Position numbers and translations under genes: made by a program. Source: Bacillota bacterium (lineage in GTDB: Bacteria; Bacillota; Negativicutes; Sporomusales; Sporomusaceae). From it: a stretch of 64,000 nucleotides of DNA. How positions within the stretch are numbered: the stretch's first letter is position 1; every line of letters begins with the position of its first letter. Below are positions 1-64,000 of this stretch, one piece after another. Below the pieces are notes generated by a model, which was not told the origin of the DNA, made no database searches, and was given only the letters and a program-made list of their open reading frames with translations. The stretch covers positions 62,001 through 126,000 of the forward strand of contig JAGGAB010000007.1 in the NCBI GenBank assembly GCA_017889705.1, in the 5' to 3' direction.

Positions 1-52
1 GAGACAATAGAAGAGATTGAGTTAAGCCGAATTGTAGTGGAGATAGTATTTT

Positions 53-1792
53 ATGTTTAGTTTTTATTGGCAAAAATTTATAATTCCATTTTGGCTACTG
101 GCATTAACAGCAATAGTGTGTTTTATTATTGCAAGTTTAGCCGGTCTGGCGGCACCGTTGGTAGTTAAGTTGCTGATTGATGATGCCCTGGGCGCAAACA
201 GCATGAAGTTTCTACATTTTATTACTGCCAGTATTGCAATTCTATATCTTTTCCGAGGAGTATTCTCCTATTTCTATGGCTACTGTATGGCTAAAGCCGG
301 TAATAAAATGCTGGCCAAACTCCGTCAGGACATGTTCAGTAAGCTGCAGTCATTAGATTATGCTTATTTTATGAAGACTCCATCAGGTGAGCTGATCTCG
401 CTGTTTACTAATGATTTGCTGTTTATTCAGCAGGCTGTTACTGTTGGTATTCCTGATGTTATCGTGGAATCCATAAACCTGTTGGCAATTATGGCAATCA
501 TGATTTATTTTGACTGGCGGCTGGCTATGGTTACTTTTGCTACCTTGCCGTTCATTATTGTTGCTATCAGTTTTTTTAACAGCAAAATTGGGGCATTAGG
601 AGTGCTTGTGGATCATGCGCTAGCCAAAGTAACGGCTATTATTCAACAATCCTTGGTTTCTGTTATTGTTGTGCAGAGTTATGTCCGTGAAGACTATGAA
701 TACAAAAAATTTAGCGACAAGATTCAGCAGGCTGCCAATGATTTGTTAAAAGCGCAGCGCTTAAGTGCCATTTTGGTGTCTTTGGTGGAGTTTTTAGCTG
801 CTGTGGGGTTAACCATAATTATATGGTACGGCGGTCGGGAGGTTATCAATGGTCACCTGAGTATCGGCGGGATGTTTGCTTTTCTTATTTATATTATTAA
901 TGTACCAATGCCTATACGTAAAATCAGCCAGGCTTTGACTCATTTAAAACTTGGTGTGGTAGCCTGGGGACGTATCAATAGTTTGCTTAATGAACAAACA
1001 CCGACTGTTGTAGAGGGTGATTTACAACTGCCTCATACTGACGGTGTAGTAGAGTTTAAAGATGTGTCCTTTGCATACTGGCAAGGCAAGCCGGTGCTGG
1101 AGGCTATTAATATTCTTGCGCGGCCAAATGAGATTATCGCTATTGTTGGTCCGAGCGGGGCAGGGAAATCCTCCTTTGCTAATTTGCTATTACGCTTTTA
1201 TGATCCGGATACCGGGGCTATATATTTGGACGGTCTGGATATCAGGCGCCTTAAGATTGCTGAGCTGCGGCAGCATATAGGCTTTATTCAACAAGAGCCG
1301 ATTTTGTTTAATACTACCGTTTTGGAAAATATTCGTTATGGCAGGCCTGATGCTACTAAAGACCAGATTGAACAAGCTGCTCGCCTGGCTGATGCCTATG
1401 ATTTCATTATGAATTTGCCGCAAGGATTTGACACTATAGTAGGAGAATTAGGAGGGAAGTTGTCTGGTGGACAAAGGCAACGCATTGCTGTTGCCAGGGC
1501 TATTATTACTGAGCCGGCTATATTGCTGCTGGACGAACCAACTGCTGCGCTGGATGCGCAGACGGAAAAACAGGTGATGGCAGCCATTAGACAAGCCGGA
1601 ACAGGCAGAACTACTTTTATTATTACACATCGAATGTCGACGATTATGGCCTCTGATCGGGTTGTGTATTTGACAGAGGGGCGAGTGGCTGAGATGGGCA
1701 CCCACCAGGAACTTATCGATAAAGGCGGGTTATATGCCCAGGCAGTCCGCTTTAGTGAAATTGAGATGAGTATAGACACAAATCATCTATAA
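53..1792 (+). CDS. ABC transporter, fused permease/ATPase (MsbA/multidrug exporter type)
   Basis: N-terminal TM domain; Walker A GPSGAGKSS, signature LSGGQRQR, Walker B ILLLDEPTAALD. Confidence 0.95.
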   Translation: MFSFYWQKFIIPFWLLALTAIVCFIIASLAGLAAPLVVKLLIDDALGANSMKFLHFITASIAILYLFRGVFSYFYGYCMAKAGNKMLAKLRQDMFSKLQSLDYAYFMKTPSGELISLFTNDLLFIQQAVTVGIPDVIVESINLLAIMAIMIYFDWRLAMVTFATLPFIIVAISFFNSKIGALGVLVDHALAKVTAIIQQSLVSVIVVQSYVREDYEYKKFSDKIQQAANDLLKAQRLSAILVSLVEFLAAVGLTIIIWYGGREVINGHLSIGGMFAFLIYIINVPMPIRKISQALTHLKLGVVAWGRINSLLNEQTPTVVEGDLQLPHTDGVVEFKDVSFAYWQGKPVLEAINILARPNEIIAIVGPSGAGKSSFANLLLRFYDPDTGAIYLDGLDIRRLKIAELRQHIGFIQQEPILFNTTVLENIRYGRPDATKDQIEQAARLADAYDFIMNLPQGFDTIVGELGGKLSGGQRQRIAVARAIITEPAILLLDEPTAALDAQTEKQVMAAIRQAGTGRTTFIITHRMSTIMASDRVVYLTEGRVAEMGTHQELIDKGGLYAQAVRFSEIEMSIDTNHL

Positions 1793-1799
1793 GTGAAGA

Positions 1800-1845
1800 A
1801 ATAGGTGTAACAGCAAAAGCCGGCTGTTACACCTATTGTATATTT
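1800..1845 (+). terminator. Intrinsic terminator after ABC transporter
   Basis: Inverted repeat AATAGGTGTAACAGC...GCTGTTACACCTATT. Confidence 0.7.
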
Positions 1846-1931
1846 GGGGTTAGGAATGTATACATAATTTGGAGATTGGTGTAAAATTTGGTACAATTAA
1901 ATAATTACCATACATAAGCAGGAGGTTTATT

Positions 1932-2501
1932 ATGAACAAGGGTAGACAGCAAGCTTGGGCACTATTACGTGAACATGTTCAAAGTGAAGTATTATTAAAA
2001 CATTGTCTGGCAGTCGAGATTGCCATGCGGGCATATGCTGCTAAATTTGGGCAGGATGTTGAATACTGGGGAGCTGTAGGGTTGCTTCATGATATTGATT
2101 TTGAGAAATATCCGGACGATCATCCTAACCATTGCCGAGAAATTCTTACCAATGCTGGCTATGACAGCCAGTTTGCCACCGATGTCGAGGCTCATGCCCG
2201 GGATTGGCAGCCAGAACGTACACTATTGCAAACAACCTTATTGGCTGTAGATGAAATGACCGGTTTTATTATTGCCTGTGCCTTGGTGCGTCCAGATAAG
2301 AGTCTGGATAACTTAGAGGTAAAATCAGTTATGAAAAAAATAAAAGACAAAGCCTTTGCACGTGCTGTAAACCGCGAAACCTTGCTGACAAGTGCGGAAG
2401 CAATGAATATTGACTTTAAAGAACATATTGCCTTTGTCACCCAGGCATTGGCTCAGGCTGTGAAATTGCCTGAGTACCAGGAGTTGCCGCTAGTGGGGTA
2501 A
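1932..2501 (+). CDS. HD-domain phosphohydrolase
   Basis: HD motif in GLLHDIDFEKYPDDHP; RBS AGGAGG upstream. Confidence 0.85.
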   Translation: MNKGRQQAWALLREHVQSEVLLKHCLAVEIAMRAYAAKFGQDVEYWGAVGLLHDIDFEKYPDDHPNHCREILTNAGYDSQFATDVEAHARDWQPERTLLQTTLLAVDEMTGFIIACALVRPDKSLDNLEVKSVMKKIKDKAFARAVNRETLLTSAEAMNIDFKEHIAFVTQALAQAVKLPEYQELPLVG

Positions 2502-2567
2502 TGCCCCAAACATAAACTAGGTAAGAATTGCATATAGATTAACGAAATAGCGAAGAGGAGAGAGAGA

Positions 2568-3161
2568 ATGGCAAAACATGTTCTTAATAAGCTTACCGTT
2601 AATCTATATGACACTGATATTCAGAAACAACTATATGAGCATCTGAAATTATTGCTGAACTATCAAGAGGGACTAAGCCTGCGCCCGATTGTGGCACTTT
2701 GTATTGGTTCAGACCGTTATACCGGCGATGCGTTAGGGCCGTTAGTGGGTACTTATCTTGAAGAACAAACTATATGTAATGTATACGGTACATTAGAACA
2801 GCCTGTTCACGCTGGCAACTTTGTGGAGACATTGAACCAGATAACATACCAGTTTCACCATCCCATCATTCTTGCCGTTGATGCTTGTTTGGGGAAAAGT
2901 CATGAAGTTGGAAACATTGAAATCTGGCAAGGCGGTCTGGCGGCGGGTATTGCCGTAGGCAATCGTCTGCCTACTATCGGTGACATTTCAGTTATTGGTG
3001 TTGTTAACGCGCAAAGCCAGATTGGCTACATGGACTTGCAAAGTACATCTCTGTCAAAGGTAATGAAGCTTAGCCGAGTTATTGGTGAAGCTATTAATAA
3101 CGTGCTGCAGGAGATAACCGCTGAGATAATTCCCGCTTATACGCAGTCGATGGCCAAATAA
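2568..3161 (+). CDS. yyaC: Spore protease YyaC family (GPR-related)
   Basis: CIGSDRYTGDALGPLVGT...ILAVDACLGK motifs of YyaC. Confidence 0.85.
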   Translation: MAKHVLNKLTVNLYDTDIQKQLYEHLKLLLNYQEGLSLRPIVALCIGSDRYTGDALGPLVGTYLEEQTICNVYGTLEQPVHAGNFVETLNQITYQFHHPIILAVDACLGKSHEVGNIEIWQGGLAAGIAVGNRLPTIGDISVIGVVNAQSQIGYMDLQSTSLSKVMKLSRVIGEAINNVLQEITAEIIPAYTQSMAK

Positions 3162-3172
3162 TACGTAAATAT

Positions 3173-3215
3173 AAAGAGCGAGATTTTCCGTAAATGTACG
3201 GAAATCTCGCTCTTT
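3173..3215. terminator. Bidirectional intrinsic terminator
   Basis: Near-perfect hairpin AAAGAGCGAGATTTtCCGT-aaatgt-ACGGAAATCTCGCTCTTT with A/T tracts on both sides. Confidence 0.8.
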
Positions 3216-3222
3216 AGGTTTT

Positions 3223-3315
3223 CTAGTCTTCCGGAAACAATTTGTCCCATAGCATATACAATACGACTAATGTGCCGGCAAAGAATATACCAATATCAGC
3301 AATATAGCGTTCCAT
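3223..3315 (-). CDS. 30-aa small single-TM protein (MERYIADIGIFFAGTLVVLYMLWDKLFPED)
   Basis: Manual reverse-strand translation; purine-rich RBS-like AGAAGGGATG upstream; ends near the bidirectional terminator; absent from ORF track (too short). Confidence 0.6.
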   Translation of the reverse strand: MERYIADIGIFFAGTLVVLYMLWDKLFPED

Positions 3316-3484
3316 GCAAGTCACATCCCTTCTAAGCAAGTGAACAGTGTTTATATCAGGATTATATGCTACTTTTGTTTCTGATGCAAGAAAATGGGAT
3401 AATAAAAATATATGTTGCCAGGCACATTTTCATTGTCCACCCCATAAGCTGTAATCGACAGAAGATACGGGGGTGGGTGACTGA

Positions 3485-3928
3485 ATGGCTCTGGCGTTTT
3501 TTACGGTATTGGCCACATCGATAATTAAAGGCATCACCCTACTTATTTCCTATATAGCAAACAATACATTTCCTTTGCCGCTGTCAGAGAAGGAAGAGCA
3601 TGTCTATTTGCAGCGCCTTAAGGATGGGGATGAAGTTGCCCGTAATGTATTAATTGAACGTAATTTGCGCTTGGTAGCCCATATTGTAAAAAAATTTGAT
3701 AATACTGGCGAGGACGTGGATGATCTAATCTCTATCGGTACTATTGGCCTGATTAAAGCCATTAATACGTTTGATCCGGCTAAAAAAATCAGGCTGGCTA
3801 CTTATGCTGCCCGCTGCATTGAAAATGAAATACTTATGCATTTGAGGAGTACCCGACGTATTCGGACAGAAGTAAGCTTATATGACCCAATTGGGGTCGA
3901 CAAAGAGGGAAATGAGTTATCTGTTTGA
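3485..3928 (+). CDS. sigK: RNA polymerase sigma-K, N-terminal part (interrupted gene, 5' fragment)
   Basis: [65 protein letters not shown] ends 4 codons past the AATGAG core. Confidence 0.95.
3911..3916 (+). other. attL core AATGAG (left sigK/prophage junction)
   Basis: Same hexamer at 46433..46438; joining them restores the sigK frame. Confidence 0.85.
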
Positions 3929-3946
3929 TACCTCTAAGCCGCGCCG

Positions 3947-5512
3947 TTACTTGGTTAGTCGAGGGTGAATAATTAGCTCAAAATCGTCGCCTTTTTGGTC
4001 TATCTCTTTTCGGTAAGTGGCAAACTCCATAATCGTTTTTAACATTTTATTTTTGGCTGCCGGGTCCTTCGCCTTGTGGTAGGCAGACAGAACTTTTCTA
4101 AGTTTCGGAATTACATCCTTTTGAGCTTTTTCTCTTTTGGCCTCAATTGCGAGAGCGGCTTCTGTGTTAATAATTGCTTTTTCCGTTTCAGCAATCCGCT
4201 CAGACAGTTTTTGCGATCTGTCCAGATAAACTTCCTCAGTGTATATTTTCCGTTCGAGGAAATCATGCAAACTATCTACTTGCTGGTTAAGGGCCTTTAA
4301 TTCCTTGGTTAGATTTTGCAATATCTTCTGGTTAATGCTAACCGTGTTTTCCTTTTTGCTGGCCGGCTTATGACTGTCCCATTGCGACTGGTATTCCTCA
4401 ACCCACGCTTCCAGACCATCTATTACTCGTTGCTCCACATACTCAAAGCGGCTGCTCTTGTTGGGGCAGTGTTTGTTATAACAGATTAGGTGAGGATATT
4501 GTTGGTGAGAATATGGCCTGTATACCATGCTGGCACCGCATATATCGCATTTAATCAGCCCTGCAAGCGGGTTGGTTATGCCGTTAACTAATTGATAGGG
4601 TACGTGGTATTTGCCTTTTAAAATGGCCTGCGCCTTGTCAAATAGCTCCTGAGAGATAAGCGGCTCATGTTTACCCTGGACGCTGATCCATTCTTCACGC
4701 GGCCGCGTTTTGGTGTCGCGTTTTTTATCGGGGTCCTTGGACTTTTTACTTTCTTTCTTTTTCCACTGTACCTTCCCGGTATAAACTTCATTTTTGAGGA
4801 TAAAGAGGACGGTAGAGGATTCCCACGGCTTGCCGGTATAGGTTTTTGCTCCGCGCCGGTTTAATTCGGCAGCAATCTTATGGCCTCCCATATCACCATT
4901 CGCATATAATTCAAAAATTAGCCTCACCACGTCGGCTTGCTCGGGGTGGGGTATAAGCGTCCTGGTTTGTCCTTCTTTTTTAATCTCGTAGCCGTATGGC
5001 GGTCTGGTTCCTATATAATTGCCGTCCTGTACTGATCGTATTCTGCCGCCTTGTAGACGCCGGGTTATTATTTTTAACTCTTTGCGTGCCATAAAGGCTT
5101 CAAATTCGGTGTATTCTTCGTCAAATTCGTCGTTTAGGTTGTAAATCTTTCGCGGCGTGACAATAAGAGTGTTGGAATTTTTGAAGGTCTTTAATATGAG
5201 GCCTTGATCTTCCATATCGCCACGGCCTAGCCGGTCAATCTCCATGCAGAAAACAGACTTGCATTGCCCTGCTTCAACTTCCTTTAACAGTGCAAGCATT
5301 TCCGGCCTGTGAATTAGACTTTCACCTGATACTATTTCCTCGAATACTTTTGTTATATTAACGCCGTAGTCTTTAGCCAGCTTATACAAGGCTTTTTTGT
5401 GCTTGACTAATGTTTCACCCTCGCCGCGAGCCTCGGCCTCTTGATCTTCCCGAGACTTACGCAGGTAAAAATAGGCCGGTTCTAGGTCGTGTCGTGTATA
5501 TTGCTGCTTCAT
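3947..5512 (-). CDS. Large serine recombinase, SpoIVCA-like site-specific recombinase
   Basis: AYFYLRKSREDQEAEARGEGETLVKH resolvase start, CMEIDRLGRGD, recombinase domain RPPYGYEIKKEG, zinc ribbon IKCDICGASM...CYNKHC, coiled-coil C-terminus; convergent with sigK 5' part. Confidence 0.93.
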   Translation of the reverse strand: MKQQYTRHDLEPAYFYLRKSREDQEAEARGEGETLVKHKKALYKLAKDYGVNITKVFEEIVSGESLIHRPEMLALLKEVEAGQCKSVFCMEIDRLGRGDMEDQGLILKTFKNSNTLIVTPRKIYNLNDEFDEEYTEFEAFMARKELKIITRRLQGGRIRSVQDGNYIGTRPPYGYEIKKEGQTRTLIPHPEQADVVRLIFELYANGDMGGHKIAAELNRRGAKTYTGKPWESSTVLFILKNEVYTGKVQWKKKESKKSKDPDKKRDTKTRPREEWISVQGKHEPLISQELFDKAQAILKGKYHVPYQLVNGITNPLAGLIKCDICGASMVYRPYSHQQYPHLICYNKHCPNKSSRFEYVEQRVIDGLEAWVEEYQSQWDSHKPASKKENTVSINQKILQNLTKELKALNQQVDSLHDFLERKIYTEEVYLDRSQKLSERIAETEKAIINTEAALAIEAKREKAQKDVIPKLRKVLSAYHKAKDPAAKNKMLKTIMEFATYRKEIDQKGDDFELIIHPRLTK

Positions 5513-5551
5513 AGTGTGTCACCCCTGATTTTATGGTTTACAAACTTTACA

Positions 5552-5561
5552 AGGGACAAGC
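5552..5561 (+). promoter_or_regulatory. Possible SpoIIID box upstream of recombinase (AGGGACAAGC region)
   Basis: GGACAAGC matches the core of the SpoIIID consensus WWRRACARNY (9/10 by hand) ~40 bp upstream of the recombinase start. Confidence 0.35.
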
Positions 5562-5577
5562 GTTTATTTATGCGGTT

Positions 5578-5946
5578 TTATATATCTACACCAAAGTACT
5601 CCAGCATATCGATTGCTGTTTTTTGTGTGTGCGCAGATTCTGCGTTTGCTAACAAATAACTAAGCGGCGCCTCAAACGCAAAGGCCGAAATCGGAACAAA
5701 ATGTCCGTCTCTACTCCATTGACCTGCTCCGCTGGCTAGCAGTGCATAATATATTATAGAAAAATCATCGATACTCGCTTTGCTATAGATGATAATCTTT
5801 CTTAACCTCTTATCTGATAAGCAAAAATTATAAATATCATAAATAATTGCATCTGCATTACTAACTGGTGATACATCTCTGTACTTGTTAAGCAGTTTTT
5901 TTAGTTTCCACGACTTGAGCAAGGAGTAAAATAAGTTACCTAACAA
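5578..5946 (-). CDS. Hypothetical prophage protein (122 aa)
   Basis: ORF with RBS-like AAGGAGGGG upstream on the reverse strand. Confidence 0.7.
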   Translation of the reverse strand: MLGNLFYSLLKSWKLKKLLNKYRDVSPVSNADAIIYDIYNFCLSDKRLRKIIIYSKASIDDFSIIYYALLASGAGQWSRDGHFVPISAFAFEAPLSYLLANAESAHTQKTAIDMLEYFGVDI

Positions 5947-5992
5947 AATACGCCCCTCCTTAGGAGTTAAATATAATATATAGTTTCCCGGA

Positions 5993-6436
5993 TTATTTTA
6001 TAATCTCAGCTTTCACTATTGCGGCTTTAGGGCCGCGAGCGTTATTTCTTGAATCAATAGCCGGATCGGTTGCATTTGCATCCGCAACACCTTTTATTGT
6101 TATTGTTTTATCTATCAAGCTTTTTTCTACGGGATCATATAAAACTGCTTTCCATTCGTTGCCGTTTTTATCTTGTATAGTTATGGGAACAGAGTCGAAG
6201 CTTCCAAAATCGCTTACTATGTCACGGCCAGATTTTTTCCCGCTACCTAAAATTACTTGTCCACTAACAATCACAGAATCGCCGTGTTTTATTGCGGTAA
6301 TATCGCCGCCGTTGCGAAAGTCAATAGGTTCTTTACTGCCTTTAGACATTGAGTGAAGAGTGCTTTGGTTTGATGAACAGCCGGCAAAAATAAATACAAA
6401 TGCGATTAATATGAAAACATATAATATTTTTTTCAT
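5993..6436 (-). CDS. Predicted lipoprotein
   Basis: MKKILYVFILIAFVFIFAGCSS lipobox; upstream RBS AGGAGG. Confidence 0.8.
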   Translation of the reverse strand: MKKILYVFILIAFVFIFAGCSSNQSTLHSMSKGSKEPIDFRNGGDITAIKHGDSVIVSGQVILGSGKKSGRDIVSDFGSFDSVPITIQDKNGNEWKAVLYDPVEKSLIDKTITIKGVADANATDPAIDSRNNARGPKAAIVKAEIIK

Positions 6437-6446
6437 CGGGATCCTC

Positions 6447-6908
6447 CTAGTAACAATTCTTTAAATATTGAAAAACAGAATCCATTGGTTCTTCTTCGGG
6501 AATAACGCTTTCCCATGAATCGCTTATCGTAGCCCTGTTAAGCTCTTTGCTATCAGAATAAATAACTTCTTCGAAGATTTTATACTTTGAATTTGCAATA
6601 TCAAATTTAACGTATTCAAGTATACTGGATGGATTAGTATTTTTTAATTTAGGAACAGTATTAATAATATCCTGAGAAAAATTTTCTTTGTATTTTTCAG
6701 TTGACGTTATTTTTATCCAACATGATACTAAGTTGCTATTGTTGTGTTTCGTTACTGATTTTGAATCGAGATAGGTTATAATTTTATCGTTACCAACAAC
6801 CTTTATCCATCTATTATTTTCTTCTGATGCAAAAGCCAAGCCAGACATACAAAAATTAACGATAAGTATTAATGCAAAAATAAAACATTGTTTTTTCAAA
6901 AAGACCAC
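6447..6908 (-). CDS. Predicted secreted protein
   Basis: N-terminal signal sequence CFIFALILIVNFCMSGLAFA; RBS AAAGGAGTGG. Confidence 0.75.
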   Translation of the reverse strand: MVFLKKQCFIFALILIVNFCMSGLAFASEENNRWIKVVGNDKIITYLDSKSVTKHNNSNLVSCWIKITSTEKYKENFSQDIINTVPKLKNTNPSSILEYVKFDIANSKYKIFEEVIYSDSKELNRATISDSWESVIPEEEPMDSVFQYLKNCY

Positions 6909-6963
6909 TCCTTTTTAAATATAAAGACACAGCTTGTCCATTTGCTGTGTCTTTTGCTTAATA

Positions 6964-7908
6964 TCAAATGCGTCCTGGTTTTATTCCGATTACTTTGCCG
7001 ACTATTTTTACTCTACTTGTTTCTTCTTTATAAAATTCTCTATCATCATATAAACTGTTATCTGATTTCAATATGAGGCCATCAGGCACTTTTTTTATGC
7101 GCTTTATAATACCCTCATCGCCGTCTACTATAACAATAGCTACTTCGCCGCTATCTACATCATTTTGTGGACGAACAATAGCGTAGTCGCATGGAAGAAA
7201 ACGCGGCGTCATGCTATCACCTTTAACTTTAAGCATATAGCAATTTTTGCAATCTCCGTTAGATACTATCCATTCTTCTTCGCCTAAATACTCCTGCAAA
7301 GCATAACCACCAACCCCAGCGCGAACTTCACCAAATATGGGGAGTTTGATTACATGTTGGTGTTCGGGAATTAAAATAGCATTTGACGGAATAGGTGGAT
7401 CGCTTTTTATTGTGGCTGCCGGTAACTGCAACTTTGAATGTACTGCAATTTCTTCTTCGTTAATAATATCAATGCCATCTATATGCGATTTTATGAGGGT
7501 ATATTGTTCGGGTGACAATTTAGTGCCAGGTGTTTTTTTTAGTATTGTGTTATAAAAATTACGATGTGTTTCTTCTGTAGTGGCAGAGGGAAAGTGACTG
7601 CTAACAGCGTATGGATAAGATGTTTTTACAAGAGCTTCAATTAATCCTTCATATTGCTCAGGGGTTAACATTTCAATTTTTTTATCTAAAGGTAAATAAC
7701 CAGCCTTCAGCATGAGTTTTTCATAGGATACTTTGAGAGCAGGTGCAAGTTTTTTTAATATATTTGGTGTTGGCATTCCGCGTTTACCATTTTCAAGTTG
7801 GGATATATACGAGTTTGATACACCTGATTGTAACTCAAGTTGCCTTGTTGTTAATTCTCTCTCAGTTCTTAATTCTTTAAGATATTTACCAAATTCTTCC
7901 GCTGTCAA
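6964..7908 (-). CDS. CI/LexA-like phage repressor (XRE HTH + S24 peptidase-like domain)
   Basis: HTH TTRQLELQSGVSNSYISQLENGKRG; C-terminal KVKGDSMTPRFLPCDYAIV (S24 Ser motif); TTG start with RBS GAGGTG. Confidence 0.93.
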   Translation of the reverse strand: MTAEEFGKYLKELRTERELTTRQLELQSGVSNSYISQLENGKRGMPTPNILKKLAPALKVSYEKLMLKAGYLPLDKKIEMLTPEQYEGLIEALVKTSYPYAVSSHFPSATTEETHRNFYNTILKKTPGTKLSPEQYTLIKSHIDGIDIINEEEIAVHSKLQLPAATIKSDPPIPSNAILIPEHQHVIKLPIFGEVRAGVGGYALQEYLGEEEWIVSNGDCKNCYMLKVKGDSMTPRFLPCDYAIVRPQNDVDSGEVAIVIVDGDEGIIKRIKKVPDGLILKSDNSLYDDREFYKEETSRVKIVGKVIGIKPGRI

Positions 7909-7916
7909 TTGTAATC
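7901..7916 (+). promoter_or_regulatory. Weak operator-like site GCTGTCAATTGTAATC
   Basis: Half-site GTAATC over the repressor start codon; matches GATTAC-N4-GTAATC 9/12. Confidence 0.35.
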
Positions 7917-7974
7917 ACCTCTTTTTTTATTATAAAGAATTATAAGGAAAATGTAAAAAAAATAATAATAAAGT

Positions 7975-7990
7975 GCTTGCAAAAGTAATC
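7975..7990 (+). promoter_or_regulatory. Operator O1 GCTTGCAAAAGTAATC
   Basis: Matches GATTAC-N4-GTAATC 10/12; overlaps the -35 of the rightward promoter. Confidence 0.65.
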
Positions 7991-8005
7991 AGGACATGCT
8001 ATTAT
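7977..8005 (+). promoter_or_regulatory. Rightward early promoter (-35 TTGCAA, 17 bp, -10 TATTAT)
   Basis: Sigma-70 hexamers with optimal spacing upstream of the cro-like gene. Confidence 0.65.
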
Positions 8006-8019
8006 AAGTGCAAGAACAT

Positions 8020-8035
8020 GATTACTTTTGTAATC
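8020..8035 (+). promoter_or_regulatory. Operator O2 GATTACTTTTGTAATC (perfect palindrome)
   Basis: Perfect dyad just downstream of the early promoter. Confidence 0.75.
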
Positions 8036-8050
8036 AAGGAGGTGGAATGT

Positions 8051-8296
8051 ATGCAAATAATACTTAAAGATCCTGAAAAACTCAAGGTTATAATGTTAAA
8101 AAAAGGCTTTACACAGCGTTCACTAGCTAAAAAATCTATTGTTTCGGATACTACTATAAATCATTTAATTAATGGCAAAAGAAATGTTAGTGCTCCTATT
8201 GCTCAAAAAATTATATCATCGCTTGAATGTGAGTTTGACGACATTTTTTTTGTCGAACTTGATTACAAAAGCAATCAAAAAGGCGGTGCGGCATGA
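8051..8296 (+). CDS. Cro-like XRE HTH protein
   Basis: HTH FTQRSLAKKSIVSDTTINHLINGKRN; RBS AAGGAGGTGG; divergent from the repressor. Confidence 0.85.
   Translation: MQIILKDPEKLKVIMLKKGFTQRSLAKKSIVSDTTINHLINGKRNVSAPIAQKIISSLECEFDDIFFVELDYKSNQKGGAA
8261..8276 (+). promoter_or_regulatory. Operator O3 GATTACAAAAGCAATC
   Basis: Matches GATTAC-N4-GTAATC 11/12; inside the 3' end of the cro-like gene, upstream of the antirepressor. Confidence 0.55.
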
Positions 8297-9009
8297 ACGA
8301 GTTAATCAGAGTTGATGAAAACGGCAAGATTACTGCCAGAGAATTGTACGAGTTTTTAAGTCCTGATGATAAGTCTCATTATTCAAGATGGACTAAAACT
8401 AACATCGAACAAAATGAATTTTATCAAGAAAGTATTGATTGGTTGGGGTTCGCCATAGTGGCTAACGGTAATGAAACCAAGGAGTACAGGCTTACAATCG
8501 ATTTTGCGAAGCACTTATGCATGTTGTCACGATCCGAACGCGGCAAACAGGCTAGAAGCTATTTTGTTGAAGTTGAGAAGCAGTTTAAACTAGCATTTCG
8601 TGTTCCACAAACATTGCCAGAAGCATTAAGACTAGCGGCTCAGGCTATCGAGGAAAAAGAACAAGCCGTTAAGCAGCTAGAGGCAGCAAAACCGAAAGTA
8701 GAATTCTACGATGCAGTAACTGGCTCAAAAGATGCTATTGAAATTGGCGAGGCTGCCAAGGTTCTAAACATTCCTGGGGTTGGCAGAAACAAACTCTTTC
8801 AAGAACTTCGTAACAGAAAAATACTTATGAATAACAATCAGCCGTATCAAGAGTATGTGGACAGAGGTTATTTCCGAGTTCTTGAGCAGAAATACAATAA
8901 ACCAAATGGTGATATATGCATAAATATCAAAACCTTAGTATATCAAAAGGGTCTTGATTATATTCGGCGGTTGCTAACTAAAGATAATGTAATTAATTTG
9001 CCAGCATAA
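8293..9009 (+). CDS. Phage antirepressor (AntA/AntB N-term + KilA-C-like C-term)
   Basis: LIRVDENGKITARELYEFL...FYQESIDW plus C-terminal GVGRNKLFQELRNRKILMNNNQPYQEYVDRGYFRVLEQ. Confidence 0.88.
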   Translation: MNELIRVDENGKITARELYEFLSPDDKSHYSRWTKTNIEQNEFYQESIDWLGFAIVANGNETKEYRLTIDFAKHLCMLSRSERGKQARSYFVEVEKQFKLAFRVPQTLPEALRLAAQAIEEKEQAVKQLEAAKPKVEFYDAVTGSKDAIEIGEAAKVLNIPGVGRNKLFQELRNRKILMNNNQPYQEYVDRGYFRVLEQKYNKPNGDICINIKTLVYQKGLDYIRRLLTKDNVINLPA

Positions 9010-9084
9010 CTAACCATATGAAAAATCAGATCAGTCAAGCAGACAATCTACGGCAGCATACATTGTTAAAGGGGAGGGGTGAGA

Positions 9085-9312
9085 ATGAGTACAGCCAAAA
9101 AGGTAGAGTCGCAGGAATACGCCGCAACCTACAAAGGCGGCAAATTTGGTAAAAGTGTAGTGCACGTTGTCGCGCCGCAGATAACGAAGGAAGAAAGCCT
9201 GCGGAGATTTCGCGAAGAGGTTATGCCAGCGGCATGGGCTTGCTGGGACACATTGACTACCAAGGAAAAGCTGCAGGTCAATGCCGAATGCGAGGCTGGT
9301 TTACTCGAATAG
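9085..9312 (+). CDS. Hypothetical phage protein
   Basis: ORF with RBS AGGGGAGGGGTGAG. Confidence 0.55.
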   Translation: MSTAKKVESQEYAATYKGGKFGKSVVHVVAPQITKEESLRRFREEVMPAAWACWDTLTTKEKLQVNAECEAGLLE

Positions 9313-9354
9313 CCGGTTTTCCGGCTGGAATGATGTAGGACAGGCGGTGTGACA

Positions 9355-9531
9355 ATGAAGTGTTTAATCTGCGGAAGGGAGCCGACTACATACGATTGGC
9401 TGATTATTGACGGCAAAGTCAAAGGCCCTGTGTGTCATGGTGGCTATGATTGCTATAGGCCGGGAAAGGCCAAGCCTGTAAGCCCGAAGATGCGCAAGGT
9501 CAGAGAGTTAGCCGAAAGATTCGCAAGTTAG
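9355..9531 (+). CDS. Small Cys-containing phage protein
   Basis: MKCLICGREPTTYDW; start codon context. Confidence 0.55.
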   Translation: MKCLICGREPTTYDWLIIDGKVKGPVCHGGYDCYRPGKAKPVSPKMRKVRELAERFAS

Positions 9532-9541
9532 GAGGGATAGG

Positions 9542-9706
9542 GTGCAAGCGCAAAAGATTGAGCCTCAGATAATTACGGCGCGGCAGGCGGCGCAAGACGG
9601 AAAGATGCCGTGGTGGGTGGTAGCTATAGGAAAAGCGGCGTTCTGGTTGTCGGTGGCGTTGTTTTTCAAAGCCTTTGCAGATGCCGCCAATATTTTAAAA
9701 AATTAG
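9542..9706 (+). CDS. Small predicted membrane protein (54 aa, GTG start)
   Basis: Manual translation VQAQKIEPQIITARQAAQDGKMPWWVVAIGKAAFWLSVALFFKAFADAANILKN; a better frame than the overlapping track ORF at 9610. Confidence 0.6.
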   Translation: MQAQKIEPQIITARQAAQDGKMPWWVVAIGKAAFWLSVALFFKAFADAANILKN

Positions 9707-9732
9707 CCACACCGGGAGGTAAGACTAGAAAA

Positions 9733-10218
9733 ATGAAACACATTGTTTTAACCTGCGGGCAAATTGCAATTGTTGATGACGAAGATTATGAATGGCTAAA
9801 TAAATTTAAATGGCACGCGCAGAAGCACCACACCGATGGATATTATGCGGTTAGGAATGTTAGAGAAAACGGTATAAGAAGAAAGCAATATATGCACAAA
9901 TTAATTCTCGGTATCGATGGAACTAGAACATTAGGCGATCACATTGATACAAACAAACTAAACAACAGCCGAAATAATTTAAGGGTAGCAAGCTTTTCTG
10001 AAAATAGATGCAACATAGGGATAACTAACAAAAACACCACAGGTTATAAAGGTGTATACCTAGATAAAAGATACAATAGGTTTTATGCGCGAATTAAAAT
10101 TGGAGATAAATTAAGTTATTTAGGTACGTTCTCTACAGCGCAAGAAGCTGCGAAAAATTACAACGAATCAGCATTAAAACATTACGGGGAATTTGCAAGA
10201 ATAAATAAAATTGATTAA
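9733..10218 (+). CDS. HNH homing-type endonuclease with AP2 DNA-binding domain
   Basis: YMHKLILG...LGDHIDTNKLNNSRNNLRVAS (HNH) followed by GYKGVYLDKRYNRFYARIKIGDKLSYLGTFSTAQEAAKNYNESALKHYG (AP2); start ATG 9733 rather than 9610. Confidence 0.9.
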   Translation: MKHIVLTCGQIAIVDDEDYEWLNKFKWHAQKHHTDGYYAVRNVRENGIRRKQYMHKLILGIDGTRTLGDHIDTNKLNNSRNNLRVASFSENRCNIGITNKNTTGYKGVYLDKRYNRFYARIKIGDKLSYLGTFSTAQEAAKNYNESALKHYGEFARINKID

Positions 10219-10319
10219 AGAAGTAGCCTGCTTTTAGCAGGCTGAATCAAAAGTGTGGGTGTGGGTTGGTTCCCTATTTCTGAGTTTATTGTATATCAAT
10301 TAAAGGTGGTGAACATGTA

Positions 10320-10667
10320 ATGTTTTACGACTTTGGCGAGGAACTATACAAGGCCCGAAAAACAAAAGGATGGACGCACATTCAGGCGGCCATGAAAATT
10401 AACAGTATTTGCGTAAAGAAAGAAAGTGTCGCATCCCCTGACTCGCTGAGTAAATGGGAACGGGGCGAGGTTCTTCCCAAGATTGAAGCGGTACACGCTA
10501 TGGCGCAGGTCTACAACAAGCCGGATCTGTACCAAAAAAGAATTGCCGCCATTGAACTGGCGACAAAAGAAAAAAGCCCGGCGGCAACCGGACTTAACGA
10601 AAAATTATCTTACTGTTATTCTACCACGCTAGACAGTAGCAGTCAATCGGAGGGATTTAGATGTTAA
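10320..10667 (+). CDS. XRE-like HTH protein
   Basis: ELYKARKTKGWTHIQAA...SLSKWERGEVLPKIEAVHAMAQVY. Confidence 0.7.
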   Translation: MFYDFGEELYKARKTKGWTHIQAAMKINSICVKKESVASPDSLSKWERGEVLPKIEAVHAMAQVYNKPDLYQKRIAAIELATKEKSPAATGLNEKLSYCYSTTLDSSSQSEGFRC

Positions 10668-10807
10668 GAGTAACACACAAAAATCCACTGTCACAGTATT
10701 ACTTCAACAAGATATATTGGGCGTCAATAATCGCAACAACCTTTGCGGAGCTAGACCAGATTAATAGGCAGATTCGCAAGGACAATATCATAGGGAGGGT
10801 GGCGTAG
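10661..10807 (+). CDS. Small phage protein (48 aa)
   Basis: Manual translation MLRVTHKNPLSQYYFNKIYWASIIATTFAELDQINRQIRKDNIIGRVA; RBS GGAGGG. Confidence 0.6.
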   Translation: MLRVTHKNPLSQYYFNKIYWASIIATTFAELDQINRQIRKDNIIGRVA

Positions 10808-11005
10808 ATGGCAAGACATGAAACAACCCACGACCTGACAGACAGTAAGTTTTTCGAAACAGATATTGCAAAAACAGGCAATGTCATAGTAGCGGTGATT
10901 AATACCGAGCATAGCAAAACTGAATTAGTAATGGATGCTGCCGACTTCGCGGAGTTTATCCAGCAAGGGGCTTTGATACTGAATAAGAAGAAGGGGGCAG
11001 CATAG
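10808..11005 (+). CDS. Hypothetical phage protein
   Basis: Tight operon packing with neighbours. Confidence 0.6.
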   Translation: MARHETTHDLTDSKFFETDIAKTGNVIVAVINTEHSKTELVMDAADFAEFIQQGALILNKKKGAA

Positions 11006-11796
11006 TGAGTAATCTTGTTTCAGCCAATGAAATCAGAGCGCAAGTAAGTATTGTACAGGATGTTATGCGCAAAGTCATGAAAGATGGTACGCACTACGGG
11101 GTTATTCCTGGATGCGAAAAACCTACCTTATACAAAGCTGGCTCAGAAGTGCTTTTGACTACCTTTCAAGTATCGGTTAAGCCAGTAGTCGAGGACTTGT
11201 CTACACCGGATGAAGCAAGGTATAGGGTATATACCGAAGGAACGTATCGCGGTGATGGTTCCCATGTTGGCACCGGTATTGGCGAATGTTCTTCCAATGA
11301 AGAAAAATACAAGTGGCGCAAAGCCGTATGTGACGAAGAGTGGGAAGAGACACCGGAAAACCGACGGCGCGAAAAGTGGTTTAAGGGTAAGTGGGATAAG
11401 GCAACCAGAAAAATGGGTGAATCATACAAGGTTAAACAAGTCAGAACAGAAATTGCGGACGTTTCCAACACGGTCCTAAAAATGGCTAAGAAAAGAAGTC
11501 AAATTGATCTTACCCTGACTTCCACGGCTGCCAGCGATATATTCACCCAAGATATTGAAGATATGCCACCTGAGTATCAGGGTATGGGTGAAGATGTAGC
11601 GCCAACTAAAGAGCAAGTACAGCCGCCACAGCCTAAAAACGCAACTCCGGCAGATGTAGTGGATGAAAATATACCGAATTGCGAAGGTTGCGGAGTTCCG
11701 ATAGCTAAAACAATGGCTGATGCTGAAAAGGTTATTGACTGGTGCAATAAAAAGTATGGCGGCGTGAAGCTCTGCCGGAACTGCCAGAGCAAATAA
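11005..11796 (+). CDS. Phage protein; candidate recombination (ssDNA annealing) protein with C-terminal zinc-ribbon-like CxxC..CxxC
   Basis: Located directly before a PD-(D/E)XK exonuclease; DVSNTVLKMAKKRSQIDLTLTSTAASDIFTQDIED; C-term CEGCGVP...CRNC. Confidence 0.45.
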   Translation: MSNLVSANEIRAQVSIVQDVMRKVMKDGTHYGVIPGCEKPTLYKAGSEVLLTTFQVSVKPVVEDLSTPDEARYRVYTEGTYRGDGSHVGTGIGECSSNEEKYKWRKAVCDEEWEETPENRRREKWFKGKWDKATRKMGESYKVKQVRTEIADVSNTVLKMAKKRSQIDLTLTSTAASDIFTQDIEDMPPEYQGMGEDVAPTKEQVQPPQPKNATPADVVDENIPNCEGCGVPIAKTMADAEKVIDWCNKKYGGVKLCRNCQSK

Positions 11797-11797
11797 A

Positions 11798-12394
11798 ATG
11801 CTTGAGTTTAACGAAGAACTTCACCAATACACCGATAACGGCATAGTGATTCCGTCAGTAACCCAAATACTCCAGTTTTCCGGTTTAACGCCGGACTTCT
11901 CAATGGTTAAGCCGGCAGACTTGGAGTGGAAAGCAAACTTAGGCACTCAGGTTCACGCGGCAACTGCGCTGGATGATGAAGATAACCTCGGTGGCTATGA
12001 CACACAAATTAACGGTTATATCGAAGCGTGGCGAAGGTTCAAGGCCGAGTGTGATTTTGTTCCTCAGGTTGCAGAGCAAAGAGTATATTCCAAAAAGTAC
12101 GGTTACGCCGGGACGCTTGACCGGATCGGCAAGCTAGGCGGGGTTGACACATTGTTGGACATAAAGACTGCCAGTATAGTTGATCTGATTTGTGTCGGTC
12201 CGCAAACAGCCGCATACGAGGCGGCTAGTAACGAGCAAAACAAGCGCAAGACCAAATATAAACGGTACGCCGTTAAACTATCTCCAGATGGCAAATACAA
12301 ACTGATTGCGTGTAGTAACCAAATGGACTTACAGGTTTTCCTTAGTGCCTTAAATTTATATAACTGGAGGATGAGCAAACATGACAGAGGATAA
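11798..12394 (+). CDS. PD-(D/E)XK nuclease (phage exonuclease type)
   Basis: YGYAGTLDRIGKLGGVDTLLDIKTAS...TAAYEAA. Confidence 0.8.
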   Translation: MLEFNEELHQYTDNGIVIPSVTQILQFSGLTPDFSMVKPADLEWKANLGTQVHAATALDDEDNLGGYDTQINGYIEAWRRFKAECDFVPQVAEQRVYSKKYGYAGTLDRIGKLGGVDTLLDIKTASIVDLICVGPQTAAYEAASNEQNKRKTKYKRYAVKLSPDGKYKLIACSNQMDLQVFLSALNLYNWRMSKHDRG

Positions 12395-13088
12395 AAAAGT
12401 AGCTAAAGAGGTTAAAGTTTTGGTGGCATTAACACCTAATGCGGTATCGTTGGCAAGCCAAGCGGCTGAGATTATAAATAAGGCCAAAGTGGTAAAGGTT
12501 ACAAGCCCAGATCAACGGACTAACATTCTGGAATTAGCCAAGAAAATCAAAACCGTATCTAAGGGATTAGAGGACGAAAGACTTAATACCACCAGGCCGA
12601 TGGATGCAGCAAAAAAAGAAATTATGAGCCTTTATCAAGAGCCGCTAGACAATCTTATTAAGGCCGAAAACATCATTAAAAAGGCTGTTCTGGACTTTGA
12701 CCGGGAAGAACGCCGCAAAGCCGAAGAGATGCAAGCCAAACTGAGAGCAGAAGCCGAAGAACGGGCGCGGAAAGAGCGCGAGAAGTTAGAAGCGCAAGCC
12801 CTTAAAGCAATCGACAAAGGCAAGGAAGAAAAGGCTGAGCAACTTATTGAACAGGCCGAAGCAGTGCAAACCTTTGCCCCAGTTATTCAGATGCCGGTGC
12901 ATAAAGCGCAAGGAACTTCGGTTCGTCAGGTATGGAAGTATCGGATTACTGATGTAAACCTGATTCCAAGAGAGTATATGCTTCCTAACGAAAAGATGCT
13001 CGGCGCAATGGCTAAGTCAACGCATGATGCGGTAAAGGTTCCTGGTGTTGAGTTTTATTCCGAAGATTCTTTGGCAATATCGGTGTGA
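12381..13088 (+). CDS. Coiled-coil phage protein of the recombination module
   Basis: Lys/Glu-rich EERARKEREKLEAQALKAIDKGKEEKAEQLIEQAEA; operon position. Confidence 0.6.
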   Translation: MTEDKKVAKEVKVLVALTPNAVSLASQAAEIINKAKVVKVTSPDQRTNILELAKKIKTVSKGLEDERLNTTRPMDAAKKEIMSLYQEPLDNLIKAENIIKKAVLDFDREERRKAEEMQAKLRAEAEERARKEREKLEAQALKAIDKGKEEKAEQLIEQAEAVQTFAPVIQMPVHKAQGTSVRQVWKYRITDVNLIPREYMLPNEKMLGAMAKSTHDAVKVPGVEFYSEDSLAISV

Positions 13089-13092
13089 TGCA

Positions 13093-13275
13093 ATGACAGA
13101 TGAAATAAAAACCTATTTTATGCAGCGGTATAAAGAAGCTAGTTTCCGAGTTGTTCCCGGACATTGGCCAGACTTTAAGAGCAAAGATGAAGTTAATAAC
13201 TGGATTGGCGGCATGGAAAAAATAACGGAAGCATTTAGCGATGCTTTCCAGAACCCGACAGGAGGTAAAGCCTAA
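13093..13275 (+). CDS. Hypothetical phage protein
   Basis: ORF, overlapping start/stop with neighbours. Confidence 0.5.
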   Translation: MTDEIKTYFMQRYKEASFRVVPGHWPDFKSKDEVNNWIGGMEKITEAFSDAFQNPTGGKA

Positions 13276-13472
13276 TGTTACAACTCCGAATTGAGGGCGA
13301 AGGGTTAGTATTCGAAAAAGAGATCGGTGAAGCATTAACCAAAGATATTATGGCGATGGTGATCGACAGGGTATTTGCCCCAAAGTCACGGCCAAGAGAG
13401 GTACATGTCCAGGCGGTGCCGGTTGTTGATAACTCAATTCCGGCTGATGAAGAAAGTAGTGAGCCTCCCTAA
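13275..13472 (+). CDS. Hypothetical phage protein
   Basis: ORF, RBS AGGAGG. Confidence 0.55.
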   Translation: MLQLRIEGEGLVFEKEIGEALTKDIMAMVIDRVFAPKSRPREVHVQAVPVVDNSIPADEESSEPP

Positions 13473-13562
13473 ATTGGCAAAGAGACAGATCGGGCCGAAG
13501 CCGGGAGAATCGTTGATTGAGTATCACAAGCGGGTGACTAGGGGGCTATAACGCCCCCAGTG

Positions 13563-13664
13563 TTACTGCCAGGGAAAGGATACCAATTCAAAGTACGCGA
13601 TAGCTACTAAACCAATACCGACTACAACGAACACCGTTTTTGCTAGTGTTTCCAGTATTTCCAT
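13563..13664 (-). CDS. 33-aa single-TM microprotein on the opposite strand
   Basis: Manual translation MEILETLAKTVFVVVGIGLVAIAYFELVSFPWQ; strong RBS AAAGGAGGCG 8 nt upstream; not in ORF track (too short). Confidence 0.6.
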   Translation of the reverse strand: MEILETLAKTVFVVVGIGLVAIAYFELVSFPWQ

Positions 13665-13738
13665 AGCGAACGCCTCCTTTGGGTAGACCTTCCCAGTTTA
13701 GTATGTGCGGGACTGAATTATTTATGCGGGGTGAGATT

Positions 13739-14206
13739 GTGCGATTTAAAAAGATAAAAATTACCTCAGAAAAGAAAATTATGATGCTCTTTGAAAAGCA
13801 AAGCAAAAGCAAGGTGTGGGATGAATACTCGCTGACTTGCTCAGAAGAGGCGCGGCCAGAGTTTTACGCAGCTATGCAATCATTGAAAAAGTATGTTGTT
13901 GAAATGTGCGAGCTGCCTGATGATTACTTGGACCGGATTACGGTCCGTGGCGTGTCATTTAGTTATGCCGGTATGGATGAAGTCATGGGCGCCACGATCA
14001 GCGCAGGAATGAGACTGGATGATTCGTATACTCAGTTGAACTTAAACACGCCGCATAAGGCAAGCGGATCGTATTCAGGTCAAGACCCTGACCCAATGCA
14101 GGTGTTATCAGATAAGTGTATTGATGCACTAGACATACTTTGTGAGGAAGCTGGACTATATGTAGACGGAGAACGGGCGCAAATGCAGTTGTTTGGTGCG
14201 GCTTAG
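13739..14206 (+). CDS. Hypothetical phage protein
   Basis: ORF; start codon uncertain (GTG 13739 or ATG 13724). Confidence 0.55.
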   Translation: MRFKKIKITSEKKIMMLFEKQSKSKVWDEYSLTCSEEARPEFYAAMQSLKKYVVEMCELPDDYLDRITVRGVSFSYAGMDEVMGATISAGMRLDDSYTQLNLNTPHKASGSYSGQDPDPMQVLSDKCIDALDILCEEAGLYVDGERAQMQLFGAA

Positions 14207-14252
14207 ATTAAAGCGGGGGCTTAGGCTCCCGCTGGGGTAGTGGGGTGAAAAC

Positions 14253-15050
14253 TTGGAACCAGTGTTAAGGTGGCCGGGCGCAAAATGGCGTTTAGCGGAC
14301 TGGATAGTGAACCAACTACCACAACACAAAGTGTATTGCGAACCGTTTTTTGGTTCAGGAGCGGTGTTCTTCACTAAGCAGCCGAGCGGCACAGAAACCA
14401 TCAACGATATTGATAACAATATTGTAAACCTTTTTAGAGTCATAAGAGACTCTGCAGACGAACTGGCACGACTAATTGAACTGACACCTTATAGCCGGAG
14501 CGAACTGCATGATTGCGAAAACATTGTAGGTAATGACATTGAGCGAGCCAGGCGGTTTTTAGTACGAGTTTGGCAGAGTTATGGTGGTAAAACATATTGC
14601 AATACATCATGGGCTCATGATCGGACAAATACGGTATTTAGGCCTAAATACTGGTGTAAGTTACCGGACAGGCTGCTAGAAATTGTAGAGCGGGTTAGAA
14701 TGGCTCAGATCGAGAATATGAATGCCCTTGAATTGATTGAAATGTATAACCGGGAAAATACGCTGCTCTATATTGACCCACCATACTTAAGAAACACCAG
14801 GACGCAGTTACATTATAAATATGAGTTTGCTGGTACCGAAGAACATAAGGAATTATTGCGATTATGCAAAAAGCATGTAGGTACCGTAATTATTAGCAGT
14901 TATGACAATGACTTGTACAACAGCGAACTAGATGGATGGGAAAAGCGGCGAATGACTGTTGCTACAAATAATGGCGGTAGCGCAGAAGAAGTTATTTATT
15001 TAAGCTCAAATTGTACGATACAAGGAAGTTTGTTTAATGTGATGGGGTAG
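14253..15050 (+). CDS. DNA adenine methylase (D12/Dam class)
   Basis: LRWPGAKWRLADWI, EPFFGSGAVFF, LLYIDPPYL motifs. Confidence 0.92.
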   Translation: MEPVLRWPGAKWRLADWIVNQLPQHKVYCEPFFGSGAVFFTKQPSGTETINDIDNNIVNLFRVIRDSADELARLIELTPYSRSELHDCENIVGNDIERARRFLVRVWQSYGGKTYCNTSWAHDRTNTVFRPKYWCKLPDRLLEIVERVRMAQIENMNALELIEMYNRENTLLYIDPPYLRNTRTQLHYKYEFAGTEEHKELLRLCKKHVGTVIISSYDNDLYNSELDGWEKRRMTVATNNGGSAEEVIYLSSNCTIQGSLFNVMG

Positions 15051-15062
15051 TGGGGTGAGGTA

Positions 15063-15944
15063 GTGGCAAGAGCAAGGAATATAAAACCAGGATTTTTCTC
15101 GAACGAAAATTTAGTTGAAATTGAACCACTTGGACGGTTGCTGTTTGCAGGGTTATGGACGCTTGCTGATCGTGAAGGCAGGCTAGAAGATAGGCCAAAG
15201 AAAATAAAAATGGAACTGCTGCCTTGCGATGATTGCAACATTGAAGCGTTATTACAAGAATTAGCCGATAAAGGTTTTATTTTACGCTACAAAGTTAATG
15301 GCGTGGCGTATATCCAAATAATAAATTTCTCCAAACACCAGAATCCTCACAAAAATGAAAAGCCAAGTGAGATACCTGCACCAGAGTTGCACGGTACAAG
15401 CATAGTACAAGCACAGTGTGAAGATGATACAACTCCAGAAAAGGATGTTACCACTCACGCTGATTCTCTGATTCCTGATTCCGGATTCCTTACCACTGAT
15501 TCTCAGATTCCGGATAATTCTTTTGTCCCGGTTTCGTCCGGGACGGATGATGAAGCGCCGGCAGATCCAGGGCAAAAAGGTGATAAGCGGCCCAAATACA
15601 CTTATGGGCCTGAACACATGGAACTTGCCGAGCAACTTAAATGCAGGATTTTAGAGCATATGCCTAATTATAAATACCCTAGTTGTCTTGACCAATGGGC
15701 AAATACCATACGGCTTATGATTGAACGTGATAACCGGAGCCTGGTTGCAATATCAGCAGTTATCGATTGGTGCCAACAGGATAGTTTTTGGCAGACAAAT
15801 ATTTTGAGCGCTGATAATCTGCGTGAGAAATTCGACCGGCTGCAAGGTAAAATGACGGCTGTTAAAACAATCGGCAAACAGGGAAACGGCAGCAGGCTAA
15901 GTATGATGGAGAATGTGAAAAGGAGGCTTGCAAGTGGTAGTTGA
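15063..15944 (+). CDS. Phage replication initiation protein (DnaD/O-like)
   Basis: ARNIKPGFFSNENLVEIEPLGRLLFAGLWTLADREGRLEDRPKKIKMELLPCD family start. Confidence 0.75.
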   Translation: MARARNIKPGFFSNENLVEIEPLGRLLFAGLWTLADREGRLEDRPKKIKMELLPCDDCNIEALLQELADKGFILRYKVNGVAYIQIINFSKHQNPHKNEKPSEIPAPELHGTSIVQAQCEDDTTPEKDVTTHADSLIPDSGFLTTDSQIPDNSFVPVSSGTDDEAPADPGQKGDKRPKYTYGPEHMELAEQLKCRILEHMPNYKYPSCLDQWANTIRLMIERDNRSLVAISAVIDWCQQDSFWQTNILSADNLREKFDRLQGKMTAVKTIGKQGNGSRLSMMENVKRRLASGS

Positions 15945-16491
15945 GAAGGTTATTGACACTCTGGCGCCGTTAATTTGCGCTTATCCGAATGCACAGATAA
16001 CCGAGGAAACCATACAAGTCTATGCCATAGCACTGTCGGAATTAAACGAATCTGAATTGGCCGCCGCGGTTATGCGGTGTATGAGAACGTGCAAGTTTTT
16101 CCCGAGCATTGCTGAAATACTGGAAGCTGCACAAAAGATGATTGAGGCTGCGAGCGGGACTGGTGCCAAGGATGCTGACGAAGCATGGAACGAAGTGCAA
16201 AGGCAAATGCAAGTAGCTTTTGTATATAAAAAGCCGATATTTAGCACTCCGGAGATTGAACAGGCGGCTTTAGCAATGGGTTGGATTGGTTTATGCGAGA
16301 CACCAACTGACCAGATCGGAGTAGCAAGGGCACAGTTTTTGCGGCTATATGAAGCGACTTGCAGGCGGAAACACGATAAGCGGATTAATGACAATGTTAT
16401 TGAGTTTGTTGGAGCCGCAAATCTTGTAAAAAGCCTTGCTGAAAAGAAAGGTATTACTGACAAGAAAAAGTTGCTGGGAGGTACGGCCTAA
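15928..16491 (+). CDS. Helicase loader/G39P-like replication protein
   Basis: ALSELNESELAAAVMRCMRTCKFFPSIAEILEAA; follows the replication initiator. Confidence 0.65.
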   Translation: MQVVVEKVIDTLAPLICAYPNAQITEETIQVYAIALSELNESELAAAVMRCMRTCKFFPSIAEILEAAQKMIEAASGTGAKDADEAWNEVQRQMQVAFVYKKPIFSTPEIEQAALAMGWIGLCETPTDQIGVARAQFLRLYEATCRRKHDKRINDNVIEFVGAANLVKSLAEKKGITDKKKLLGGTA

Positions 16492-16634
16492 TGTGGCAAC
16501 AATGGCAAGAGGCAATGCTCCTAGAGGCTGACCGTCTGGGCGTGCCACTATGGGCGATAGCTTATGAGTTTAGCAAGTCAGTTGGAGAATGTGAAAACAG
16601 GCTGGCGTTGTTGAAATGGAGGGGTGCGGCGTGA
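16491..16634 (+). CDS. Small phage protein (47 aa)
   Basis: MWQQWQEAMLLEADRLGVPLWAIAYEFSKSVGECENRLALLKWRGAA. Confidence 0.55.
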   Translation: MWQQWQEAMLLEADRLGVPLWAIAYEFSKSVGECENRLALLKWRGAA

Positions 16635-16819
16635 AGTGTGATATTTGCGGCAGACCATCGGACAAGGTTGAACGGTTTAGGGATTGTGACTGGTGCCCGG
16701 AGTGCAAAAGTGACTATGACCGGGCAAGGAAATTGGTTGCAAGGGACGCTATGATAACCATTATTAAGCGGATGGAGAGGCGACAGTATGTTATGAGTCA
16801 AAAGGCCTCAAATGCTTAG
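16631..16819 (+). CDS. Zinc-ribbon phage protein
   Basis: CDICGRPSDKVERFRDCDWCPEC. Confidence 0.6.
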   Translation: MKCDICGRPSDKVERFRDCDWCPECKSDYDRARKLVARDAMITIIKRMERRQYVMSQKASNA

Positions 16820-17267
16820 ATTATCAACCTCAGAAGCCCGAAAGCTCGGCATAGTGGTAAACAAAAAGACCGGCTGCGCCAAAATGAAGCGCAAACGGCC
16901 AGAGCCGGTAGTCAAGCAAGAGTCCGGTAAGCTAACAGTCGTTATCTACGACATACCGCCAAGCCTCAACGATTGGAAAGACCTACACTGGGCAGCCAAA
17001 GCAAAGGTAAAGAAGCAATGGGAAAACCTGCTGATAGTGCTACTAAGAGGCTGTAAGCAAGTTGAAAGGCCAGTAGTAAGGATTATATACTACCCGGATA
17101 TAGACAGAAGCCGGGATAAGGATAATTACACGCCAAAGTTTTTGATGGACGGGCTTAAGAAGTCGGGAGTTATCCGGGATGATAGTACAAAAGTGGTTGA
17201 TCTTGATTGGGATATTGGGCCGGTTGTTGAGTGCGGCAGGACTGAAATTGTGATTCGGGAGGGGTAA
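16812..17267 (+). CDS. RusA-like Holliday junction resolvase
   Basis: IPPSLNDWKDLHW...DIDRSRDKDNYTPKFLMDGLKKSGVIRDDSTKVV. Confidence 0.85.
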   Translation: MLRLSTSEARKLGIVVNKKTGCAKMKRKRPEPVVKQESGKLTVVIYDIPPSLNDWKDLHWAAKAKVKKQWENLLIVLLRGCKQVERPVVRIIYYPDIDRSRDKDNYTPKFLMDGLKKSGVIRDDSTKVVDLDWDIGPVVECGRTEIVIREG

Positions 17268-17271
17268 GGAT

Positions 17272-18135
17272 ATGAGCGGGTATTTTTATAATTGCCGGCG
17301 TGAATATATGGATTTAAGTTTTGTAAATGACACTGACGAGAAGCATGATTGGATAGATCGTAACAAATATAGCCACTATGTAATTTTAAACAGACTGATT
17401 AATTTCATGAAAGATCGTGGTTTTGATATTCAGCACGATGTATCTGTGGCAAAATGCATTCGAAAAGATCACTGGGTTGGCCGCAAGGGGGAATTAAGAT
17501 TCGTTTTAAATAGGTATCCGCGAGGATTTAGTTTTGAATTTTACCAGGAGATAGTTACAGAAAACCGACATGGTGGCCGGTATGATTTTGATAAATACCA
17601 GAAATGCCCGTACTTAATAAAACTATCTTGGATTAACGAGACAAATAAAATAGCAGCATTCTTAGACTCGCTTGGTATTACTAACAATTCTAAACAACGG
17701 TATGTTCGGGCGACAGATAAGATTAAGAGTAATTTCGTTGATAGTTGGCATCACCCTCAAAAGGATGTGAACTTTGATTTACAAGAACTTCACGGTACTA
17801 CCTGTGAAGGAACCTATAACAACACTGACAGGGACAAAAAAACCATATATAACGGTCAGATTAAATATTATCGGGGCTATAACGGCAGATTGATGCGCGG
17901 AACTGTATACCACAATATCAATAACATGTGGTGGGTTATTATTAATAAATTTGAATACCACAATATTGCTGATTTTGAATTGTTTGACCCAACTGAGGAA
18001 GATTTAAATATTAGGCGTAAAGTCAAGGATAGAAAGCCAAAATCGTACATTGATAAAATTGATAGTTTAAGCAAAATGAGCAACAAAGACCTTATGAGAG
18101 AGTTAAAAAACAGAGGGCTAAAGGTGGCGGTGTAA
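17272..18135 (+). CDS. Hypothetical 287-aa protein with SAP-like C-terminus
   Basis: Long ORF with good RBS; C-term LSKMSNKDLMRELKNRGLKVAV. Confidence 0.65.
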   Translation: MSGYFYNCRREYMDLSFVNDTDEKHDWIDRNKYSHYVILNRLINFMKDRGFDIQHDVSVAKCIRKDHWVGRKGELRFVLNRYPRGFSFEFYQEIVTENRHGGRYDFDKYQKCPYLIKLSWINETNKIAAFLDSLGITNNSKQRYVRATDKIKSNFVDSWHHPQKDVNFDLQELHGTTCEGTYNNTDRDKKTIYNGQIKYYRGYNGRLMRGTVYHNINNMWWVIINKFEYHNIADFELFDPTEEDLNIRRKVKDRKPKSYIDKIDSLSKMSNKDLMRELKNRGLKVAV

Positions 18136-18137
18136 CC

Positions 18138-18431
18138 ATGGAATACGGTAATGTACCATTGCAATACTTAAAAGCTGATTGCCTAGAACCGGAAGCGGAG
18201 TATGCAAAGCAAAGCCTAGATTATACCACTCGTACGGCAACGCCTGCGGATATAGCAAAGATTGAGGCCGCGATTGCGGGAAAGATGCCAAACCTTACTT
18301 ACAGTATCAGCGCGGAGATTGGTTGCAAGGCGGCGCCCGAGAAGATTGATTTGCCTTTCGAGGAAATGGGCAGAAAGAAGAAGGGCGAGGAAGTGCAGTA
18401 TAGGCCGAGATTCTATGACCGGGCAGGGTAA
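18138..18431 (+). CDS. Hypothetical phage protein
   Basis: ORF in operon. Confidence 0.55.
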   Translation: MEYGNVPLQYLKADCLEPEAEYAKQSLDYTTRTATPADIAKIEAAIAGKMPNLTYSISAEIGCKAAPEKIDLPFEEMGRKKKGEEVQYRPRFYDRAG

Positions 18432-18455
18432 CTGAGATTAACCGGGGGTGGAGAT

Positions 18456-18689
18456 ATGCCAGATTTAGATATTATTCCGTTAGATGAACGCTGTGATTTT
18501 TGTCGCAGGAAACCGGCTACAAAGCTTTGTGATTATCCGGTTGGTGAGCGGGCTTCTCCACACATGGTAATAAAGTACGGCAAGCGAATTACCTGTGATG
18601 CAAAAATGTGTGATGATTGCGCAACTAGCTTAGGTTATGAAATGGATTTTTGCCCTAAATGTATGGAAGAATTAAAGAATTTGAAGTGA
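18456..18689 (+). CDS. Cys-rich phage protein
   Basis: CDFCRRKPATKLCDYP...CDAKMCDDCATSLGYEMDFCPKC. Confidence 0.65.
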   Translation: MPDLDIIPLDERCDFCRRKPATKLCDYPVGERASPHMVIKYGKRITCDAKMCDDCATSLGYEMDFCPKCMEELKNLK

Positions 18690-18699
18690 GGTACTGATA

Positions 18700-18849
18700 A
18701 TGGGCAAGGCAACTCCTAAAATGATTGAATATGCCCAGGGATTAATTGGACAGTTGGGTTATGATCTGGATGATTACGACTTTAACAATATGACCTTTGA
18801 ACAGGTGAGGGAACTCATTGACGAGTTGAAGGATGAACGGGGGTATTAG
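18700..18849 (+). CDS. Small phage protein (49 aa)
   Basis: MGKATPKMIEYAQGLIGQLGYDLDDYDFNNMTFEQVRELIDELKDERGY; RBS-like sequence. Confidence 0.55.
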   Translation: MGKATPKMIEYAQGLIGQLGYDLDDYDFNNMTFEQVRELIDELKDERGY

Positions 18850-18851
18850 CG

Positions 18852-19133
18852 GTGATTAATGATATTTTTAAGGCCATCGAATTAGGCGAGCTCGGCGTAG
18901 AAATAAAAGTATCGTCTGATAGCTATAACCGATTAACCAAGTACGACATTGAGTTATTTAGCCGTAAATTTGTGGAATGGGCCAAGATCGGCCAGCAGAT
19001 GCAGTGGGTAGATGGAGTGCCGCCAGTGTTCAGGCCGGATGAAAGAAAGTGGATTATATTTGAGCGCCTAACGCCTTTTACTCGGGCGACAGTATACGAT
19101 ACTGCGGTATGGCTTGGCGGATTTTATAGCTAG
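18852..19133 (+). CDS. Hypothetical phage protein
   Basis: ORF in operon. Confidence 0.5.
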   Translation: MINDIFKAIELGELGVEIKVSSDSYNRLTKYDIELFSRKFVEWAKIGQQMQWVDGVPPVFRPDERKWIIFERLTPFTRATVYDTAVWLGGFYS

Positions 19134-19201
19134 GAAAAAGTTAAATTGGCGCGGAGATGGGCGTTATTGCCACTACCGCCGCTGCCGGAGACGGGGGAGT
19201 A

Positions 19202-19534
19202 ATGGGTAGACAAGCACGGTTTGTTTACATTAGGTGCGATAAATGCCATGAATTATGTCGGTTTAGTGAAAAACACAATTGTAAGGGAGAGATAAATATG
19301 GAAAATAAGAGAGACGGAATAAAGGAAATCAATAAAATTTGCAAGGCTGTTTTAAATTTAACGGATGCGGATTTTGAAGAAGTAAGAAAAATGGCGGAAG
19401 GCCAAAGCAATTACATAAATCCTTTAAAGCCTGCGACATCCCATAATCAACAGCAATTAGGCGATCACAATACCCGAGTGCTAAACGCACTGCAAGCCCT
19501 TCGAGAAATAATTAAATCCGGTGCGGAGATTTAG
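19202..19534 (+). CDS. Hypothetical phage protein with Cys motif
   Basis: CDKCHELCRFSEKHNC; ATG 19202 preferred. Confidence 0.5.
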   Translation: MGRQARFVYIRCDKCHELCRFSEKHNCKGEINMENKRDGIKEINKICKAVLNLTDADFEEVRKMAEGQSNYINPLKPATSHNQQQLGDHNTRVLNALQALREIIKSGAEI

Positions 19535-19544
19535 GAGGCCGACA

Positions 19545-19802
19545 ATGGACGCTAAAATAGTAGTTTCAGCTTCAGGCCACGGAAGGCCGAGTGGCTTATT
19601 GGGCGTTTTAGAACTTATGAATGCAATAGTTGTTGATTCTCCGTACATACAAATGCCGCCAATAGCTGCACCAAAAGGTAAGCCACAAAGACAATTTGCA
19701 ATACTATGCTGCAAGAATTGTCAAAGTACAGGTACACTCCAAAAGGTTGACGGTGAGTATTATTGCCGGAAATGTGTGCGGGTGGTGAAACATAGTGACT
19801 AA
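19545..19802 (+). CDS. Zinc-ribbon phage protein
   Basis: CKNCQSTGTLQKVDGEYYCRKC; RBS GGAGG. Confidence 0.6.
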   Translation: MDAKIVVSASGHGRPSGLLGVLELMNAIVVDSPYIQMPPIAAPKGKPQRQFAILCCKNCQSTGTLQKVDGEYYCRKCVRVVKHSD

Positions 19803-20043
19803 ACTAACGCCGGAGCAGGCGATAGAGATATTAAAGCCTTGCCCATTTTGTGGGGGCAATGAAGTTGATTTTAGTGACTGCAAAAGATTAGAAGCCTGTG
19901 AAAATTTTGAGTGCTGTGATGATGAAGAATATGTTTCGGTGGTTTGTAACTTTAACAAGGGTGGTTGCGGTGCGTCAAGCGGGTATCACGACACAAAAGA
20001 AAAAGCTAGTGCTGCTTGGAATAGAAGGGGTGAGCGCGGGTGA
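19795..20043 (+). CDS. Lar-like restriction alleviation protein
   Basis: LKPCPFCGGNEVDF...GCGASSGYHDTKEKASAAWNRRG. Confidence 0.8.
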   Translation: MTKLTPEQAIEILKPCPFCGGNEVDFSDCKRLEACENFECCDDEEYVSVVCNFNKGGCGASSGYHDTKEKASAAWNRRGERG

Positions 20044-20375
20044 GTGAGTGCCAATATTGTGGCGAAAAACTTAACGGTGTAGAGCATGACCCATATACCT
20101 GTATATCTAATTTGCAGGTAGAAGTTAAAAAACTCAGCCAAGCAAAGTGCAAATGTCTTGGTGGCCAAAATTGCGCGGTAGTTTTGAAACACCAGTCGGA
20201 AAACGCGTTTTTGCTTGCTGAAAATACAATTCAGTGGCGAAAGTTAAAGGAAATAAAGAGTATAGCCTTGCCACTATACCAAGAAATGCGAAGGGAACCA
20301 TACAAGAATTTATCATCATATGAGCGCAGGGCGTATGCGATTATACAGGCTATTGTCGGGGATAGGGAATCATGA
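20040..20375 (+). CDS. Hypothetical phage protein
   Basis: CQYCGEKLNGVEHDPYTC; overlapping start/stop. Confidence 0.55.
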   Translation: MSECQYCGEKLNGVEHDPYTCISNLQVEVKKLSQAKCKCLGGQNCAVVLKHQSENAFLLAENTIQWRKLKEIKSIALPLYQEMRREPYKNLSSYERRAYAIIQAIVGDRES

Positions 20376-20566
20376 GGCGAGGCTATCAATGCAAGATTAA
20401 GCCAAGCAAGACGGATTTAAAACGCATGAAGCGGTGGGAAAGAAAACAAGAAACAAAAGCTCAATTCGTGGGACAAACTTGTTGTGACAAAGCAATGATA
20501 ACAACTTACGGCAGTGCGGTAGTTGTGGCGTGCCCCGATCATAAGGCGCAGGTTATTAGGGAGTAG
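20372..20566 (+). CDS. Small phage protein with CCDKA...ACPDH motif
   Basis: QTCCDKAMITTYGSAVVVACPDHKAQV; paralogous motif at 22917. Confidence 0.6.
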   Translation: MRRGYQCKIKPSKTDLKRMKRWERKQETKAQFVGQTCCDKAMITTYGSAVVVACPDHKAQVIRE

Positions 20567-20577
20567 GAGGTGTGTGT

Positions 20578-20898
20578 ATGAAGTGTTTATTTGAAAAACG
20601 GTATACACCGTATGAAGCTAGAATGTTAGCGCCTGCTGTTGGCATGGTTATTGTACTACTTGCAGTGGCTGTGTTTTTGATAACTGGATGCGCGCCCGAG
20701 CAGCCAAACCAAACAGAGACAATAAAGCCTCGAGTAGATAGGAGAGACTGGATAAAATTAAACGAACTACGCGATAGTGAGGGTAATACGGTTTGTGCGT
20801 ATAAAATAGACGGTGATCTTGAGTGGTGGGATATAATTATTGTTTACGACAAAAACGGAATTATAAAGCAAGTAATGTCTAAACAGTTCAGAAATTAG
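20578..20898 (+). CDS. Predicted membrane/lipoprotein
   Basis: TM AVGMVIVLLAVAVFLITGC lipobox-like. Confidence 0.6.
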   Translation: MKCLFEKRYTPYEARMLAPAVGMVIVLLAVAVFLITGCAPEQPNQTETIKPRVDRRDWIKLNELRDSEGNTVCAYKIDGDLEWWDIIIVYDKNGIIKQVMSKQFRN

Positions 20899-20966
20899 CA
20901 TAGAAAAAGGGCGGCTATATGTCGCCCTATCAGCACGTATAAATATAATTGTGGGGTGGGGTACAA

Positions 20967-21416
20967 ATGACAATGAATAGAAGCTGCGGTAACTGTATCT
21001 ATTGGAGCGCAAACCATGCAGAGCATAAACGGTGCAAGACTTGTACTGATGGACGTAACAACTTTGTACCAAGAGACATGGCTTGTCCGGTGCCAAGCTG
21101 CCAGGCAGTTATGATATATTATAAAAAAGATGCATACCTGTGCTGCCCGGATTGCGGAACTGAGATATGGCCGTTTAATTCAGAGGTTAGTGACAAGGCT
21201 ACAATCCGGCAGGAGTTTGAAAAGCGGCTACAGTGTGACAGGTCGTCAGATACCACGCATGGGACACTGGTGACAGTGCATAGCAAGTTAAATGGCGGCA
21301 GCAAGAGCAAAGGGAGCAAGAAGCCGCAGAAAAAGAAGTCAACCACGCAAACATACAATGAGTTAGCTGCTTCAAAGAATCAAATAAAATACAGAGAAAC
21401 AGGCACAACCCCTTGA
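20967..21416 (+). CDS. Cys-rich phage protein with basic C-terminus
   Basis: CGNCIYWSANHAEHKRCKTC...CCPDCGTEIWPF...KSKGSKKPQKKKS. Confidence 0.6.
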   Translation: MTMNRSCGNCIYWSANHAEHKRCKTCTDGRNNFVPRDMACPVPSCQAVMIYYKKDAYLCCPDCGTEIWPFNSEVSDKATIRQEFEKRLQCDRSSDTTHGTLVTVHSKLNGGSKSKGSKKPQKKKSTTQTYNELAASKNQIKYRETGTTP

Positions 21417-21480
21417 AATAAACTTGACAAAGTGGTATATTGAGGAAAGAGACGGGACCCTAAGAAGTTTACATAATACA

Positions 21481-21510
21481 GGCCAGCCTAAAAAGGTTTG
21501 GCCTTATTTT
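21481..21510 (+). terminator. Putative intrinsic terminator
   Basis: GGCCAGCCTaaaaAGGTTTGGCC followed by TTATTTTTATTT. Confidence 0.6.
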
Positions 21511-21537
21511 TATTTGTGGTTGCCGCTCGCTTAATTT

Positions 21538-21590
21538 CTGGTCGAAAGGCCAGGCAATACTTGCTGCGCCGCCAGTTCCAAGCCTGGCGG
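21538..21590 (+). ncRNA. Two-hairpin structured segment immediately 5' of tRNA-Tyr
   Basis: CTGGTC-GAAA-GGCCAG and CCGCCAG-N8-CTGGCGG stems. Confidence 0.35.
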
Positions 21591-21595
21591 TATAT

Positions 21596-21687
21596 GGGTA
21601 AGAGCCGAATACTGGTTAAGTCGGCGCGGACTGTAAATCCGTAGTGTGCTAGACACGGTGCTGGTTCAATTCCAGCCTTACCCACCA
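21596..21687 (+). tRNA. tRNA-Tyr (anticodon GTA), type II with long variable arm, CCA encoded
   Basis: Acceptor GGGTAAG/CTTACCC, anticodon loop CTGTAAA, variable arm GTGT/ACAC, T-arm GCTGGTTCAATTCCAGC, 3' ACCA. Confidence 0.93.
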
Positions 21688-21851
21688 TATTGAAGTTATG
21701 ACCATTTCGTGGATATGCGCGATATGGTATTTTTATATGCTTACCTGGGCCGCTGACTGGTTCCTCCTTCCGGTCGGCGGTTAAATTTAATGCAGGGGAA
21801 ATTACAATATATATCGAAGTTGTTAGTAAATGACAAAAAGGAGTGATTAAC

Positions 21852-22256
21852 ATGAAATTGGACGCCAAACACCAAGTGTTAATGGCTGTTTATACGGAGT
21901 ATCAAAAGGATAATCCTGATATGCCAAAAGCATTATTGAAGCCTAAGGAAAATCTTGGGATAGAAAGCGACGCTTTTATTACTGCTCTTAAGAAGTTGTA
22001 TAGTGAAGGTTATATAACTAACCCAGGAATAAGTGGAAGCGGATCTGATACTTGTGTCAGTGTTGCAATTATGGGAAAAATGATGGTTACTAGAGAAGGG
22101 TTAGAATACGTAGAGTCTATGCTTAATATAGATAAAACGTTAAGCGAAAAAGAAAAAGTTAATATAATACACAAAACTTTTACTGAACAGGGATTAGATA
22201 TACTTACTGATTTTGCAGCCAAAGTAACTGCGGAAATAATAAAGTCAAAAATATAG
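21852..22256 (+). CDS. YjcQ-like winged-helix protein
   Basis: SDAFITALKKLYSEGYI...VTREGLEYVESM pattern. Confidence 0.5.
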   Translation: MKLDAKHQVLMAVYTEYQKDNPDMPKALLKPKENLGIESDAFITALKKLYSEGYITNPGISGSGSDTCVSVAIMGKMMVTREGLEYVESMLNIDKTLSEKEKVNIIHKTFTEQGLDILTDFAAKVTAEIIKSKI

Positions 22257-22397
22257 AAATATAACTGCGTCCTTCGGGGCGCTTTTGTTTTGAAAATTAA
22301 ACGGAATTTATTCCAAAAAATATTCCGCATTTTAAGCAAAAATTATTCCAAGAGCCGCAAGGCTCTTTTTTCATGCCCAAAAACAGGAGGCGATACC

Positions 22398-22580
22398 GTG
22401 AAGAATGGATGCAACTACTATCATGCGAAAGACCCGCAAGACAAACAAAACTGTCCGAATTGCATACATTGGAGCGGTACTCGCTGTAGTGTTGAGTATA
22501 TGTTTAACGGCAAGACTGATTTGGTGCATGAGCCTGTACGTGTAGGGTGGAAGGGTAATGCGGTTGGGGTGCTTAGATGA
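22398..22580 (+). CDS. Small Cys-rich phage protein
   Basis: GTG 22398 after AGGAGGCG; CNYYHAKDPQDKQNCPNCIHWSGTRC. Confidence 0.55.
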   Translation: MKNGCNYYHAKDPQDKQNCPNCIHWSGTRCSVEYMFNGKTDLVHEPVRVGWKGNAVGVLR

Positions 22581-22930
22581 TGGGGAAGCCGATACCGAAG
22601 AATAAGCGGGTAGTCGATAAAGCCGGTATGAAGAAAGTAAAAACCATTGACCACTGCGAGAAATGCGGCAGGTGGACAGACGGCTTTTTTAATTTGGAAG
22701 TGGCTCACGTTATTGGCAAGGGTGCTGGTGGGCCGGATATAAAAGAGAACTGTATAAAGTTGTGCGGCCCAGCCAGTATGCAGGCCGGCTGCCACGGTGC
22801 CAACCACGCTGGTGAGATAAGCAAGGATGAATTGTTTGCTAAAATTGCTGAGCGGGAAGGTAAGCCGGTGGAAGAGATTAAGGAAATAGCTCATAGGGCT
22901 TGGAGGTTTGGAGAATATGCAACAGATTAA
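22577..22930 (+). CDS. HNH-like protein near terminase
   Basis: CEKCGRWTDGFFNLEVAHVIGKGAGGPDIKENCIKLCGPASMQAGCHGANH. Confidence 0.65.
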   Translation: MMGKPIPKNKRVVDKAGMKKVKTIDHCEKCGRWTDGFFNLEVAHVIGKGAGGPDIKENCIKLCGPASMQAGCHGANHAGEISKDELFAKIAEREGKPVEEIKEIAHRAWRFGEYATD

Positions 22931-23054
22931 ATACATAAGCAATGCATGTTGTGACAAGGCAAGACTAGCCGTAATAAAAGGCGGCACAGTTATTACTGCA
23001 TGTCCCGATCATCCTCCAATGATTGTGTCGAGAGGTAAAGATAATGCTAAGTGA
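22917..23054 (+). CDS. 45-aa protein with CCDKA...ACPDH motif
   Basis: Manual translation MQQIKYISNACCDKARLAVIKGGTVITACPDHPPMIVSRGKDNAK. Confidence 0.55.
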   Translation: MQQIKYISNACCDKARLAVIKGGTVITACPDHPPMIVSRGKDNAK

Positions 23055-23247
23055 CAAAGAGCGGCAGGAACGTGACCCGGCAGCACTACAGCGCGCATTA
23101 TTGGAGATTGAGCAAGAGATTGCGGAGAAGTCTCCTAGATTAGTCCAGGCTAAGATGGAGGCAACAAAAGTTGATTTTGAAATAAAGCTGCTGAAAGAAC
23201 GCAGAAGTGCGTTGCAGTCTGTTTTGAAATCAGTTAGTCAGTTTTAG
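23044..23247 (+). CDS. Hypothetical coiled-coil phage protein
   Basis: ATG 23044; ERDPAALQRALLEIEQEIAEKSPRLVQAKMEATK. Confidence 0.55.
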   Translation: MLSDKERQERDPAALQRALLEIEQEIAEKSPRLVQAKMEATKVDFEIKLLKERRSALQSVLKSVSQF

Positions 23248-23273
23248 AACTTACCAAGAAAGAAGGTGGTAAC

Positions 23274-23699
23274 GTGGCTAAAGTAACAGCCGAAATAGTC
23301 GCGCAAATCATGGGGTTGGCGGCAATGAACTCCAACAGACAAATTTCCGAAATACTTTCCAAACAGGGTATAAACTTAACACATGTTACCATTGGAAAGA
23401 TTATTAAGGAAAACCGGCAAGAACGAACCGAGGCAACAAAAGAAACAATCAATGAGCATATCAAGCAGACTGTCACAACTGACCTGGATATTTTACAGAA
23501 TACCCGAGATAAGTTATATAACTGGTTTAAGGACGATAACCTGCGAATCAGTGAGCGGCTAATGTGTTTAGATCGGCTTACTAAGGTTATTGATACGAGG
23601 TTGAAGTATTCTGGCGCCAGTGAACCCGATAAGCCGGATGATAAATTTGACCAAATGACCGACGAGGAATTAGAGAAATGGATAAGCGCAAACAGTTAG
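23274..23699 (+). CDS. Putative terminase small subunit
   Basis: HTH-like N-term, directly upstream of large subunit. Confidence 0.65.
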   Translation: MAKVTAEIVAQIMGLAAMNSNRQISEILSKQGINLTHVTIGKIIKENRQERTEATKETINEHIKQTVTTDLDILQNTRDKLYNWFKDDNLRISERLMCLDRLTKVIDTRLKYSGASEPDKPDDKFDQMTDEELEKWISANS

Positions 23700-24319
23700 C
23701 CCGGGCGATTGCTGAACGCGAGAGGCGCAACCAAATGCGCGAATGGTCATCGGTTCCTTGGCGTTGGATACAAGACTGCTGTTTGACCATGGATGAAGCT
23801 GACAACGGGATGGTTAAACATTATCCCGATAAAGAGTATTTGCAACTTGTTTGTGAGGTGTGGCAGCGCGAAAACTTATTGGCAATACCAAAGACGCGCC
23901 GTATGCTGCTTACGTGGATTATGTTGGGACTGCATCTGCATGCTGGTATATTTCGACCTAATTCAGCCATATTTGTTCAGTCTAAAAAAGCAGATGATAG
24001 TGACTTTCTTATCCAAGATAAACGAATGATGTTTATTTATAATCACCTGCCGACTGAATATAATTGGCCTGAATGCGTTTCTAAACAATACAGACTTAAC
24101 TTTGACAACGGTAGTTATGTTATGGCAATAGGACAAGGGGCAGACCAGTTGAGACAGTACACCGCCTCATACGCCATGCTTGACGAATTTGCGTTCTGGG
24201 AAAGCGCAGAGGGTACATGGGGAGCGTTAAAACCTATTATTCAGGGTGGCGGCAAAGTAACACTGATAAGCAGTGCTGGCCCCGGATTCTTTCAGCGCAT
24301 TTGTGAGGGTGATATATAA
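23678..24319 (+). CDS. Terminase large subunit, ATPase half
   Basis: PKTRRMLLTWIMLGLHLH (Walker A-like), SYAMLDEFAFWESAEGTW (Walker B), TLISSAGPG coupling motif. Confidence 0.85.
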   Translation: MDKRKQLARAIAERERRNQMREWSSVPWRWIQDCCLTMDEADNGMVKHYPDKEYLQLVCEVWQRENLLAIPKTRRMLLTWIMLGLHLHAGIFRPNSAIFVQSKKADDSDFLIQDKRMMFIYNHLPTEYNWPECVSKQYRLNFDNGSYVMAIGQGADQLRQYTASYAMLDEFAFWESAEGTWGALKPIIQGGGKVTLISSAGPGFFQRICEGDI

Positions 24320-25149
24320 TGCAAGGCATAACTGAATATAAAACCCCGCAAGGTGTGCATGTCCTCCGCATTCACTATACTGCCGATCCTGATAAGCAAT
24401 CACCAGAGTGGGTTGCCGAACAGAAAAAAGGTTTAACGCAGGCACAATGGGAGCGTGAATATGAAATAAACTTTCATGTATATCCTGGCAAGCCATGGTA
24501 CGAAGAATTTCGCATGGACTTCCACGTGGCAAGAGAACCAATTCAACCAATACCAGGCAGGCCAATATTCAGAGGTTGGGACTATGGGCAGACATTTAAC
24601 CCCGCTGTCGTGTTCTGCCAGACTACGGTATTTGGTCAGTTATTGCTTTTATATCCTGAGATTAACGGGTTAAATAGCGGTCTGCATCCATTTGCGCGAA
24701 CTGTTAAATCAGAGTCGGGAACATATTTCCCTGAGAATCCTTTTATTGATTACGGTGATCCGGCAGGGAACAATCGAAGCCCTAACGACGAAAGAAGCGC
24801 AACAGATATATTGCGTACCGATTATGGGATTACTGTGTTGCCCGGGCCGGTTGCGTTTGGAACACGATCTGAGGCTATTCGTAAGCTGCTGACCACGACC
24901 ACGCCGCAAGGACAAGCGATGTTATTAATTGACCCGCGTTGTACATTTATGATTGGCGCATTTACTGGCGGCTATCATCGTAAGCAGCTTGCGTCTGGTC
25001 AGTTGTTAGAAGAACCAGATAAAAACGAATACAGTCATCCTATGGACTCTCTCGGTTATGTAGCCGCGAGCGTTTTTAAATCCGCAGGAAAAGGAACTAG
25101 TACTGAAGTCATAACCAACCACAACCCATTCAAACGAGGGAGGCGATAA
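24319..25149 (+). CDS. Terminase large subunit, RNaseH-like nuclease half
   Basis: TQAQWEREYEINF, FRGWDYGQTFNPAVVF, IDYGDPAG; TAATG overlap with the ATPase ORF. Confidence 0.85.
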   Translation: MQGITEYKTPQGVHVLRIHYTADPDKQSPEWVAEQKKGLTQAQWEREYEINFHVYPGKPWYEEFRMDFHVAREPIQPIPGRPIFRGWDYGQTFNPAVVFCQTTVFGQLLLLYPEINGLNSGLHPFARTVKSESGTYFPENPFIDYGDPAGNNRSPNDERSATDILRTDYGITVLPGPVAFGTRSEAIRKLLTTTTPQGQAMLLIDPRCTFMIGAFTGGYHRKQLASGQLLEEPDKNEYSHPMDSLGYVAASVFKSAGKGTSTEVITNHNPFKRGRR

Positions 25150-25150
25150 T

Positions 25151-25318
25151 ATGGAAACGCTGATGAACATGAAATTATGGATATTAATAACAGCCTTTGG
25201 GATTGGCTTTACCATTGGATATATTCGTTGTTATTTTGTGCTTCGAAAGATTATTTCCAGAATGGGCAAAGCAGAACTTTGGGAATGGATACAAAACGAG
25301 TGTAATAGGAGGCGATAA
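25151..25318 (+). CDS. Small membrane protein (55 aa)
   Basis: METLMNMKLWILITAFGIGFTIGYIRCYFVLRKIISRMGKAELWEWIQNECNRRR. Confidence 0.6.
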   Translation: METLMNMKLWILITAFGIGFTIGYIRCYFVLRKIISRMGKAELWEWIQNECNRRR

Positions 25319-25319
25319 C

Positions 25320-25445
25320 ATGTACAGGTTAGGTGACATCGCCAGGATTAGCAAGGTTACAAGCCTTGAACTATACCTTATGTGGCGCAGAAGTGACAGA
25401 AAAGGATTGGAGGCGATAACATGTGTCTATCACAACCAAAAGTAA
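25320..25445 (+). CDS. Small phage protein (41 aa)
   Basis: MYRLGDIARISKVTSLELYLMWRRSDRKGLEAITCVYHNQK; RBS AGGAGGCG. Confidence 0.5.
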   Translation: MYRLGDIARISKVTSLELYLMWRRSDRKGLEAITCVYHNQK

Positions 25446-25609
25446 ACACAGCCACAACTACAGTGACAAAAGCTGACACTACGTCTAATGAAGACGCCGT
25501 TGCTAATCAATTAGAGCAGGAAAAGAAACGCAGGGGATTCCAGTCCACTATAGCCAGTAAGAATGTTTCGTCTGTAGCGCCAACAGCTAAAGTGACATTG
25601 GGGAGTTAA
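25421..25609 (+). CDS. Small podoviral virion-associated protein (MCLSxPK start)
   Basis: Position next to the portal and MC-start as in podoviral small head/tail proteins. Confidence 0.5.
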   Translation: MCLSQPKVNTATTTVTKADTTSNEDAVANQLEQEKKRRGFQSTIASKNVSSVAPTAKVTLGS

Positions 25610-25613
25610 GCCT

Positions 25614-27302
25614 ATGGATGCAAAAAAAGCAATCAAATATTATGACCGCAAATTCGAAAAGGCCAAGGAAGTGCGGCAGTCTTACGAATCCACTTGGGAA
25701 GATATTATGACGTATATCGCCCCGGATTTAAAAGGCTACTTGCACACCAACAATAAAGACCGTGGCGAACGCGAGGACAGTCTTATATATGACAACACGC
25801 CAACAAAGTCGTGGCTTGATTGTTCCAGTGGAATGTTTGCGAGTATCGCGTCACCGTCCCGGCCTTGGATGCAGCGCACTATGGCAGATGATAGTTACAA
25901 CGACATTCCGGGGCTGAGGTCATGGCTTGACACTGTGACAAAAAAAGACTACAGCATATTGCACCGCAGTAACTTTTATAAGTGCAATTACACAGTGTTT
26001 GCTCATTTGTCTGCTATTGGTACGGCGCTTATTATCTGTGAGCCGGACTATGACAAAATAACTCACTGGACGGTTCCCAATATCGGCGAGTATTATCTCT
26101 TAGTTAATGGTAAGGGGATTGTGGACACCGTATTCCGCGAAATTGAATACACGGCCGAGCAGTTGAAGGGGTTATTTGGAGAAAAGGCCTTGCCAAAAGA
26201 TATTGTCAACTCGATAACAGAAGCCAACCCGACAGGCGGCAAGTACACAGTGAGACACGTGATCGAGCCGGACAGTCAAGGTGTTGTACCATTCCGTAAG
26301 CCGTGGGCGTCTGTATACTATTTGCCAGACAAAAAATATGATGATATGCAAATAATTGATGTCAAGGGCTACAAATGGCAACCGTTCGCTGCTCCGCGTT
26401 GGTATGCAAACAATAATGAGACATATGGCAAGATGCAACCAGGGCGCGTGTCACTGGGTAACTGTCAGCAGTTGTCTACAATGATCTTCGATTATATGGA
26501 TGCTGTCGACCAAGAGTTGAATCCTGCTACACAAGGACCGCCTATTACTGGTGCTATTGATAGACGACCAAACAAGCATAACATCATTGAGCCTGGCGCT
26601 GGTGGCTTGCAAGACCCGACTATCCGGCGACTGTTTGAAACTAACCCGCAATTACAGATTATGTGGGCTGCCATCCAGGACAAGCGCGAACAGATTAAAC
26701 AGGACTTTTACCTGGATTTGTTTATGCCTATTACCACTGGTGGCTATGATACCAACATGACGGCAACAGAGGTAACACAGCGGCGTAATGAGCGAATGCT
26801 GGCACTTGGGCCGGTGTTGGAAAACGTTAATACTGAGTACCTTAACCCGATTACTGAGATCGAATACAACTACGCCACTGAAGCGCAAGCCTACCCACCT
26901 ATTGAAAACTATGTGACAGAGGATGCGCTGGAGGCATTGCAGGGCGAAGAAATCAAGACCGAGTATGTCAGTGTACTGGCTCAGGCTCAGAAGATGGTTG
27001 ACCTTGACCGGATTGACACTACCTTGACCTATGCAGAGAGGTTGGCAGCACTTGATCCAACAGTGGTAATGAAGGTTAATACTATGGAGACCATTGACGA
27101 AGTTGCTAAAATGTCTGGTGCGCCTGGTAGAATGCTGCGGTCTGATGATGAAGTTAAGGAGATGCAAGAGCAACAGCGACAAGACGCGGAACAGCAGCAA
27201 ATGGTTGAGCAGGCGCAGGCAATGGCTAATGTGGCCGGGCAAGCAAGCAAGATGCAAATGGATCAGGATAATGCGCTTACTCGATTCTTGGGGGTGGAAT
27301 AG
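25614..27302 (+). CDS. Head-to-tail connector/portal protein (T7 gp8-like family)
   Basis: YYDRKFEKAKEVRQSYESTWEDIMTYIAPDL...TATEVTQRRNERMLALGPV. Confidence 0.92.
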   Translation: MDAKKAIKYYDRKFEKAKEVRQSYESTWEDIMTYIAPDLKGYLHTNNKDRGEREDSLIYDNTPTKSWLDCSSGMFASIASPSRPWMQRTMADDSYNDIPGLRSWLDTVTKKDYSILHRSNFYKCNYTVFAHLSAIGTALIICEPDYDKITHWTVPNIGEYYLLVNGKGIVDTVFREIEYTAEQLKGLFGEKALPKDIVNSITEANPTGGKYTVRHVIEPDSQGVVPFRKPWASVYYLPDKKYDDMQIIDVKGYKWQPFAAPRWYANNNETYGKMQPGRVSLGNCQQLSTMIFDYMDAVDQELNPATQGPPITGAIDRRPNKHNIIEPGAGGLQDPTIRRLFETNPQLQIMWAAIQDKREQIKQDFYLDLFMPITTGGYDTNMTATEVTQRRNERMLALGPVLENVNTEYLNPITEIEYNYATEAQAYPPIENYVTEDALEALQGEEIKTEYVSVLAQAQKMVDLDRIDTTLTYAERLAALDPTVVMKVNTMETIDEVAKMSGAPGRMLRSDDEVKEMQEQQRQDAEQQQMVEQAQAMANVAGQASKMQMDQDNALTRFLGVE

Positions 27303-27599
27303 ATGCTACCAGGTGACAGACGCAGGCAAGAGCAGAAAAAGCAAGATGAAACTGCCAAGCTTGAACGTGACAAGTTTAACGCCATGATTCAAGCGCAAAT
27401 GAATACCCCACAGGGGCGCAAGTTTGTGTATTGGGTGCTATGGTTGTTGCAATACAATCAGCCAAACCCTCACAACAGCGCACAGGCTTACCGTGTAGCA
27501 GCTATGCAGGGTGTTGCTATTGAGATACACCGGCAGATATATGGTATTGTGCCCAACGAGGTAGAAAAGATGATACGGGAAGGGGTTGAGGGTAGTTGA
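27303..27599 (+). CDS. Hypothetical phage protein downstream of portal
   Basis: ORF; position typical of a Bbp19-like small virion protein. Confidence 0.5.
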   Translation: MLPGDRRRQEQKKQDETAKLERDKFNAMIQAQMNTPQGRKFVYWVLWLLQYNQPNPHNSAQAYRVAAMQGVAIEIHRQIYGIVPNEVEKMIREGVEGS

Positions 27600-27604
27600 G
27601 ATAC

Positions 27605-27650
27605 CCGGCTATGTGAGTTAAGTAAGCGGCGAAAGGCCGTTATTTTTATT
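27605..27650 (+). repeat. Left copy of CCGGCTATG...GCCGTTATTTTTAT hairpin repeat
   Basis: Direct-read similarity with 28179..28202. Confidence 0.65.
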
Positions 27651-27665
27651 TTGGGAGTGTTGACT

Positions 27666-28178
27666 TTGGAGTTTAGAAAAGCTTTGGAATTAATGAAACA
27701 AGGCGTAGATGTTAAGCGCCCGCATTGGTCGGGATTTTGGCGACTTGAAGATGGCAAAATTATGATGTACTGCAAAGATGGCCAAGTCCTGGACTTTAGG
27801 GAAACTAAAGATACCTTGTTTACGATCTCTAGCATCCTGTCCGACGATTGGGAAGTGGCAGATGCCGTTAACAGTAAGCTTCTCAATGGAGAGATAATCA
27901 GTACGTTCACCTTTGGAGAAGCATTGCGGAACATGAAACAAGGTAACAAGGTTGCCCGTAAAGGCTGGAACGGCCATGGTATGTGGGCCGTTATGCAAAA
28001 GGGTTATCCTGATGGTATCCATATCAATAAGAATACTGCCGAAGCTACTGGAATACCGGAAGGCACCTTAATGAAGTTTCGGCCTTATTTTATGCTGTTT
28101 ACTGCGCAAGGCGATTTTGCTCATTGGGTGCCGAGCAGCAGCGACATACTTGCCGATGATTGGCAGATTGTAGAGTAA
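27666..28178 (+). CDS. Tandem DUF2829 protein, Tad2 (anti-Thoeris)-like
   Basis: Two homologous halves: FRKALELMKQGVDVKRPHWSGFWRLEDGKIMMY...LSDDWEV and FGEALRNMKQGNKVARKGWNGHGMWAVMQKGYP...MLFTAQGDFAHWVPSSSDILADDWQI; start 27651 or 27666 (TTG). Confidence 0.82.
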   Translation: MEFRKALELMKQGVDVKRPHWSGFWRLEDGKIMMYCKDGQVLDFRETKDTLFTISSILSDDWEVADAVNSKLLNGEIISTFTFGEALRNMKQGNKVARKGWNGHGMWAVMQKGYPDGIHINKNTAEATGIPEGTLMKFRPYFMLFTAQGDFAHWVPSSSDILADDWQIVE

Positions 28179-28202
28179 CCGGCTATGAGCCGTTATTTTT
28201 AT
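28179..28202 (+). repeat. Right copy of CCGGCTATGAGCCGTTATTTTTAT hairpin repeat
   Basis: CGGCT-atg-AGCCG stem followed by TTATTTTTAT. Confidence 0.65.
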
Positions 28203-28226
28203 GCCTAAATTTAAGGAGGTTCAACC

Positions 28227-28907
28227 ATGACTGACCAAATGACCGCGGCACAGGGTAACACCAACGCCGTCGAGAGCGCATTTGACTTGCAATTATTTGC
28301 AGAGGGTGATCCGGCACCAGATCCGGTTACTGATCCAGCGCCAAGTGATCCAAACCCTACACCTGACCCAACAACGGAGCCGGTAAATAATCCTGATCCG
28401 ACAACGGGTAATCCTGCTGATCCAAAGCCCGACCTGTTGGCCGACTATAAGCCAACTCTACCGGAAGGTTTCACGGCTGATGAAGCCATTATGGGCGAGT
28501 TTCTACCGCTTGCCAAGGAACTAGGTATTTCCGGTGAGCAGGCCGATAAGCTGATTGGCGTAGGCGCTCACCTTGCAGAACGGGTTATTGCTGACATTAA
28601 CCAGCAGTGTGAATCCAAGTATGGTGAAGCAATTAACGCTATTAAGGCCGAGCAGGGATCCGACTTCGAGAAGAATGTCGGGCAGGTAAACGCTCTGTTA
28701 ACCAAGTACGGCGACAAGAACACGCCAGAAGCTTTTCAAGCTGCTATGACAGCGTTGGCCGGATATGCGCCGGACGCAGTCAAGCCGCTTTATGATGCCC
28801 TAATCAAAATAGGGAAGGATGCTGCTGACCCTAGTTTTCATATGGGATCAAGCGCACCGAGTGGGCCTAAATCATTAGGCGATGTTTTATATGGAAAAAG
28901 CAAATAG
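28227..28907 (+). CDS. Putative scaffold/capsid assembly protein with Pro/Asp-rich N-terminus
   Basis: Directly upstream of the capsid gene; DPAPDPVTDPAPSDPNPTPDPTTEPVNNPDPTTGNPADPKPD. Confidence 0.65.
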   Translation: MTDQMTAAQGNTNAVESAFDLQLFAEGDPAPDPVTDPAPSDPNPTPDPTTEPVNNPDPTTGNPADPKPDLLADYKPTLPEGFTADEAIMGEFLPLAKELGISGEQADKLIGVGAHLAERVIADINQQCESKYGEAINAIKAEQGSDFEKNVGQVNALLTKYGDKNTPEAFQAAMTALAGYAPDAVKPLYDALIKIGKDAADPSFHMGSSAPSGPKSLGDVLYGKSK

Positions 28908-28922
28908 AAAGGATGATGACAA

Positions 28923-29921
28923 ATGGCAACTTTAAATGAAACTATGTGGAGTTGGAAAGACTACGCTTCACAACAAGACCCTGACGGAATGGCGGCTCGC
29001 GTAATCGATATTATGAGCGAGGAAAACGCCATCGTCGAAGATATGTATGTTATGCCCGGTAATAAGGATTATGGTCTTTTGACCTCGCAAAACGCTACCG
29101 AACCAACCGTATCAATCCGTGGTGTTAACGGTACTGTTACTGGAACTAAGGGCGCATTCAAACAACTGGAAGCCCATTGTGCACTATTTACCGCGCTTGG
29201 GCAGATCGACAAAGAACTTTATAACGCTGCTACCGACAAAAACGGCTTTCGTGCAAATGCGAATAAGCCGTTTTTTAACGCCATGCCGAAGCGCATTGCT
29301 AATGAACTGTTCTATGGCAGCAAAGCTAACGATGCACAGTCGTTTGATGGCTTGTCCCAGTTCTACAAAAGCACAACTACCGATGAGTTTGGCGAATATG
29401 TCGCTTTGGCCGGGGGAACGGGAACAGACAACCGCTCTATTTGGCTGATTGATTGGGGCGAAGATTCTTGTTGCGGCACTTATCCGAAAAACACCGTGGC
29501 TGGTTTGCAGCATACTCCATACCCAGAAACTCTTGTGGATATGCCGGATGGTTCAAAATGGCCGGCACTGCAGGACTTGTGGGAATGGCGTGTAGGTGTT
29601 GCTGTCCGCGATTACCGCAAGGTATACCGGATTGCTAACATCAGTAAGGCTGCCCTGAAGTCAATTAATACAACTAACGACACAGCACCAAACTTGTTTG
29701 ATCTTATGATTGATGCCTTGACTTGGGTTAATCCTTCGCCGCGTGCAAGGTTTTACGGTGACCGTAATATTATGTCCGCATTCACTAAGCAGGCTTTCAA
29801 TAAGTCTAACAACCTTGTGTCGATGGAAGAAATCTACGGCAAGAAGCGTGTGCCGTCCTTTATGGGTGTACCTATTCGCCGTTGTGATGCACTCGACACT
29901 GATGAAAGTCTCGTATCCTAA
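28923..29921 (+). CDS. Major capsid protein
   Basis: Position and length; NETMWSWKDYASQQDPDG...FYGDRNIMSAFTKQAFNKSNNLVSMEEIYGKKRVPSFMGVPIRRCDAL. Confidence 0.85.
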   Translation: MATLNETMWSWKDYASQQDPDGMAARVIDIMSEENAIVEDMYVMPGNKDYGLLTSQNATEPTVSIRGVNGTVTGTKGAFKQLEAHCALFTALGQIDKELYNAATDKNGFRANANKPFFNAMPKRIANELFYGSKANDAQSFDGLSQFYKSTTTDEFGEYVALAGGTGTDNRSIWLIDWGEDSCCGTYPKNTVAGLQHTPYPETLVDMPDGSKWPALQDLWEWRVGVAVRDYRKVYRIANISKAALKSINTTNDTAPNLFDLMIDALTWVNPSPRARFYGDRNIMSAFTKQAFNKSNNLVSMEEIYGKKRVPSFMGVPIRRCDALDTDESLVS

Positions 29922-29946
29922 TTAACTGAAAAGGGAGGAAAAAACA

Positions 29947-30354
29947 ATGTATGATCTTCAACTTAGTTTTACAAAGCAAACCAATGGAACGCCGAAACAG
30001 ACTATTACTGATTCGGCGGCTTCCACCAATGTATTAAACTTCGGCACCAAGGGGGCGTTTTATAAACCGGCTTATCTTCACATTCGTGTTGTAGATGCGT
30101 TTGAATCCGGTACTTCTGGCGCCACGCTTACCGCTGCATTGCAAAGCGATAGTGCCGAGGCTTTTTCAAGTGCGGCCACGATGGTTACGCCGATCAATGC
30201 CGTTGACCATGCCAACCTGACTGCCGGTTACCACAAAGTAATTCCGTTTCCTATCCAGGACACTGAGCAGTATTACAGGCTGTATTTTACCGCATCCGTA
30301 GCTATGACAGCCGGTAGTGTCGTTGCCTATATTAACGATTCGCCGGAGCTATAA
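29947..30354 (+). CDS. Bbp16-family capsid cement protein
   Basis: MYDLQLSFTKQTNGTPKQTITDSAASTNVLNFG...QYYRLYFTAS; follows major capsid. Confidence 0.75.
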   Translation: MYDLQLSFTKQTNGTPKQTITDSAASTNVLNFGTKGAFYKPAYLHIRVVDAFESGTSGATLTAALQSDSAEAFSSAATMVTPINAVDHANLTAGYHKVIPFPIQDTEQYYRLYFTASVAMTAGSVVAYINDSPEL

Positions 30355-30355
30355 G

Positions 30356-30502
30356 ATGTATAAATGTATACGTCCGGCTTATATTGACGGCAAACTTTAT
30401 GCAAAAGGTGCTGTTGTTGAAACGGTACCTAAGGGCTGGGACAAAAATTTCAGCATAACAAACCAAGAGAAGGTAAGTAAAACGAGGAAAAGGGACGGTT
30501 AA
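30356..30502 (+). CDS. Small phage protein (48 aa)
   Basis: MYKCIRPAYIDGKLYAKGAVVETVPKGWDKNFSITNQEKVSKTRKRDG. Confidence 0.55.
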   Translation: MYKCIRPAYIDGKLYAKGAVVETVPKGWDKNFSITNQEKVSKTRKRDG

Positions 30503-30526
30503 TTCCGTCCCTTCCCATTTTTATTA
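30491..30526 (+). terminator. Putative intrinsic terminator
   Basis: GGGACGGttaattCCGTCCC followed by T-rich run. Confidence 0.55.
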
Positions 30527-30540
30527 TTGAGGTGATTTCT

Positions 30541-31161
30541 TTGACTAAGTACGACATTTGTAATATTGCTTTATCAAATTTAGGCATTACCCGGTCTATA
30601 TCCAACTTCACAGATAACACCATTGAAGCCATGCTATGTGGCCGTTATTATGACTTAGCCAAAGAAATTGCCTTAACAGCTTACGAATGGAAGTTTGCCA
30701 ACATATACAACTCTGCGGCCTTGACACTAACCGAAGATGCACACGCAGAATATCAGTATGTTTATGAATATCCAGATGATTGTCTAAAGATTACCGCTGT
30801 TGGCACTGCAAGAGATTTAGGTGTATTTGAATATCCATTCGAAGTATTTGCTATTTATGATGAAAATTATGACACTGTTAAGCGCATTGGCTGCGATATA
30901 GCCGATGCAACGGCGAGCTATTTAGTCGATGTGGACGAAAATGCTATGCCGGCGGCTTTTGTTAAAGCCCTGTCGTGGGGAATTGCAGCAGAAGTTGCAT
31001 ACGGTCTTACGACTTCGCCCCAAATGGCGCAGTACGCTTCACAAATGTACGGCGTGGCGTTAAACCAGGCAATACACCGGAACTTTACCGAAGGGAAACA
31101 GACAAAGGAAATGCCTAGATACATCAGGGCGCGCGGAGGATGGTATCATGGCAAAGATTAA
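30541..31161 (+). CDS. Tail tubular protein A-like (T7 gp11 family)
   Basis: CNIALSNLGI...YDLAKEIALTAYEWKFAN; position before TTPB. Confidence 0.75.
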   Translation: MTKYDICNIALSNLGITRSISNFTDNTIEAMLCGRYYDLAKEIALTAYEWKFANIYNSAALTLTEDAHAEYQYVYEYPDDCLKITAVGTARDLGVFEYPFEVFAIYDENYDTVKRIGCDIADATASYLVDVDENAMPAAFVKALSWGIAAEVAYGLTTSPQMAQYASQMYGVALNQAIHRNFTEGKQTKEMPRYIRARGGWYHGKD

Positions 31162-33433
31162 GATGCAACCTTCGTTTGCTGCCGGTGAGCTCGCGCCTGC
31201 GCTAAGGCGGCGGACAGACCTACAAAAGTATGCAATTGGTGCCGATACAATTAAAAACATGGTTGTCTTACCACAAGGCGGCTTGCAGGCTCGAATAGGT
31301 ACAAAGTATGTAGCCTCTGTAAAAGCGCCGTTAAACAGCACCAGGCTTGTGTCATTTGCTTACAACACTGCACAGGCATACATACTTGAGTTTGGCGATT
31401 ACTATGTGCGGTTTTTCATGGACGGTGCGCAAATAGTTGTAAGCGACACGGACTCTACTCCTTATGAGGTTGCAACTCCTTACCCTGTGGCCGATATATG
31501 GAAGTTGAAATTTGAGCAGTCTGCAGATACGTTGTATATTATTCATCCAGACTATATTCCGAGGCTGCTTACCCGGACGGATCACAATGCCTGGACGCTA
31601 ACAGTTGGTGACTTTGAGTTTGGGCCACTTAATAACGAGAACAGCACTACTAAAAGAATCACGTTAAGCAATTCAGATGGTGATACATGGCTGTATGAAG
31701 GTGAAACCGTAACTGCCACAGCTTCTACAGGGCTGTTTAAGGAGGAGCATATCGGGTCAATATGGGGCATTCGTTATAGAGCGTTTAACGGTACTGAAAC
31801 TTATACCATATCTAGCGGTGTTGCATTTACAAGTGATGTCTTTAGGGTATTGGGAGACTGGACGGTAACAATTAGAGCCTATGGCGCTGACATGAATAAC
31901 TCTAACACCACTATCTATAAGTCGGTTGATGATGGATCTACTTGGTTCAAAATCAAGACTATAGTGGCAAATATCCAGGACGGCAGCACTTATTCTGTGA
32001 CCGGCTCAGAAGATGACGAATGTTTAATCAAGATTTCCAAGCCGGCTGCTGAAGATAGCGGCTCTATTACAATTGACTTATCAGGACAATATTCCTGGTG
32101 TTACTTTAAAATAACCGGTTATACCTCAACTACGGTTGCCACTGCTGTTATGCAAAATAACTTCAACAAAGGCGGTACTCCATTCAAAACATGGGCCGAA
32201 GGTGCTTGGTCAAGTTATAGAGGGTGGCAAAACTCAGTAACCTTCTTTCAAAACCGGTTGATGTTTGGCGGTAACGACAACTACCCTAATACCTATTGGG
32301 CGAGTTGCGTAGATGATTATTATAATAACGTGGTGAGCATTGACCAGGTAGAGGATGAATCAATACAAGACAGGCTGCCATCCAGGCAGGTAAACGCCAT
32401 TGAGTGGATGATACCTATGCAGGATTTAATTGTTTTAACACAGGATTCCGAATGGACTATAAGCCCGTCAACAACGACGGGTATTTTTTCGTACAAATCT
32501 AAGATAGTGAAACAGAGAGGTTCTAGTGGTTGCAATGGTAGTGTTAAACCGGTGGTTATTACCGACACGGTTATATTCTTACGGCGTAACGCCAATAAGG
32601 TCCAGGGATTAACCTACACGGATGCAAATGGCTATTCGTCATCTGAGCTATCAATCATGGCAGACCACTTATTTAGTGGGTATACCATTAAAAAATGGGC
32701 TTATCAACAGAATCCTAACTCTATTCTGTGGTGCGTGCGCTCAGATGGGGCGCTATTGTCATTTACCTATATGCCCGAGCAAGATGTATGGGCTTGGTCG
32801 CATCACGACACAGACGGCTTGTTTGAGGATGTTGAGGTTATTCCCGGAGATGCGCAGGACGAAGTATATTTCATTGTTAATCGGACAATTAACGGTTCTA
32901 CTTGCCGGTATATTGAAATGCTGGCAGAGCGGGACGTGACCAGCCGGGAAACATACTGGGGCGTGGACTGCGGAGCAAGCCAAAGCTATGATATGGCCAC
33001 AACTACGGTAAGCGACCTTGACTTCTTGGAAGGTAAATCAATCAGGGTTTTCGCTGACGGTGTTAATGTTGGCAAAAAAACCGTTTCTAGTGGCGTGATT
33101 ACTCTCGACAAAGCGGCAAGTTATGTGATGGTCGGACTTGATTATGATTGGCTTGTTAAGACGCTTAGTATTGATTCTGGTATAGACCGTAAGAAGTCGA
33201 TTAATAGCGTCACTGTATCGGTTGTAGATTCGTATGGCGGCGAAATTATGAGTAACGAAATAGACCTGCCGATTAAACTGCCTTATCCGGGCACCGAATA
33301 TTATACCGGTGACCTTATTGACGTAATCGCAAGTGCCACATGGGACTATCCCGGTCAGGTTATCATTCAGGGCACCGGTTACGATCCTATGCATATCGTA
33401 GCTATTACTCCGAAGGTGAGCTATGGAAGTTAA
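31148..33433 (+). CDS. Tail tubular protein B-like (T7 gp12 family)
   Basis: PSFAAGELAPALRRRTDLQKYAIGADTIKNMVVLPQGGLQARIGTKYVA...FFQNRLMFGGNDNYPNTYWAS. Confidence 0.85.
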   Translation: MAKIKMQPSFAAGELAPALRRRTDLQKYAIGADTIKNMVVLPQGGLQARIGTKYVASVKAPLNSTRLVSFAYNTAQAYILEFGDYYVRFFMDGAQIVVSDTDSTPYEVATPYPVADIWKLKFEQSADTLYIIHPDYIPRLLTRTDHNAWTLTVGDFEFGPLNNENSTTKRITLSNSDGDTWLYEGETVTATASTGLFKEEHIGSIWGIRYRAFNGTETYTISSGVAFTSDVFRVLGDWTVTIRAYGADMNNSNTTIYKSVDDGSTWFKIKTIVANIQDGSTYSVTGSEDDECLIKISKPAAEDSGSITIDLSGQYSWCYFKITGYTSTTVATAVMQNNFNKGGTPFKTWAEGAWSSYRGWQNSVTFFQNRLMFGGNDNYPNTYWASCVDDYYNNVVSIDQVEDESIQDRLPSRQVNAIEWMIPMQDLIVLTQDSEWTISPSTTTGIFSYKSKIVKQRGSSGCNGSVKPVVITDTVIFLRRNANKVQGLTYTDANGYSSSELSIMADHLFSGYTIKKWAYQQNPNSILWCVRSDGALLSFTYMPEQDVWAWSHHDTDGLFEDVEVIPGDAQDEVYFIVNRTINGSTCRYIEMLAERDVTSRETYWGVDCGASQSYDMATTTVSDLDFLEGKSIRVFADGVNVGKKTVSSGVITLDKAASYVMVGLDYDWLVKTLSIDSGIDRKKSINSVTVSVVDSYGGEIMSNEIDLPIKLPYPGTEYYTGDLIDVIASATWDYPGQVIIQGTGYDPMHIVAITPKVSYGS

Positions 33434-33857
33434 AACAGCGACACTTGCTGACGTGGATAACTTCGTCATGCGCCAGGATGATAAGGCAGAGATTTCAGAA
33501 CTGTACGGCTTAGAGCCATACGATGCATTAAGGCGGTCTATTATTGAATCTGAGGACTGTTGGACAGCCGCAAGTGAGGAAAAAGTCCTGTGTATTGCTG
33601 GCTGTAGTCGAAGCAGTGACGGTGGTTGTTTATGGGTATTATTCGCCGACATACAACTGTTGCCGCTGTCTTTTTTTAAAGAAAGCCGGAAACATGCTCA
33701 ATACATGCTGAAAAAGTACGGCAATTTATCAAACTACACGGCGGCAAGTAACGTGTTTGTTATTAAATGGGCGAAGTCATTAGGCTTTACGGTTGATGAA
33801 CCAATTTCCTACGGCCCAAACGGACGTTTATTTTGCAGATTCCACAAGGAGGGGTAA
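33423..33857 (+). CDS. T7 gp13-like internal virion/acetyltransferase-fold protein
   Basis: YDALRRSIIESEDCWTAASEEKVLCIAGCSRSSDGGCLWVLF...KWAKSLGFTVDE. Confidence 0.65.
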   Translation: MEVKTATLADVDNFVMRQDDKAEISELYGLEPYDALRRSIIESEDCWTAASEEKVLCIAGCSRSSDGGCLWVLFADIQLLPLSFFKESRKHAQYMLKKYGNLSNYTAASNVFVIKWAKSLGFTVDEPISYGPNGRLFCRFHKEG

Positions 33858-33858
33858 T

Positions 33859-34395
33859 ATGTGCTTGCCAGTAATCAGCGCAGTTGCTGAATTAGGATCG
33901 GCAATATCGCAATCACAGGCCAGTAAACAACAGGCTGCCATTGCAAGCCAAAACGCAAAACTAGCAGAAGAACAAGCCAACGAAGTACAGATACAAAAGC
34001 AAGCGGAATTAAACCAGATCAACGACGAAAAGCGGCAGACTATGGGAACGCAACGAGCGGCTGCGGCGGCCAACGGTGGCGACACTAGCATGGGAACAGG
34101 GCTTGGCATTTTAACCGGCACCGCCTACAAGGCCCAGGAAGATAAAAACGACACGGAATATAACTTTGAACTTCAGTCCAATGCTTACCGGCAACAGGCC
34201 AATGATTACCGCAATGCGGCAAGTATATATAAATCCAATGCCAAGAATCAGTTGTATGGTGGCATATTGGGGGCTACGGGAACATATTTCTCAAAACTTA
34301 ACCCATATAAAAAGGCTAACGGTGCCGCGTCAGCTTCTAAATCATTAAAAATACCCAAGTACGGCTCTGTAGCAAAATCAGTATATGAGTGGTGA
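33859..34395 (+). CDS. Internal virion protein (T7 gp14-like)
   Basis: MC start, Ala/Gln-rich helix ISQSQASKQQAAIASQNAKLAEEQANEVQ; position. Confidence 0.65.
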   Translation: MCLPVISAVAELGSAISQSQASKQQAAIASQNAKLAEEQANEVQIQKQAELNQINDEKRQTMGTQRAAAAANGGDTSMGTGLGILTGTAYKAQEDKNDTEYNFELQSNAYRQQANDYRNAASIYKSNAKNQLYGGILGATGTYFSKLNPYKKANGAASASKSLKIPKYGSVAKSVYEW

Positions 34396-34400
34396 TGTAA

Positions 34401-35906
34401 ATGGCAACAATACCAAGCTATGAAAGAAAGGTAGGCATTAACGCGCCGCCAACCGTTAGGGTAGACCCTACATCTGTTTCAGCTAATACTTACGGTCAGC
34501 AAGTTTTTCAGGGGATGGAAAAGGCCGCTGCAGGGATGCAAGAGTATCAGGATAAGCAGGATACTGCCAATGTAGTTGCTGCAAAAAACGATATACAGAA
34601 CCGCATGACAGATTTGTTGTATAACAAGGATAGCGGGTTGATGTTTAAAGAGGGCGCACAGGCTAATGGCTTAGGAAACACTTTTAATACTGAATTTGAT
34701 AAAAGCGCCAATGACATTCGGAAGGGGTTAAAAAACTCGAGACAACAACAGGCGTTTGACCAATATATTGCCAATTATCGCAATGGCCTAAATGTGCACA
34801 TAAATACGCATGAAGTTAAACAGAGTGATGTTGCCCTTGCGGATTCGTTTAAAAATCTTACCTATACGACATCTAACTCTCTTAGCCAGCCCGGTGTTTA
34901 TCGTAACCCAGAATTGGTAAATACGATGCTGAACGATTGGGAAAAAGGCGCAAGGGCAACAAACTATAGGAAAGATGACGAAACAATTAGTCGAATAATT
35001 GCTACTGGTCGCGGTGAATTATTAAAAAGCTCTCTTGACGTACTGTATAAACAAGACGATGTTAACGGCGCGAGAGACTTTATTAAATTATACGGCAACC
35101 AAATGGATGCCAATACTATTGCACCTTATCAGGGGTGGGTTGAAAAGAAAGACAGAAAAATACAATCTGCCAATATCGCTGATTCATTGTTTTCTAAATA
35201 TGGTGTTGAAAATGAACGGGCAGCAATGCAAGAATTGAAGGCCGCTTACGGTAATAGCCCAATGTTTGACACAATATCAACTAGCTTACAAGCAAAGTAC
35301 GTTGATGAAAGAAGATATAAAGCTGATGCTGATAAGCAAAAACAAGAAAGTATTATAGCAAGTATTTGGAAAGCCGGTTCATTGCAAGAGGCGCAGGATA
35401 TTATTGACAACGCCGATATTAAGCCTAGTCAAAAACTTTACTTATTGAATCAGGCAAAAGGCGCAATGAAAGCATTGGCTGTCCCGGCTGATAGCGAATA
35501 TAAACAGCAGGCCAAACATTGGGCTACTTACCGGCTGAATGGCGGGCTAGAAAGGCATATGCTACAACTCCGGGAATATTATACGAAGATTGGCACCGGT
35601 GAAGTAATTACGCCAGAACAGCAAACTAAATACGATTATGCCGCCTCGCAAGTAAATAACTACAAGATTTTTATGAGCAATGGCGGTTTTGATCCTGCCG
35701 CCGAAGATGCAAAGGCTGCACAAGCGCAAGAAACTGAACAGGGCATTTGGCAAGCGATCAATGATTTAGCTAGTAAAGGGCTGAAGAAGCAACAAATCAT
35801 CGACAAGATTAACGTAATTGCTCCTAAGTATGGTTATAAAGCTTCGTATTTTATTGATAATGCTGAATGGGATAAGCAAGGGAATCAAAAGGGTGGTGTT
35901 CAATAG
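34401..35906 (+). CDS. Internal virion protein (T7 gp15-like)
   Basis: Large helical protein between gp14-like and polyvalent ejection protein. Confidence 0.6.
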   Translation: MATIPSYERKVGINAPPTVRVDPTSVSANTYGQQVFQGMEKAAAGMQEYQDKQDTANVVAAKNDIQNRMTDLLYNKDSGLMFKEGAQANGLGNTFNTEFDKSANDIRKGLKNSRQQQAFDQYIANYRNGLNVHINTHEVKQSDVALADSFKNLTYTTSNSLSQPGVYRNPELVNTMLNDWEKGARATNYRKDDETISRIIATGRGELLKSSLDVLYKQDDVNGARDFIKLYGNQMDANTIAPYQGWVEKKDRKIQSANIADSLFSKYGVENERAAMQELKAAYGNSPMFDTISTSLQAKYVDERRYKADADKQKQESIIASIWKAGSLQEAQDIIDNADIKPSQKLYLLNQAKGAMKALAVPADSEYKQQAKHWATYRLNGGLERHMLQLREYYTKIGTGEVITPEQQTKYDYAASQVNNYKIFMSNGGFDPAAEDAKAAQAQETEQGIWQAINDLASKGLKKQQIIDKINVIAPKYGYKASYFIDNAEWDKQGNQKGGVQ

Positions 35907-38900
35907 TGGGCGCATATGAAGATATGATGTCGGGAACAGCCGAAATTCCTAACCAGCCAGTAGATAAGGGGTGGTTAGGCAATGCATTTGATGATGTTGA
36001 AACTGTTCTGTCGAACTACGCCATTGGCGCATATCAAGGAGGCCGCGAGGTAGTCACGGAGGGCAATAGGTTAGCGGAGAGTAACCCCCTTGCCTTAACT
36101 GGCACGCCTATGCAGGATGGAATAACAAATGCGCCAGCACCGCAACAGACTGAAGAACAGCAACAAGCCGGGGCATTATACAAAGAAGCTACCGGGAACT
36201 TTGGCGAAGAAACTATCAAGGCACCTTTAGGTGTTGCGGGTTTAGTTAATCCAGTAGCCGGCGCTGCTTATCTGCCATTTCTGGCGCATGATGTAGGCAA
36301 ATCATATGAAAAAGGCGGCGTGGGCCAAGCGGCACGAGACTTAACTTATGGGCAGGCAGTGGACTTTGCTAGTCAACCTAATTTAGCCCAACAATTTAAG
36401 CAAAAACCTGTATCTACTGCCGCGAATGCTGCAATGTCTGTCTTGCCTATGGCACTATTAGGACGCGGCCTATACGACAGCGTTGCGCGAATACCGAAAG
36501 TAAACGAAAAAGGGATACCTATTAACGAAGATATTCAAAGGCAAATTGCTGATGATTTTAATAGCGTTCAAGAGCCGATACTTGCGCCTACTACTGCTGG
36601 CGCAGACATTATAACAATCGGTGAAAAACAACTTGGCAAACCGTATGAATTAGGCGCAAATGGGTTTGATGCTACCGATTGCGGCAAATTCACTCAGGAC
36701 GTATTCGCAGAGAAAGGCATCACTCTTGAAAAGCGCACGGCAGACGGGCAATACGGTCAGTTGGAGCAAGAGGGGAAAACCTTTGAAGATGCCGCGCAAC
36801 TGCAAGAAGGGGATTTGGTGTTTTGGGATGTTCCAAGTAACAGAGAGCGGTGGAAACCTTCAGACGATCCTAATGCTGTTAATATGGATGGCGAGGCATA
36901 CAAAGGAATCACTCACGTTGGCATATACGCCGGTGAAGGCAAGGTATTACAGGCGGGTAGCCGCGGTGTAAGCTATATGGATTTAGACACTTATCCGGTA
37001 GTTGGCTATGGCAGGGCTGTTGACAGTAATACAACAGGGCGCGTTTATGCTTCTAGAGATAAGGCCGAGCGGTATAATGAGCGCAATATCGATGATGATA
37101 TTAGGATTAACGAAGACTTATTTAAAAGTAAAGACTTTTGGGAAATGACCAAAGAAGAGTACGAAAAAGTACAAGGAGATAGAAATTCGTTATTTGATGA
37201 AACCCAAGTCGCCGAAAATATACAACGCGGGACTGAAGCTATTGATCGTGTTATTAATAACCAAATTGATGTAAATGACGCTATGCACCGTCCAGATTTG
37301 GGCAGTATATCTTTTTACTGGGGTAATAAGAAAGAGGGCATTAAACACATCATTGATAGACGTACTGCGCAGGGATATGACGGCAATGCGATTGCCAGAA
37401 AAATGGTTGATGTTATTGCCAATGGCGAAGCTGGCGAAGTATATGGACCAGAAGGCGGTCACAGAGTCAACTTATCTTATGACGGACACACCGCTGTTTT
37501 ATCATTATTTAAACACGGCGATAAACAAACATGGCTGCTAACTGGTTGGGAAAATTACAAAGAGGCTCCCGGTGCAACCAATGGGGGTAACGGCCCATTT
37601 GGTGCTACGCGTTTCGAGCCTATGCGTACTCGTCTCGAAACGGTTGCGGAAACCTCTTCTAAGATCAATATAAATCAAAAAAATAGCAAAGTCAATGGAA
37701 AGCAATCACACAAGCAAATTATTGAGCAAGCGCTTAAAACTGGCAGGAAAGTATCTAAAGATGTATTAAAAGATTATCCTGATTTGGTTGAAAAATACCC
37801 AGGAATTGAATATTCCCTTACTAAAGGTGCAGTCTCTGAATCTATGCGCAGTGACATGCTTAACAGGGCACATGAAGCCGCCATGAATAACGACTTTGAA
37901 ACGGCCTATACCCTTGCGAAACAATCCGGCGATCCTGCTTGGGAAAATGCATATAAACTACTGAAAGACACCGACGGCGGCGAAGTACCACCAGCGCCTA
38001 GGTTAGGCGGCGACGTAAAAGGCAAATATGACGGCAAAAACATTACCATGAAAGAGTTGCTAAACCGGGTCAATGATATATTTGCTCCTATTCGCACCGG
38101 TCGTATTGGTCATAAAGGTGTTGAAGGCTTTGTTAACCACGGAACCGGAATAATCCGTACTAAGGACTACGGTGATTTAAACGTCGCGGCGCACGAAGTC
38201 GGTCATTTAGTCGATGCAGCACTGGGGTTGAGAAAAGAACCTGCTTTTGATGCCGAATTTAAGAAAATTGTACATGAGCGATTTGGTGAAGGAGCATACG
38301 CGCCCGAGCAAGTCAGGGCAGAAGGGATTGCCGAGTTCACCAAAGACTATATAAATAATCCTGAAAAAGCAAAACAAAATTTCCCTAACTACTTCGCGGC
38401 ATTTGAAGAAGCTTTGTCTAAAAATGCAGACGTTCGTGCAAGAGTTAATGAGTTTAAAGACATGGTGCAGGCTTGGAACAACCAATCGCCGGAGGCCAGG
38501 GGGCGTGGCGCAGTATCATTTGCCGGAGATAACAAGTTTGAAACATTGAAGGATAATGCTAAATCTATGGCATACAAGGCCTATGAAGCGTTTTTCGATG
38601 ACAAAGTGGAGTTAGCCCGGTTCACATCTGAGATCGAAAAGCAACTAGGCCGCAAACTTGAATTTGAGCAAAACCCATACAAGAAAGCGCGAATGGTGCA
38701 AAATTCTTCACTGGCAAGGGCTGAAATGCTTGTGTCAGATAGCAATCCTGAGTTGGTACAAGCAACCTTGAATAAGTTGTACAACGGCAAATTGGAACAT
38801 GCCGTCACTATTAGGGAAATAGTTGAGGGGCTTAACCGCAAAACACTGAATGAAAAATATCCTGAGTACCTTAAAAACGGCAACTTTAAGACATGGCAAC

Positions 38901-40954
38901 AGGCTTTTAGTACATTACTCACAGCTAAGCGGCAAATTGAAATACAAAAGCTTGAACCAGGATATAAAGGCCCAATGTCAAAACTGGATGCTGAAGCCAT
39001 AGCAAAAAATTCCCCAAAAGAACTGCAGGAATTGACAGAGAAATTTTATCAATACAACGACAATTTGCTGGCCATTGCCGAAGATAGCGGAATTATTAGC
39101 AAAGAAACTCTTACTGTCCTGCGTGACAAGTATAAAAACTATGCTCCGATGATGCGCGACTTCGCCGACGAAGGTGCTATGACTGATGCCTTTAGTACTG
39201 GTAAAAAGATTGGTAATGTTGGCAATCCGCTCAAAAAATTAACCGAGGAAGGTTCAACAAGAACGGTTATTGATCCGCTTGAAAACACAATTAAAAACAC
39301 CTATACCGTATTGAGTGCTGCCGAACGCAATAAGGTTGCGCAAACTTTTATTCAACTGAATAAGGAAAGCGGTCTAGGTAAGTTTATTGAAAAAGTGGCC
39401 GGCACTACAAGTGATGCCAATAAAAGCATATTTACTGTCATGGTAGACGGCGAAAAACAAGCATTTCAAACTACACCGGAATTTTACCGGGCCATAATGT
39501 CGATGAATCAACAATCAAGCAATATGCTTATTAGTATGCTCAAGCCGTTTGCGCAAGCGTTAAGGGTTGGAGCAACCATATCACCTGATTTTGTAGTGAG
39601 AAACCTTATCCGCGACACTCTGACAGCCGGCTTATATTCGGAAACGGGGTTTAAACCGGTATTAGACACTATAAAAGGAGCTAAATCATTAGCGACTAAC
39701 AAGGAATTGGCTTATGAGTTCAAGGCGTCCGGCGCTCCGTTATCGGCTTTTGTTGGCCTTGATCGGTCAAGTGTTGGCAGTATGCTCGATAAAATGGGTG
39801 GCGGCAGTGAGTGGCGCAAATATAACCCGTTAACCTACATTGAAGCCGCATATCAAGGTGCTAGGAAAGTATCAGAAGCGGCAGAATCAGGCACTAGGGT
39901 GCGGGAATTTGAACGAGCCAGACAACAGGGAGTAAGTATTGAAGAAGCGGGGTTATTAGCCAAGGATGTTACTCTTGACTTTAGCCGATCCGGTACTATT
40001 GGTAGACAGATTAACCAAATAGTGCCGTTTTTTAATGCCGTTTTGCAGGGTGGAGATAGGTTTTTCCGGTCATTCAAGGATAACCCAGCAAGAACAACGG
40101 CTTTTGCGCTTACCTATATTACCCTTCCTAGCGTAGTAACTTGGCTTATGAACCATGACCAAGAGTGGTATAAAGAGCTGCCGGATGACGTGAAAAATTC
40201 AAGTTGGTTACTTGAACACAACGGAACTATCATTCGTATACCCAAACCGTTTGAGCCTGGCATTGTTTGGGGTTCATCAATTGAACGGGCATTAGACCAA
40301 ATGTTTAACGAGGATAAAGATGCCGTTACGCAATGGGCTAAGTACGCTCTTGACGGCTTTGCCCCAAGTATTATGCCGACTTTAGCAGGGCCGCTAATTG
40401 AATGGATAACAAATTACAATTTCTTTACCGGCAAGCCTGTCGTTGGCAGAAAAGAGCAAGGCTTACCTGACGAACTTCAATATAATGCATATACTTCCGA
40501 GATGGCAAAGTCGTTAGGTAGCGCAACCGGTACTTCCCCAATGAAGATAGACAATACCATTAATGGGTATACTGCCAGCGCCGGTAAGTTCTTAGTGGGA
40601 CTTACGGACAATTTAATAGGCAACCCCAAAGAATTGCCTGCTAAGACAATGTCGGAGTTGCCCGGTATTCGTGGATTAACTTATACGCCGCTTAAAAATC
40701 CGCAATCGGTCGAAGAATTCTATAATAAACTTGAAGAAGTCGAAAAGACTTACAACGCATCTGGTAAGAAAGGCAATCCTCCTGCAGAAGTCAAGAAAAT
40801 GCGGCAGAATGCAGAAAGAATCAAGGACCTTAACAAAGAAAATCGCAACATTACTAATGACGATAAACTGACCCCCGAGCAGAAGCGGCAAAAGATTGAC
40901 ACCAATGCAGCAAAAGTATTGCAGATTGCCAGAAAAGCAATAGGGAAAAATTAG
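35906..40954 (+). CDS. Giant (1682 aa) polyvalent internal virion/ejection protein: NlpC/P60 + PBECR-like nuclease + HEVGH zincin + LPD38-like region
   Basis: NlpC/P60 GKPYELGANGFDATDCGKFTQDVF...THVGIYAGEGKVLQAG; SFYWGNKKEGIKHIIDRR...; AHEVGHLVDAALGL...AEGIAEF; GTG start overlapping upstream TAG. Confidence 0.8.
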   Translation: MGAYEDMMSGTAEIPNQPVDKGWLGNAFDDVETVLSNYAIGAYQGGREVVTEGNRLAESNPLALTGTPMQDGITNAPAPQQTEEQQQAGALYKEATGNFGEETIKAPLGVAGLVNPVAGAAYLPFLAHDVGKSYEKGGVGQAARDLTYGQAVDFASQPNLAQQFKQKPVSTAANAAMSVLPMALLGRGLYDSVARIPKVNEKGIPINEDIQRQIADDFNSVQEPILAPTTAGADIITIGEKQLGKPYELGANGFDATDCGKFTQDVFAEKGITLEKRTADGQYGQLEQEGKTFEDAAQLQEGDLVFWDVPSNRERWKPSDDPNAVNMDGEAYKGITHVGIYAGEGKVLQAGSRGVSYMDLDTYPVVGYGRAVDSNTTGRVYASRDKAERYNERNIDDDIRINEDLFKSKDFWEMTKEEYEKVQGDRNSLFDETQVAENIQRGTEAIDRVINNQIDVNDAMHRPDLGSISFYWGNKKEGIKHIIDRRTAQGYDGNAIARKMVDVIANGEAGEVYGPEGGHRVNLSYDGHTAVLSLFKHGDKQTWLLTGWENYKEAPGATNGGNGPFGATRFEPMRTRLETVAETSSKININQKNSKVNGKQSHKQIIEQALKTGRKVSKDVLKDYPDLVEKYPGIEYSLTKGAVSESMRSDMLNRAHEAAMNNDFETAYTLAKQSGDPAWENAYKLLKDTDGGEVPPAPRLGGDVKGKYDGKNITMKELLNRVNDIFAPIRTGRIGHKGVEGFVNHGTGIIRTKDYGDLNVAAHEVGHLVDAALGLRKEPAFDAEFKKIVHERFGEGAYAPEQVRAEGIAEFTKDYINNPEKAKQNFPNYFAAFEEALSKNADVRARVNEFKDMVQAWNNQSPEARGRGAVSFAGDNKFETLKDNAKSMAYKAYEAFFDDKVELARFTSEIEKQLGRKLEFEQNPYKKARMVQNSSLARAEMLVSDSNPELVQATLNKLYNGKLEHAVTIREIVEGLNRKTLNEKYPEYLKNGNFKTWQQAFSTLLTAKRQIEIQKLEPGYKGPMSKLDAEAIAKNSPKELQELTEKFYQYNDNLLAIAEDSGIISKETLTVLRDKYKNYAPMMRDFADEGAMTDAFSTGKKIGNVGNPLKKLTEEGSTRTVIDPLENTIKNTYTVLSAAERNKVAQTFIQLNKESGLGKFIEKVAGTTSDANKSIFTVMVDGEKQAFQTTPEFYRAIMSMNQQSSNMLISMLKPFAQALRVGATISPDFVVRNLIRDTLTAGLYSETGFKPVLDTIKGAKSLATNKELAYEFKASGAPLSAFVGLDRSSVGSMLDKMGGGSEWRKYNPLTYIEAAYQGARKVSEAAESGTRVREFERARQQGVSIEEAGLLAKDVTLDFSRSGTIGRQINQIVPFFNAVLQGGDRFFRSFKDNPARTTAFALTYITLPSVVTWLMNHDQEWYKELPDDVKNSSWLLEHNGTIIRIPKPFEPGIVWGSSIERALDQMFNEDKDAVTQWAKYALDGFAPSIMPTLAGPLIEWITNYNFFTGKPVVGRKEQGLPDELQYNAYTSEMAKSLGSATGTSPMKIDNTINGYTASAGKFLVGLTDNLIGNPKELPAKTMSELPGIRGLTYTPLKNPQSVEEFYNKLEEVEKTYNASGKKGNPPAEVKKMRQNAERIKDLNKENRNITNDDKLTPEQKRQKIDTNAAKVLQIARKAIGKN

Positions 40955-41190
40955 TCAATCATTATACCATGTGACCCCTTGGGGCGTAATCCTAAACACA
41001 TCAAAACTATCATTATTACAACAAAGAAAGCTATCATCATAAATGTTTCAGTTGAACTTTGCGCCCCACTGCGGTTACAACGTAGTTGCCTGGCTAAATC
41101 GGAAAACCCGTTAATAAATGCGCCAATTATGCCAAAGGCCATTATTATTCCAAGGGGTATGCTGATTATGTAATAAATTTTCTCAAACAT
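40951..41190 (-). CDS. Small two-TM membrane protein on the reverse strand (candidate moron)
   Basis: MFEKIYYIISIPLGIIMAFGIIGAFINGF...TFMMIAFFVVIMIVLMCLGL; RBS GGAGGGATACT before ATG 41190. Confidence 0.65.
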   Translation of the reverse strand: MFEKIYYIISIPLGIIMAFGIIGAFINGFSDLARQLRCNRSGAQSSTETFMMIAFFVVIMIVLMCLGLRPKGSHGIMID

Positions 41191-41258
41191 AGTATCCCTC
41201 CACAATTAATTATATCACCAACAAAGACGCCTAGCGCGTCTATTTTTACGCAAAGGAG

Positions 41259-41600
41259 GTGTTCAACATAATAACACCAGCCAATAAAGACCTTCCGGTA
41301 ATAATTAAGGGCACGGTTTACGATCCAGTGCTAACCATTACTGTCAACGGCGTGGCAAAGGATTTGGCAGCCTGCACCGCTACGCTGAATATCACCAAAA
41401 GTGCGACCGACACTGACAGCCTGTTAGCACTCACTGAAACAAGCGGCCTAACACTAGGAACTGATGGAACTATTGAAATTGAAATGCAGGAAACGACTAC
41501 ATCAAGTCTACCCGTTGGGATGGCTCATTATGCGCTTGATGTGGTCGAATCAGGCGACACTTTCCGATACATGGAAGGGAATATACCTATAAGGAGTTGA
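41259..41600 (+). CDS. Phage tail/appendage protein (GTG start)
   Basis: Beta-rich protein; RBS AAAGGAG; position. Confidence 0.55.
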   Translation: MFNIITPANKDLPVIIKGTVYDPVLTITVNGVAKDLAACTATLNITKSATDTDSLLALTETSGLTLGTDGTIEIEMQETTTSSLPVGMAHYALDVVESGDTFRYMEGNIPIRS

Positions 41601-41604
41601 TAAC

Positions 41605-42192
41605 ATGGCTAAAGATGTGATTGTGGTCGAATTAAGCACGGCTGATAAGCGGATAGCAAGAACAGTAACTGCCAACACAACAGCAGCGGCAGAGAGTGCC
41701 ACGGCTGCGGCAACCAGTGCGGCTAATGCGGCGACAAGCGAGACTAATGCGGCAACCAGCGCAACAAGTGCAGCTACCTCAGCGAGCTCGGCATCTACTT
41801 CGTTGGCTACTATGGAAACAACATTATCTACTGCGATAACAACAGCAACCAATACAGCAACAACGGCAGCGACAGCAGCAGCGCAAAGCGCAACTGAGGC
41901 GGCACAAAGCGCGGCGCTGGCACTAGGCGCAGAGGCCGAGGCGTGGAGTGCAACAACTACCTATAATTACCCGGATGTAGTTGCCTATACAGACGGTTAT
42001 GCCTACCGGTGCATAGGAACTGCGGTGCTTGGAGACATACCGCCAGATAGTGCTAACTGGGTAAGGGCCGCATGGGTAGCAAATGATTTTTTTGACATTG
42101 ACGAAGATGGCGACTTAATGCCGGCGTTAAGCCCGACATACTCAGCAGATTTTGAACTTGACGAAGATGGCGACATTATGCCAAAAGAATAG
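41605..42192 (+). CDS. Tail fibre-like protein with Ala/Thr/Ser repeats, carbohydrate-binding-like segment and DEDGD repeats
   Basis: ATSAANAATSETNAATSATSAATSASSAST; EAWSATTTYNYPDVVAYTDGYAYRCIG; two DEDGDxMP motifs. Confidence 0.65.
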   Translation: MAKDVIVVELSTADKRIARTVTANTTAAAESATAAATSAANAATSETNAATSATSAATSASSASTSLATMETTLSTAITTATNTATTAATAAAQSATEAAQSAALALGAEAEAWSATTTYNYPDVVAYTDGYAYRCIGTAVLGDIPPDSANWVRAAWVANDFFDIDEDGDLMPALSPTYSADFELDEDGDIMPKE

Positions 42193-42202
42193 GAGGTAAC
42201 TC

Positions 42203-43222
42203 ATGGCTGAAAGAAAATATGTCCCTAGAAGTAACGCGGATGGCGGCGTGGGGAAAGCAAGTAAGCATTTTGCCGATGGGTACATAGATGATTTATATGT
42301 CGAAAATTTAACGGCTACCGGCGATGTTAATGCGGTTGGCGTAACCGCGACTGCTTACACCGGCGTAACCGGATCAATGGTTGCAAATACTCCTACTGGC
42401 AATATAACATCAACTACAGTTCAAGATGCAATAAATGAATTAGACATAGAAAAAATTGCAAAACCATCTAGTCCATCTGTAGGTATGACTTTGATTTTTA
42501 ATGGAACCGACTGGGTAACATGGAATCAGATGGTTGGTCGCAATAAATTAATTAACGGGAACTTTGCCGTAAATCAGGAGGGTGTTTCAGGAACAGTAAC
42601 GCTTACTGCAGGAACTTACGGCCACGACGGCTGGAAAGCAGGTTCTAGTGGTTGTACTTATACCTTTGCCACCGCAGAAAATGTAACAACCATAACAATT
42701 ACAGCAGGCACTTTACTGCAAGTTGTCGAGGGCATAAACCTACAAAGCGGTACACACGTATTGTCCTGGACTGGTACAGCAACGGGGCGTATAAATAGCG
42801 GTAGTTATAGCGCAAGCGGTGTAACTGGAACGGCAACAGGTGGTACAAATTTGACTGTTGAATTCGGTACAGGAACATTAAGTAAGGTGCAATTTGAAAA
42901 AGGTTCTATAGCCACCGTGTTTGAGGAAAGACCGTATGGATTAGAGTTAAATCTATGCAAGCGGTATCTCGAAATAATTAGTATATCGCAGCGAGGATAT
43001 TCTGTTGGTGGAAATTATATTTATGGTATACCTATAAATTGGACGGTTCAAAAAAGAACCACTCCAACTGTTACCAATACTGGATATACAGATAGAACCA
43101 ATATATCAACGGTTTCGATATCGCTGCAAACAGTTTATGGTGCTAGATACACGGTAACTGTTGCTGCTACTGGTACATATTCGTCAACGGAAGAAATCAT
43201 TAAAGCGGACGCAAGACTGTAA
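42203..43222 (+). CDS. Tail fibre/receptor-binding protein
   Basis: KHFADGYIDDLYVENLTATGDV...; position after fibre-like ORF. Confidence 0.65.
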   Translation: MAERKYVPRSNADGGVGKASKHFADGYIDDLYVENLTATGDVNAVGVTATAYTGVTGSMVANTPTGNITSTTVQDAINELDIEKIAKPSSPSVGMTLIFNGTDWVTWNQMVGRNKLINGNFAVNQEGVSGTVTLTAGTYGHDGWKAGSSGCTYTFATAENVTTITITAGTLLQVVEGINLQSGTHVLSWTGTATGRINSGSYSASGVTGTATGGTNLTVEFGTGTLSKVQFEKGSIATVFEERPYGLELNLCKRYLEIISISQRGYSVGGNYIYGIPINWTVQKRTTPTVTNTGYTDRTNISTVSISLQTVYGARYTVTVAATGTYSSTEEIIKADARL

Positions 43223-43233
43223 GGAGGGAATAT

Positions 43234-43566
43234 ATGTATAAACTGACAAAATCAACGGCGATTATAAGACTAGCTGACAATGCTAATATTGCTGCCAAGG
43301 AAGATAATCGCGACTATCAAGAATATCTCGCTTGGGTAGCCGCAGGAAATACACCAGAAGCAGCACAGACCGAAGCAGAGATATTGACCGAAAAGACTAC
43401 TGCTTTAGATATCGAATATCAAACAACAATCGACCAATTAGCGCAAGACTACTCCGCTGCGCTCATGGCAGACAAACTTTTCGGAACATCTACAGCAGAC
43501 GAAGTTTACACTGAGTACGAAGCCGCAGTCTCAGCTTATAAAACAGCATTGGAGGCGATTGAATAA
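43234..43566 (+). CDS. Tail fibre-associated phage protein
   Basis: MYKLTKSTAIIRLADNANIAAKEDNRDYQEYLAWVAAGNTPEAA. Confidence 0.55.
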   Translation: MYKLTKSTAIIRLADNANIAAKEDNRDYQEYLAWVAAGNTPEAAQTEAEILTEKTTALDIEYQTTIDQLAQDYSAALMADKLFGTSTADEVYTEYEAAVSAYKTALEAIE

Positions 43567-43715
43567 TGGCAACTAGTAGATGTTTTATATGCCGGTCAAA
43601 GAACGACACGGAAACAGGGTATTGCACTAACTCTAAGTGCCCAAGGTACAAGGCAACAGAAACGACAACGGAAACCACGACAACCGAGACTACTGAAACA
43701 ACAACTACCGCATAA
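43566..43715 (+). CDS. 49-aa Cys motif + Thr-rich tail protein
   Basis: Manual translation MATSRCFICRSKNDTETGYCTNSKCPRYKATETTTETTTTETTETTTTA; TAATG overlap with upstream ORF. Confidence 0.6.
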   Translation: MATSRCFICRSKNDTETGYCTNSKCPRYKATETTTETTTTETTETTTTA

Positions 43716-43733
43716 GGCGGTTATTTTTATGTC
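43707..43733 (+). repeat. Third hairpin + TTATTTTTAT motif
   Basis: CCGCataaGGCGGTTATTTTTATGTCTTAATTT. Confidence 0.5.
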
Positions 43734-43751
43734 TTAATTTGGAGGTGTAGG

Positions 43752-44015
43752 GTGGGGGAATTTTTAGCTAATATAGTGGCGTGTATAACAATCATTGCAT
43801 TTGCTGCCGGAGTTATCGCCGGCATAACAAAATATGTAGTTGTTAATCCATTGCAGACGGCGATCAGTACGCTAAACAAGACGGTAGAGGAACTAAAAAA
43901 CATGCTTGACCGTATGGAACAAGATCAGCGCGATATTGACAAGCGGTTAGTAGCCGTCGAGGAATCAAGTAAATCTGCTCACAAACGAATTGACGGATTG
44001 GAGGTTAGGGCATGA
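43752..44015 (+). CDS. Holin-associated/XhlA-like membrane protein
   Basis: N-terminal TM then NKTVEELKNMLDRMEQDQRDIDKRLVAVEES coiled coil. Confidence 0.55.
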   Translation: MGEFLANIVACITIIAFAAGVIAGITKYVVVNPLQTAISTLNKTVEELKNMLDRMEQDQRDIDKRLVAVEESSKSAHKRIDGLEVRA

Positions 44016-44482
44016 CGAAGGTGGTAGCTGAACATGTTGAGCATATGACATTCTCCGAGGAAAAAGTCATTGCTGCACATGATGACCGTAGCGAAAATGT
44101 TTCTTTGTTTCATAAGTCAAAAAAACAACTGGAAGAGGATGGACATATAACTTGCTTTATTTGCGGAACATCAGAAGATATTGAAACACATCATTACGGC
44201 TGTGAAAAGGCAGATGAAAATAACTGTGATTTTGAAGAGTTAAAGGCATATTTACTATGCAATGATGTTTACGGATACAGCCATAAAATGATTGATATTC
44301 CATTGACTTCTGTTGATGATATTCGCAATCAAATGCAGCTTTGTACAGTTCACCATAGGGGCAAATGTACCGGCGCTCATTGCACGACTCACGGCACTTG
44401 GATAATGCAAAAAATCGGCAAGGCTAATCCGGTAAAGCAACCGGGCGAAACCATAGAACAAGTACAAGAAAGGGTGGTGTAA
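44012..44482 (+). CDS. HNH-like Cys/His-rich protein
   Basis: CFICGTSEDIETHHYGCE...MQLCTVHHRGKCTGAHCTTHGT. Confidence 0.55.
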   Translation: MTKVVAEHVEHMTFSEEKVIAAHDDRSENVSLFHKSKKQLEEDGHITCFICGTSEDIETHHYGCEKADENNCDFEELKAYLLCNDVYGYSHKMIDIPLTSVDDIRNQMQLCTVHHRGKCTGAHCTTHGTWIMQKIGKANPVKQPGETIEQVQERVV

Positions 44483-45043
44483 GTGGAAGGATTTAAACAC
44501 GTAACGCTAGTCGAACTGAAAGAACTTGCACTAGCAGCAAAGGCCGATCTGCAGGCTGCCGCTAAATCGGTAGGCCGTGACATTAAACTCTACCTGCACT
44601 GGTCTGCTGGTCATTATGGCAGCTTCTTTGATGACTACCATATCAATATTGATGCAGACGGCAATGTTTATACCAGTACCGATGATCTGGCAGAGTTAAA
44701 GGCGCATACATGGCATCGCAATACCGGAGCAATAGGAATATCTCTTGCCTGCTGCTATCAGGCGACTAGCAATAATTTAGGGCCGGAGCCGCCAACGAAA
44801 CTACAGATTGAAGCTATGGCACAGGTAGTATCTGTTCTATGCAGCGCGCTGGGTATTTCGATTGACACAGAGCATGTCATGACTCACGGCGAAGCTGCCG
44901 ATATCGATGGTTATGGAATCAATAGCGGCGATCCAGAAACAAGATGGGATTTACTGTTTCTGAAAAACGGTGACAAATGGTATTCTGGCGGCGAAATCCT
45001 GCGGGGTAAAGCCGTTTTTTATCAACAAACAATAAAAATATAA
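44483..45043 (+). CDS. N-acetylmuramoyl-L-alanine amidase (Amidase_2-like endolysin)
   Basis: YLHWSAGHYGSFFDDYHINIDADG...HTWHRNTGAIGISLACCYQ...HVMTHGEAAD. Confidence 0.85.
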   Translation: MEGFKHVTLVELKELALAAKADLQAAAKSVGRDIKLYLHWSAGHYGSFFDDYHINIDADGNVYTSTDDLAELKAHTWHRNTGAIGISLACCYQATSNNLGPEPPTKLQIEAMAQVVSVLCSALGISIDTEHVMTHGEAADIDGYGINSGDPETRWDLLFLKNGDKWYSGGEILRGKAVFYQQTIKI

Positions 45044-45061
45044 AAATTGGAGGAATGAAAC

Positions 45062-45241
45062 ATGATTACTTTAATTCGCGTTGAGGACACTGGTATTTTT
45101 GCATTGCCGGAGGGCGTAAAGGGCGAAGTCGTAAAGGTGCTTGCCGATGGTAACGAAGTAGAGTTTGCAATTGCCGAGAATGGCGCTATTGACGTTATCG
45201 AGTATGACGGCAAAGCCGTGGTAACTGCCGAGGTTGAATAG
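45062..45241 (+). CDS. Small phage protein (59 aa)
   Basis: MITLIRVEDTGIFALPEGVKGEVVKVLADGNEVEFAIAENGAIDVIEYDGKAVVTAEVE; RBS GGAGG. Confidence 0.55.
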   Translation: MITLIRVEDTGIFALPEGVKGEVVKVLADGNEVEFAIAENGAIDVIEYDGKAVVTAEVE

Positions 45242-45768
45242 TGGCAAAACTAATTCATATATTTGTTGGTGGAGAATCCTTTGCTGACAAAACAATAAAG
45301 AAATATAGCCATGCCGGTAATGATGACATTGTTCACGTTGCCGGCATAATCTTTGGCCGGACATTAGAAGCGCTAGCCACAAAAGACGAAGGCGATCTGT
45401 ACCCTGGTACCTGGTTGCACCGCAAGGATAAGTATTTCAACAACCCCAATGCGCGCTTTATTATGGTTGACGTTCCAGACTTAGCGGCTGGGATGGACGT
45501 AGCCAGTGGTTTGCTGGGTACTCCCTACGGTTATAGCGATTGCTTGAAAACTGCCATATTCGAAGAAACTGGTACGCAGTTACCGGATTCTGACGCAACG
45601 ACCATGTGCGCTGAAGATTGGGTGAGGATTGACCGGGGCGCAGGCTTGCCGGTACTGCCCGATATTGAACCCGGTAATATTTCGCCTGTGCGTTTTTACC
45701 GGGCGCTCATAAACGATCATGGCGGGATTGATGTTACGCATCTGTTTCGCAATAAAGGAGTGGCTTAA
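45241..45768 (+). CDS. Papain-like NlpC/P60-superfamily (YiiX-like) protein
   Basis: NDDIVHVAGIIFG (His) and LLGTPYGYSDCLKTAIF (Cys) arrangement. Confidence 0.55.
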   Translation: MAKLIHIFVGGESFADKTIKKYSHAGNDDIVHVAGIIFGRTLEALATKDEGDLYPGTWLHRKDKYFNNPNARFIMVDVPDLAAGMDVASGLLGTPYGYSDCLKTAIFEETGTQLPDSDATTMCAEDWVRIDRGAGLPVLPDIEPGNISPVRFYRALINDHGGIDVTHLFRNKGVA

Positions 45769-45770
45769 CA

Positions 45771-46103
45771 TTGGCAATCGACAAAGAACTTTTGGAGAAA
45801 TACGCTGCCGCAGTCCGGGTTCGACCGGTAATTAAATTTCTGCCTGACGGTTTGCGACAATGGGCTGGGCAATATGAAGAGGCATGTTTCCAAGACTTGC
45901 GCGAGCAATCAGGTAACAACATAACCGAAGCCGAACTGCTTGCTATGGCACGTCCGATCATATGGACCGTACTATGGCCGGTAGTTAAACCGCTGGTAAT
46001 CGACTTCATAAAAAAGCGTTGGCAGACTATTGCTGTGTCAGGGGCAGGCGGTCTGTCACTTGCGGGAATAGCGGCGGCAATATATTCATACCTGACAAAA
46101 TAA
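45771..46103 (+). CDS. Phage protein with C-terminal TM (candidate holin)
   Basis: TIAVSGAGGLSLAGIAAAIYSYLTK C-terminus; TTG start. Confidence 0.5.
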   Translation: MAIDKELLEKYAAAVRVRPVIKFLPDGLRQWAGQYEEACFQDLREQSGNNITEAELLAMARPIIWTVLWPVVKPLVIDFIKKRWQTIAVSGAGGLSLAGIAAAIYSYLTK

Positions 46104-46125
46104 TAAATGAAATGAGGAATGTAAA

Positions 46126-46339
46126 AATGGCAACTTCAAGTTCAAGCGTATTAAACACTCTGTTAAAAGCTATTGCAGCTTTAGGGTTAACCTATGCTGC
46201 AAATAAATGCGTTGATTCGTCAACGTCCTGGGTAGATACCCGGAATCAAATTGTTACAACCACCTTAACAACGGTTGTAACGGCATTGACTTCTGAGGCA
46301 ACTACCACTACTGACAGCACTACAACTACAGCGCAGTAA
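46126..46339 (+). CDS. Small protein with Thr-rich tail
   Basis: ATG after GAGGAATG RBS; TTTLTTVVTALTSEATTTTDSTTTTAQ. Confidence 0.5.
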
Positions 46340-46346
46340 TTAATTG

Positions 46347-46375
46347 GCCCATCTCTTCGGAGGTGGGCTTTTTTT
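46347..46375 (+). terminator. Intrinsic terminator at the right end of the prophage
   Basis: GCCCATCT-cttcgg-AGGTGGGC then T7ATTT. Confidence 0.85.
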
Positions 46376-46432
46376 ATTTCGCATATATTTAATGAAGAAA
46401 CTCGCATAAAATACTGATAAACAGTTGTAGTT

Positions 46433-46438
46433 AATGAG
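46433..46438 (+). other. attR core AATGAG (right prophage/sigK junction)
   Basis: Matches attL core; frame continues NEITLIDVLG. Confidence 0.85.
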
Positions 46439-46684
46439 ATTACGTTAATCGATGTACTGGGAACAGCACCTGATGTTGTGGGTGAAGCGGTCGAAAATCT
46501 CTGTGAACAAGAGCGTTTGAACAGAGAAATAATGCGCTTCGGTTTGCCTGACGGAAGGCGAAAAACCCAGCGTGATATCGCCAAAATTTTAGGAATTTCC
46601 CGGAGTTATGTAAGCAGGATAGAAAAACATGCGATTACCAAACTGGGTAAGACATTATCTGGTGAGGATATTCCGCAAAAATAA
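46433..46684 (+). CDS. sigK: RNA polymerase sigma-K, C-terminal part (interrupted gene, 3' fragment, no own start inferred)
   Basis: NEITLIDVLGTAPDVVGEAVENLCEQERLNREIMRFGLPDGRRKTQRDIAKILGISRSYVSRIEKHAITKL. Confidence 0.92.
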   Translation, partial: NEITLIDVLGTAPDVVGEAVENLCEQERLNREIMRFGLPDGRRKTQRDIAKILGISRSYVSRIEKHAITKLGKTLSGEDIPQK

Positions 46685-46780
46685 AGTGGCTTTTTCAGCA
46701 TGTCGGTGTAAACACTTTTGTTTTTAGCACCGGCATGCTATAATTTTTGGTAATCATTAGCAGCAAAGCGGGAGGAAACC

Positions 46781-47284
46781 TTGCTTACATTATTAACGCC
46801 TAATATGGTTGTAAATACTTTATATGATATTAAGATTGCAGAACTTAAACAGCAGGGGATTTGTGGAATAGCATTTGATCTGGATAATACTATTGTTCCA
46901 TGGAACAGCCAGGAAATTTGTCCGGAAGTGCTGGCGTGGCTGAATAGTTTGGCCTTACAGGAGTTTAAGCTATGCTTAGTTTCTAATAACAGTAAAGGTC
47001 GGGTCAGCAAAGTTGCGCAGCAATGCAATATCCCGTTTGTAGCGAAAGCGCTAAAGCCGTCGCGTAGCGGATTTCGTCAAGCCGCGCAAACTATGGGATT
47101 GCCCCCGGCTAATGTTGCTGTTGTGGGAGATCAGTTATTTACCGATATTTTAGGCGGTAACCGGTTAGGGATGGTTACTGTTTGGGTTAAACCTTTGACA
47201 ACAACAGAATTTGTTGGTACAAAAATTACCCGCCAACTGGAAAAATTGGCGGTGCGTTTATTAAAAGCAGCTGGGCGTATCTAG
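46781..47284 (+). CDS. YqeG-family HAD-IIIA phosphatase
   Basis: GIAFDLDNTIVPWN...VVGDQLFTDILGGNRLGM. Confidence 0.9.
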   Translation: MLTLLTPNMVVNTLYDIKIAELKQQGICGIAFDLDNTIVPWNSQEICPEVLAWLNSLALQEFKLCLVSNNSKGRVSKVAQQCNIPFVAKALKPSRSGFRQAAQTMGLPPANVAVVGDQLFTDILGGNRLGMVTVWVKPLTTTEFVGTKITRQLEKLAVRLLKAAGRI

Positions 47285-47289
47285 CAATT

Positions 47290-47434
47290 TATCCGATGAC
47301 TAACCCGTTCTAATACTCCCGACATCTGTAGGCGGGAGTAAAGAACGGCTAAGTCCCTGGTAATTCGACTAAGCTTTAGGTGGGGTTAAAACCCTATCTA
47401 AAGCAAGTCTTATTTATAAAAAACCTAACGGATA
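47290..47434 (+). ncRNA. Multi-hairpin intergenic element (possible structured RNA or MITE-like remnant)
   Basis: Outer TATCCG/CGGATA; CCGTTCT-ACTCCCG...CGGGAGT-AGAACGG; 15-bp GCTTTAGGTGGGGTT/AACCCTATCTAAAGC. Confidence 0.45.
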
Positions 47435-47450
47435 TGAAGGAGTACTGCTG

Positions 47451-48311
47451 ATGGAAATAACTGCAAAAACCAAAAAAGTTGGCCTGTTTGGTTGGCCGCT
47501 CGGACATTCTTTGTCACCGGTTATGCATAATGCGGCCTTTGCGGTAACCGGTCTTGATTATGTGTACTTACCATTGCCTGTAGCACCGGAATTTTTGGCG
47601 CAGGCGGTGGAGGGGATACGGGCCTTGGGGTTTAGAGGTGTCAATGTAACTATTCCGCATAAGATAGCTGTAATGGAGTATTTAGATGAAATTGACAGTA
47701 GTGCCAAGCTGGTTGGCGCAGTTAATACCATAGTGGTGGACGATGGGCGGCTAATTGGCTATAATACTGATGCTAAGGGCTATATCCGCTCCCTTAAAGA
47801 AGCTGGTGTCAATGCTGCCGGCAAGTCGGCGGTTATCCTCGGGGCAGGCGGTGCAGCGCGGGCTGTAGTGGCTGGATTTATTGAGGCCGGGGCGGCTTCG
47901 GTTGTTGTTGCTGCTCGGGATAAAAGTAAAGCTGGCAATATGGCAAATTTATTCTCGGCAAGCGCGCCGGTGAGCGGGGTTTCCTGGGACAGTGAAGAGT
48001 TTGCCGCGGCACTGGCTAATGCCGGCATTGTGGTCAATGCAACGCCGCTAGGGATGTATCCGGAAACGAAAAAACAGCCGCCGGTAGAGTGGGATCTTTT
48101 GCAGTCTTCTACCGTTATTTCTGATTTAGTCTACAATCCGTTGATTACCAGCTTTTTGGCGGAAGGTACTCGACGGGGATATACTGTTGTCGGTGGAGAA
48201 GGAATGCTTATTGAGCAGGGGGCACTGGCATTTGAATTGTGGACAGGCAGTAAAGCGCCGACAAAAATTATGCGACAGGCGTTATTGTCAGGACTTAATA
48301 ACAAAAATTAA
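47451..48311 (+). CDS. aroE: Shikimate dehydrogenase
   Basis: GWPLGHSLSPVMHNAAF, GVNVTIPHK, GAGGAARAV. Confidence 0.96.
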   Translation: MEITAKTKKVGLFGWPLGHSLSPVMHNAAFAVTGLDYVYLPLPVAPEFLAQAVEGIRALGFRGVNVTIPHKIAVMEYLDEIDSSAKLVGAVNTIVVDDGRLIGYNTDAKGYIRSLKEAGVNAAGKSAVILGAGGAARAVVAGFIEAGAASVVVAARDKSKAGNMANLFSASAPVSGVSWDSEEFAAALANAGIVVNATPLGMYPETKKQPPVEWDLLQSSTVISDLVYNPLITSFLAEGTRRGYTVVGGEGMLIEQGALAFELWTGSKAPTKIMRQALLSGLNNKN

Positions 48312-48440
48312 CAAATTTCTTATATAAAACCAATATTTTAGCAGGAATTCTATATATTGGAAGAGAATATAGCGGTAAGTCTTGAACTACATGGGATTAT
48401 TTGTAAGATTGATAGCCCAAAGGTCAAGCGGGTAAGGCTT

Positions 48441-48493
48441 GCAACCGAAGCATATGCAAAATAGACTATGTTTGCTGTGACGGTTGCTTTTTA
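48441..48493 (+). terminator. Attenuator-like terminator in the pilB leader
   Basis: GCAACCG...CGGTTGC TTTTT stem; upstream competing GGT-CAAGC/GCTTG-ACC hairpin. Confidence 0.45.
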
Positions 48494-48517
48494 TTATATA
48501 AACATCGGAGAAAAGCG

Positions 48518-50218
48518 ATGCTACAGTATCGTAAAGCATTATGCGATCTGCTTAGGGAGTCTGGACTGCTAAACCAGTCACAACTCGACAAGGCATTAGC
48601 CTTTCAGCAGGCCAAGGGTGGACAGATTGGCGAGATACTGATTAACCTTGGTTATATTACAGAAGAAGATATTATCCGGGTGCTTGAAAGGCAGTCCGGT
48701 GTTTCGTATGTAGACTTGTCTAATATACATATAGATAAGAAAATTGCTGCTATTCTTCCGGTAACGTTGGTAGAAAAACATAAAATTGTTCCAATAAAAA
48801 AAGAAGAAGGCAAAATAACGATTGCTATGCTTGATCCTACCAATTTTTTTGCTATTGATGATGTTCGTTTGCTGACTGGGTGTGCGGTAGAGGCAGTGAT
48901 AGCCAGTGAACTCGATCTCATGCGCGCCATAAACAAACTATATGGCTTAGATGAGCTGGTTGAGAAGGCTGTAAATAAACTCAGACCAGAAGATACTACT
49001 GTTTTAGTTTCGCAAATTCAAATGGCCGATGATGCTCCGATTATCAGTATTGTCAATTCCCTTTTTACGCAGGCCGTGAGGGAAGGCGCCAGTGATATTC
49101 ATTTGGAACCGCAGGCAAAGGTATTAAGAGTTCGTTTTCGAATTGACGGTATACTTAGGGAAGTTGTTGCTTTTACACGCGATATTCATGCTGCTATTGT
49201 GTCACGGATTAAAGTCATGGGCAACATGGATATTGCGGAAAAACGCCTGCCGCAAGATGGACGGATTAATATAATAGAGCAAGGTCGTGAAATTGATATT
49301 AGGGTTTCTACCTTACCGACAATTTTGGGTGAAAAAGCTGTTTTGCGAATACTTGATAAAGCGGCGGTTATTCTAGATATTAATAAATTGGGGTTTTCTG
49401 CCGGCAACTTAGAACGGTACCGGCGGCTGTATTCACAGTCTTATGGCATGATTTTGGTAACAGGACCAACCGGTTCTGGCAAATCAACAACATTATATTC
49501 AACCTTATCTGAGATTAATACCATTGGCAGGAATACAATTACTATTGAAGATCCTGTCGAATACCGCTTAGAAGGTGCAAATCAGGTGCAAGTCAACCCT
49601 AAAGCAGGACTTACCTTTGCCTCTGGTCTGCGCTCAATTTTGCGCCAGGACCCCAATATTGTCATGGTAGGCGAAATTCGTGACGGTGAAACGGCAGATA
49701 TTGCCATTAGAGCGGCTCTCACCGGCCATTTGGTGTTAAGTACTCTTCACACTAATGATGCCGCAGGGGCATTAACTAGGCTGATTGATATGGGAATTGA
49801 ACATTTCTTGGTGTCTTCGGCTGTATTAGGTGTGATTGCGCAACGCCTTGTGCGGGCTATATGCCCTAGGTGCAAACGGCGGTATATTCCTGAGGCTGAC
49901 TCGTTAGAACGGCTATATATTGGTATTGCGCGAGATCTGCCAATTGAATTATATAAAGGCGTGGGATGTGCTCAGTGCGGTTTTACGGGATACCGGGGTA
50001 GAATGGGGATACATGAAGTTATGCCAATAAGTCCGTGTATTCGTGAAATGATTAGCCGGCAGGCAACCACTGACGAAATTACCCTGCGTGCCAGTAAAGA
50101 AGGCATGGTGTCAATGAAAGAAGACGGTATTCAAAAGGCGCTGGCAGGAATGACCACAATTGAAGAAGTAATGCGGGTGGCATATATTTGTGGCAGTAGT
50201 TTAGCTGGTGAGGGATAG
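48518..50218 (+). CDS. pilB: Type IV pilus assembly ATPase PilB/GspE
   Basis: GPTGSGKSTTLY, TIEDPVEYR, GEIRDGETADIAIRAALTGHLVLSTLHTN. Confidence 0.95.
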   Translation: MLQYRKALCDLLRESGLLNQSQLDKALAFQQAKGGQIGEILINLGYITEEDIIRVLERQSGVSYVDLSNIHIDKKIAAILPVTLVEKHKIVPIKKEEGKITIAMLDPTNFFAIDDVRLLTGCAVEAVIASELDLMRAINKLYGLDELVEKAVNKLRPEDTTVLVSQIQMADDAPIISIVNSLFTQAVREGASDIHLEPQAKVLRVRFRIDGILREVVAFTRDIHAAIVSRIKVMGNMDIAEKRLPQDGRINIIEQGREIDIRVSTLPTILGEKAVLRILDKAAVILDINKLGFSAGNLERYRRLYSQSYGMILVTGPTGSGKSTTLYSTLSEINTIGRNTITIEDPVEYRLEGANQVQVNPKAGLTFASGLRSILRQDPNIVMVGEIRDGETADIAIRAALTGHLVLSTLHTNDAAGALTRLIDMGIEHFLVSSAVLGVIAQRLVRAICPRCKRRYIPEADSLERLYIGIARDLPIELYKGVGCAQCGFTGYRGRMGIHEVMPISPCIREMISRQATTDEITLRASKEGMVSMKEDGIQKALAGMTTIEEVMRVAYICGSSLAGEG

Positions 50219-50223
50219 CTGTT

Positions 50224-51273
50224 ATGATTGAAATTTTGCATAAAGCGTTGGCACAACAGGCATCAGACATACATATTACTGCCGGGTTGGCACCGGTTTT
50301 CCGGATTAACGGAAGGTTAGTTCACACTACAGACGCATCGCTTACAAACCAGGATACTTCGGATATGTTTCAGGCGATAGCATCTGCCGAGCAGCAATTA
50401 TATTTTCAAAATAACTATGAAATTGACTTTGCGTTTGCTATCGACGGCTGTAGTCGCTTTCGCGTTAATGCCTACCATCAGAGAGGCTCTGTTGCTATGG
50501 CTATTAGGGTAATAAAAAAACAGATTGCTTCTTTGCAGGAATTGGGTATGCCTGAGATTGTAAAAACGTTAGCACGTATGCCGCGCGGCTTGATCTTAGT
50601 CACTGGGCCGACCGGCAGCGGCAAATCGACTACATTGGCTGCCATGATTGATTTAATTAACAGAGAGAGGGCCGCGCATGTGCTGACGTTGGAAGAGCCT
50701 ATTGAGTATTTGCATGATCATGGTACCTGTGTGATTAATCAACGAGAGATCTCCACTGACAGCAAGTCGTTTATCTGTGGCCTAAAAGCGGCACTGCGTG
50801 AAGATCCTGATATTATCTTAGTTGGTGAAATGCGTGATGCGGAGACTGTTGGCACTGTGATCACGGCTGCAGAAACAGGCCACTTGGTATTGGCTACTTT
50901 ACATACATATGATTGCGCACAAAGCATTGACAGGATTATTGATGTATTCCCAACTTACCAGCAAGCGCAAATACGCAGTCAGCTTTCCATGACTCTTCAG
51001 GGCATTATTGCTCAGCAGCTGTTGCCGAGGCAGGATGGCAGTGGACGGATTGTAGCGGTAGAAACCCTTATTGCTACGCCGGCAGTGCGTAATCTGATTC
51101 GCGAAGGAAAGACGCATCAAATTGCATCCTGTATGCAGACTGGTGCCAGATATGGAATGCAGACTATGGATTTTTCATTGAGAGATCTCTATCAACAAGG
51201 TCTTGTATCTTATGAGGATGCACTAAGTTATTCGATGGACAAAGAAAATTTTATTCGTTTGGTAAACCGTTAA
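50224..51273 (+). CDS. pilT: Twitching motility ATPase PilT
   Basis: DIHITAGLAPVFRINGRL, GPTGSGKSTTLAAMID, GEMRDAETV. Confidence 0.95.
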   Translation: MIEILHKALAQQASDIHITAGLAPVFRINGRLVHTTDASLTNQDTSDMFQAIASAEQQLYFQNNYEIDFAFAIDGCSRFRVNAYHQRGSVAMAIRVIKKQIASLQELGMPEIVKTLARMPRGLILVTGPTGSGKSTTLAAMIDLINRERAAHVLTLEEPIEYLHDHGTCVINQREISTDSKSFICGLKAALREDPDIILVGEMRDAETVGTVITAAETGHLVLATLHTYDCAQSIDRIIDVFPTYQQAQIRSQLSMTLQGIIAQQLLPRQDGSGRIVAVETLIATPAVRNLIREGKTHQIASCMQTGARYGMQTMDFSLRDLYQQGLVSYEDALSYSMDKENFIRLVNR

Positions 51274-51288
51274 TTCGGGAGCAGAAAA

Positions 51289-52515
51289 ATGGCTAAGACG
51301 TATTTTTACAAAGCTAAAAACCAAGAAGGCCGGCTGCTTACCGGCACGCTGTTAGCAGACACGGAGAAAGCAGTAGCTCGTCATATTCAGGGGCAAGGGT
51401 GTTTTGTTTTACAAATAAAAGAGCAAGGCAGTGCTAGTGAGCTGATTGGCGAGTTTCTGGGGAAGTGGCATATGGTAAAAGGTAAAGATATTGCCGTAGT
51501 TTGCCGACAGCTATCAACGATGATGGATGCCGGTGTACCGCTGGTCACTTGTCTAAGTATCATAATTGATCAAACCAATAATGCCCGGATAAAAACGGCT
51601 CTGCAAAATGTATATAAAAAGGTCAAAGAGGGCGAGGCCTTTTCGCTGGCGCTGGCAGAACACCCCGGCGTATTCCCGGTGATGATGGTTAAGATGGTGG
51701 AAGCCGGTGAAATCGGTGGAGTTTTGGATGAAGTTCTTGGGCGTTTGGCCACGCATTTTGAGAAAGAACAGAAGCTTAATGAAAAAATAAAGTCAGCGAT
51801 GCTTTATCCGGCTGTTGTTATGGTTATGGCAGTACTATCAATTATCGTTATAGTTACATTTGTGTTGCCGGTTTTTATGACTATGTTTGAAAATATGAAG
51901 GTTGAATTACCTTGGCCGACAAGGCTGCTTGCAGCAGTCAGTAATTTGGTTGAGGCCCAATGGCCGCTCCTCCTGCTGCTTGGTATAATAACAGGGGGTG
52001 GCGGTAAGCTGGCACTTAACCATACTGTGATTCGTAAGGTCTGGGAACAGGTGGTTTTGTTCATTCCTGTTGTTGGGCAACTGGTACATAAAGTTGCTGT
52101 TGCCCGTTTCTGCCGAATATTAAGCACATTGCTGCGTGGTGGTGTGCCAATCATCCTAGCTCTTGATGTGGTTAAAAAAGTTGTTGATAATCTGAATATG
52201 ATGGAATGCATAACAAATTCACAGCAAAAATTACAAGAAGGAGTGTCGCTAACTGCCGCGCTTGCTGCCAGTCAGGTGTTCAGGCCAATGGTTATTCAGA
52301 TGGTGGCAGTTGGGGAAGAAAGCGGCACAGTGGATAAGATGCTGGGGAAAATAGCGGATTATTATGAGAGTGAAATTGATGAAACTGTCACCCGCTTAGG
52401 TGGTATTATCGAACCTGTAGTTGTCGGGATACTGGGAATAGTGATTGGTTTTATAGTTAGTGCGGTAGTTCTGCCGCTTTTTGATATTATGGCAAATGTT
52501 GGTGCTGCGATGTAA
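51289..52515 (+). CDS. pilC: Type IV pilus/T2SS inner-membrane platform protein PilC/GspF
   Basis: CRQLSTMMDAGVPLVTCLSI...MVEAGEIGGVLDEVL. Confidence 0.93.
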   Translation: MAKTYFYKAKNQEGRLLTGTLLADTEKAVARHIQGQGCFVLQIKEQGSASELIGEFLGKWHMVKGKDIAVVCRQLSTMMDAGVPLVTCLSIIIDQTNNARIKTALQNVYKKVKEGEAFSLALAEHPGVFPVMMVKMVEAGEIGGVLDEVLGRLATHFEKEQKLNEKIKSAMLYPAVVMVMAVLSIIVIVTFVLPVFMTMFENMKVELPWPTRLLAAVSNLVEAQWPLLLLLGIITGGGGKLALNHTVIRKVWEQVVLFIPVVGQLVHKVAVARFCRILSTLLRGGVPIILALDVVKKVVDNLNMMECITNSQQKLQEGVSLTAALAASQVFRPMVIQMVAVGEESGTVDKMLGKIADYYESEIDETVTRLGGIIEPVVVGILGIVIGFIVSAVVLPLFDIMANVGAAM

Positions 52516-52548
52516 CGTAATTTCTGATTAAGGAAGTGAACTTATGTT

Positions 52549-52941
52549 ATGAGTATTAACAAGCAATTGCAAAATAGTAAGGGATTTACTTTAATAGAAT
52601 TAATGGTTGTTATTGCTATTTTGGGTGTCCTTGCGGCCATTGCCATACCCAAGGTATCGGATTCAATTACACTCGCGAAAACCGCTAAGCTTCAGGCTGA
52701 TTTACATACAATTGCCATGGCAGTGGCAATGTATGAGGCTGATAACGGTAAATTACCAACCGGCGATCTTGAAGTTGCCTTGGTGCTATCATCTGGGAAA
52801 AAATATCTACAAACCATGCCAGTCCCTCCGGATTCTTCGGTTCCCGCCACTTATAAAGGCGGCTATGATGCAGCTACTGGTGTTGTGACAATTGCATTTC
52901 AAGGGAAAAGTTATAAATCAGATGGTTCGGTTGTAAAGTAA
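52549..52941 (+). CDS. Type IV pilin / GspG-like
   Basis: GFTLIELMVVIAILGVLAAIAIPKV prepilin motif. Confidence 0.92.
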   Translation: MSINKQLQNSKGFTLIELMVVIAILGVLAAIAIPKVSDSITLAKTAKLQADLHTIAMAVAMYEADNGKLPTGDLEVALVLSSGKKYLQTMPVPPDSSVPATYKGGYDAATGVVTIAFQGKSYKSDGSVVK

Positions 52942-52976
52942 TACGGTTGATAGCACGATAATATGAGAAATATCCA

Positions 52977-53750
52977 GTGGCGATATTCTGGAGGAAGCAG
53001 ATGCTGAGTGTACTGGTCTTTATATTGGGGCTGGCAGTGGGAAGTTTTTTAACAACATGTATCTACAGACTGCCCCTACAATTATCCATAGTCAAACCAA
53101 GATCCTATTGCCCGTTTTGTAGGAAACAGTTAGCGAGTAGGGATTTGGTACCGGTTATTAGCTTATTGCTGCTGCGCGGGCGTTGCCGTTTTTGCGGTGA
53201 AGTACTGCCAAGGCGGTATATTTATATTGAATTACTCACAGCCCTGATATATCTCTGGTGTTTTTTCGTATTTGGAAGCTCATTACTAAGTATCAAGGCA
53301 ATGCTTCTTGCAACTTTTCTTATCGGGATAACCGTCATCGATCTTGATTACCAGCTTATACTGGACAAGGTAGTAATATGGCTGGCAGGTATTGGTGTTT
53401 TCATAAATTTGGTTACGGCGTCACTGTCGCTTACCGACATAATACTGGCTGTAGTAACCGGCGGTGGAGTGTTTCTCTTAATAGCTGTTATTACTAAAGG
53501 CGGTATGGGGGGCGGCGATATTAAATTTGTTGCTGCACTAGGCATATGGTTAGGTCTAAAACTGACATTGCTTACCGTGTTATTGTCTTTTTTTATTGGC
53601 GGTTTAGGCAGTGCGCTGCTGCTGCTTACTCGTGTAAAGAAACGGAAAGATTTTATCCCGTTTGGGCCGTTTATTGCCGTTGGTGCATTTTTAAGTATGC
53701 TATATGGTGAACAACTTATTAGCTGGTATCTTGCCGCTATATTAAAATAA
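52977..53750 (+). CDS. pilD: Prepilin peptidase
   Basis: CPFCRKQLASRDLVPVISLLLLRGRCRFCGEVLPRRYIYIELLTAL; GMGGGDIKFVAALGIWLG. Confidence 0.93.
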   Translation: MAIFWRKQMLSVLVFILGLAVGSFLTTCIYRLPLQLSIVKPRSYCPFCRKQLASRDLVPVISLLLLRGRCRFCGEVLPRRYIYIELLTALIYLWCFFVFGSSLLSIKAMLLATFLIGITVIDLDYQLILDKVVIWLAGIGVFINLVTASLSLTDIILAVVTGGGVFLLIAVITKGGMGGGDIKFVAALGIWLGLKLTLLTVLLSFFIGGLGSALLLLTRVKKRKDFIPFGPFIAVGAFLSMLYGEQLISWYLAAILK

Positions 53751-53802
53751 TTGCCTGGCATTACGTCCGTAGTCGTTAGAGCATTAAGGGTGGGGGTGTC
53801 AT

Positions 53803-54267
53803 ATGCAGAGGGGCTTTTCCTTAATAGAAATTATTATAGTAACAGCCGTGCTTGGTATTTTGGCTGTTGGTGCTGTGCCTCGTATATTTGCGACCATGGC
53901 TACCCAAGAACTACAAACATTTACTGCTAATTTAGCAGCCGATATTCGGTGTATGCAGCAAATGGCGCTTAATGCTAACGGGAAAAATGCTCCTCTGTAC
54001 ACGCTGCGGTTTGCCCGTGGTGAAAACTCATATTATATTATTCATGATGGCTATAAAGCAATAAAAACAGTATATTTACCTAAACATGTCAAAATGACAG
54101 GTGACCCGGATTATATTCTGTTTTCTAATAAAGGAGCTCCGCGAAAAGGTCAGAGAATAGAATTTTATACTAGCAATGCTCAACTATTTTCTTATGTCTA
54201 TATTGCGGGGGCGACAGGGCGGGTAAGGGTATCTGCCAATGGTAATATCGCCGAAAAAGACTACTGA
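53803..54267 (+). CDS. Pseudopilin (GspH-like)
   Basis: RGFSLIEIIIVTAVLGILAVGAVPRI. Confidence 0.85.
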   Translation: MQRGFSLIEIIIVTAVLGILAVGAVPRIFATMATQELQTFTANLAADIRCMQQMALNANGKNAPLYTLRFARGENSYYIIHDGYKAIKTVYLPKHVKMTGDPDYILFSNKGAPRKGQRIEFYTSNAQLFSYVYIAGATGRVRVSANGNIAEKDY

Positions 54268-54286
54268 TACAGAAAGGGTTGAGAAT

Positions 54287-54700
54287 ATGGCTGGTTACTG
54301 GAACCGGCAGCAAGGGTATTTGTATATGGATGCGGTAAGTGCCATATTTATTTTATCTATTGCCTTGCTGGCGATAAGCGGAATGTTTGTTTATGCCACT
54401 AAGCTGAGTTCTAGTGCTAATCATTACACGGCAGCTACTAATATGGCCCGCCAGCAAATGGAATTATTGAAGCGTTGGACCGCGAGTGATTGGAGTGATC
54501 CTAGTCTGCCAGCCTCAATTCCCTGGCAGGGCGATCCAGATAAATTAACGGTGAACAAGATGACATTTGAAGTTGAAACCATCATAAATCAGCCTAGTAA
54601 CATAGACCCAAGCTTGCTTCAAATCACAGTAATCGTTTCCTGGAAGGAGCCAAACGGTACTAAAAATGTTCAGCTTACTACGTATTTTTCCAAAGTATAA
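54287..54700 (+). CDS. Pseudopilin-like protein (PilV/GspI-like)
   Basis: QGYLYMDAVSAIFILSIALLAISGMFVYA; cluster position. Confidence 0.65.
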   Translation: MAGYWNRQQGYLYMDAVSAIFILSIALLAISGMFVYATKLSSSANHYTAATNMARQQMELLKRWTASDWSDPSLPASIPWQGDPDKLTVNKMTFEVETIINQPSNIDPSLLQITVIVSWKEPNGTKNVQLTTYFSKV

Positions 54701-54738
54701 GAGCCCGACGGTAAACGCCAGGGATATGCGGAGGAGCT

Positions 54739-55275
54739 ATGAAGGTTGTTAAGAAGATCCTTGTAGATAAAAAGGGAATGACATTCATTGAATTGGTAAT
54801 GGGAATGGTAATAACAACGTTACTCATGGCGGCTATAATAAGTAATCTGTCAACTTCAATTATTACGTGGCAGGCAGGAAAAAACCGAAGCGAACTTGAA
54901 TCAACAGCAAGACTTGCTATTGATTCAATAGTTCGTGAGATACGCTATGCAAGCAATCTGCAATTAAATTCTAAATCCTCGATAACCATTACTAAGAAAA
55001 ATTCTGCAACAAACAAAATCCAGGAAATAATCACATTTAGGTATGGCAGCAGCGAAGCGAAAGCAATTTATAAAATTACAGATAAAACACCATCAGGGGG
55101 CGGAATTGGCACAAATCCGTTAACACCTGCGGTAATCCGGAATTTGGAGTTTACATACGATCCGGCAGTTGACCGCAATGAGGTGGCAATATTGATACAA
55201 GCAACTGACTATAAAGGCGAAGTTCTGGAATATCGCTCTACAATAAGATGTTTAAATGTTTTAGACAATGAATAG
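54739..55275 (+). CDS. Pseudopilin (PilW/GspJ-like)
   Basis: KGMTFIELVMGMVITTLLMAAII. Confidence 0.8.
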   Translation: MKVVKKILVDKKGMTFIELVMGMVITTLLMAAIISNLSTSIITWQAGKNRSELESTARLAIDSIVREIRYASNLQLNSKSSITITKKNSATNKIQEIITFRYGSSEAKAIYKITDKTPSGGGIGTNPLTPAVIRNLEFTYDPAVDRNEVAILIQATDYKGEVLEYRSTIRCLNVLDNE

Positions 55276-55298
55276 AGTGAATAGGTGGTAGTGGTCAT

Positions 55299-56339
55299 AT
55301 GCTTGCAAATCGGCAGGGTGCGGCTTCGATAGCAGCAATATTTGTAATGCTTATATTGATGGTCATCGGCAGCGGCTTTGTTTTTCTTAGCTTGACCGAT
55401 ATTGCGATGACTAATAATTACCGAGACGGGGTCATGGCTCAATATCTGGCAGAGGCCGGAGTAAAGCGGGCAATCGGCGAACTTAGGAAGTCCACTCTCG
55501 GAGAATGGTCAGGCGAAATCAAAGACTTTGCTGCTGGCACTTATGAAGTTAAGCCTGTTGAGAATCAAGGGGTAGACCGAATAATTACCTCGACAGGCAC
55601 TGTACATAAAGCTACAAGAATGGTAGTTGTAACAGCTACCACTGAATCACCTTATGAATATGTGGCTTATTCCGGCGGTAATATGAATTTGTCGGGACTA
55701 ACTATTGAAGGGAATATTGGCAGCAATAAAGATATTGCGGTTTCCGGCGGAACCATTACCGGCAGCATAGATGCAACTGGTAGTATTTACACAACCGGGA
55801 TTGATGCTCCTAGAAAAAACGCTGGGGCGTTGCCAATGAAATTACCTTCATTTACATCAACAACTAGAAGCAAATACAAAAATGCGGGCAAAATAGCAAC
55901 TATTTTGGAAGATAATTCACAAGGTTATAGTTTTTGGAAGGATTTTACCGGTCTTGATAGTGAAGTATATTATGTTGAAACAAAGTATCCGTTATTGCTA
56001 ATGTTTGAAAATTTCAGGGGGCCAGGTACTATTTACTGTACCAATGATGTTATTCTCGCAGGTGCTAGGGTTTCTAATAATGCAATAATAATTTCAGAGA
56101 AAAACATTACCGTTACTGCAGGACATATAGAAAAAGTCTTGTTTATAGCCAGAGGCGATGTTAATGTTTCAGTAGCTGAATATTGTGGCAGTATTGTAGC
56201 TGGTGGGGATTTATCGGTAATTTCGGCTACAAACCGGGATGATAAATTAGCAATGCTAGACAAGCTGACTAATCCATTGTTGCCATCTGTTTGGGTTGCA
56301 GATAAATTTCGAATAAAAACATGGAATTCATATGAATAA
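55299..56339 (+). CDS. PilX-like type IV pilus accessory protein
   Basis: N-term RQGAASIAAIFVMLILMVIGSGFVFLSL TM, AEAGVKRAIGELR, beta-rich C-term. Confidence 0.65.
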   Translation: MLANRQGAASIAAIFVMLILMVIGSGFVFLSLTDIAMTNNYRDGVMAQYLAEAGVKRAIGELRKSTLGEWSGEIKDFAAGTYEVKPVENQGVDRIITSTGTVHKATRMVVVTATTESPYEYVAYSGGNMNLSGLTIEGNIGSNKDIAVSGGTITGSIDATGSIYTTGIDAPRKNAGALPMKLPSFTSTTRSKYKNAGKIATILEDNSQGYSFWKDFTGLDSEVYYVETKYPLLLMFENFRGPGTIYCTNDVILAGARVSNNAIIISEKNITVTAGHIEKVLFIARGDVNVSVAEYCGSIVAGGDLSVISATNRDDKLAMLDKLTNPLLPSVWVADKFRIKTWNSYE

Positions 56340-56354
56340 TTGGAGGGGAAGGTT

Positions 56355-56633
56355 ATGCAATTGAAAAACTATATGGAAGATTTGGTTTGGCAGCGTTTAG
56401 ATGAGGTTCTTATAAACGATCCGGAGACGTGTAATTGTGAGAAATGCCGTTATGATATTGTATCCTTGGCACTGAATTCTTTACCGCCACGCTATATTGT
56501 AACTCCTGCCGGGGAGGCCTACACCAAAACCAAGGCTTTGGAAAGCCAATTTAATATTGATATTATAACTGCTATTACGAAAGCATTTCAGGTCGTACAG
56601 AATAACCCGCGTCATGATTCAAAGCAAGCTTAA
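56355..56633 (+). CDS. Late competence development ComFB-like protein
   Basis: NYMEDLVWQRLDEVLINDPETCNCEKCRYDIVSLALNSLPPRYIVTPAGEAYTKT. Confidence 0.75.
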   Translation: MQLKNYMEDLVWQRLDEVLINDPETCNCEKCRYDIVSLALNSLPPRYIVTPAGEAYTKTKALESQFNIDIITAITKAFQVVQNNPRHDSKQA

Positions 56634-57702
56634 ATCAGTTGGTGAGGCTCTACGTAGGCTACTTACTACACACCCGGCAACTACTGTCGGCGTAGCACTT
56701 GGTTCAGAAGCCATACAATTTGCCGAAGTGCGCTGGATACAAGGAAAACCGGAACTTATCGCGGCCGGTATTGAGAAAATACCGGCCAATTCGGTTAAGG
56801 ACGGCTGTATACTAAATGAAGAAACTTTGGTTGAAAGCTTGCGGCGGATATGGGCTTTGCATGGTATTAAGAGTAAGCATGTTGTTGTTTCTTTGAGTGG
56901 ACAAAATGTCTTCCTCAGAGAATTATTGTTTCCGGCTATGAGTGACGAAGAATTACGACAAGCCATTAAATGGGAACTAGATAAATATATTCCGTCAGCA
57001 GATGCGGAGAATTATTATTTCGATTTTGTCGTACTTGAATCTGCAAAGAATCTTCAATCTTGCAGAGTATTGCTTGTTGCTGCGCCGCTTGCGATGATCA
57101 ACAGAATGACCAGGGTGCTAAAAGAAGCCGGGTTAAAACCGATAGCGCTTGATATTGAACCTTTGGCTTTGCAGCGGACAATGAAGCAGGCGAATAATGC
57201 TATTGTTGTAGATATTGACGATGAATGCTGCAAGCTTACTCTTTTTCAGCAAGGGTTTCCCCTGGTAGCACGATTTATTCCATTTAGCGGGGCGGGTCAT
57301 ACTGAGGTGCTTTGGCAGACACTGGAACCAGATTTGAGTAAAGCAGAAAAAAGGACAACGCGGTATGGGGATGAACCAGTCGCTGTTTCCCAACAGGATG
57401 TAAAAAGTTTAGTCGCTGTGCTGGCCCGGGAAATCCGTCGTACAATCGATTATTATCAAATGCAAAACCGTGATGCTTTCATTGATAAAATTATAGTAAC
57501 TGGTGGCCGAGCACAACTGGGTAATTTGGCAGCTAATCTGGCAGAACTATTGCCAGAAACTGAGGTGGTTGTTCATTCGCCGGTGATGCAGCTACAACTA
57601 TCACCTTCGCTTAGCAAGGAGCGCATGCAAGAAATTGAGCTTCCAATAGCAGTGGCTATTGGATTGGCGCTGCGTGGGAGTGACGAAAATAATGGCGGTT
57701 AA
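56614..57702 (+). CDS. pilM: Type IV pilus protein PilM
   Basis: VGVALGSEAIQFAEVRW...REIRRTIDYYQMQ...VTGGRAQLGNL. Confidence 0.9.
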   Translation: MIQSKLKSVGEALRRLLTTHPATTVGVALGSEAIQFAEVRWIQGKPELIAAGIEKIPANSVKDGCILNEETLVESLRRIWALHGIKSKHVVVSLSGQNVFLRELLFPAMSDEELRQAIKWELDKYIPSADAENYYFDFVVLESAKNLQSCRVLLVAAPLAMINRMTRVLKEAGLKPIALDIEPLALQRTMKQANNAIVVDIDDECCKLTLFQQGFPLVARFIPFSGAGHTEVLWQTLEPDLSKAEKRTTRYGDEPVAVSQQDVKSLVAVLAREIRRTIDYYQMQNRDAFIDKIIVTGGRAQLGNLAANLAELLPETEVVVHSPVMQLQLSPSLSKERMQEIELPIAVAIGLALRGSDENNGG

Positions 57703-58231
57703 GATTAATTTGCTGCCACCTTCAGAGCGGCAGCCACGTTGGCCTGTCAATCAACTTATGGCAGTTGGTGCTATTATGATAGTGACTGTACTTATGGGTA
57801 TTGTCGGCTTTCAAAAGTACACCATCTGGCGATTGGAACACGAACTTGCTGTAGCGCAACAGCAGTATGCCTTGCTCCAGGCAACCCAGAAAAAGATGCT
57901 GCTTGGTAATAGTAAAAACCAGCAGGCTGCAGCTAAAACCGGATTGTTACTTACGCTCACGGCTGAGCGTAAGTCGTGGTATACTATCCTTAACCGGCTG
58001 GCGGTGGTCACGCCGCCACAGATTTGGTTGACAGAATTGACAGGTGGTGACAAAGGGAGCCTGCAAATTAAGGGCAATGCTCTTACTTATCCGGATTTGG
58101 TTACTTTTTTGCAATTGCTGGAACAAGATGAGTTGTTGACAACACCGCAATTAGCAAAAGCTGAACAGGATGCAAAGCTTGCGATTACCAGGTTTGAGTT
58201 AACTGTAAAGATTAAGGCTGCGCAGCCATGA
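57692..58231 (+). CDS. pilN: Type IV pilus protein PilN
   Basis: KINLLPPSERQPR; single TM; follows pilM. Confidence 0.85.
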   Translation: MAVKINLLPPSERQPRWPVNQLMAVGAIMIVTVLMGIVGFQKYTIWRLEHELAVAQQQYALLQATQKKMLLGNSKNQQAAAKTGLLLTLTAERKSWYTILNRLAVVTPPQIWLTELTGGDKGSLQIKGNALTYPDLVTFLQLLEQDELLTTPQLAKAEQDAKLAITRFELTVKIKAAQP

Positions 58232-58788
58232 AGTTGGGTGGGAGCAGGCTGGCAGCTAATTATAAGCTTTTTTTCTTTGCCGTGTTTATGATGAGTTTAA
58301 TTCTGTTGTTTTATCTGCAGGTGTTGCTGCCACAGGGTTTGCGCATAACTGAGTTAAAGGCTGCTAGAACGGAACTTGAACAAAAAAATGCTATTGTCCA
58401 GGATTTTTCTCAAAAGCAGCCAGATACTAATAAGTATTTGGGTGAGATAGATAAAAAGGTGGCATGGGTTGATGGCATGTTGCCAAACTCTGCCGACATA
58501 GGAAGTTTTCTGACCCAGCTGGAGCAAGTGGCGAAGGGCAGCGGTGTACAGTTGTCAGAAATAAAACCCAGTCAAAGCATAAGCAAAGCTGGTTATCAGG
58601 CAATCTCCGTAGAAGTAAATATTAGGGGAACTTTTGCGCAGATACTCTCCTTTTTGCAAAGACTTGACAATATAAAAAGATTTAATATCGTAAATAGTAT
58701 TGGGGTTAAATCTCAGCAGGGCATGTTGGGCGGCAAGCTAATTATTGTCGTCTACAGTTTTAGTGAAACTGCCAGAACCCAGAATTAG
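58228..58788 (+). CDS. pilO: Type IV pilus protein PilO
   Basis: Single N-term TM, periplasmic domain, order after pilN. Confidence 0.8.
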   Translation: MKLGGSRLAANYKLFFFAVFMMSLILLFYLQVLLPQGLRITELKAARTELEQKNAIVQDFSQKQPDTNKYLGEIDKKVAWVDGMLPNSADIGSFLTQLEQVAKGSGVQLSEIKPSQSISKAGYQAISVEVNIRGTFAQILSFLQRLDNIKRFNIVNSIGVKSQQGMLGGKLIIVVYSFSETARTQN

Positions 58789-58884
58789 CAGGCAGGACAG
58801 TGACAGCAGCCCTTCCGAACATTTGTATAAACATAAATGAATTTAAATTGCAAAAGAAATATTATATTAATTAGGGGTGTAGAT

Positions 58885-60054
58885 ATGTTGAGGTTTATGA
58901 CTGCAGGAGAATCACATGGTCCGGCGCTTACCGCTATTATCGAGGGGTTGCCGGCAGGTGTGATCGTTGATCGTGAGCAAATAAATGCCGATTTGGCTCG
59001 GCGGCAGCAAGGATTTGGACGGGGCGGCCGGATGTTAATTGAAAAAGATAAAGCTGAGGTATTGTCCGGGATTCGCTTTGGACAGACTTTGGGCAGTCCG
59101 GTAACGCTGATGATTACTAATCGGGATTGGGAGAATTGGCAGGAGCGGATGTCACAGTTTGGAAACCCGAGCGGAGCGGCAGTAACGGCACCTCGGCCCG
59201 GGCATGCTGATTTGCCGGGTATTTTAAAATATAACCGGGAAGATGTTCGTGATATTCTGGAACGGGCTAGTGCCAGAGAAACGGCTGCCCGGGTGGCTGG
59301 CGGAGCAGTTTGCAAGCAATTGCTGGCAGCAGTGGGCATCAGAATTGGTTCGCATGTAGTCAACATTGGTGGTGTTAATGCCGAAGTTAGGCCCAAGAAC
59401 TATGAAGATGTGATTGACAAATGTGCAAAATCTGAATTAGGGTGTCTTGATGAGGTCGCAGAAGGCAAAATGAAGGCTGCGATATTGCAGGCTAAGGATC
59501 AAGGCGATTCGTTGGGCGGCGTTTTTGAGGTAGTAGTCTATGGAGCTATGCCAGGGCTGGGAAGCCACATCCAGTGGGATCGGCGTTTGGATACCAAACT
59601 TGCGGGAGCATTTATGTCCATTCAAGCGGTCAAAGGCGTTGAAATTGGTGCCGGTTTTAATTGTGCTAATCTGCCAGGCAGCCAAATCCATGACGAAATT
59701 TATTATGACAGCAGCCGGGGGTATTATCGACAAACCAATAATGCCGGTGGCATTGAAGGTGGCATAACCAATGGTGAGCCAATTATTATTAGAGCAGCTA
59801 TGAAACCCATACCCACGTTAATGAAGCCGCTGGCATCAGTGGATATTGCTTCGCAAACGCCGATTAAGGCAAATACCGAACGCAGTGATGTGTGCGCAGT
59901 AACGGCAGCGGCGGTTGTTGGAGAAGCCATGATGGCAATTGTGCTGGCAGAGGTTTTGCTGGACAAATTTGGCCGGGATAATATGGCAGAAATAACGCAA
60001 AGAGTAACTCAGTACAGAGAAGCAGTTAAGAGCGTTATCCAGGTCAATGGTTGA
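58885..60054 (+). CDS. aroC: Chorismate synthase
   Basis: MLRFMTAGESHGPALTAIIEGLPAG...RPGHADLPG...RASARETAARV. Confidence 0.96.
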   Translation: MLRFMTAGESHGPALTAIIEGLPAGVIVDREQINADLARRQQGFGRGGRMLIEKDKAEVLSGIRFGQTLGSPVTLMITNRDWENWQERMSQFGNPSGAAVTAPRPGHADLPGILKYNREDVRDILERASARETAARVAGGAVCKQLLAAVGIRIGSHVVNIGGVNAEVRPKNYEDVIDKCAKSELGCLDEVAEGKMKAAILQAKDQGDSLGGVFEVVVYGAMPGLGSHIQWDRRLDTKLAGAFMSIQAVKGVEIGAGFNCANLPGSQIHDEIYYDSSRGYYRQTNNAGGIEGGITNGEPIIIRAAMKPIPTLMKPLASVDIASQTPIKANTERSDVCAVTAAAVVGEAMMAIVLAEVLLDKFGRDNMAEITQRVTQYREAVKSVIQVNG

Positions 60055-60604
60055 GCTGTTTGCCAAATTTCTGGGACAAATTAAGGTATTGCTGGCCGAC
60101 AAAAAACGTAAAAGGTATATTTTGTTTGCTGGTATAATTTTAATTACTGCGATACTTATTTTGGATTTGCCAGATTCAACACCGGCGTCAAACCATATAG
60201 AAAAAGAAGTAAAAAAGCAAGAGAAGGCAAAAACGCAGTTTCATGAAGGGCCAGTAGACTTACCGCCGCGTGGCGCTAAGCGTGATCCCTTTGAGCCGCC
60301 GCCAGAGATTACAGCAGCGCAGGTGAATAAACTACCGGCAAGTCTGCTGCCAGACAAGCTGCAAGGACAGACGACAGCTGTGCCTAGGCTGCAGGAAAAA
60401 GGGCCTGCTAAAGAAGAACTGCCGATACTTACCGGCATTGTCGGGGATGAAAAGACACAAGCAGCGATTATCGCGTATAAAGGCGTCAGCCGGTCATACC
60501 GTGTTGGTCAGACAATAGGCCAATACCAATTGACAGCCATCAATGAGAAAGCAGTAAATGTCGTAGGACCGCAAGGTGAACGGGTTTTATTGTTAGGAAG
60601 GTGA
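60047..60604 (+). CDS. PilP-like type IV pilus protein
   Basis: TM then KRDPFEPPPEI...LTGIVGDEKTQAAIIAYKGVSRSYRVGQTIGQYQL. Confidence 0.7.
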   Translation: MVELFAKFLGQIKVLLADKKRKRYILFAGIILITAILILDLPDSTPASNHIEKEVKKQEKAKTQFHEGPVDLPPRGAKRDPFEPPPEITAAQVNKLPASLLPDKLQGQTTAVPRLQEKGPAKEELPILTGIVGDEKTQAAIIAYKGVSRSYRVGQTIGQYQLTAINEKAVNVVGPQGERVLLLGR

Positions 60605-60610
60605 TAGTTC

Positions 60611-61984
60611 ATGTCTTTGGTGCTGGTGCGAATGGTTCTCGGTTTTTTATTAACCTTTTGCCTATGTTCAACTGCTGCGGCTAATACACAGCCTGTTAAC
60701 ATGACTGTTGTAAACGGAGAAGTGCGTGATGTATTGACAGCGCTGGCTGATATTGGCAATATTAATCTTGTTGTTGATGATACAGTTAGTGGCAGCATTA
60801 CCATCCAACTGCGTGATGTGTCACTGGAAACAGCGCTTGAGCTTGTGACCAAAACCAAAGGACTGACTTATCAAAGATTTAATAATATAATTATTGTCGG
60901 AACTCCTGAGCAAATTGGCCGGACTTTTGGAAATGTACATATCTTTAAACTAAAGTATATAAATTCAGATGCAGCGCGTGGAATTGCCACAGCGGTTTTA
61001 TTTAGTGACAAAAAACGTACAATGAAACCGGATTTAATGTCTGGTAATGAGCGACAAAAGAGTACAGAAAAAGGTGCAATAAAATCAGGAAATACCAATG
61101 AACAAAAACAGGCTGATTTTGCAGACGCGGATAGGCTTAGTATTGATTATGCAACCAATTCTCTAATTTTTTATGGTACTGAAACAGAAGTCGCGGCAAT
61201 CCAGAACTTGCTAGATAAGATTGATATTCCATATCAACAGATTGTCCTGGAAGCCGAGGTTGTTGCGATCAATAAAGAAGACGCGAAAAATATCGGTATT
61301 GAGTGGAATTGGGAAACTACACCGCAATGGCCGGATATCGAGCCGGAAAAAGTGACAGCACTTCAAAATGAACAAGGCGGGATTGTGGGGTACAATGTGG
61401 AACCCGGAAAAGTAACCCGACAATCGCGCGCAGGCATCATTCAATATGGGCGAAATCCGGAAGGATATCCTTACGAATTTTATTACCAGGCTAAAATTAA
61501 TGCCTTAGTGAGCAAAGGCAATGCTAAGGTGTTGGCAAAACCCAAAATTACGACTATTGATGGTAATAAAGCACAAATATTAATTGGCGAACGTATACCT
61601 GTCCTTGTGGATGAGGTTGAAAATGGCAAGACTAAAACCACTATTCAGTATGTTGATGCAGGCATAAAGCTTATTTATACTCCGCGTATTAATGCCGATG
61701 GTCAGATAACCGCAGCTGTGCGTACCGAGGTTAGCAGTCCGACTTTAGTTGCCGAAATGAAAGCCTATCGGATTACTACCCGGGAAGCTGAAACCACTGT
61801 ACGTCTGAAAGATGGTGAAACCATGGTAATCGGCGGCTTAATTGGTTCGCAGAATAGTTATAGCAATAAATCGGTACCATTCTTAAAGGACTTACCGATT
61901 CTAGGAGCCTTATTTAAAAACACCAATACCGAAAAAACAGATACGGAGGTCATGATTTTTCTTACGCCCCGTATTGTTATATAG
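60611..61984 (+). CDS. pilQ: Type IV pilus secretin PilQ
   Basis: AMIN/secretin N domains, ILIGERIPV...YVDAGIKLIYTPRIN...ETMVIGGLIGSQ...PFLKDLPILGALFKNTN. Confidence 0.93.
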   Translation: MSLVLVRMVLGFLLTFCLCSTAAANTQPVNMTVVNGEVRDVLTALADIGNINLVVDDTVSGSITIQLRDVSLETALELVTKTKGLTYQRFNNIIIVGTPEQIGRTFGNVHIFKLKYINSDAARGIATAVLFSDKKRTMKPDLMSGNERQKSTEKGAIKSGNTNEQKQADFADADRLSIDYATNSLIFYGTETEVAAIQNLLDKIDIPYQQIVLEAEVVAINKEDAKNIGIEWNWETTPQWPDIEPEKVTALQNEQGGIVGYNVEPGKVTRQSRAGIIQYGRNPEGYPYEFYYQAKINALVSKGNAKVLAKPKITTIDGNKAQILIGERIPVLVDEVENGKTKTTIQYVDAGIKLIYTPRINADGQITAAVRTEVSSPTLVAEMKAYRITTREAETTVRLKDGETMVIGGLIGSQNSYSNKSVPFLKDLPILGALFKNTNTEKTDTEVMIFLTPRIVI

Positions 61985-62009
61985 TTACTTTTTAGTTTGC
62001 GGAGGTACA

Positions 62010-62537
62010 ATGAAAAATATAGTTTTAATAGGATTTATGGGCACAGGCAAGACCAGCACCGGACGCCTGCTGTCAGGGCGCCTTAACCGTCCGTTTGTAG
62101 ATGTTGACAAAAAAATTGAACAAGAGACCGGGCTCGCTATAAGCGATATTTTTCAGCTTTATGGAGAAGACCATTTCCGTCAACTGGAGCGGGAGGTTAT
62201 ATCGCGAGTAGCGCGTTATACCAACGCCATTATTGCTACTGGCGGCGGGGTAGTACTCAAACAAGAGAATATGGTCAGATTAAAAAATACAGGTATTATT
62301 ATTTCTCTAACCGCATCCTTGGAAGCTATTTTAGAGAGAACATCGCGCCGGGGGGTTCGCCCGCTCCTGGACTGTGAGGATAGGGCTGAACGGGTAGCAC
62401 GGCTTTTGCAAGAGAGGGCCAGCCTGTATATGAAAGCTGATTACACAATAGATACCAGTTATATGTCACCCCAGCAAGTGACAGAAAAGATTATTGCACT
62501 TCTTAGGGAAGGCGGGAATTTACGTGGCCGAAGTTAA
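62010..62537 (+). CDS. aroK: Shikimate kinase
   Basis: IVLIGFMGTGKTSTGRLLS, FVDVDKKIEQETG, ATGGGVV. Confidence 0.95.
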   Translation: MKNIVLIGFMGTGKTSTGRLLSGRLNRPFVDVDKKIEQETGLAISDIFQLYGEDHFRQLEREVISRVARYTNAIIATGGGVVLKQENMVRLKNTGIIISLTASLEAILERTSRRGVRPLLDCEDRAERVARLLQERASLYMKADYTIDTSYMSPQQVTEKIIALLREGGNLRGRS

Positions 62538-63606
62538 TGTTGATTTACAGGAACATAGTTATACTATTCATATTGTTGCCGGCAGCATTGACCAGGCCGG
62601 AGAGTTACTGCGTACGCTTTCTTTAGGGAATAAGGTGCTGATAATAACTGATGATAATGTTGGGCCGCTTTACGCCGACAAACTGGTTAACAGCCTTAAG
62701 GCGGCAGGGTTCACTCCTCATGTTCTGGCGGTCAGGCCAGGAGAGGGCTCGAAGTCTCTTGTTACGGCGAATCTTGTATTTACCGAGGCAATTAAGAGCG
62801 GAATTGATCGTAACTGTGCCATTATTGCGTTAGGGGGCGGAGTAATTGGTGACTTGGCAGGCTTTGTAGCTGCAAATTATTTGCGGGGTGTGCCGTTTAT
62901 TCAGGTGCCGACGACGCTGTTGGCACAAGTGGATTCCAGTGTTGGCGGCAAAACAGCCGTTAATCATGAACTGGGAAAAAACTTAATCGGAGCCTTCTAC
63001 CAACCGCGAATGGTAATTATTGATCCGCAAACCTTGCAAACACTAAATGACCGGGAATTGAAAGCCGGCATAGCCGAGATCATCAAGTACGGTGTTATTG
63101 CTGATCACGAATTTTTTGCTTATTTGGAAGTTAATGCCATGGACTTGCTAGCGCGCAACCCGGAAGTACTTACAACCGTTATCGGCAAATGTTGCCAGAT
63201 CAAAGCCGATATTGTTGCCCGTGATGAGCGGGAAAGTTCACTACGCATGATTTTAAACTTTGGACATACTATTGGTCATGCCATTGAGGGAGAAGGCGGG
63301 TATTTTGAGTATAATCATGGCGAAGGGGTAGCCATTGGCATGCATGCGGCTGCACTTATCAGCCAAAGTATTGGCTTATGTGAACAAACCCAAGTGACTG
63401 CTTTAACAAATCTTATTGCCGCGTTTGGGTTACCGCTTGCCGCACCTGGATATCATCCCAACAAATTGCTGAGTTTCTTGGCTCGGGACAAGAAAGTGCT
63501 GAACGGCAAAATTAATTGGATACTTATGGATAAAATCGGTCATGTCACAATCACTAATGAAGTTACCGAAGAAAATATTACCTGTGCACTAAGGCAAATT
63601 ACATAA
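62524..63606 (+). CDS. aroB: 3-dehydroquinate synthase
   Basis: ALGGGVIGDLAGFVAANYLRGVPFIQVPTTLLAQVDSSVGGKTAVNH. Confidence 0.96.
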   Translation: MAEVNVDLQEHSYTIHIVAGSIDQAGELLRTLSLGNKVLIITDDNVGPLYADKLVNSLKAAGFTPHVLAVRPGEGSKSLVTANLVFTEAIKSGIDRNCAIIALGGGVIGDLAGFVAANYLRGVPFIQVPTTLLAQVDSSVGGKTAVNHELGKNLIGAFYQPRMVIIDPQTLQTLNDRELKAGIAEIIKYGVIADHEFFAYLEVNAMDLLARNPEVLTTVIGKCCQIKADIVARDERESSLRMILNFGHTIGHAIEGEGGYFEYNHGEGVAIGMHAAALISQSIGLCEQTQVTALTNLIAAFGLPLAAPGYHPNKLLSFLARDKKVLNGKINWILMDKIGHVTITNEVTEENITCALRQIT

Positions 63607-63626
63607 TTTTATACGAAATGATAAGT

Positions 63627-63670
63627 AATGAGATTGCTCACTAATTACCAGTGGCGCAATCTCATTTTTT
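63627..63670 (+). terminator. Intrinsic terminator after aroB
   Basis: AATGAGATTGC...GCAATCTCATTTTTTT. Confidence 0.8.
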
Positions 63671-63786
63671 ATGCTTGTCTTTACGTGTATGTAAAATGTT
63701 AATTTACATTAACTAGAAGGGAGGAGAGTAGATTGAGCTGTCGAATAGGATGGAAGTATGCACTTTTTTGTTGGAGGAATGAGCCG

Positions 63787-64000
63787 GTGACAAGCAGAAA
63801 GAAAAAAGCAATTATTATTGTATCAATTATTACGCTGGCGTTGGCAGGAATTGTTGGATATCGGATTTATAGTACAACACAGGCAAGTAAAGCCCGAGCA
63901 GCACGAGCGTCTCAGGGGCAGGTTGTGGCGGTAGAGGTAGCTGCCGTAACCAGAAAGGATATAACACCGGTTTTAACCTTCTCTTCCAGTCTGGAACCTC
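63787..64000 (+). CDS. Efflux RND periplasmic adaptor (HlyD-like), truncated by window end
   Basis: Manual translation VTSRKKKAIIIVSIITLALAGIVGYRIYSTTQASKARAARASQGQVVAVEVAAVTRKDITPVLTFSSSLEP. Confidence 0.65.
   Translation, partial: MTSRKKKAIIIVSIITLALAGIVGYRIYSTTQASKARAARASQGQVVAVEVAAVTRKDITPVLTFSSSLEP

Follow-up and report, generated by a model that had tools for sequence, protein, structure and literature searches.

The sigK gene of this Sporomusa is interrupted by a 42.5-kb prophage, which raises the question of what kind of virus occupies the site and what ties it there. Within the window (the whole 64,000-nt stretch analysed), in-silico removal of the element together with one copy of the crossover core, AATGAG, rejoined the two halves into an open sigK frame, whose junction (...GNEITLIDVLG) reads as in intact sigK genes of the genus. 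This anatomy, observed directly, suggests that the large serine recombinase joins attP and attB at AATGAG. The element is very probably a temperate short-tailed phage residing in sigK of a diderm spore-former, with a podoviral module swapped into a lineage of sigK integrases. A preliminary description had proposed a podovirus inserted in sigK, and the short-tail module, the sigK-specific large serine recombinase and the AATGAG junctions bear this out. From its genes, it would be a complete-looking short-tailed virus, of a type infecting Gram-negative bacteria. Its features are listed in Table 1.

Table 1 Features of the sigK element and its flanks, with positions in the window, strand and basis of assignment.
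Feature	Position	Strand	Basis
sigK N-terminal half, including left att core	3485..3916	+	TIGR02846 positions 3-145, 240.8 bits
Left att core AATGAG	3911..3916	+	identical 6 bases at 46433-46438
Large serine recombinase (integrase), sigK-specific lineage	3947..5512	-	PF00239, PF07508, PF13408
CI-like repressor	6964..7908	-	phrog_4 E=9e-41
Anti-repressor	8293..9009	+	phrog_63 E=2e-52
Two exonuclease-type recombination genes	11798..13088	+	phrog_298 E=3e-18, phrog_10477 E=4e-27
DNA methyltransferase-like	14253..15050	+	phrog_56 E=6e-66
Replication initiation protein	15063..15944	+	phrog_16167 E=1e-57
RusA-like resolvase	16812..17267	+	phrog_34 E=2e-15
Probable TerS	23274..23699	+	placed before TerL
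TerL-N, stand-alone packaging ATPase	23678..24319	+	phrog_5989 E=2e-8
TerL-C, stand-alone packaging nuclease	24319..25149	+	alignment to C-terminal parts of fused TerLs L145, L148
MC-start small protein	25421..25609	+	open frame MCLSQPKV...
Portal / head-tail connector	25614..27302	+	PF12236 E=2e-103; PDB 8ck0 portal E=4e-110
Scaffold/protease-like protein	28227..28907	+	phrog_458 E=1e-19
Major capsid, BPP-1/epsilon15 type	28923..29921	+	PF20911 E=2e-80
Capsid cement (Bbp16-like)	29947..30354	+	8cjz_B E=4e-15; 3j4u_H cementing protein E=1e-14
Tail tubular A / adaptor	30532..31161	+	phrog_394 E=5e-39; 8ck1_E E=8e-32
Tail tubular B / nozzle	31148..33433	+	phrog_376 E=1e-183; 8ck1_A E=2e-157
gp13-like protein	33423..33857	+	phrog_308 E=2e-29; PF11090 E=0.002, below cut-off
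gp14-like ejection protein, MC start at 33859	33859..34395	+	PF24072 E=2e-8 (above cut-off); phrog_418 E=4e-27
gp15-like helical internal protein (weak)	34401..35906	+	phrog_1044 E=9e-18; fold and position
Giant ejection protein, 1682 aa	35906..40954	+	NlpC/P60, PBECR1 nuclease, HEXXH, LPD38
Tail fibre region (fibre-like 41605-42192, 42203-43222)	41259..43566	+	phrog_38058 E=8e-7, phrog_4492 E=4e-30
Endolysin (amidase)	44483..45043	+	PF01510 E=3e-10; phrog_5867 E=8e-37
Right att core AATGAG	46433..46438	+	direct repeat of left core
sigK C-terminal half	46439..46684	+	TIGR02846 140-226; 36-nt in-frame deletion

The gene order and coordinates given earlier for the virion module proved correct by family and structure matches, with TerS placed by position and the gp15-like protein matched weakly. 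Five structural proteins had matches at E values from 4e-15 to 2e-157 among podoviruses of solved structure, namely BPP-1, epsilon15 and the virion of 8cjz, 8ck0 and 8ck1; the portal, tubular A and tubular B matched 8ck0, 8ck1_E and 8ck1_A, respectively. The capsid aligned with BPP-1 (3j4u, E=7e-62) and epsilon15 (3j40, E=7e-56); 3j4u, 3j40 and 8cjz all scored E<=4e-54. A capsid-alignment scan of genome contigs found nothing. PHROGs scans of the module gave no convincing match to tape-measure, sheath or tail-tube genes, in agreement with the reported absence of long-tail genes; the sole tape-measure line (E=0.28) fell on the low-complexity Pro-rich N-terminus of the scaffold. The gene order was shared with L027, L028, C150, G012, G003 and G021, and L015 and L028 have comparable MC-start ORFs ahead of their portal genes. 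Portal, capsid, cement, adaptor, nozzle and their order resemble those of the short-tailed phages Bordetella BPP-1, Salmonella epsilon15 and Cobetia Carin1, but at about 30-35% identity only, and the element differs from all three in its serine recombinase at sigK, its spore-forming diderm host and its TerL in two genes.

The virion had been called T7/BPP-1-like, of which the BPP-1 part stood; the capsid and portal are not of T7 type. The gp13- and gp14-like families and the layout of the core proteins do resemble T7, as a canonical T7-like (Autographiviridae) virion would have it, but capsid, cement and portal matched BPP-1, epsilon15 and 8cjz/8ck0, the T7 capsid and portal were absent from the matches, and the element has both a repressor and a serine recombinase. 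We consider such a virion next to inconceivable, and Autographiviridae membership is refuted at the family level by the capsid and portal. No phage RNA polymerase was matched among the ORFs scanned. The module is best named a virion of BPP-1/epsilon15 type that carries a T7-type ejection set.

This ejection set parallels the T7 ejectosome (gp14-gp15-gp16) in its gp13/gp14-type families, its helical middle protein and its giant last protein, which bears a peptidoglycan hydrolase. The hydrolase is of the SLT type in T7 and NlpC/P60 here, with SLT found in relatives; unlike its T7 counterpart, the giant protein adds PBECR1 nuclease and LPD38 domains (domain matches PF00877, E=7e-13; PF18809, E=1e-6; PF18857, E=8e-43); its HEXXH motif, read from the translation, is HEVGH. 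The AlphaFold2 model of the gp15-like protein was all helical (pLDDT 73), and its likeness to T7 gp15, by this model and by position, is weak: it had 41 viral matches at E<=0.001 and a further one, at E=0.003, to an internal virion protein B, and sequence and fold comparisons with PDB gave no match. Particle formation and induction are predicted from gene content. Upon induction, TerS and a two-part TerL of ATPase and nuclease polypeptides would, by homology, fill an epsilon15/BPP-1-type procapsid via the PF12236 portal, and the tail would comprise adaptor and nozzle only. The gp14-, gp15- and gp16-like core proteins would be kept in the head and ejected first, and the NlpC/P60 domain would cut peptidoglycan, so that, by analogy with T7, the channel could cross both membranes and the wall between them.

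That the ejection set suits a diderm host, as had been suggested, is supported by the distribution of the portal family. Of 381 Negativicutes genomes, 34 had this family above the cut-off, against one strong hit in 399 evenly drawn Bacillota, a contrast that is strong but uncertain in exact size, as the latter sample includes Negativicutes in a number not fixed. That single match is itself from Negativicutes, being identical in place and score to genome G133. Among the matches listed, cultured relatives of the portal and nozzle had almost wholly Gram-negative hosts. The T7-type ejection set would track the outer membrane within Bacillota, making the envelope-crossing role of the ejectosome testable in a non-proteobacterial diderm.

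The large terminase, previously listed as one gene, was found to be encoded by two. Standard one-gene TerLs such as T4 gp17 share its ATPase and RNase H-type nuclease motifs but are one polypeptide, whereas here the split falls between the ATPase and nuclease halves. TerL-N matched the T4 gp17 ATPase region at E=5e-7 to 1e-5 (residues 99-289 or 124-314 by entry numbering). In TerL-C, the Asp of nuclease motif I was invariant and that of motif II was conserved in 34/35 sequences; this protein probably also carries ATPase subdomain II. Its AlphaFold2 model, from 3 sequences, was of low confidence (pLDDT 30), so its fold assignment draws on motifs and fused homologues. For TerS, no family match was obtained and the call is by position; homologues occupy the equivalent place in L027 (70% identical) and G004 (44%).

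The TerL frames overlap by one base (the TerL-C start on the TerL-N stop, TAATG), as might be seen if a sequencing or assembly frameshift, a programmed frameshift or an intron had divided a gene from which one protein is made. Against this, the split recurred in independent contigs at junctions varying from -23 to +1353 nt, some with both parts in the same frame and a stop alone between them and others with further ORFs in between, and a strong ribosome-binding site lies upstream of the TerL-C gene in L027. Rfam introns numbered 0 in 18 split-TerL loci at the gathering cut-off, and on this ground, with the short gaps, an intron was rejected as the cause; a single product by any of these routes is very improbable. 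Both halves were under purifying selection, and a separate TerL-N gene also occurred in L027, L015 and others. Two genes are common to a broad uncultured phage clade, while its cultured relatives have the fused form. Packaging by two polypeptides is suggested by the sequences, and this clade is probably large and old, with a motor of separate ATPase and nuclease polypeptides whose cutting subunit could join or leave independently. TerL has been stated to be universally associated with a C-terminal nuclease domain (PMC7824862), to which the two-gene TerL is an exception; our literature search, which covered few subscription journals, found no description of split terminases. With such a TerL, experiments could separate packaging from cutting.

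The order has several sigK elements (G010, G016 and G004) that are tiny remnants of 3.7-5 kb in which the recombinase alone was recognised, and the host sigK here is itself damaged by the 36-nt deletion. Both would fit a defective, domesticated element that keeps virion genes but yields no infectious particle, like the skin element of Bacillus subtilis. However, the genes examined for morphogenesis, lysis and regulation were open and full length (including repressor, anti-repressor, recombinase and endolysin), the virion genes were under purifying selection in comparison with L027, and a closely related phage is present in two metagenomes (L027, L029). We therefore regard a defective element as unlikely, and a temperate phage as the preferred reading. 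The rejoined sigK product has 225 aa against 237 aa in a same-genus genome (G011), 12 residues fewer. Owing to the deletion, sigma-K may be dead in this genome and may stay so even after excision; the deletion argues against a functioning developmental switch here.

The recombinase was 59-74% identical to recombinases adjoining sigK in six related genomes, and sigK adjoins about 29 of its best 80 genome matches. It belongs to a sigK-specific lineage with variable cargo, a lineage defined by the integrase and not by the virion, into which the podoviral module would have been swapped. A simple pattern search found no sigma-E promoter upstream of it. The skin elements of C. difficile and B. subtilis are independent integrations at different sites (PMC5025042), and the Alicyclobacillus sigK phage MMB025 has a contractile tail (PMC13141910), in contrast to the short-tail module here, known from its genes; sigK-intervening elements and MMB025 nevertheless share with this element a large serine recombinase beside the sigK N-half, a short core and an interrupted sigK. 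The expectation that skin elements are otherwise long-tailed held in part: MMB025 and the sigK element of G021, a myovirus, agree with it, but that of another Sporomusa, G017, carries a different, unrelated podovirus-like module, and this element is therefore not the sole one at sigK with a short tail. One bacterial order thus holds two podoviral types and one myovirus at sigK, which would be a docking site where phages whose virions are unrelated are linked by the integrase alone. Neither the excised attP nor the left junction was matched in a search of viral contigs. The IMG/VR contig 3300033406_000375 was 100% identical, and may derive from the same sample as this genome.

Homology supported every step of short-tail assembly in the virion module (portal, scaffold, capsid, cement, adaptor and nozzle), and no long-tail genes were found in this module. 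The strongest structural relatives were BPP-1 (3j4u), epsilon15 (3j40) and the 8cjz/8ck0/8ck1 virion, so that the "T7/BPP-1-like" label of the preliminary description was correct in outline: the head and tail are of the BPP-1/epsilon15 type, and the ejected core is of the T7 type. We take the 8cjz/8ck0/8ck1 virion to be Cobetia phage Carin1; an annotated Carin1 record was among the sequence matches. Further phages and prophages share this gene order (L027/C150, L028, G012, G003 and G021). Contig C150 belongs to the same assembly and carries a second, related short-tailed phage module (L043, 19286 bp), with a portal 56% identical and likewise a two-gene TerL; its values are the same as those of L027 and L029, viral contigs that come from two metagenomes. 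A 100%-identical viral contig does not count as independent evidence. A tRNA-Tyr (gta) gene also lies within the prophage.

The ejected-core proteins were supported to different degrees. The gp13-like and gp14-like proteins had family-level support, whereas the long, helical gp15-like protein had viral matches and none to solved structures, and its name is therefore positional. The giant ejection protein (35906–40954 in the window, 1682 aa) contains an NlpC/P60 domain, a toxin-like PBECR1 nuclease domain (residues 459–553), an HEXXH motif and LPD38. G003 shows 59% identity to it over the C-terminal 980 residues, and its relatives keep a hydrolase of differing type: NlpC/P60 with PBECR3 in C150, and SLT in G003 and G021. 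Such a pattern would suit a delivery body that is conserved while its wall-cutting and effector heads can be exchanged, and the change from PBECR1 to PBECR3 in C150 suggests that exchangeable effector domains may be delivered with the DNA.

The large terminase is encoded by two genes. By reading of the sequence, TerL-N (213 aa) has Walker A/B-like and coupling motifs, and it matches the T4 gp17 ATPase; TerL-C (276 aa) carries the nuclease motifs. Fused homologues of 508–512 aa in G337 and G346 align to the N half and then the C half, and the halves of relatives map to successive parts of phrog_2, the first ending at ~415 and the second beginning at ~421–430. Separate genes were found in 26 non-redundant loci with junctions of −23 to +1353 nt; in distant relatives (L171, L175, L178, L179, L185 and L188) one to several unrelated small ORFs lie between them, including a methyltransferase-like ORF in L179. 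At the gathering cut-off, Rfam found no intron at the 18 split loci scanned. The motif I Asp of the nuclease was kept in 35/35 sequences and the motif II Asp in 34/35. For both halves pN/pS was 0.24–0.37, with synonymous sites close to saturation. TerL was fused in the cultured relatives checked, and the unrooted TerL tree requires at least three changes between split and fused forms. The domain limits of T4 gp17 put the cut near the boundary of ATPase subdomains I and II, and TerL-N and TerL-C therefore probably have to bind each other.

The host is Sporomusa or a close relative, in a 5.0-Mb assembly of 154 contigs in which the window lies within contig C36 (229 kb). Sporomusa is a diderm, endospore-forming member of the Negativicutes. 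The element splits sigK, with AATGAG at either junction, and removal in silico of the 42,522 bases between the sigK junctions restored an open frame, with junction residues as in the intact sigK of the genus. Compared with same-genus sigK (reference G011), the C-half lacks 36 nt in frame, which removes 12 residues (HRLTAREKWVLE) at the start of region 4, and the sigma-K of this host may thus be non-functional even once the element is excised. The deletion could be an assembly error, but this C-half is likewise ~36 nt shorter than its counterparts in the other split sigK genes.

Positions of sigK-related features and the tRNA gene in the window
Feature	Position	Detail
sigK N-half	from 3485	TIGR02846 positions 3–145
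AATGAG, first junction	3911–3916
tRNA-Tyr (gta)	21596–21687
sigK C-half	at 46433	TIGR02846 positions 140–226
AATGAG, second junction	46433–46438
sigK C-half, part with deletion	46439–46684	36 nt missing in frame

Among those listed, the cultured relatives of the portal and nozzle were nearly all from Gram-negative hosts. The portal family PF12236 was above cut-off in 34 of 381 Negativicutes genomes and in one of 399 genomes sampled evenly across the phylum that includes Paenibacillus and Maledivibacter (Fisher's test, p ~2e-11, assuming an estimated ~6 Negativicutes in the latter sample); that single genome equals the Negativicutes genome G133 in contig position and score. Podophages of Gram-negative hosts are said to require an ejectosome, the tail being too short for the envelope (PMC11440229). 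Portal and nozzle relatives also occur in a viral genome assigned to the archaeal Methanomicrobiales (BK063671.1, vir555).

Six genomes of the order have sigK-adjacent recombinases that are 59–74% identical to the recombinase of the element. Of the latter's best 80 genome matches, ~29 are convergent with a sigK N-half and lie within ~120 bp of it. An intact sigK above the family cut-off was present in 13/28 genomes of the order, and in many others sigK was interrupted. The cargo of sigK elements varies. The 58-kb sigK element of another Sporomusa (L046–L048, G017:C1:1679000–1738999) has a different, unrelated podovirus-like module, in which the portal is phrog_1216 and a virion protein of 2343 aa has an endolysin-like N-terminus; the 51-kb element of G021, which has a sheath, a tape measure and a baseplate, is a myovirus, and others are small remnants. 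PF12236 occurred in one of 30 genomes with related recombinases, there on a different contig from the sigK N-half. The sigK phage MMB025 is contractile and not a podovirus (PMC13141910). The sigK of G012 (L054–L055, G012:C1:931000–963000) is apparently interrupted twice, giving two insertion sites in one gene, with an N-part ending at residue 116, a piece from 109 and a second C-half from residue 140.

Follow-up and report, generated by a model that had tools for sequence, protein, structure and literature searches.

A predicted nucleotide-signal sponge with two Tad2-fold domains in an accessory slot of a sigK-inserted prophage

The window analysed here is a stretch of 64,000 nucleotides from a genome of the Sporomusaceae (Bacillota; assembly GCA_017889705.1, contig JAGGAB010000007.1, positions 62,001 to 126,000 of the forward strand). 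It contains a podovirus-like prophage, in which a tandem Tad2-like gene is placed between the neck and scaffold genes. The features of this region, with residue numbers counted from the TTG codon at 27666, are as follows.

25614..27302, + strand: portal / head-tail connector (phrog_332, E 1.7e-105)
27303..27599, + strand: small conserved gene 5' of the slot (phrog_528, E 1.1e-7)
27621..27649, + strand: bracketing repeat, upstream copy, terminator-like hairpin AGCGGCGAAAGGCCGTT-ATTTTTAT
27653..27659, + strand: Shine-Dalgarno-like GGGAGTG, 6-nt gap to TTG 27666, read from the sequence
27666..28178, + strand: tandem Tad2-like coding sequence, 170 aa plus stop, TTG start (PF11195, 102.4 bits; homology and Shine-Dalgarno)
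27666..27872, + strand: N half, residues 1-69, predicted N-type (PxWxGYW...DIRET) Tad2-fold domain (AlphaFold2 and Foldseek)
27873..27905, + strand: linker joining the halves, residues 70-80, the block of lowest pLDDT (72) in the full-length model
27906..28175, + strand: C half, residues 81-170, canonical Tad2 domain (PF11195, 87.9 bits; ModTad2, E 2.6e-19; Foldseek 9eib, E 7.9e-8)
28174..28202, + strand: bracketing repeat, downstream copy, hairpin CGGCTATGAGCCG-TTATTTTTAT, 83% identical over 29 nt to the upstream copy
28227..28907, + strand: scaffold/protease-like gene 3' of the slot (phrog_458, E 1.4e-19)
28923..29921, + strand: major head protein (phrog_212, E 8.8e-50)

The tandem Tad2-like coding sequence is real, and both halves quoted in the initial annotation are present in the reading frame. 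The gene had been drawn from 27651 to 28178; the gene itself stands, with its start shifted to the likely TTG codon at 27666 (MEFRKAL...), because GGGAGTG is well placed for it and homologues begin at the same residue (MxFxxAL). An exact 13-nt core, CCGTTATTTTTAT, occurs in two copies within the window, both of them in the repeats that bracket the gene.

The prophage splits sigK. The N-terminal part matches TIGR02846 spore_sigmaK (E 4.8e-72) and the C-terminal part has SigK as its best match (E 1.7e-17); one part lies at each end of the prophage, and one end also has a large serine recombinase (3485-3928, 3947-5512 on the minus strand, and 46478-46684 in the window), and the element is skin-like. 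Further, the terminase large subunit match falls on the first of two adjacent ORFs, 23678-24319 (213 aa) and 24319-25149 (276 aa), of which the second is conserved in relatives and has no PHROGs match; together they are perhaps a split terminase. One fetched viral locus (L005, IMGVR_UViG_3300033406_000375) is 100% identical over 12525 nt to window positions 21651-34175 and therefore represents the same phage, not independent evidence.

The gene was initially described as lying in the structural operon, which is right for its location; the site itself is an accessory slot and does not imply a structural role, since it is empty or differently filled in relatives. It is empty in two collinear relatives (L191, L193) and in a second element of the host genome (G000, contig C150), and holds an ORF with an HELVH motif in L192, an unrelated ORF in L189 and an HNH/NUMOD4 endonuclease in G021; the loci with other cargo in the slot are L192, L189, L203, L202 and L200. 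In a genome of the same taxonomic order (G023), a zinc ribbon fused to a Tad2 domain 65% identical to the window C half occupies the slot, and in a genome of the same genus (G007, L202:1781-2197) the occupant joins a zinc ribbon to a Tad1 domain. The two ribbons are 59% identical. The Tad1 assignment rests on a PDB sequence match (8kbb, E 1.4e-15), because the score against the Pfam Acb2_Tad1 hairpin model, 14.1 bits, is under the cut-off of 27.

Presence and absence at one site in collinear relatives, as found here, is the behaviour of an accessory cassette (moron). A structural protein would always be found in the head module and be conserved with it, and this gene is absent from the head modules of sister phages. 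A function in head morphogenesis or in the virion would nonetheless explain why the same neck-scaffold position recurs among unrelated phages, in the window, in Dorea phage DO134P1, in SpaA1, in Vibrio phage 1.205.O and at many IMG/VR loci. Such a function is very improbable: the slot is empty or otherwise filled in sister phages whose scaffold and head genes are 54-61% identical, the tandems found elsewhere adjoin either scaffold/head genes or holin/endolysin genes, and the bracketing hairpin repeats look cassette-like. A structural protein was rejected on the empty sites and the lysis-module tandems. Because empty slots are combined with Tad1 and Tad2 fusions in the same slot, a sponge role is favoured and a structural one disfavoured, and we conclude that the slot is used for putative immune-signal sponges and that the tandem Tad2 gene belongs to its accessory cargo.

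Short repeats of differing sequence, several of them hairpin-forming, also bracket Tad2-family genes in unrelated phages (L020, L105, L116, L019, L169), which is suggestive of cassette insertion. Such bracketing was found for 5 of 98 focal genes, compared with 7 of 912 others (P = 0.004); since the threshold and the search span were set once the first cases had been seen, it is only suggestive as a general signature of Tad2 genes.

The proposal that one chain contains two similar Tad2-like halves is borne out jointly by shuffling, profile-profile comparison, Pfam and fold models. Local alignment of the N half with the C half scored 55, against 46 for the best of 2000 shuffles, and their profile-profile comparison gave 95.6%, against 10-13% for a control, an unrelated phage module fused to other Tad2s. 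Against PF11195 (Tad2-like, DUF2829), for which the curated Pfam cut-off is 25 bits, the whole protein scored 102.4 bits and the C half alone 87.9; the N half alone reached 22.1 bits, just short of the cut-off. Structural modelling, the check suggested at the outset, predicts a Tad2 fold for both halves (AlphaFold2 pLDDT 93 each, with Foldseek matches to Tad2 chains). The full-length AlphaFold2 model, built with 48 homologues, has a mean pLDDT of 93.3 across 170 residues and a pTM of 0.59, so that the placing of the N half relative to the C half is uncertain. All 24 of its significant PDB matches in Foldseek are chains of Tad2 or AcrIIA7, and ModTad2 plus hisADPR ranks first. Modelled alone, the N half gave a pLDDT of 93.4 and a pTM of 0.79, and Tad2 chains make up its top 15 PDB matches (TMq 0.66-0.73), below which only noise appears. 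At the level of these models, the encoding of two Tad2-fold domains in tandem at window positions 27666-28178 is confirmed.

Relatives were gathered by pattern-based scans of IMG/VR and GTDB genomes, so copy counts are not prevalences. At least about 70 non-identical tandems were found, mostly in Clostridia prophages (PHROG 1048), and at least 69 different C halves have an N-type partner among the loci fetched, which also include one N-N-C protein (L038). N-type domains are further found fused to a third Tad2 type, here called M-type (L150, L164), and as stand-alone genes of about 66-80 codons (L122, L123, L126, L129, L142, L180). The stand-alone genes gave either nothing or 16-20 bits against PF11195, and a canonical Tad2 partner was absent from the contigs seen; N can therefore exist alone. 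In the domain tree, the N-type domains, stand-alone ones included, form one 100/100 group, and the canonical domains, single-domain Tad2s included, form a second 100/100 group. The N-type is a conserved Tad2-fold subfamily that falls under Pfam's cut-off and has stand-alone members.

The tree also bears on how the two halves came together. The halves are not closer to each other than to outside domains, as an internal duplication or a pseudo-dimer would have them, and a recent internal duplication was rejected because they fall in separate clades, each with stand-alone members. A decayed first half was likewise rejected, the N half being conserved and having stand-alone members. In the tree the window C half falls among single-domain Tad2s, apart from the tandem C halves of Lachnospiraceae phages. 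Its identity to the single-domain Tad2s in the alignment is 48-64%, against 35-54% for the C halves of other tandems; between the window N half and the N halves of other proteins the figure is 42-55%. In a tree of N domains only, built from a short domain and with many forks unresolved, the partner type switches 16 times (minimum 5, shuffled mean 24), which indicates that the N-C pairing is mostly inherited yet exchanged. Judged from these sequence comparisons, the window protein is a fusion of two old, separate Tad2 subfamilies, in which the C partner has been exchanged.

Several other arrangements were observed in the same scans. An M-type Tad2-like ORF (70-80 codons, ...PDEHSKMTAPYLYV...VPWKET) lies directly 5' of a canonical Tad2 gene, with slight overlap, in L049, L051, L058, L082, L083 and L090 (at about 4760-5270; in L083 at 271-752), and this pair is a two-gene form of the tandem. 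In L174:4001-4489 an N-type Tad2 shares one chain with a crAss001_48-related domain (PF21825, 64.8 bits). In L185 (about 1300-1710), from a genome of the window's class, the ORF immediately 5' of an N-type gene resembles the PF21825 domain by eye. Also, a module that is not in Pfam, YIGTK...EGYLVxYxDGYxSWSPKxxFEEAYR, is N-terminal to canonical Tad2 in more than ten loci (including L010, L026, L030, L035, L036, L052, L056, L064, L076 and L077). This module was considered as a Tad2 homologue and rejected, with hhalign giving only 10-13%.

Across 29 tandems, G13, K17, W21, G23, W25 and W62 of the N half are invariant, and P19, Y/F24, D43, R45, E46, T47 and T53 are kept in more than 90%. The C half has all the canonical loop motifs, RxGWNG and WxxSxxD...DW, which are partly ascertained because the scan patterns used them. 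Of these motifs the N half keeps only W21, G23 and the terminal DW; W21 and G23 align with W101 and G103 of the C half, and N102, W154, S157 and D160 of the C half have no counterpart. The first half indeed is without a segment of the MLFTAQGDFAHWVPSSSD type, as originally reported, and has its own conserved segment, LDFRET, in that place. In the Tad2 tetramer the gcADPR pocket is edged by loop b1-b2, loop b3-b4, strand b4, loop b4-a3 and helix a3 (review PMC12043709). With the pocket geometry taken from that review, the N-type's own invariants (P19, W21, G23, Y/F24, W25 and D43-R45-E46-T47) fall in loops matching the pocket loops. The diverged pocket-loop motifs of the two halves are thus supported by both conservation and alignment, and the N-specific invariants may represent an altered pocket chemistry.

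What the N half does can be read in more than one way. It might have a pocket of its own for a different signal, so that one polypeptide would neutralize two defence signals. This possibility, which corresponds to the widened ligand range of the initial annotation and which we hold to be rather doubtful, is favoured by the conservation of the N-type and its stand-alone occurrence on contigs where no canonical Tad2 was seen, by the invariant W/GYW/DIRET residues in pocket loops, and by the shuffling of N among different C partners. However, an N half that completes a shared pocket or interface would yield the same conservation, and in the model the helix at residues 122-128 of the C half has no counterpart in the N half, which therefore cannot form every canonical contact. 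Alternatively, the N half might serve only in assembly, stability or localization, with all ligand binding done by the C half. C-type Tad2 domains do carry unrelated N-terminal modules, such as the zinc ribbon (G023), a coil (Vibrio phage 1.205.O) and the YIGTK...SWSPKxxFEEAYR module, and such additions may be generic adaptors, since a similar ribbon also heads the Tad1 domain. This second possibility also appears somewhat unlikely: unlike the other modules, the N half is itself a predicted Tad2 fold, stands alone elsewhere and has conserved pocket-loop residues.

Considering the ligand, the initial annotation had pointed to sequestration of gcADPR. Membership in the Tad2 family (PF11195) agrees with a sponge of this kind, but gcADPR itself is not to be assumed, as the nearest solved relative is ModTad2 with His-ADPR. 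ModTad2 is reported to bind His-ADPR, and SPO1 Tad2 to bind gcADPR (PMC13299392). Because the C half is nearest to ModTad2, an ADPR-type ligand is likely, and this similarity does not name the exact ligand. Inhibition of CRISPR, or another kind of inhibition that does not involve a sponge, may be considered because the Tad2 homologues in the PDB include AcrIIA7, named a type II CRISPR inhibitor. There is little to recommend it: the AcrIIA7 sequence has also been deposited with 1',2'-cADPR and cGG bound (8kbj, 8kbk), and ModTad2 is the closer of the two to the window C half.

In the host genome (G000), a search found no match to ThsB_TIR, and no SMODS cyclase was found; a search for Thoeris STALD also matched nothing, but neither did its positive control, so this result carries no weight. 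ThsB_TIR is present in 18 of 151 relatives, two of them of the same genus. That none was found in the host would fit a phage that encounters these systems in other strains.

Taken together, the gene is probably an accessory cassette, expressed late, of the podovirus-like prophage inserted in sigK, and its product a predicted nucleotide-signal sponge. In pockets between protomers, the C half would sequester an immune signal of ADP-ribose type, resembling His-ADPR or gcADPR. Tad2 has been described as a homotetramer (PMC12043709), which makes the pseudo-dimer of the initial annotation a tentative description. In the present protein the N half may fill the place of a protomer in the Tad2 assembly, where it would give either the other pocket wall or a second pocket of altered chemistry, and the active oligomer would then consist of tandem chains, not of four identical ones. 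TIR defences can recognize phage head proteins (review PMC12043709), and a sponge co-produced with head genes would therefore be well timed; its action would fall in late infection, while head proteins recognizable by TIR sensors are made. The sponge explanation is supported by the close PDB relatives of both halves, which are all Tad2 sponges, the best for the C half being ModTad2-hisADPR with 44% identity. Counting against it are the N half, under the Pfam cut-off and devoid of the equivalents of N102, W154, S157 and D160, the low pTM of the full-length model, and the host genome, in which neither ThsB_TIR nor an SMODS cyclase was matched.

No paper on a tandem Tad2 was found in the open-access literature. 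Already in databases are the tandem (PHROG 1048) and the C half (PF11195); new are the N half as a separate Tad2-fold subfamily below Pfam detection with stand-alone members, the exchange of partners and the Tad1 fusion in the slot. Counter-defence sponges are discovered through family models, and putative phage anti-immunity genes go unseen because the Pfam Tad2 model misses the N-type even where it stands alone. Further, a heterotypic Tad2 fusion would let ligand choice and pocket sharing be probed by simple domain or point changes, and a slot beside capsid genes whose cargo alternates between Tad1, Tad2 and tandem Tad2 offers a positional route to more sponges. A broader idea, unlikely though worth stating, is that the N-type ('DIRET') is an independent unannotated sponge family with its own ligand, that the tandems are two-signal sponges arising from the shuffling of N-, M- and C-types, and that such slots swap Tad1 and Tad2 cargo.

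Among known systems, ModTad2 (PDB 9eib, with hisADPR) resembles the C half in its fold, in the GWNG and WxPSxSDILAxDW motifs and in 44% identity in the structural match. In contrast to ModTad2 (about 89 aa), the window protein has 170 aa and an added Tad2-fold N half of another subfamily, and the middle loop of its C half is 5 residues longer. SPO1 Tad2, SptTad2 and HgmTad2 (AcrIIA7) have a homologous domain, solved with gcADPR or cGG, but are single-domain proteins whose structural matches to the C half show 31-36% identity, and they read WVPSQTD or WLASQTD where the window protein has WVPSSSD. The unnamed PHROG 1048 (211 positions) matches at E 1e-43 across the two halves, from residue 6 to residue 175 of the 175-aa reading, but gives no function and does not tell apart the stand-alone N, N-M, N-N-C and split-gene forms. 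Finally, the ribbon-Tad1 fusion (G007, L202:1781-2197) shares with the tandem a sponge-family domain, the same slot, a homologous phage backbone and the same host genus, and differs from it in an unrelated fold and in a zinc ribbon that takes the place of the N-type Tad2 half.

Follow-up and report, generated by a model that had tools for sequence, protein, structure and literature searches.

A 1,682-residue LPD38 polyvalent protein at the gp16 position of a T7-ordered phage operon pairs a conserved chassis with two apparently exchangeable enzyme slots

A single large gene in a prophage of a Sporomusaceae bacterium raises the question of how a multidomain phage protein divides into cargo and machinery. 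The gene lies in the 64,000-nucleotide stretch of contig JAGGAB010000007.1 analysed here (hereafter the window; Table 1), and its open reading frame is intact and encodes 1,682 amino acids from a GTG start that shares 1 base with the upstream stop codon and is supported by homologue alignments beginning at residue 1. NlpC/P60, PBECR1 and LPD38 domains in this protein all exceed their Pfam cut-offs and are joined by a conserved HEVGH-containing segment, in agreement with an initial annotation that had placed several modules on one reading frame and had kept wall hydrolase and nuclease apart, as the distinct Pfam domains now do. That annotation had counted four enzymatic-type modules; three putative enzymes (NlpC/P60, PBECR1 and zincin) stand, whereas LPD38 is not an enzyme, reducing the count to three. 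Absent from its list was a conserved N-terminal segment (residue 1 to ~214) upstream of the NlpC domain, which contains a membrane-helix-like stretch at residues 108-126. With at least two domains of unrelated activity on one chain and a gene located among virion genes, the product belongs to the polyvalent proteins defined by Iyer et al. 2017 (PMC5512222), the architecture originally proposed for it.

Table 1. Positions of the prophage genes and of the segments of the 1,682-residue protein in the window
Feature	Position	Strand	Basis or remarks
Phage integrase, opposite prophage end	3947..5512	-	phrog_95, also DNA invertase phrog_125
Tail tubular A-like, gp11 position	30532..31161	+	phrog_394
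Tail tubular B-like, gp12 position	31148..33433	+	phrog_376
T7 gp13 homologue	33423..33857	+	phrog_308; hhalign 7.7e-8 to T7 gp13
Internal virion protein, gp14 position	33793..34395	+	phrog_418
gp15-position ejection protein	34401..35906	+	N-terminus similar to phrog_1044
LPD38 polyvalent ejection protein, 1,682 aa	35906..40954	+	gp16 position, T7-ordered late operon
Conserved N-terminal segment, residues 1-214	35906..36547	+	common to L005, L006, L007 and L028
Slot 1, NlpC/P60 peptidoglycan peptidase domain, residues 228-377	36587..37036	+	Pfam; C259, H337, Q349
Slot 2, PBECR1 nuclease domain, residues 459-553	37280..37564	+	Pfam; H481, R520, T546
Zincin-type metallopeptidase domain, residues 701-880	38006..38545	+	HEVGH 763-767, D770, E806, E810
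Conserved core, residues 881-1418	38546..40159	+	conserved among relatives
LPD38 domain, residues 1419-1587, non-enzymatic	40160..40666	+	Pfam E 7.6e-43
Separate prophage endolysin	44483..45043	+	phrog_5867

The genomic setting points to ejection, as had been supposed. From tail tubular A to the 1,682-residue gene, the gene order is that of T7 gp11-12-13-14-15-16, and the gene is the last of this T7-ordered late operon, following the gp13-14-15 equivalents and preceding fibre-like genes. T7 gp13 itself also matches the family assigned to its counterpart here; hhalign gave no significant match between the gp14-position protein and T7 gp14, and in the gp15-position protein no murein hydrolase was recognised and no significant similarity to T7 gp15 was found. 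The surrounding prophage (~3947..45768) is that of a temperate podovirus, with an integrase, repressor, anti-repressor, replication genes, portal, protease, head protein and tail tubular proteins A and B, and, further among its late genes, the internal virion proteins, the 1,682-residue gene, fibre-like genes and the separate endolysin. It is bracketed by an IMG/VR contig of 41,822 bases, of which 19,863 bases were compared and are 100% identical, the far prophage end being inferred from the size of that contig. The integrase is probably of the serine recombinase type, judging from its phrog_95 and DNA-invertase matches. No 14-base direct repeat that could mark an attachment site occurs at the prophage ends, and megablast of phage records with the late region as query returned no match. 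Genes for LpxC, an Omp85/BamA-family protein and Spo0A in the host genome make a diderm, spore-forming host probable, in keeping with Negativicutes and with the diderm envelope assumed earlier (the contamination estimate for this genome is 8.8%).

Beyond its position, the protein resembles T7 gp16 (internal virion protein D) in its great size and its place at the end of the gp13-14-15-16 block, ahead of the fibre genes, in carrying a murein hydrolase in its N-terminal half, and in having hydrophobic stretches within the N-terminal part and, in some relatives, ~285 residues from the end. However, the T7 hydrolase is a transglycosylase rather than an NlpC/P60 peptidase, the nuclease and the zincin are additions here, and the C-terminus has no detectable homology to that of gp16. 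A first weak alignment of the core and LPD38 with the gp16 C-terminus seemed collinear but failed its controls: with nine gp16 sequences the hhalign score fell inside the shuffled range, the best of 60 shuffles scoring higher, and gp16 of SP6, phiKMV and P-SSP7 scored like reversed controls. The protein also gave no match to the T7 gp16 family phrog_342. Since homology of the C-termini is undetectable, we do not file the protein in the gp16 family; by its sequence and gene order it is a positional equivalent of T7 gp16 only. A PDB sequence search with the conserved core gave no significant match. LPD38 (PF18857; 147 bits versus a Pfam cut-off of 27) is present in the C-terminus as initially annotated, but is narrower than the span of ~39500..40900 assigned to it, the remainder forming a separate conserved region. 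Gp44, the LPD38 protein of the cultured Pelagibacter phage HTVC034P, occupies the same operon position within the same gene order and is homologous across the core and LPD38 (E ~1e-155), yet it has only 1,229 residues, and no hydrolase, nuclease or zincin is recognised in it. A second podovirus in the same assembly (contig C150, locus L035) encodes a 1,693-residue protein that also follows a gp15-like gene and also joins NlpC/P60 to a PBECR nuclease, but the latter is PBECR3, and neither a zincin motif nor an LPD38 call is present.

Slot 1 is occupied by a putative wall hydrolase, found where the initial annotation had put an NlpC/P60 peptidase (~36600..37020). The Pfam match (PF00877) covers residues 244-309 (E 6.5e-13, 49 bits versus a cut-off of 23), and the catalytic set is located at C259 (DCGKF) and H337 (THVGIY), with Q349 as the likely third residue; aligned relatives keep the Cys and the His and have either Q or H at the third site. 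The module is ~80% identical to the NlpC of relative L094, whereas the flanks are ~28% identical. NlpC domains are well known from phage tails (PMC7824862). In slot 2, the PBECR-like nuclease predicted at ~37255..37570 was recovered as PBECR1 (PF18809) with E 1.2e-6 and 29.4 bits, only just above the cut-off of 27.6, and a PDB sequence search gave no significant match. H481, R520 and T546 do not vary among 10 sequences taken from phages and bacterial genomes, and H481 and T546 correspond to the two positions named for the PBECR fold, a His in the first helix and a C-terminal Thr or Ser (PMC5512222). Between relatives L072 and L073, the pair used for the selection test (the window protein is without a close relative for its own cassettes), PBECR1 has an omega of 0.08, indicating purifying selection.

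The segment at residues 701-880 is, on the strength of residue conservation, a real conserved unit of zincin type. Its motif residues, H763-E764-x-G766-H767, D770, E806 and E810, span 38192..38338, matching the AHEVGHLVD and distal AEGIAEF noted earlier at ~38180..38340. In 21 sequences that are 23-62% identical to the window protein, the two His, the Glu and the Gly of HExGH never vary, and D770 and the glutamates of RAEGIAEF are at least 90% conserved; the putative catalytic residues of all three putative enzymes, including the NlpC Cys and His and H481/T546 of PBECR1, are thus kept in homologues, as anticipated. Three relatives have HELAGH, an HEXXXH form of the motif. Both this variant and, for one phage clade, an Asp three residues past HEXXH have been described for polyvalent metallopeptidases (PMC5512222); the window protein has HEXXH, that Asp and the downstream Glu. 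The alignment has no conserved His at the position closing strand 2, a feature described for one phage clade; as polyvalent metallopeptidases comprise 12 clades (PMC5512222), its absence counts against one clade rather than against the zincin fold. Pfam MPTase-PolyVal (PF18818) did not match the window protein at E<=1 and matched one relative at 0.053, and weak Pfam matches, which lie largely in zincin families (Reprolysin_5 in six members, MPTase-PolyVal, lethal-factor-type and Zn_peptidase_2), are not significant individually. Among PDB matches, three of four fall on zincins, none significantly. In a profile comparison with the zincin of the N4 virion RNA polymerase, the top alignment lay in the correct register on the HExxH helix and the preceding strand, with a score at the upper edge of the shuffled controls. 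The segment is under purifying selection (omega 0.13 between L072 and L073, and ~0.13-0.15 between close relatives). The motif is missing in L032, L034, L043, HTVC034P and Page, which argues that the zincin is not essential to the chassis.

A comparison of 44 non-redundant, Pfam-annotated relatives separates the constant from the variable parts. Almost all relatives retain the C-terminal core and LPD38, and the zincin was found in 32 of the 44, a biased count as some relatives were found by a zincin query. Slot 1 contains NlpC/P60, SLT, M15, glucosaminidase or phage lysozyme, and slot 2 contains PBECR1, PBECR3, an ART-PolyVal-like domain or nothing recognised, while the domain order stays constant; SNF2-type helicases are additional modules in the largest relatives. 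Near-identical relatives that differ in one cassette reveal sharp DNA breakpoints. L072 and L074 share ~91% DNA identity over residues 1-433 and 597-1634 and have no similarity in between, where PBECR1 in one is replaced by PBECR3 in the other. Similarly, L005 and L007 match at residues 1-221 and 404-1083 and are dissimilar at 222-403, an exchange of NlpC for M15. A third case of exchange is the window protein and L094, given the high identity of their NlpC modules between divergent flanks. On either side of the PBECR1/PBECR3 exchange the sequence is unchanged, for 6 kb upstream and 0.56 kb downstream, and the next divergent stretch carries genes for a holin-like protein and an amidase-like endolysin (identities read from sequence). 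Collectively, these sequence comparisons show a fixed chassis of N-terminal segment, zincin, core and LPD38 with two apparently exchangeable slots, one for a wall hydrolase and one for a putative effector.

We propose, with a probability of about 0.62, that the protein is the ejected, largest podovirus ejection protein, similar to T7 gp16 but with added cargo, and that its zincin processes the chain. The proposed roles of the slots and the core follow the example of T7 gp16, in which the N-terminal hydrolase works at the wall while the rest of the protein gets to the inner membrane and cytoplasm (PMC8954989). The protein would be packaged in the head and would leave it at infection together with the remaining internal proteins; the NlpC/P60 domain would cleave peptide cross-links, allowing a trans-envelope channel to pass the wall, and the core and LPD38 would act in that channel, with an inner-membrane or DNA-entry function. 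The PBECR1 nuclease would arrive in the cytoplasm and may cut RNA for takeover or defence evasion, and the zincin, lying between cargo and core, would process the chain so that cargo or core is freed. Chain processing has been proposed for the zincin of polyvalent proteins (PMC5512222). Because it is constant and placed between cargo and core, the zincin looks like machinery, that is, part of the chassis with a processing or release function, rather than cargo.

The role of the zincin is where other explanations compete most directly. The initial annotation regarded it as a protease delivered into the host, an effector that would cut host proteins; zincins serve as effectors in other conflict systems, Iyer et al. 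leave this option open (PMC5512222), and the catalytic residues are conserved. However, the zincin stays constant, unlike cargo, while the adjoining hydrolase and nuclease cassettes are both exchanged, and it always occupies one position ahead of the core, so that we consider delivery as an effector unlikely and a processing or chassis role the better fit. A mainly structural or regulatory role in packaging or ejection, with marginal catalysis, is somewhat easier to entertain, if still doubtful. Here the N4 virion RNA polymerase is instructive: it is likewise a giant ejected protein, in which an HExxH zincin precedes a large helical C-terminus (PMC12633501), although it carries a polymerase and its helical C-terminus has no detectable homology to that of the window protein. 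It is packaged unprocessed despite its zincin, and the zincin region is needed for encapsidation even so (PMC5512222); self-cleavage is therefore not a given, and, together with the loss of the motif in several LPD38 homologues that retain the core, this leaves room for a structural role. The invariant HE-G-H across 21 diverse sequences and the low omega between close relatives argue against marginal catalysis.

The two cargo modules invite alternatives of their own, both of which we regard as very improbable. Since phage NlpC enzymes serve several roles, the NlpC/P60 module might act in lysis or virion assembly rather than in entry. Yet the prophage has a distinct endolysin, so the module is not required for lysis; relatives fill this slot with SLT, M15, glucosaminidase or phage tail lysozyme domains, and entry is the use to which T7 gp16 puts its hydrolase (PMC8954989). 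PBECR1, in turn, could be a polymorphic-toxin-like warhead against competitors with a paired immunity gene, given that temperate-phage MuF-type proteins, as outlined in PMC12226406, bear exchangeable toxins that immunity proteins can counter. In those systems the toxin cassette swaps with a linked immunity gene; no such gene was found near the PBECR1/PBECR3 exchange, where no neighbouring gene swaps with the nuclease and the next differing genes are lysis-like. An extension of the preferred reading is offered only tentatively: LPD38 proteins would perform the role of T7 gp16 as a distinct solution without homology to that protein, built on a natural delivery chassis whose two slots recombine independently and whose zincin frees the cargo after entry.

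The protein is thus a well-resolved new polyvalent protein of a kind already known since 2017. Like those of Iyer et al. (PMC5512222), it carries several unrelated enzyme domains on one chain and is encoded among virion genes; PBECR, the zincin metallopeptidase and LPD38 are all named there, and wall hydrolases are frequent. The main text of that paper makes no mention of NlpC/P60, and the T7-type operon position and the clean two-slot swaps are added by the present analysis. As a predicted modular ejection protein, it is well supported, ordinary in kind and instructive in detail. The comparison provides an argument for separating cargo from machinery in a phage-injected protein, and matched pairs of near-identical genes that differ by single cassettes bring the role of the zincin and the targets of PBECR within reach of direct tests. 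A further outcome is the link between LPD38 polyvalent proteins and the gp16 position in ejection operons of T7 order, those of cultured Pelagibacter phages among them.

The assembly of the window (G000) harbours a second podovirus on contig C150, syntenic with the window phage, and the late genes of the two are alike in patches, with 70-79% DNA identity. In the large protein of this second phage (locus L035), the zincin motif is absent and LPD38 was not called. The giant LPD38 relatives at loci L032 and L034 contain SNF2/strawberry-notch-type helicase modules as additions; the former combines SLT, helicase and PBECR1 modules with a zincin region from which HExxH is gone. At three further relatives' loci (L061, L062 and L063), the zincin motif reads HELAGH, i.e., the HEXXXH variant described for some polyvalent metallopeptidases (PMC5512222).

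A podophage of a Gram-positive host, Bacillus phage Page, likewise encodes an LPD38 protein, gp20, in which Pfam recognises no hydrolase.

Features of the prophage and of related loci
Feature	Location	Length	Remarks
tRNA-Tyr (GTA) gene	window 21596..21687		prophage-carried
DNA methyltransferase	window 14253..15050		prophage-encoded; phrog_56
Giant LPD38 relative	L032:4403-16147	3915 aa	
Giant LPD38 relative	L034:5391-16688	3766 aa	
Second podovirus protein	G000 contig C150, L035:1379-6457 (minus)	1693 aa	NlpC/P60 + PBECR3
Stand-alone PBECR1 ORF	L036 (G017:C31), about 18540-19049	~240 aa	
LPD38 protein, Bacillus phage Page gp20	L121, 2953-7992		

The free-standing PBECR1 ORF at locus L036 shares 50% identity with the window's nuclease and is a possible source of the cassette.
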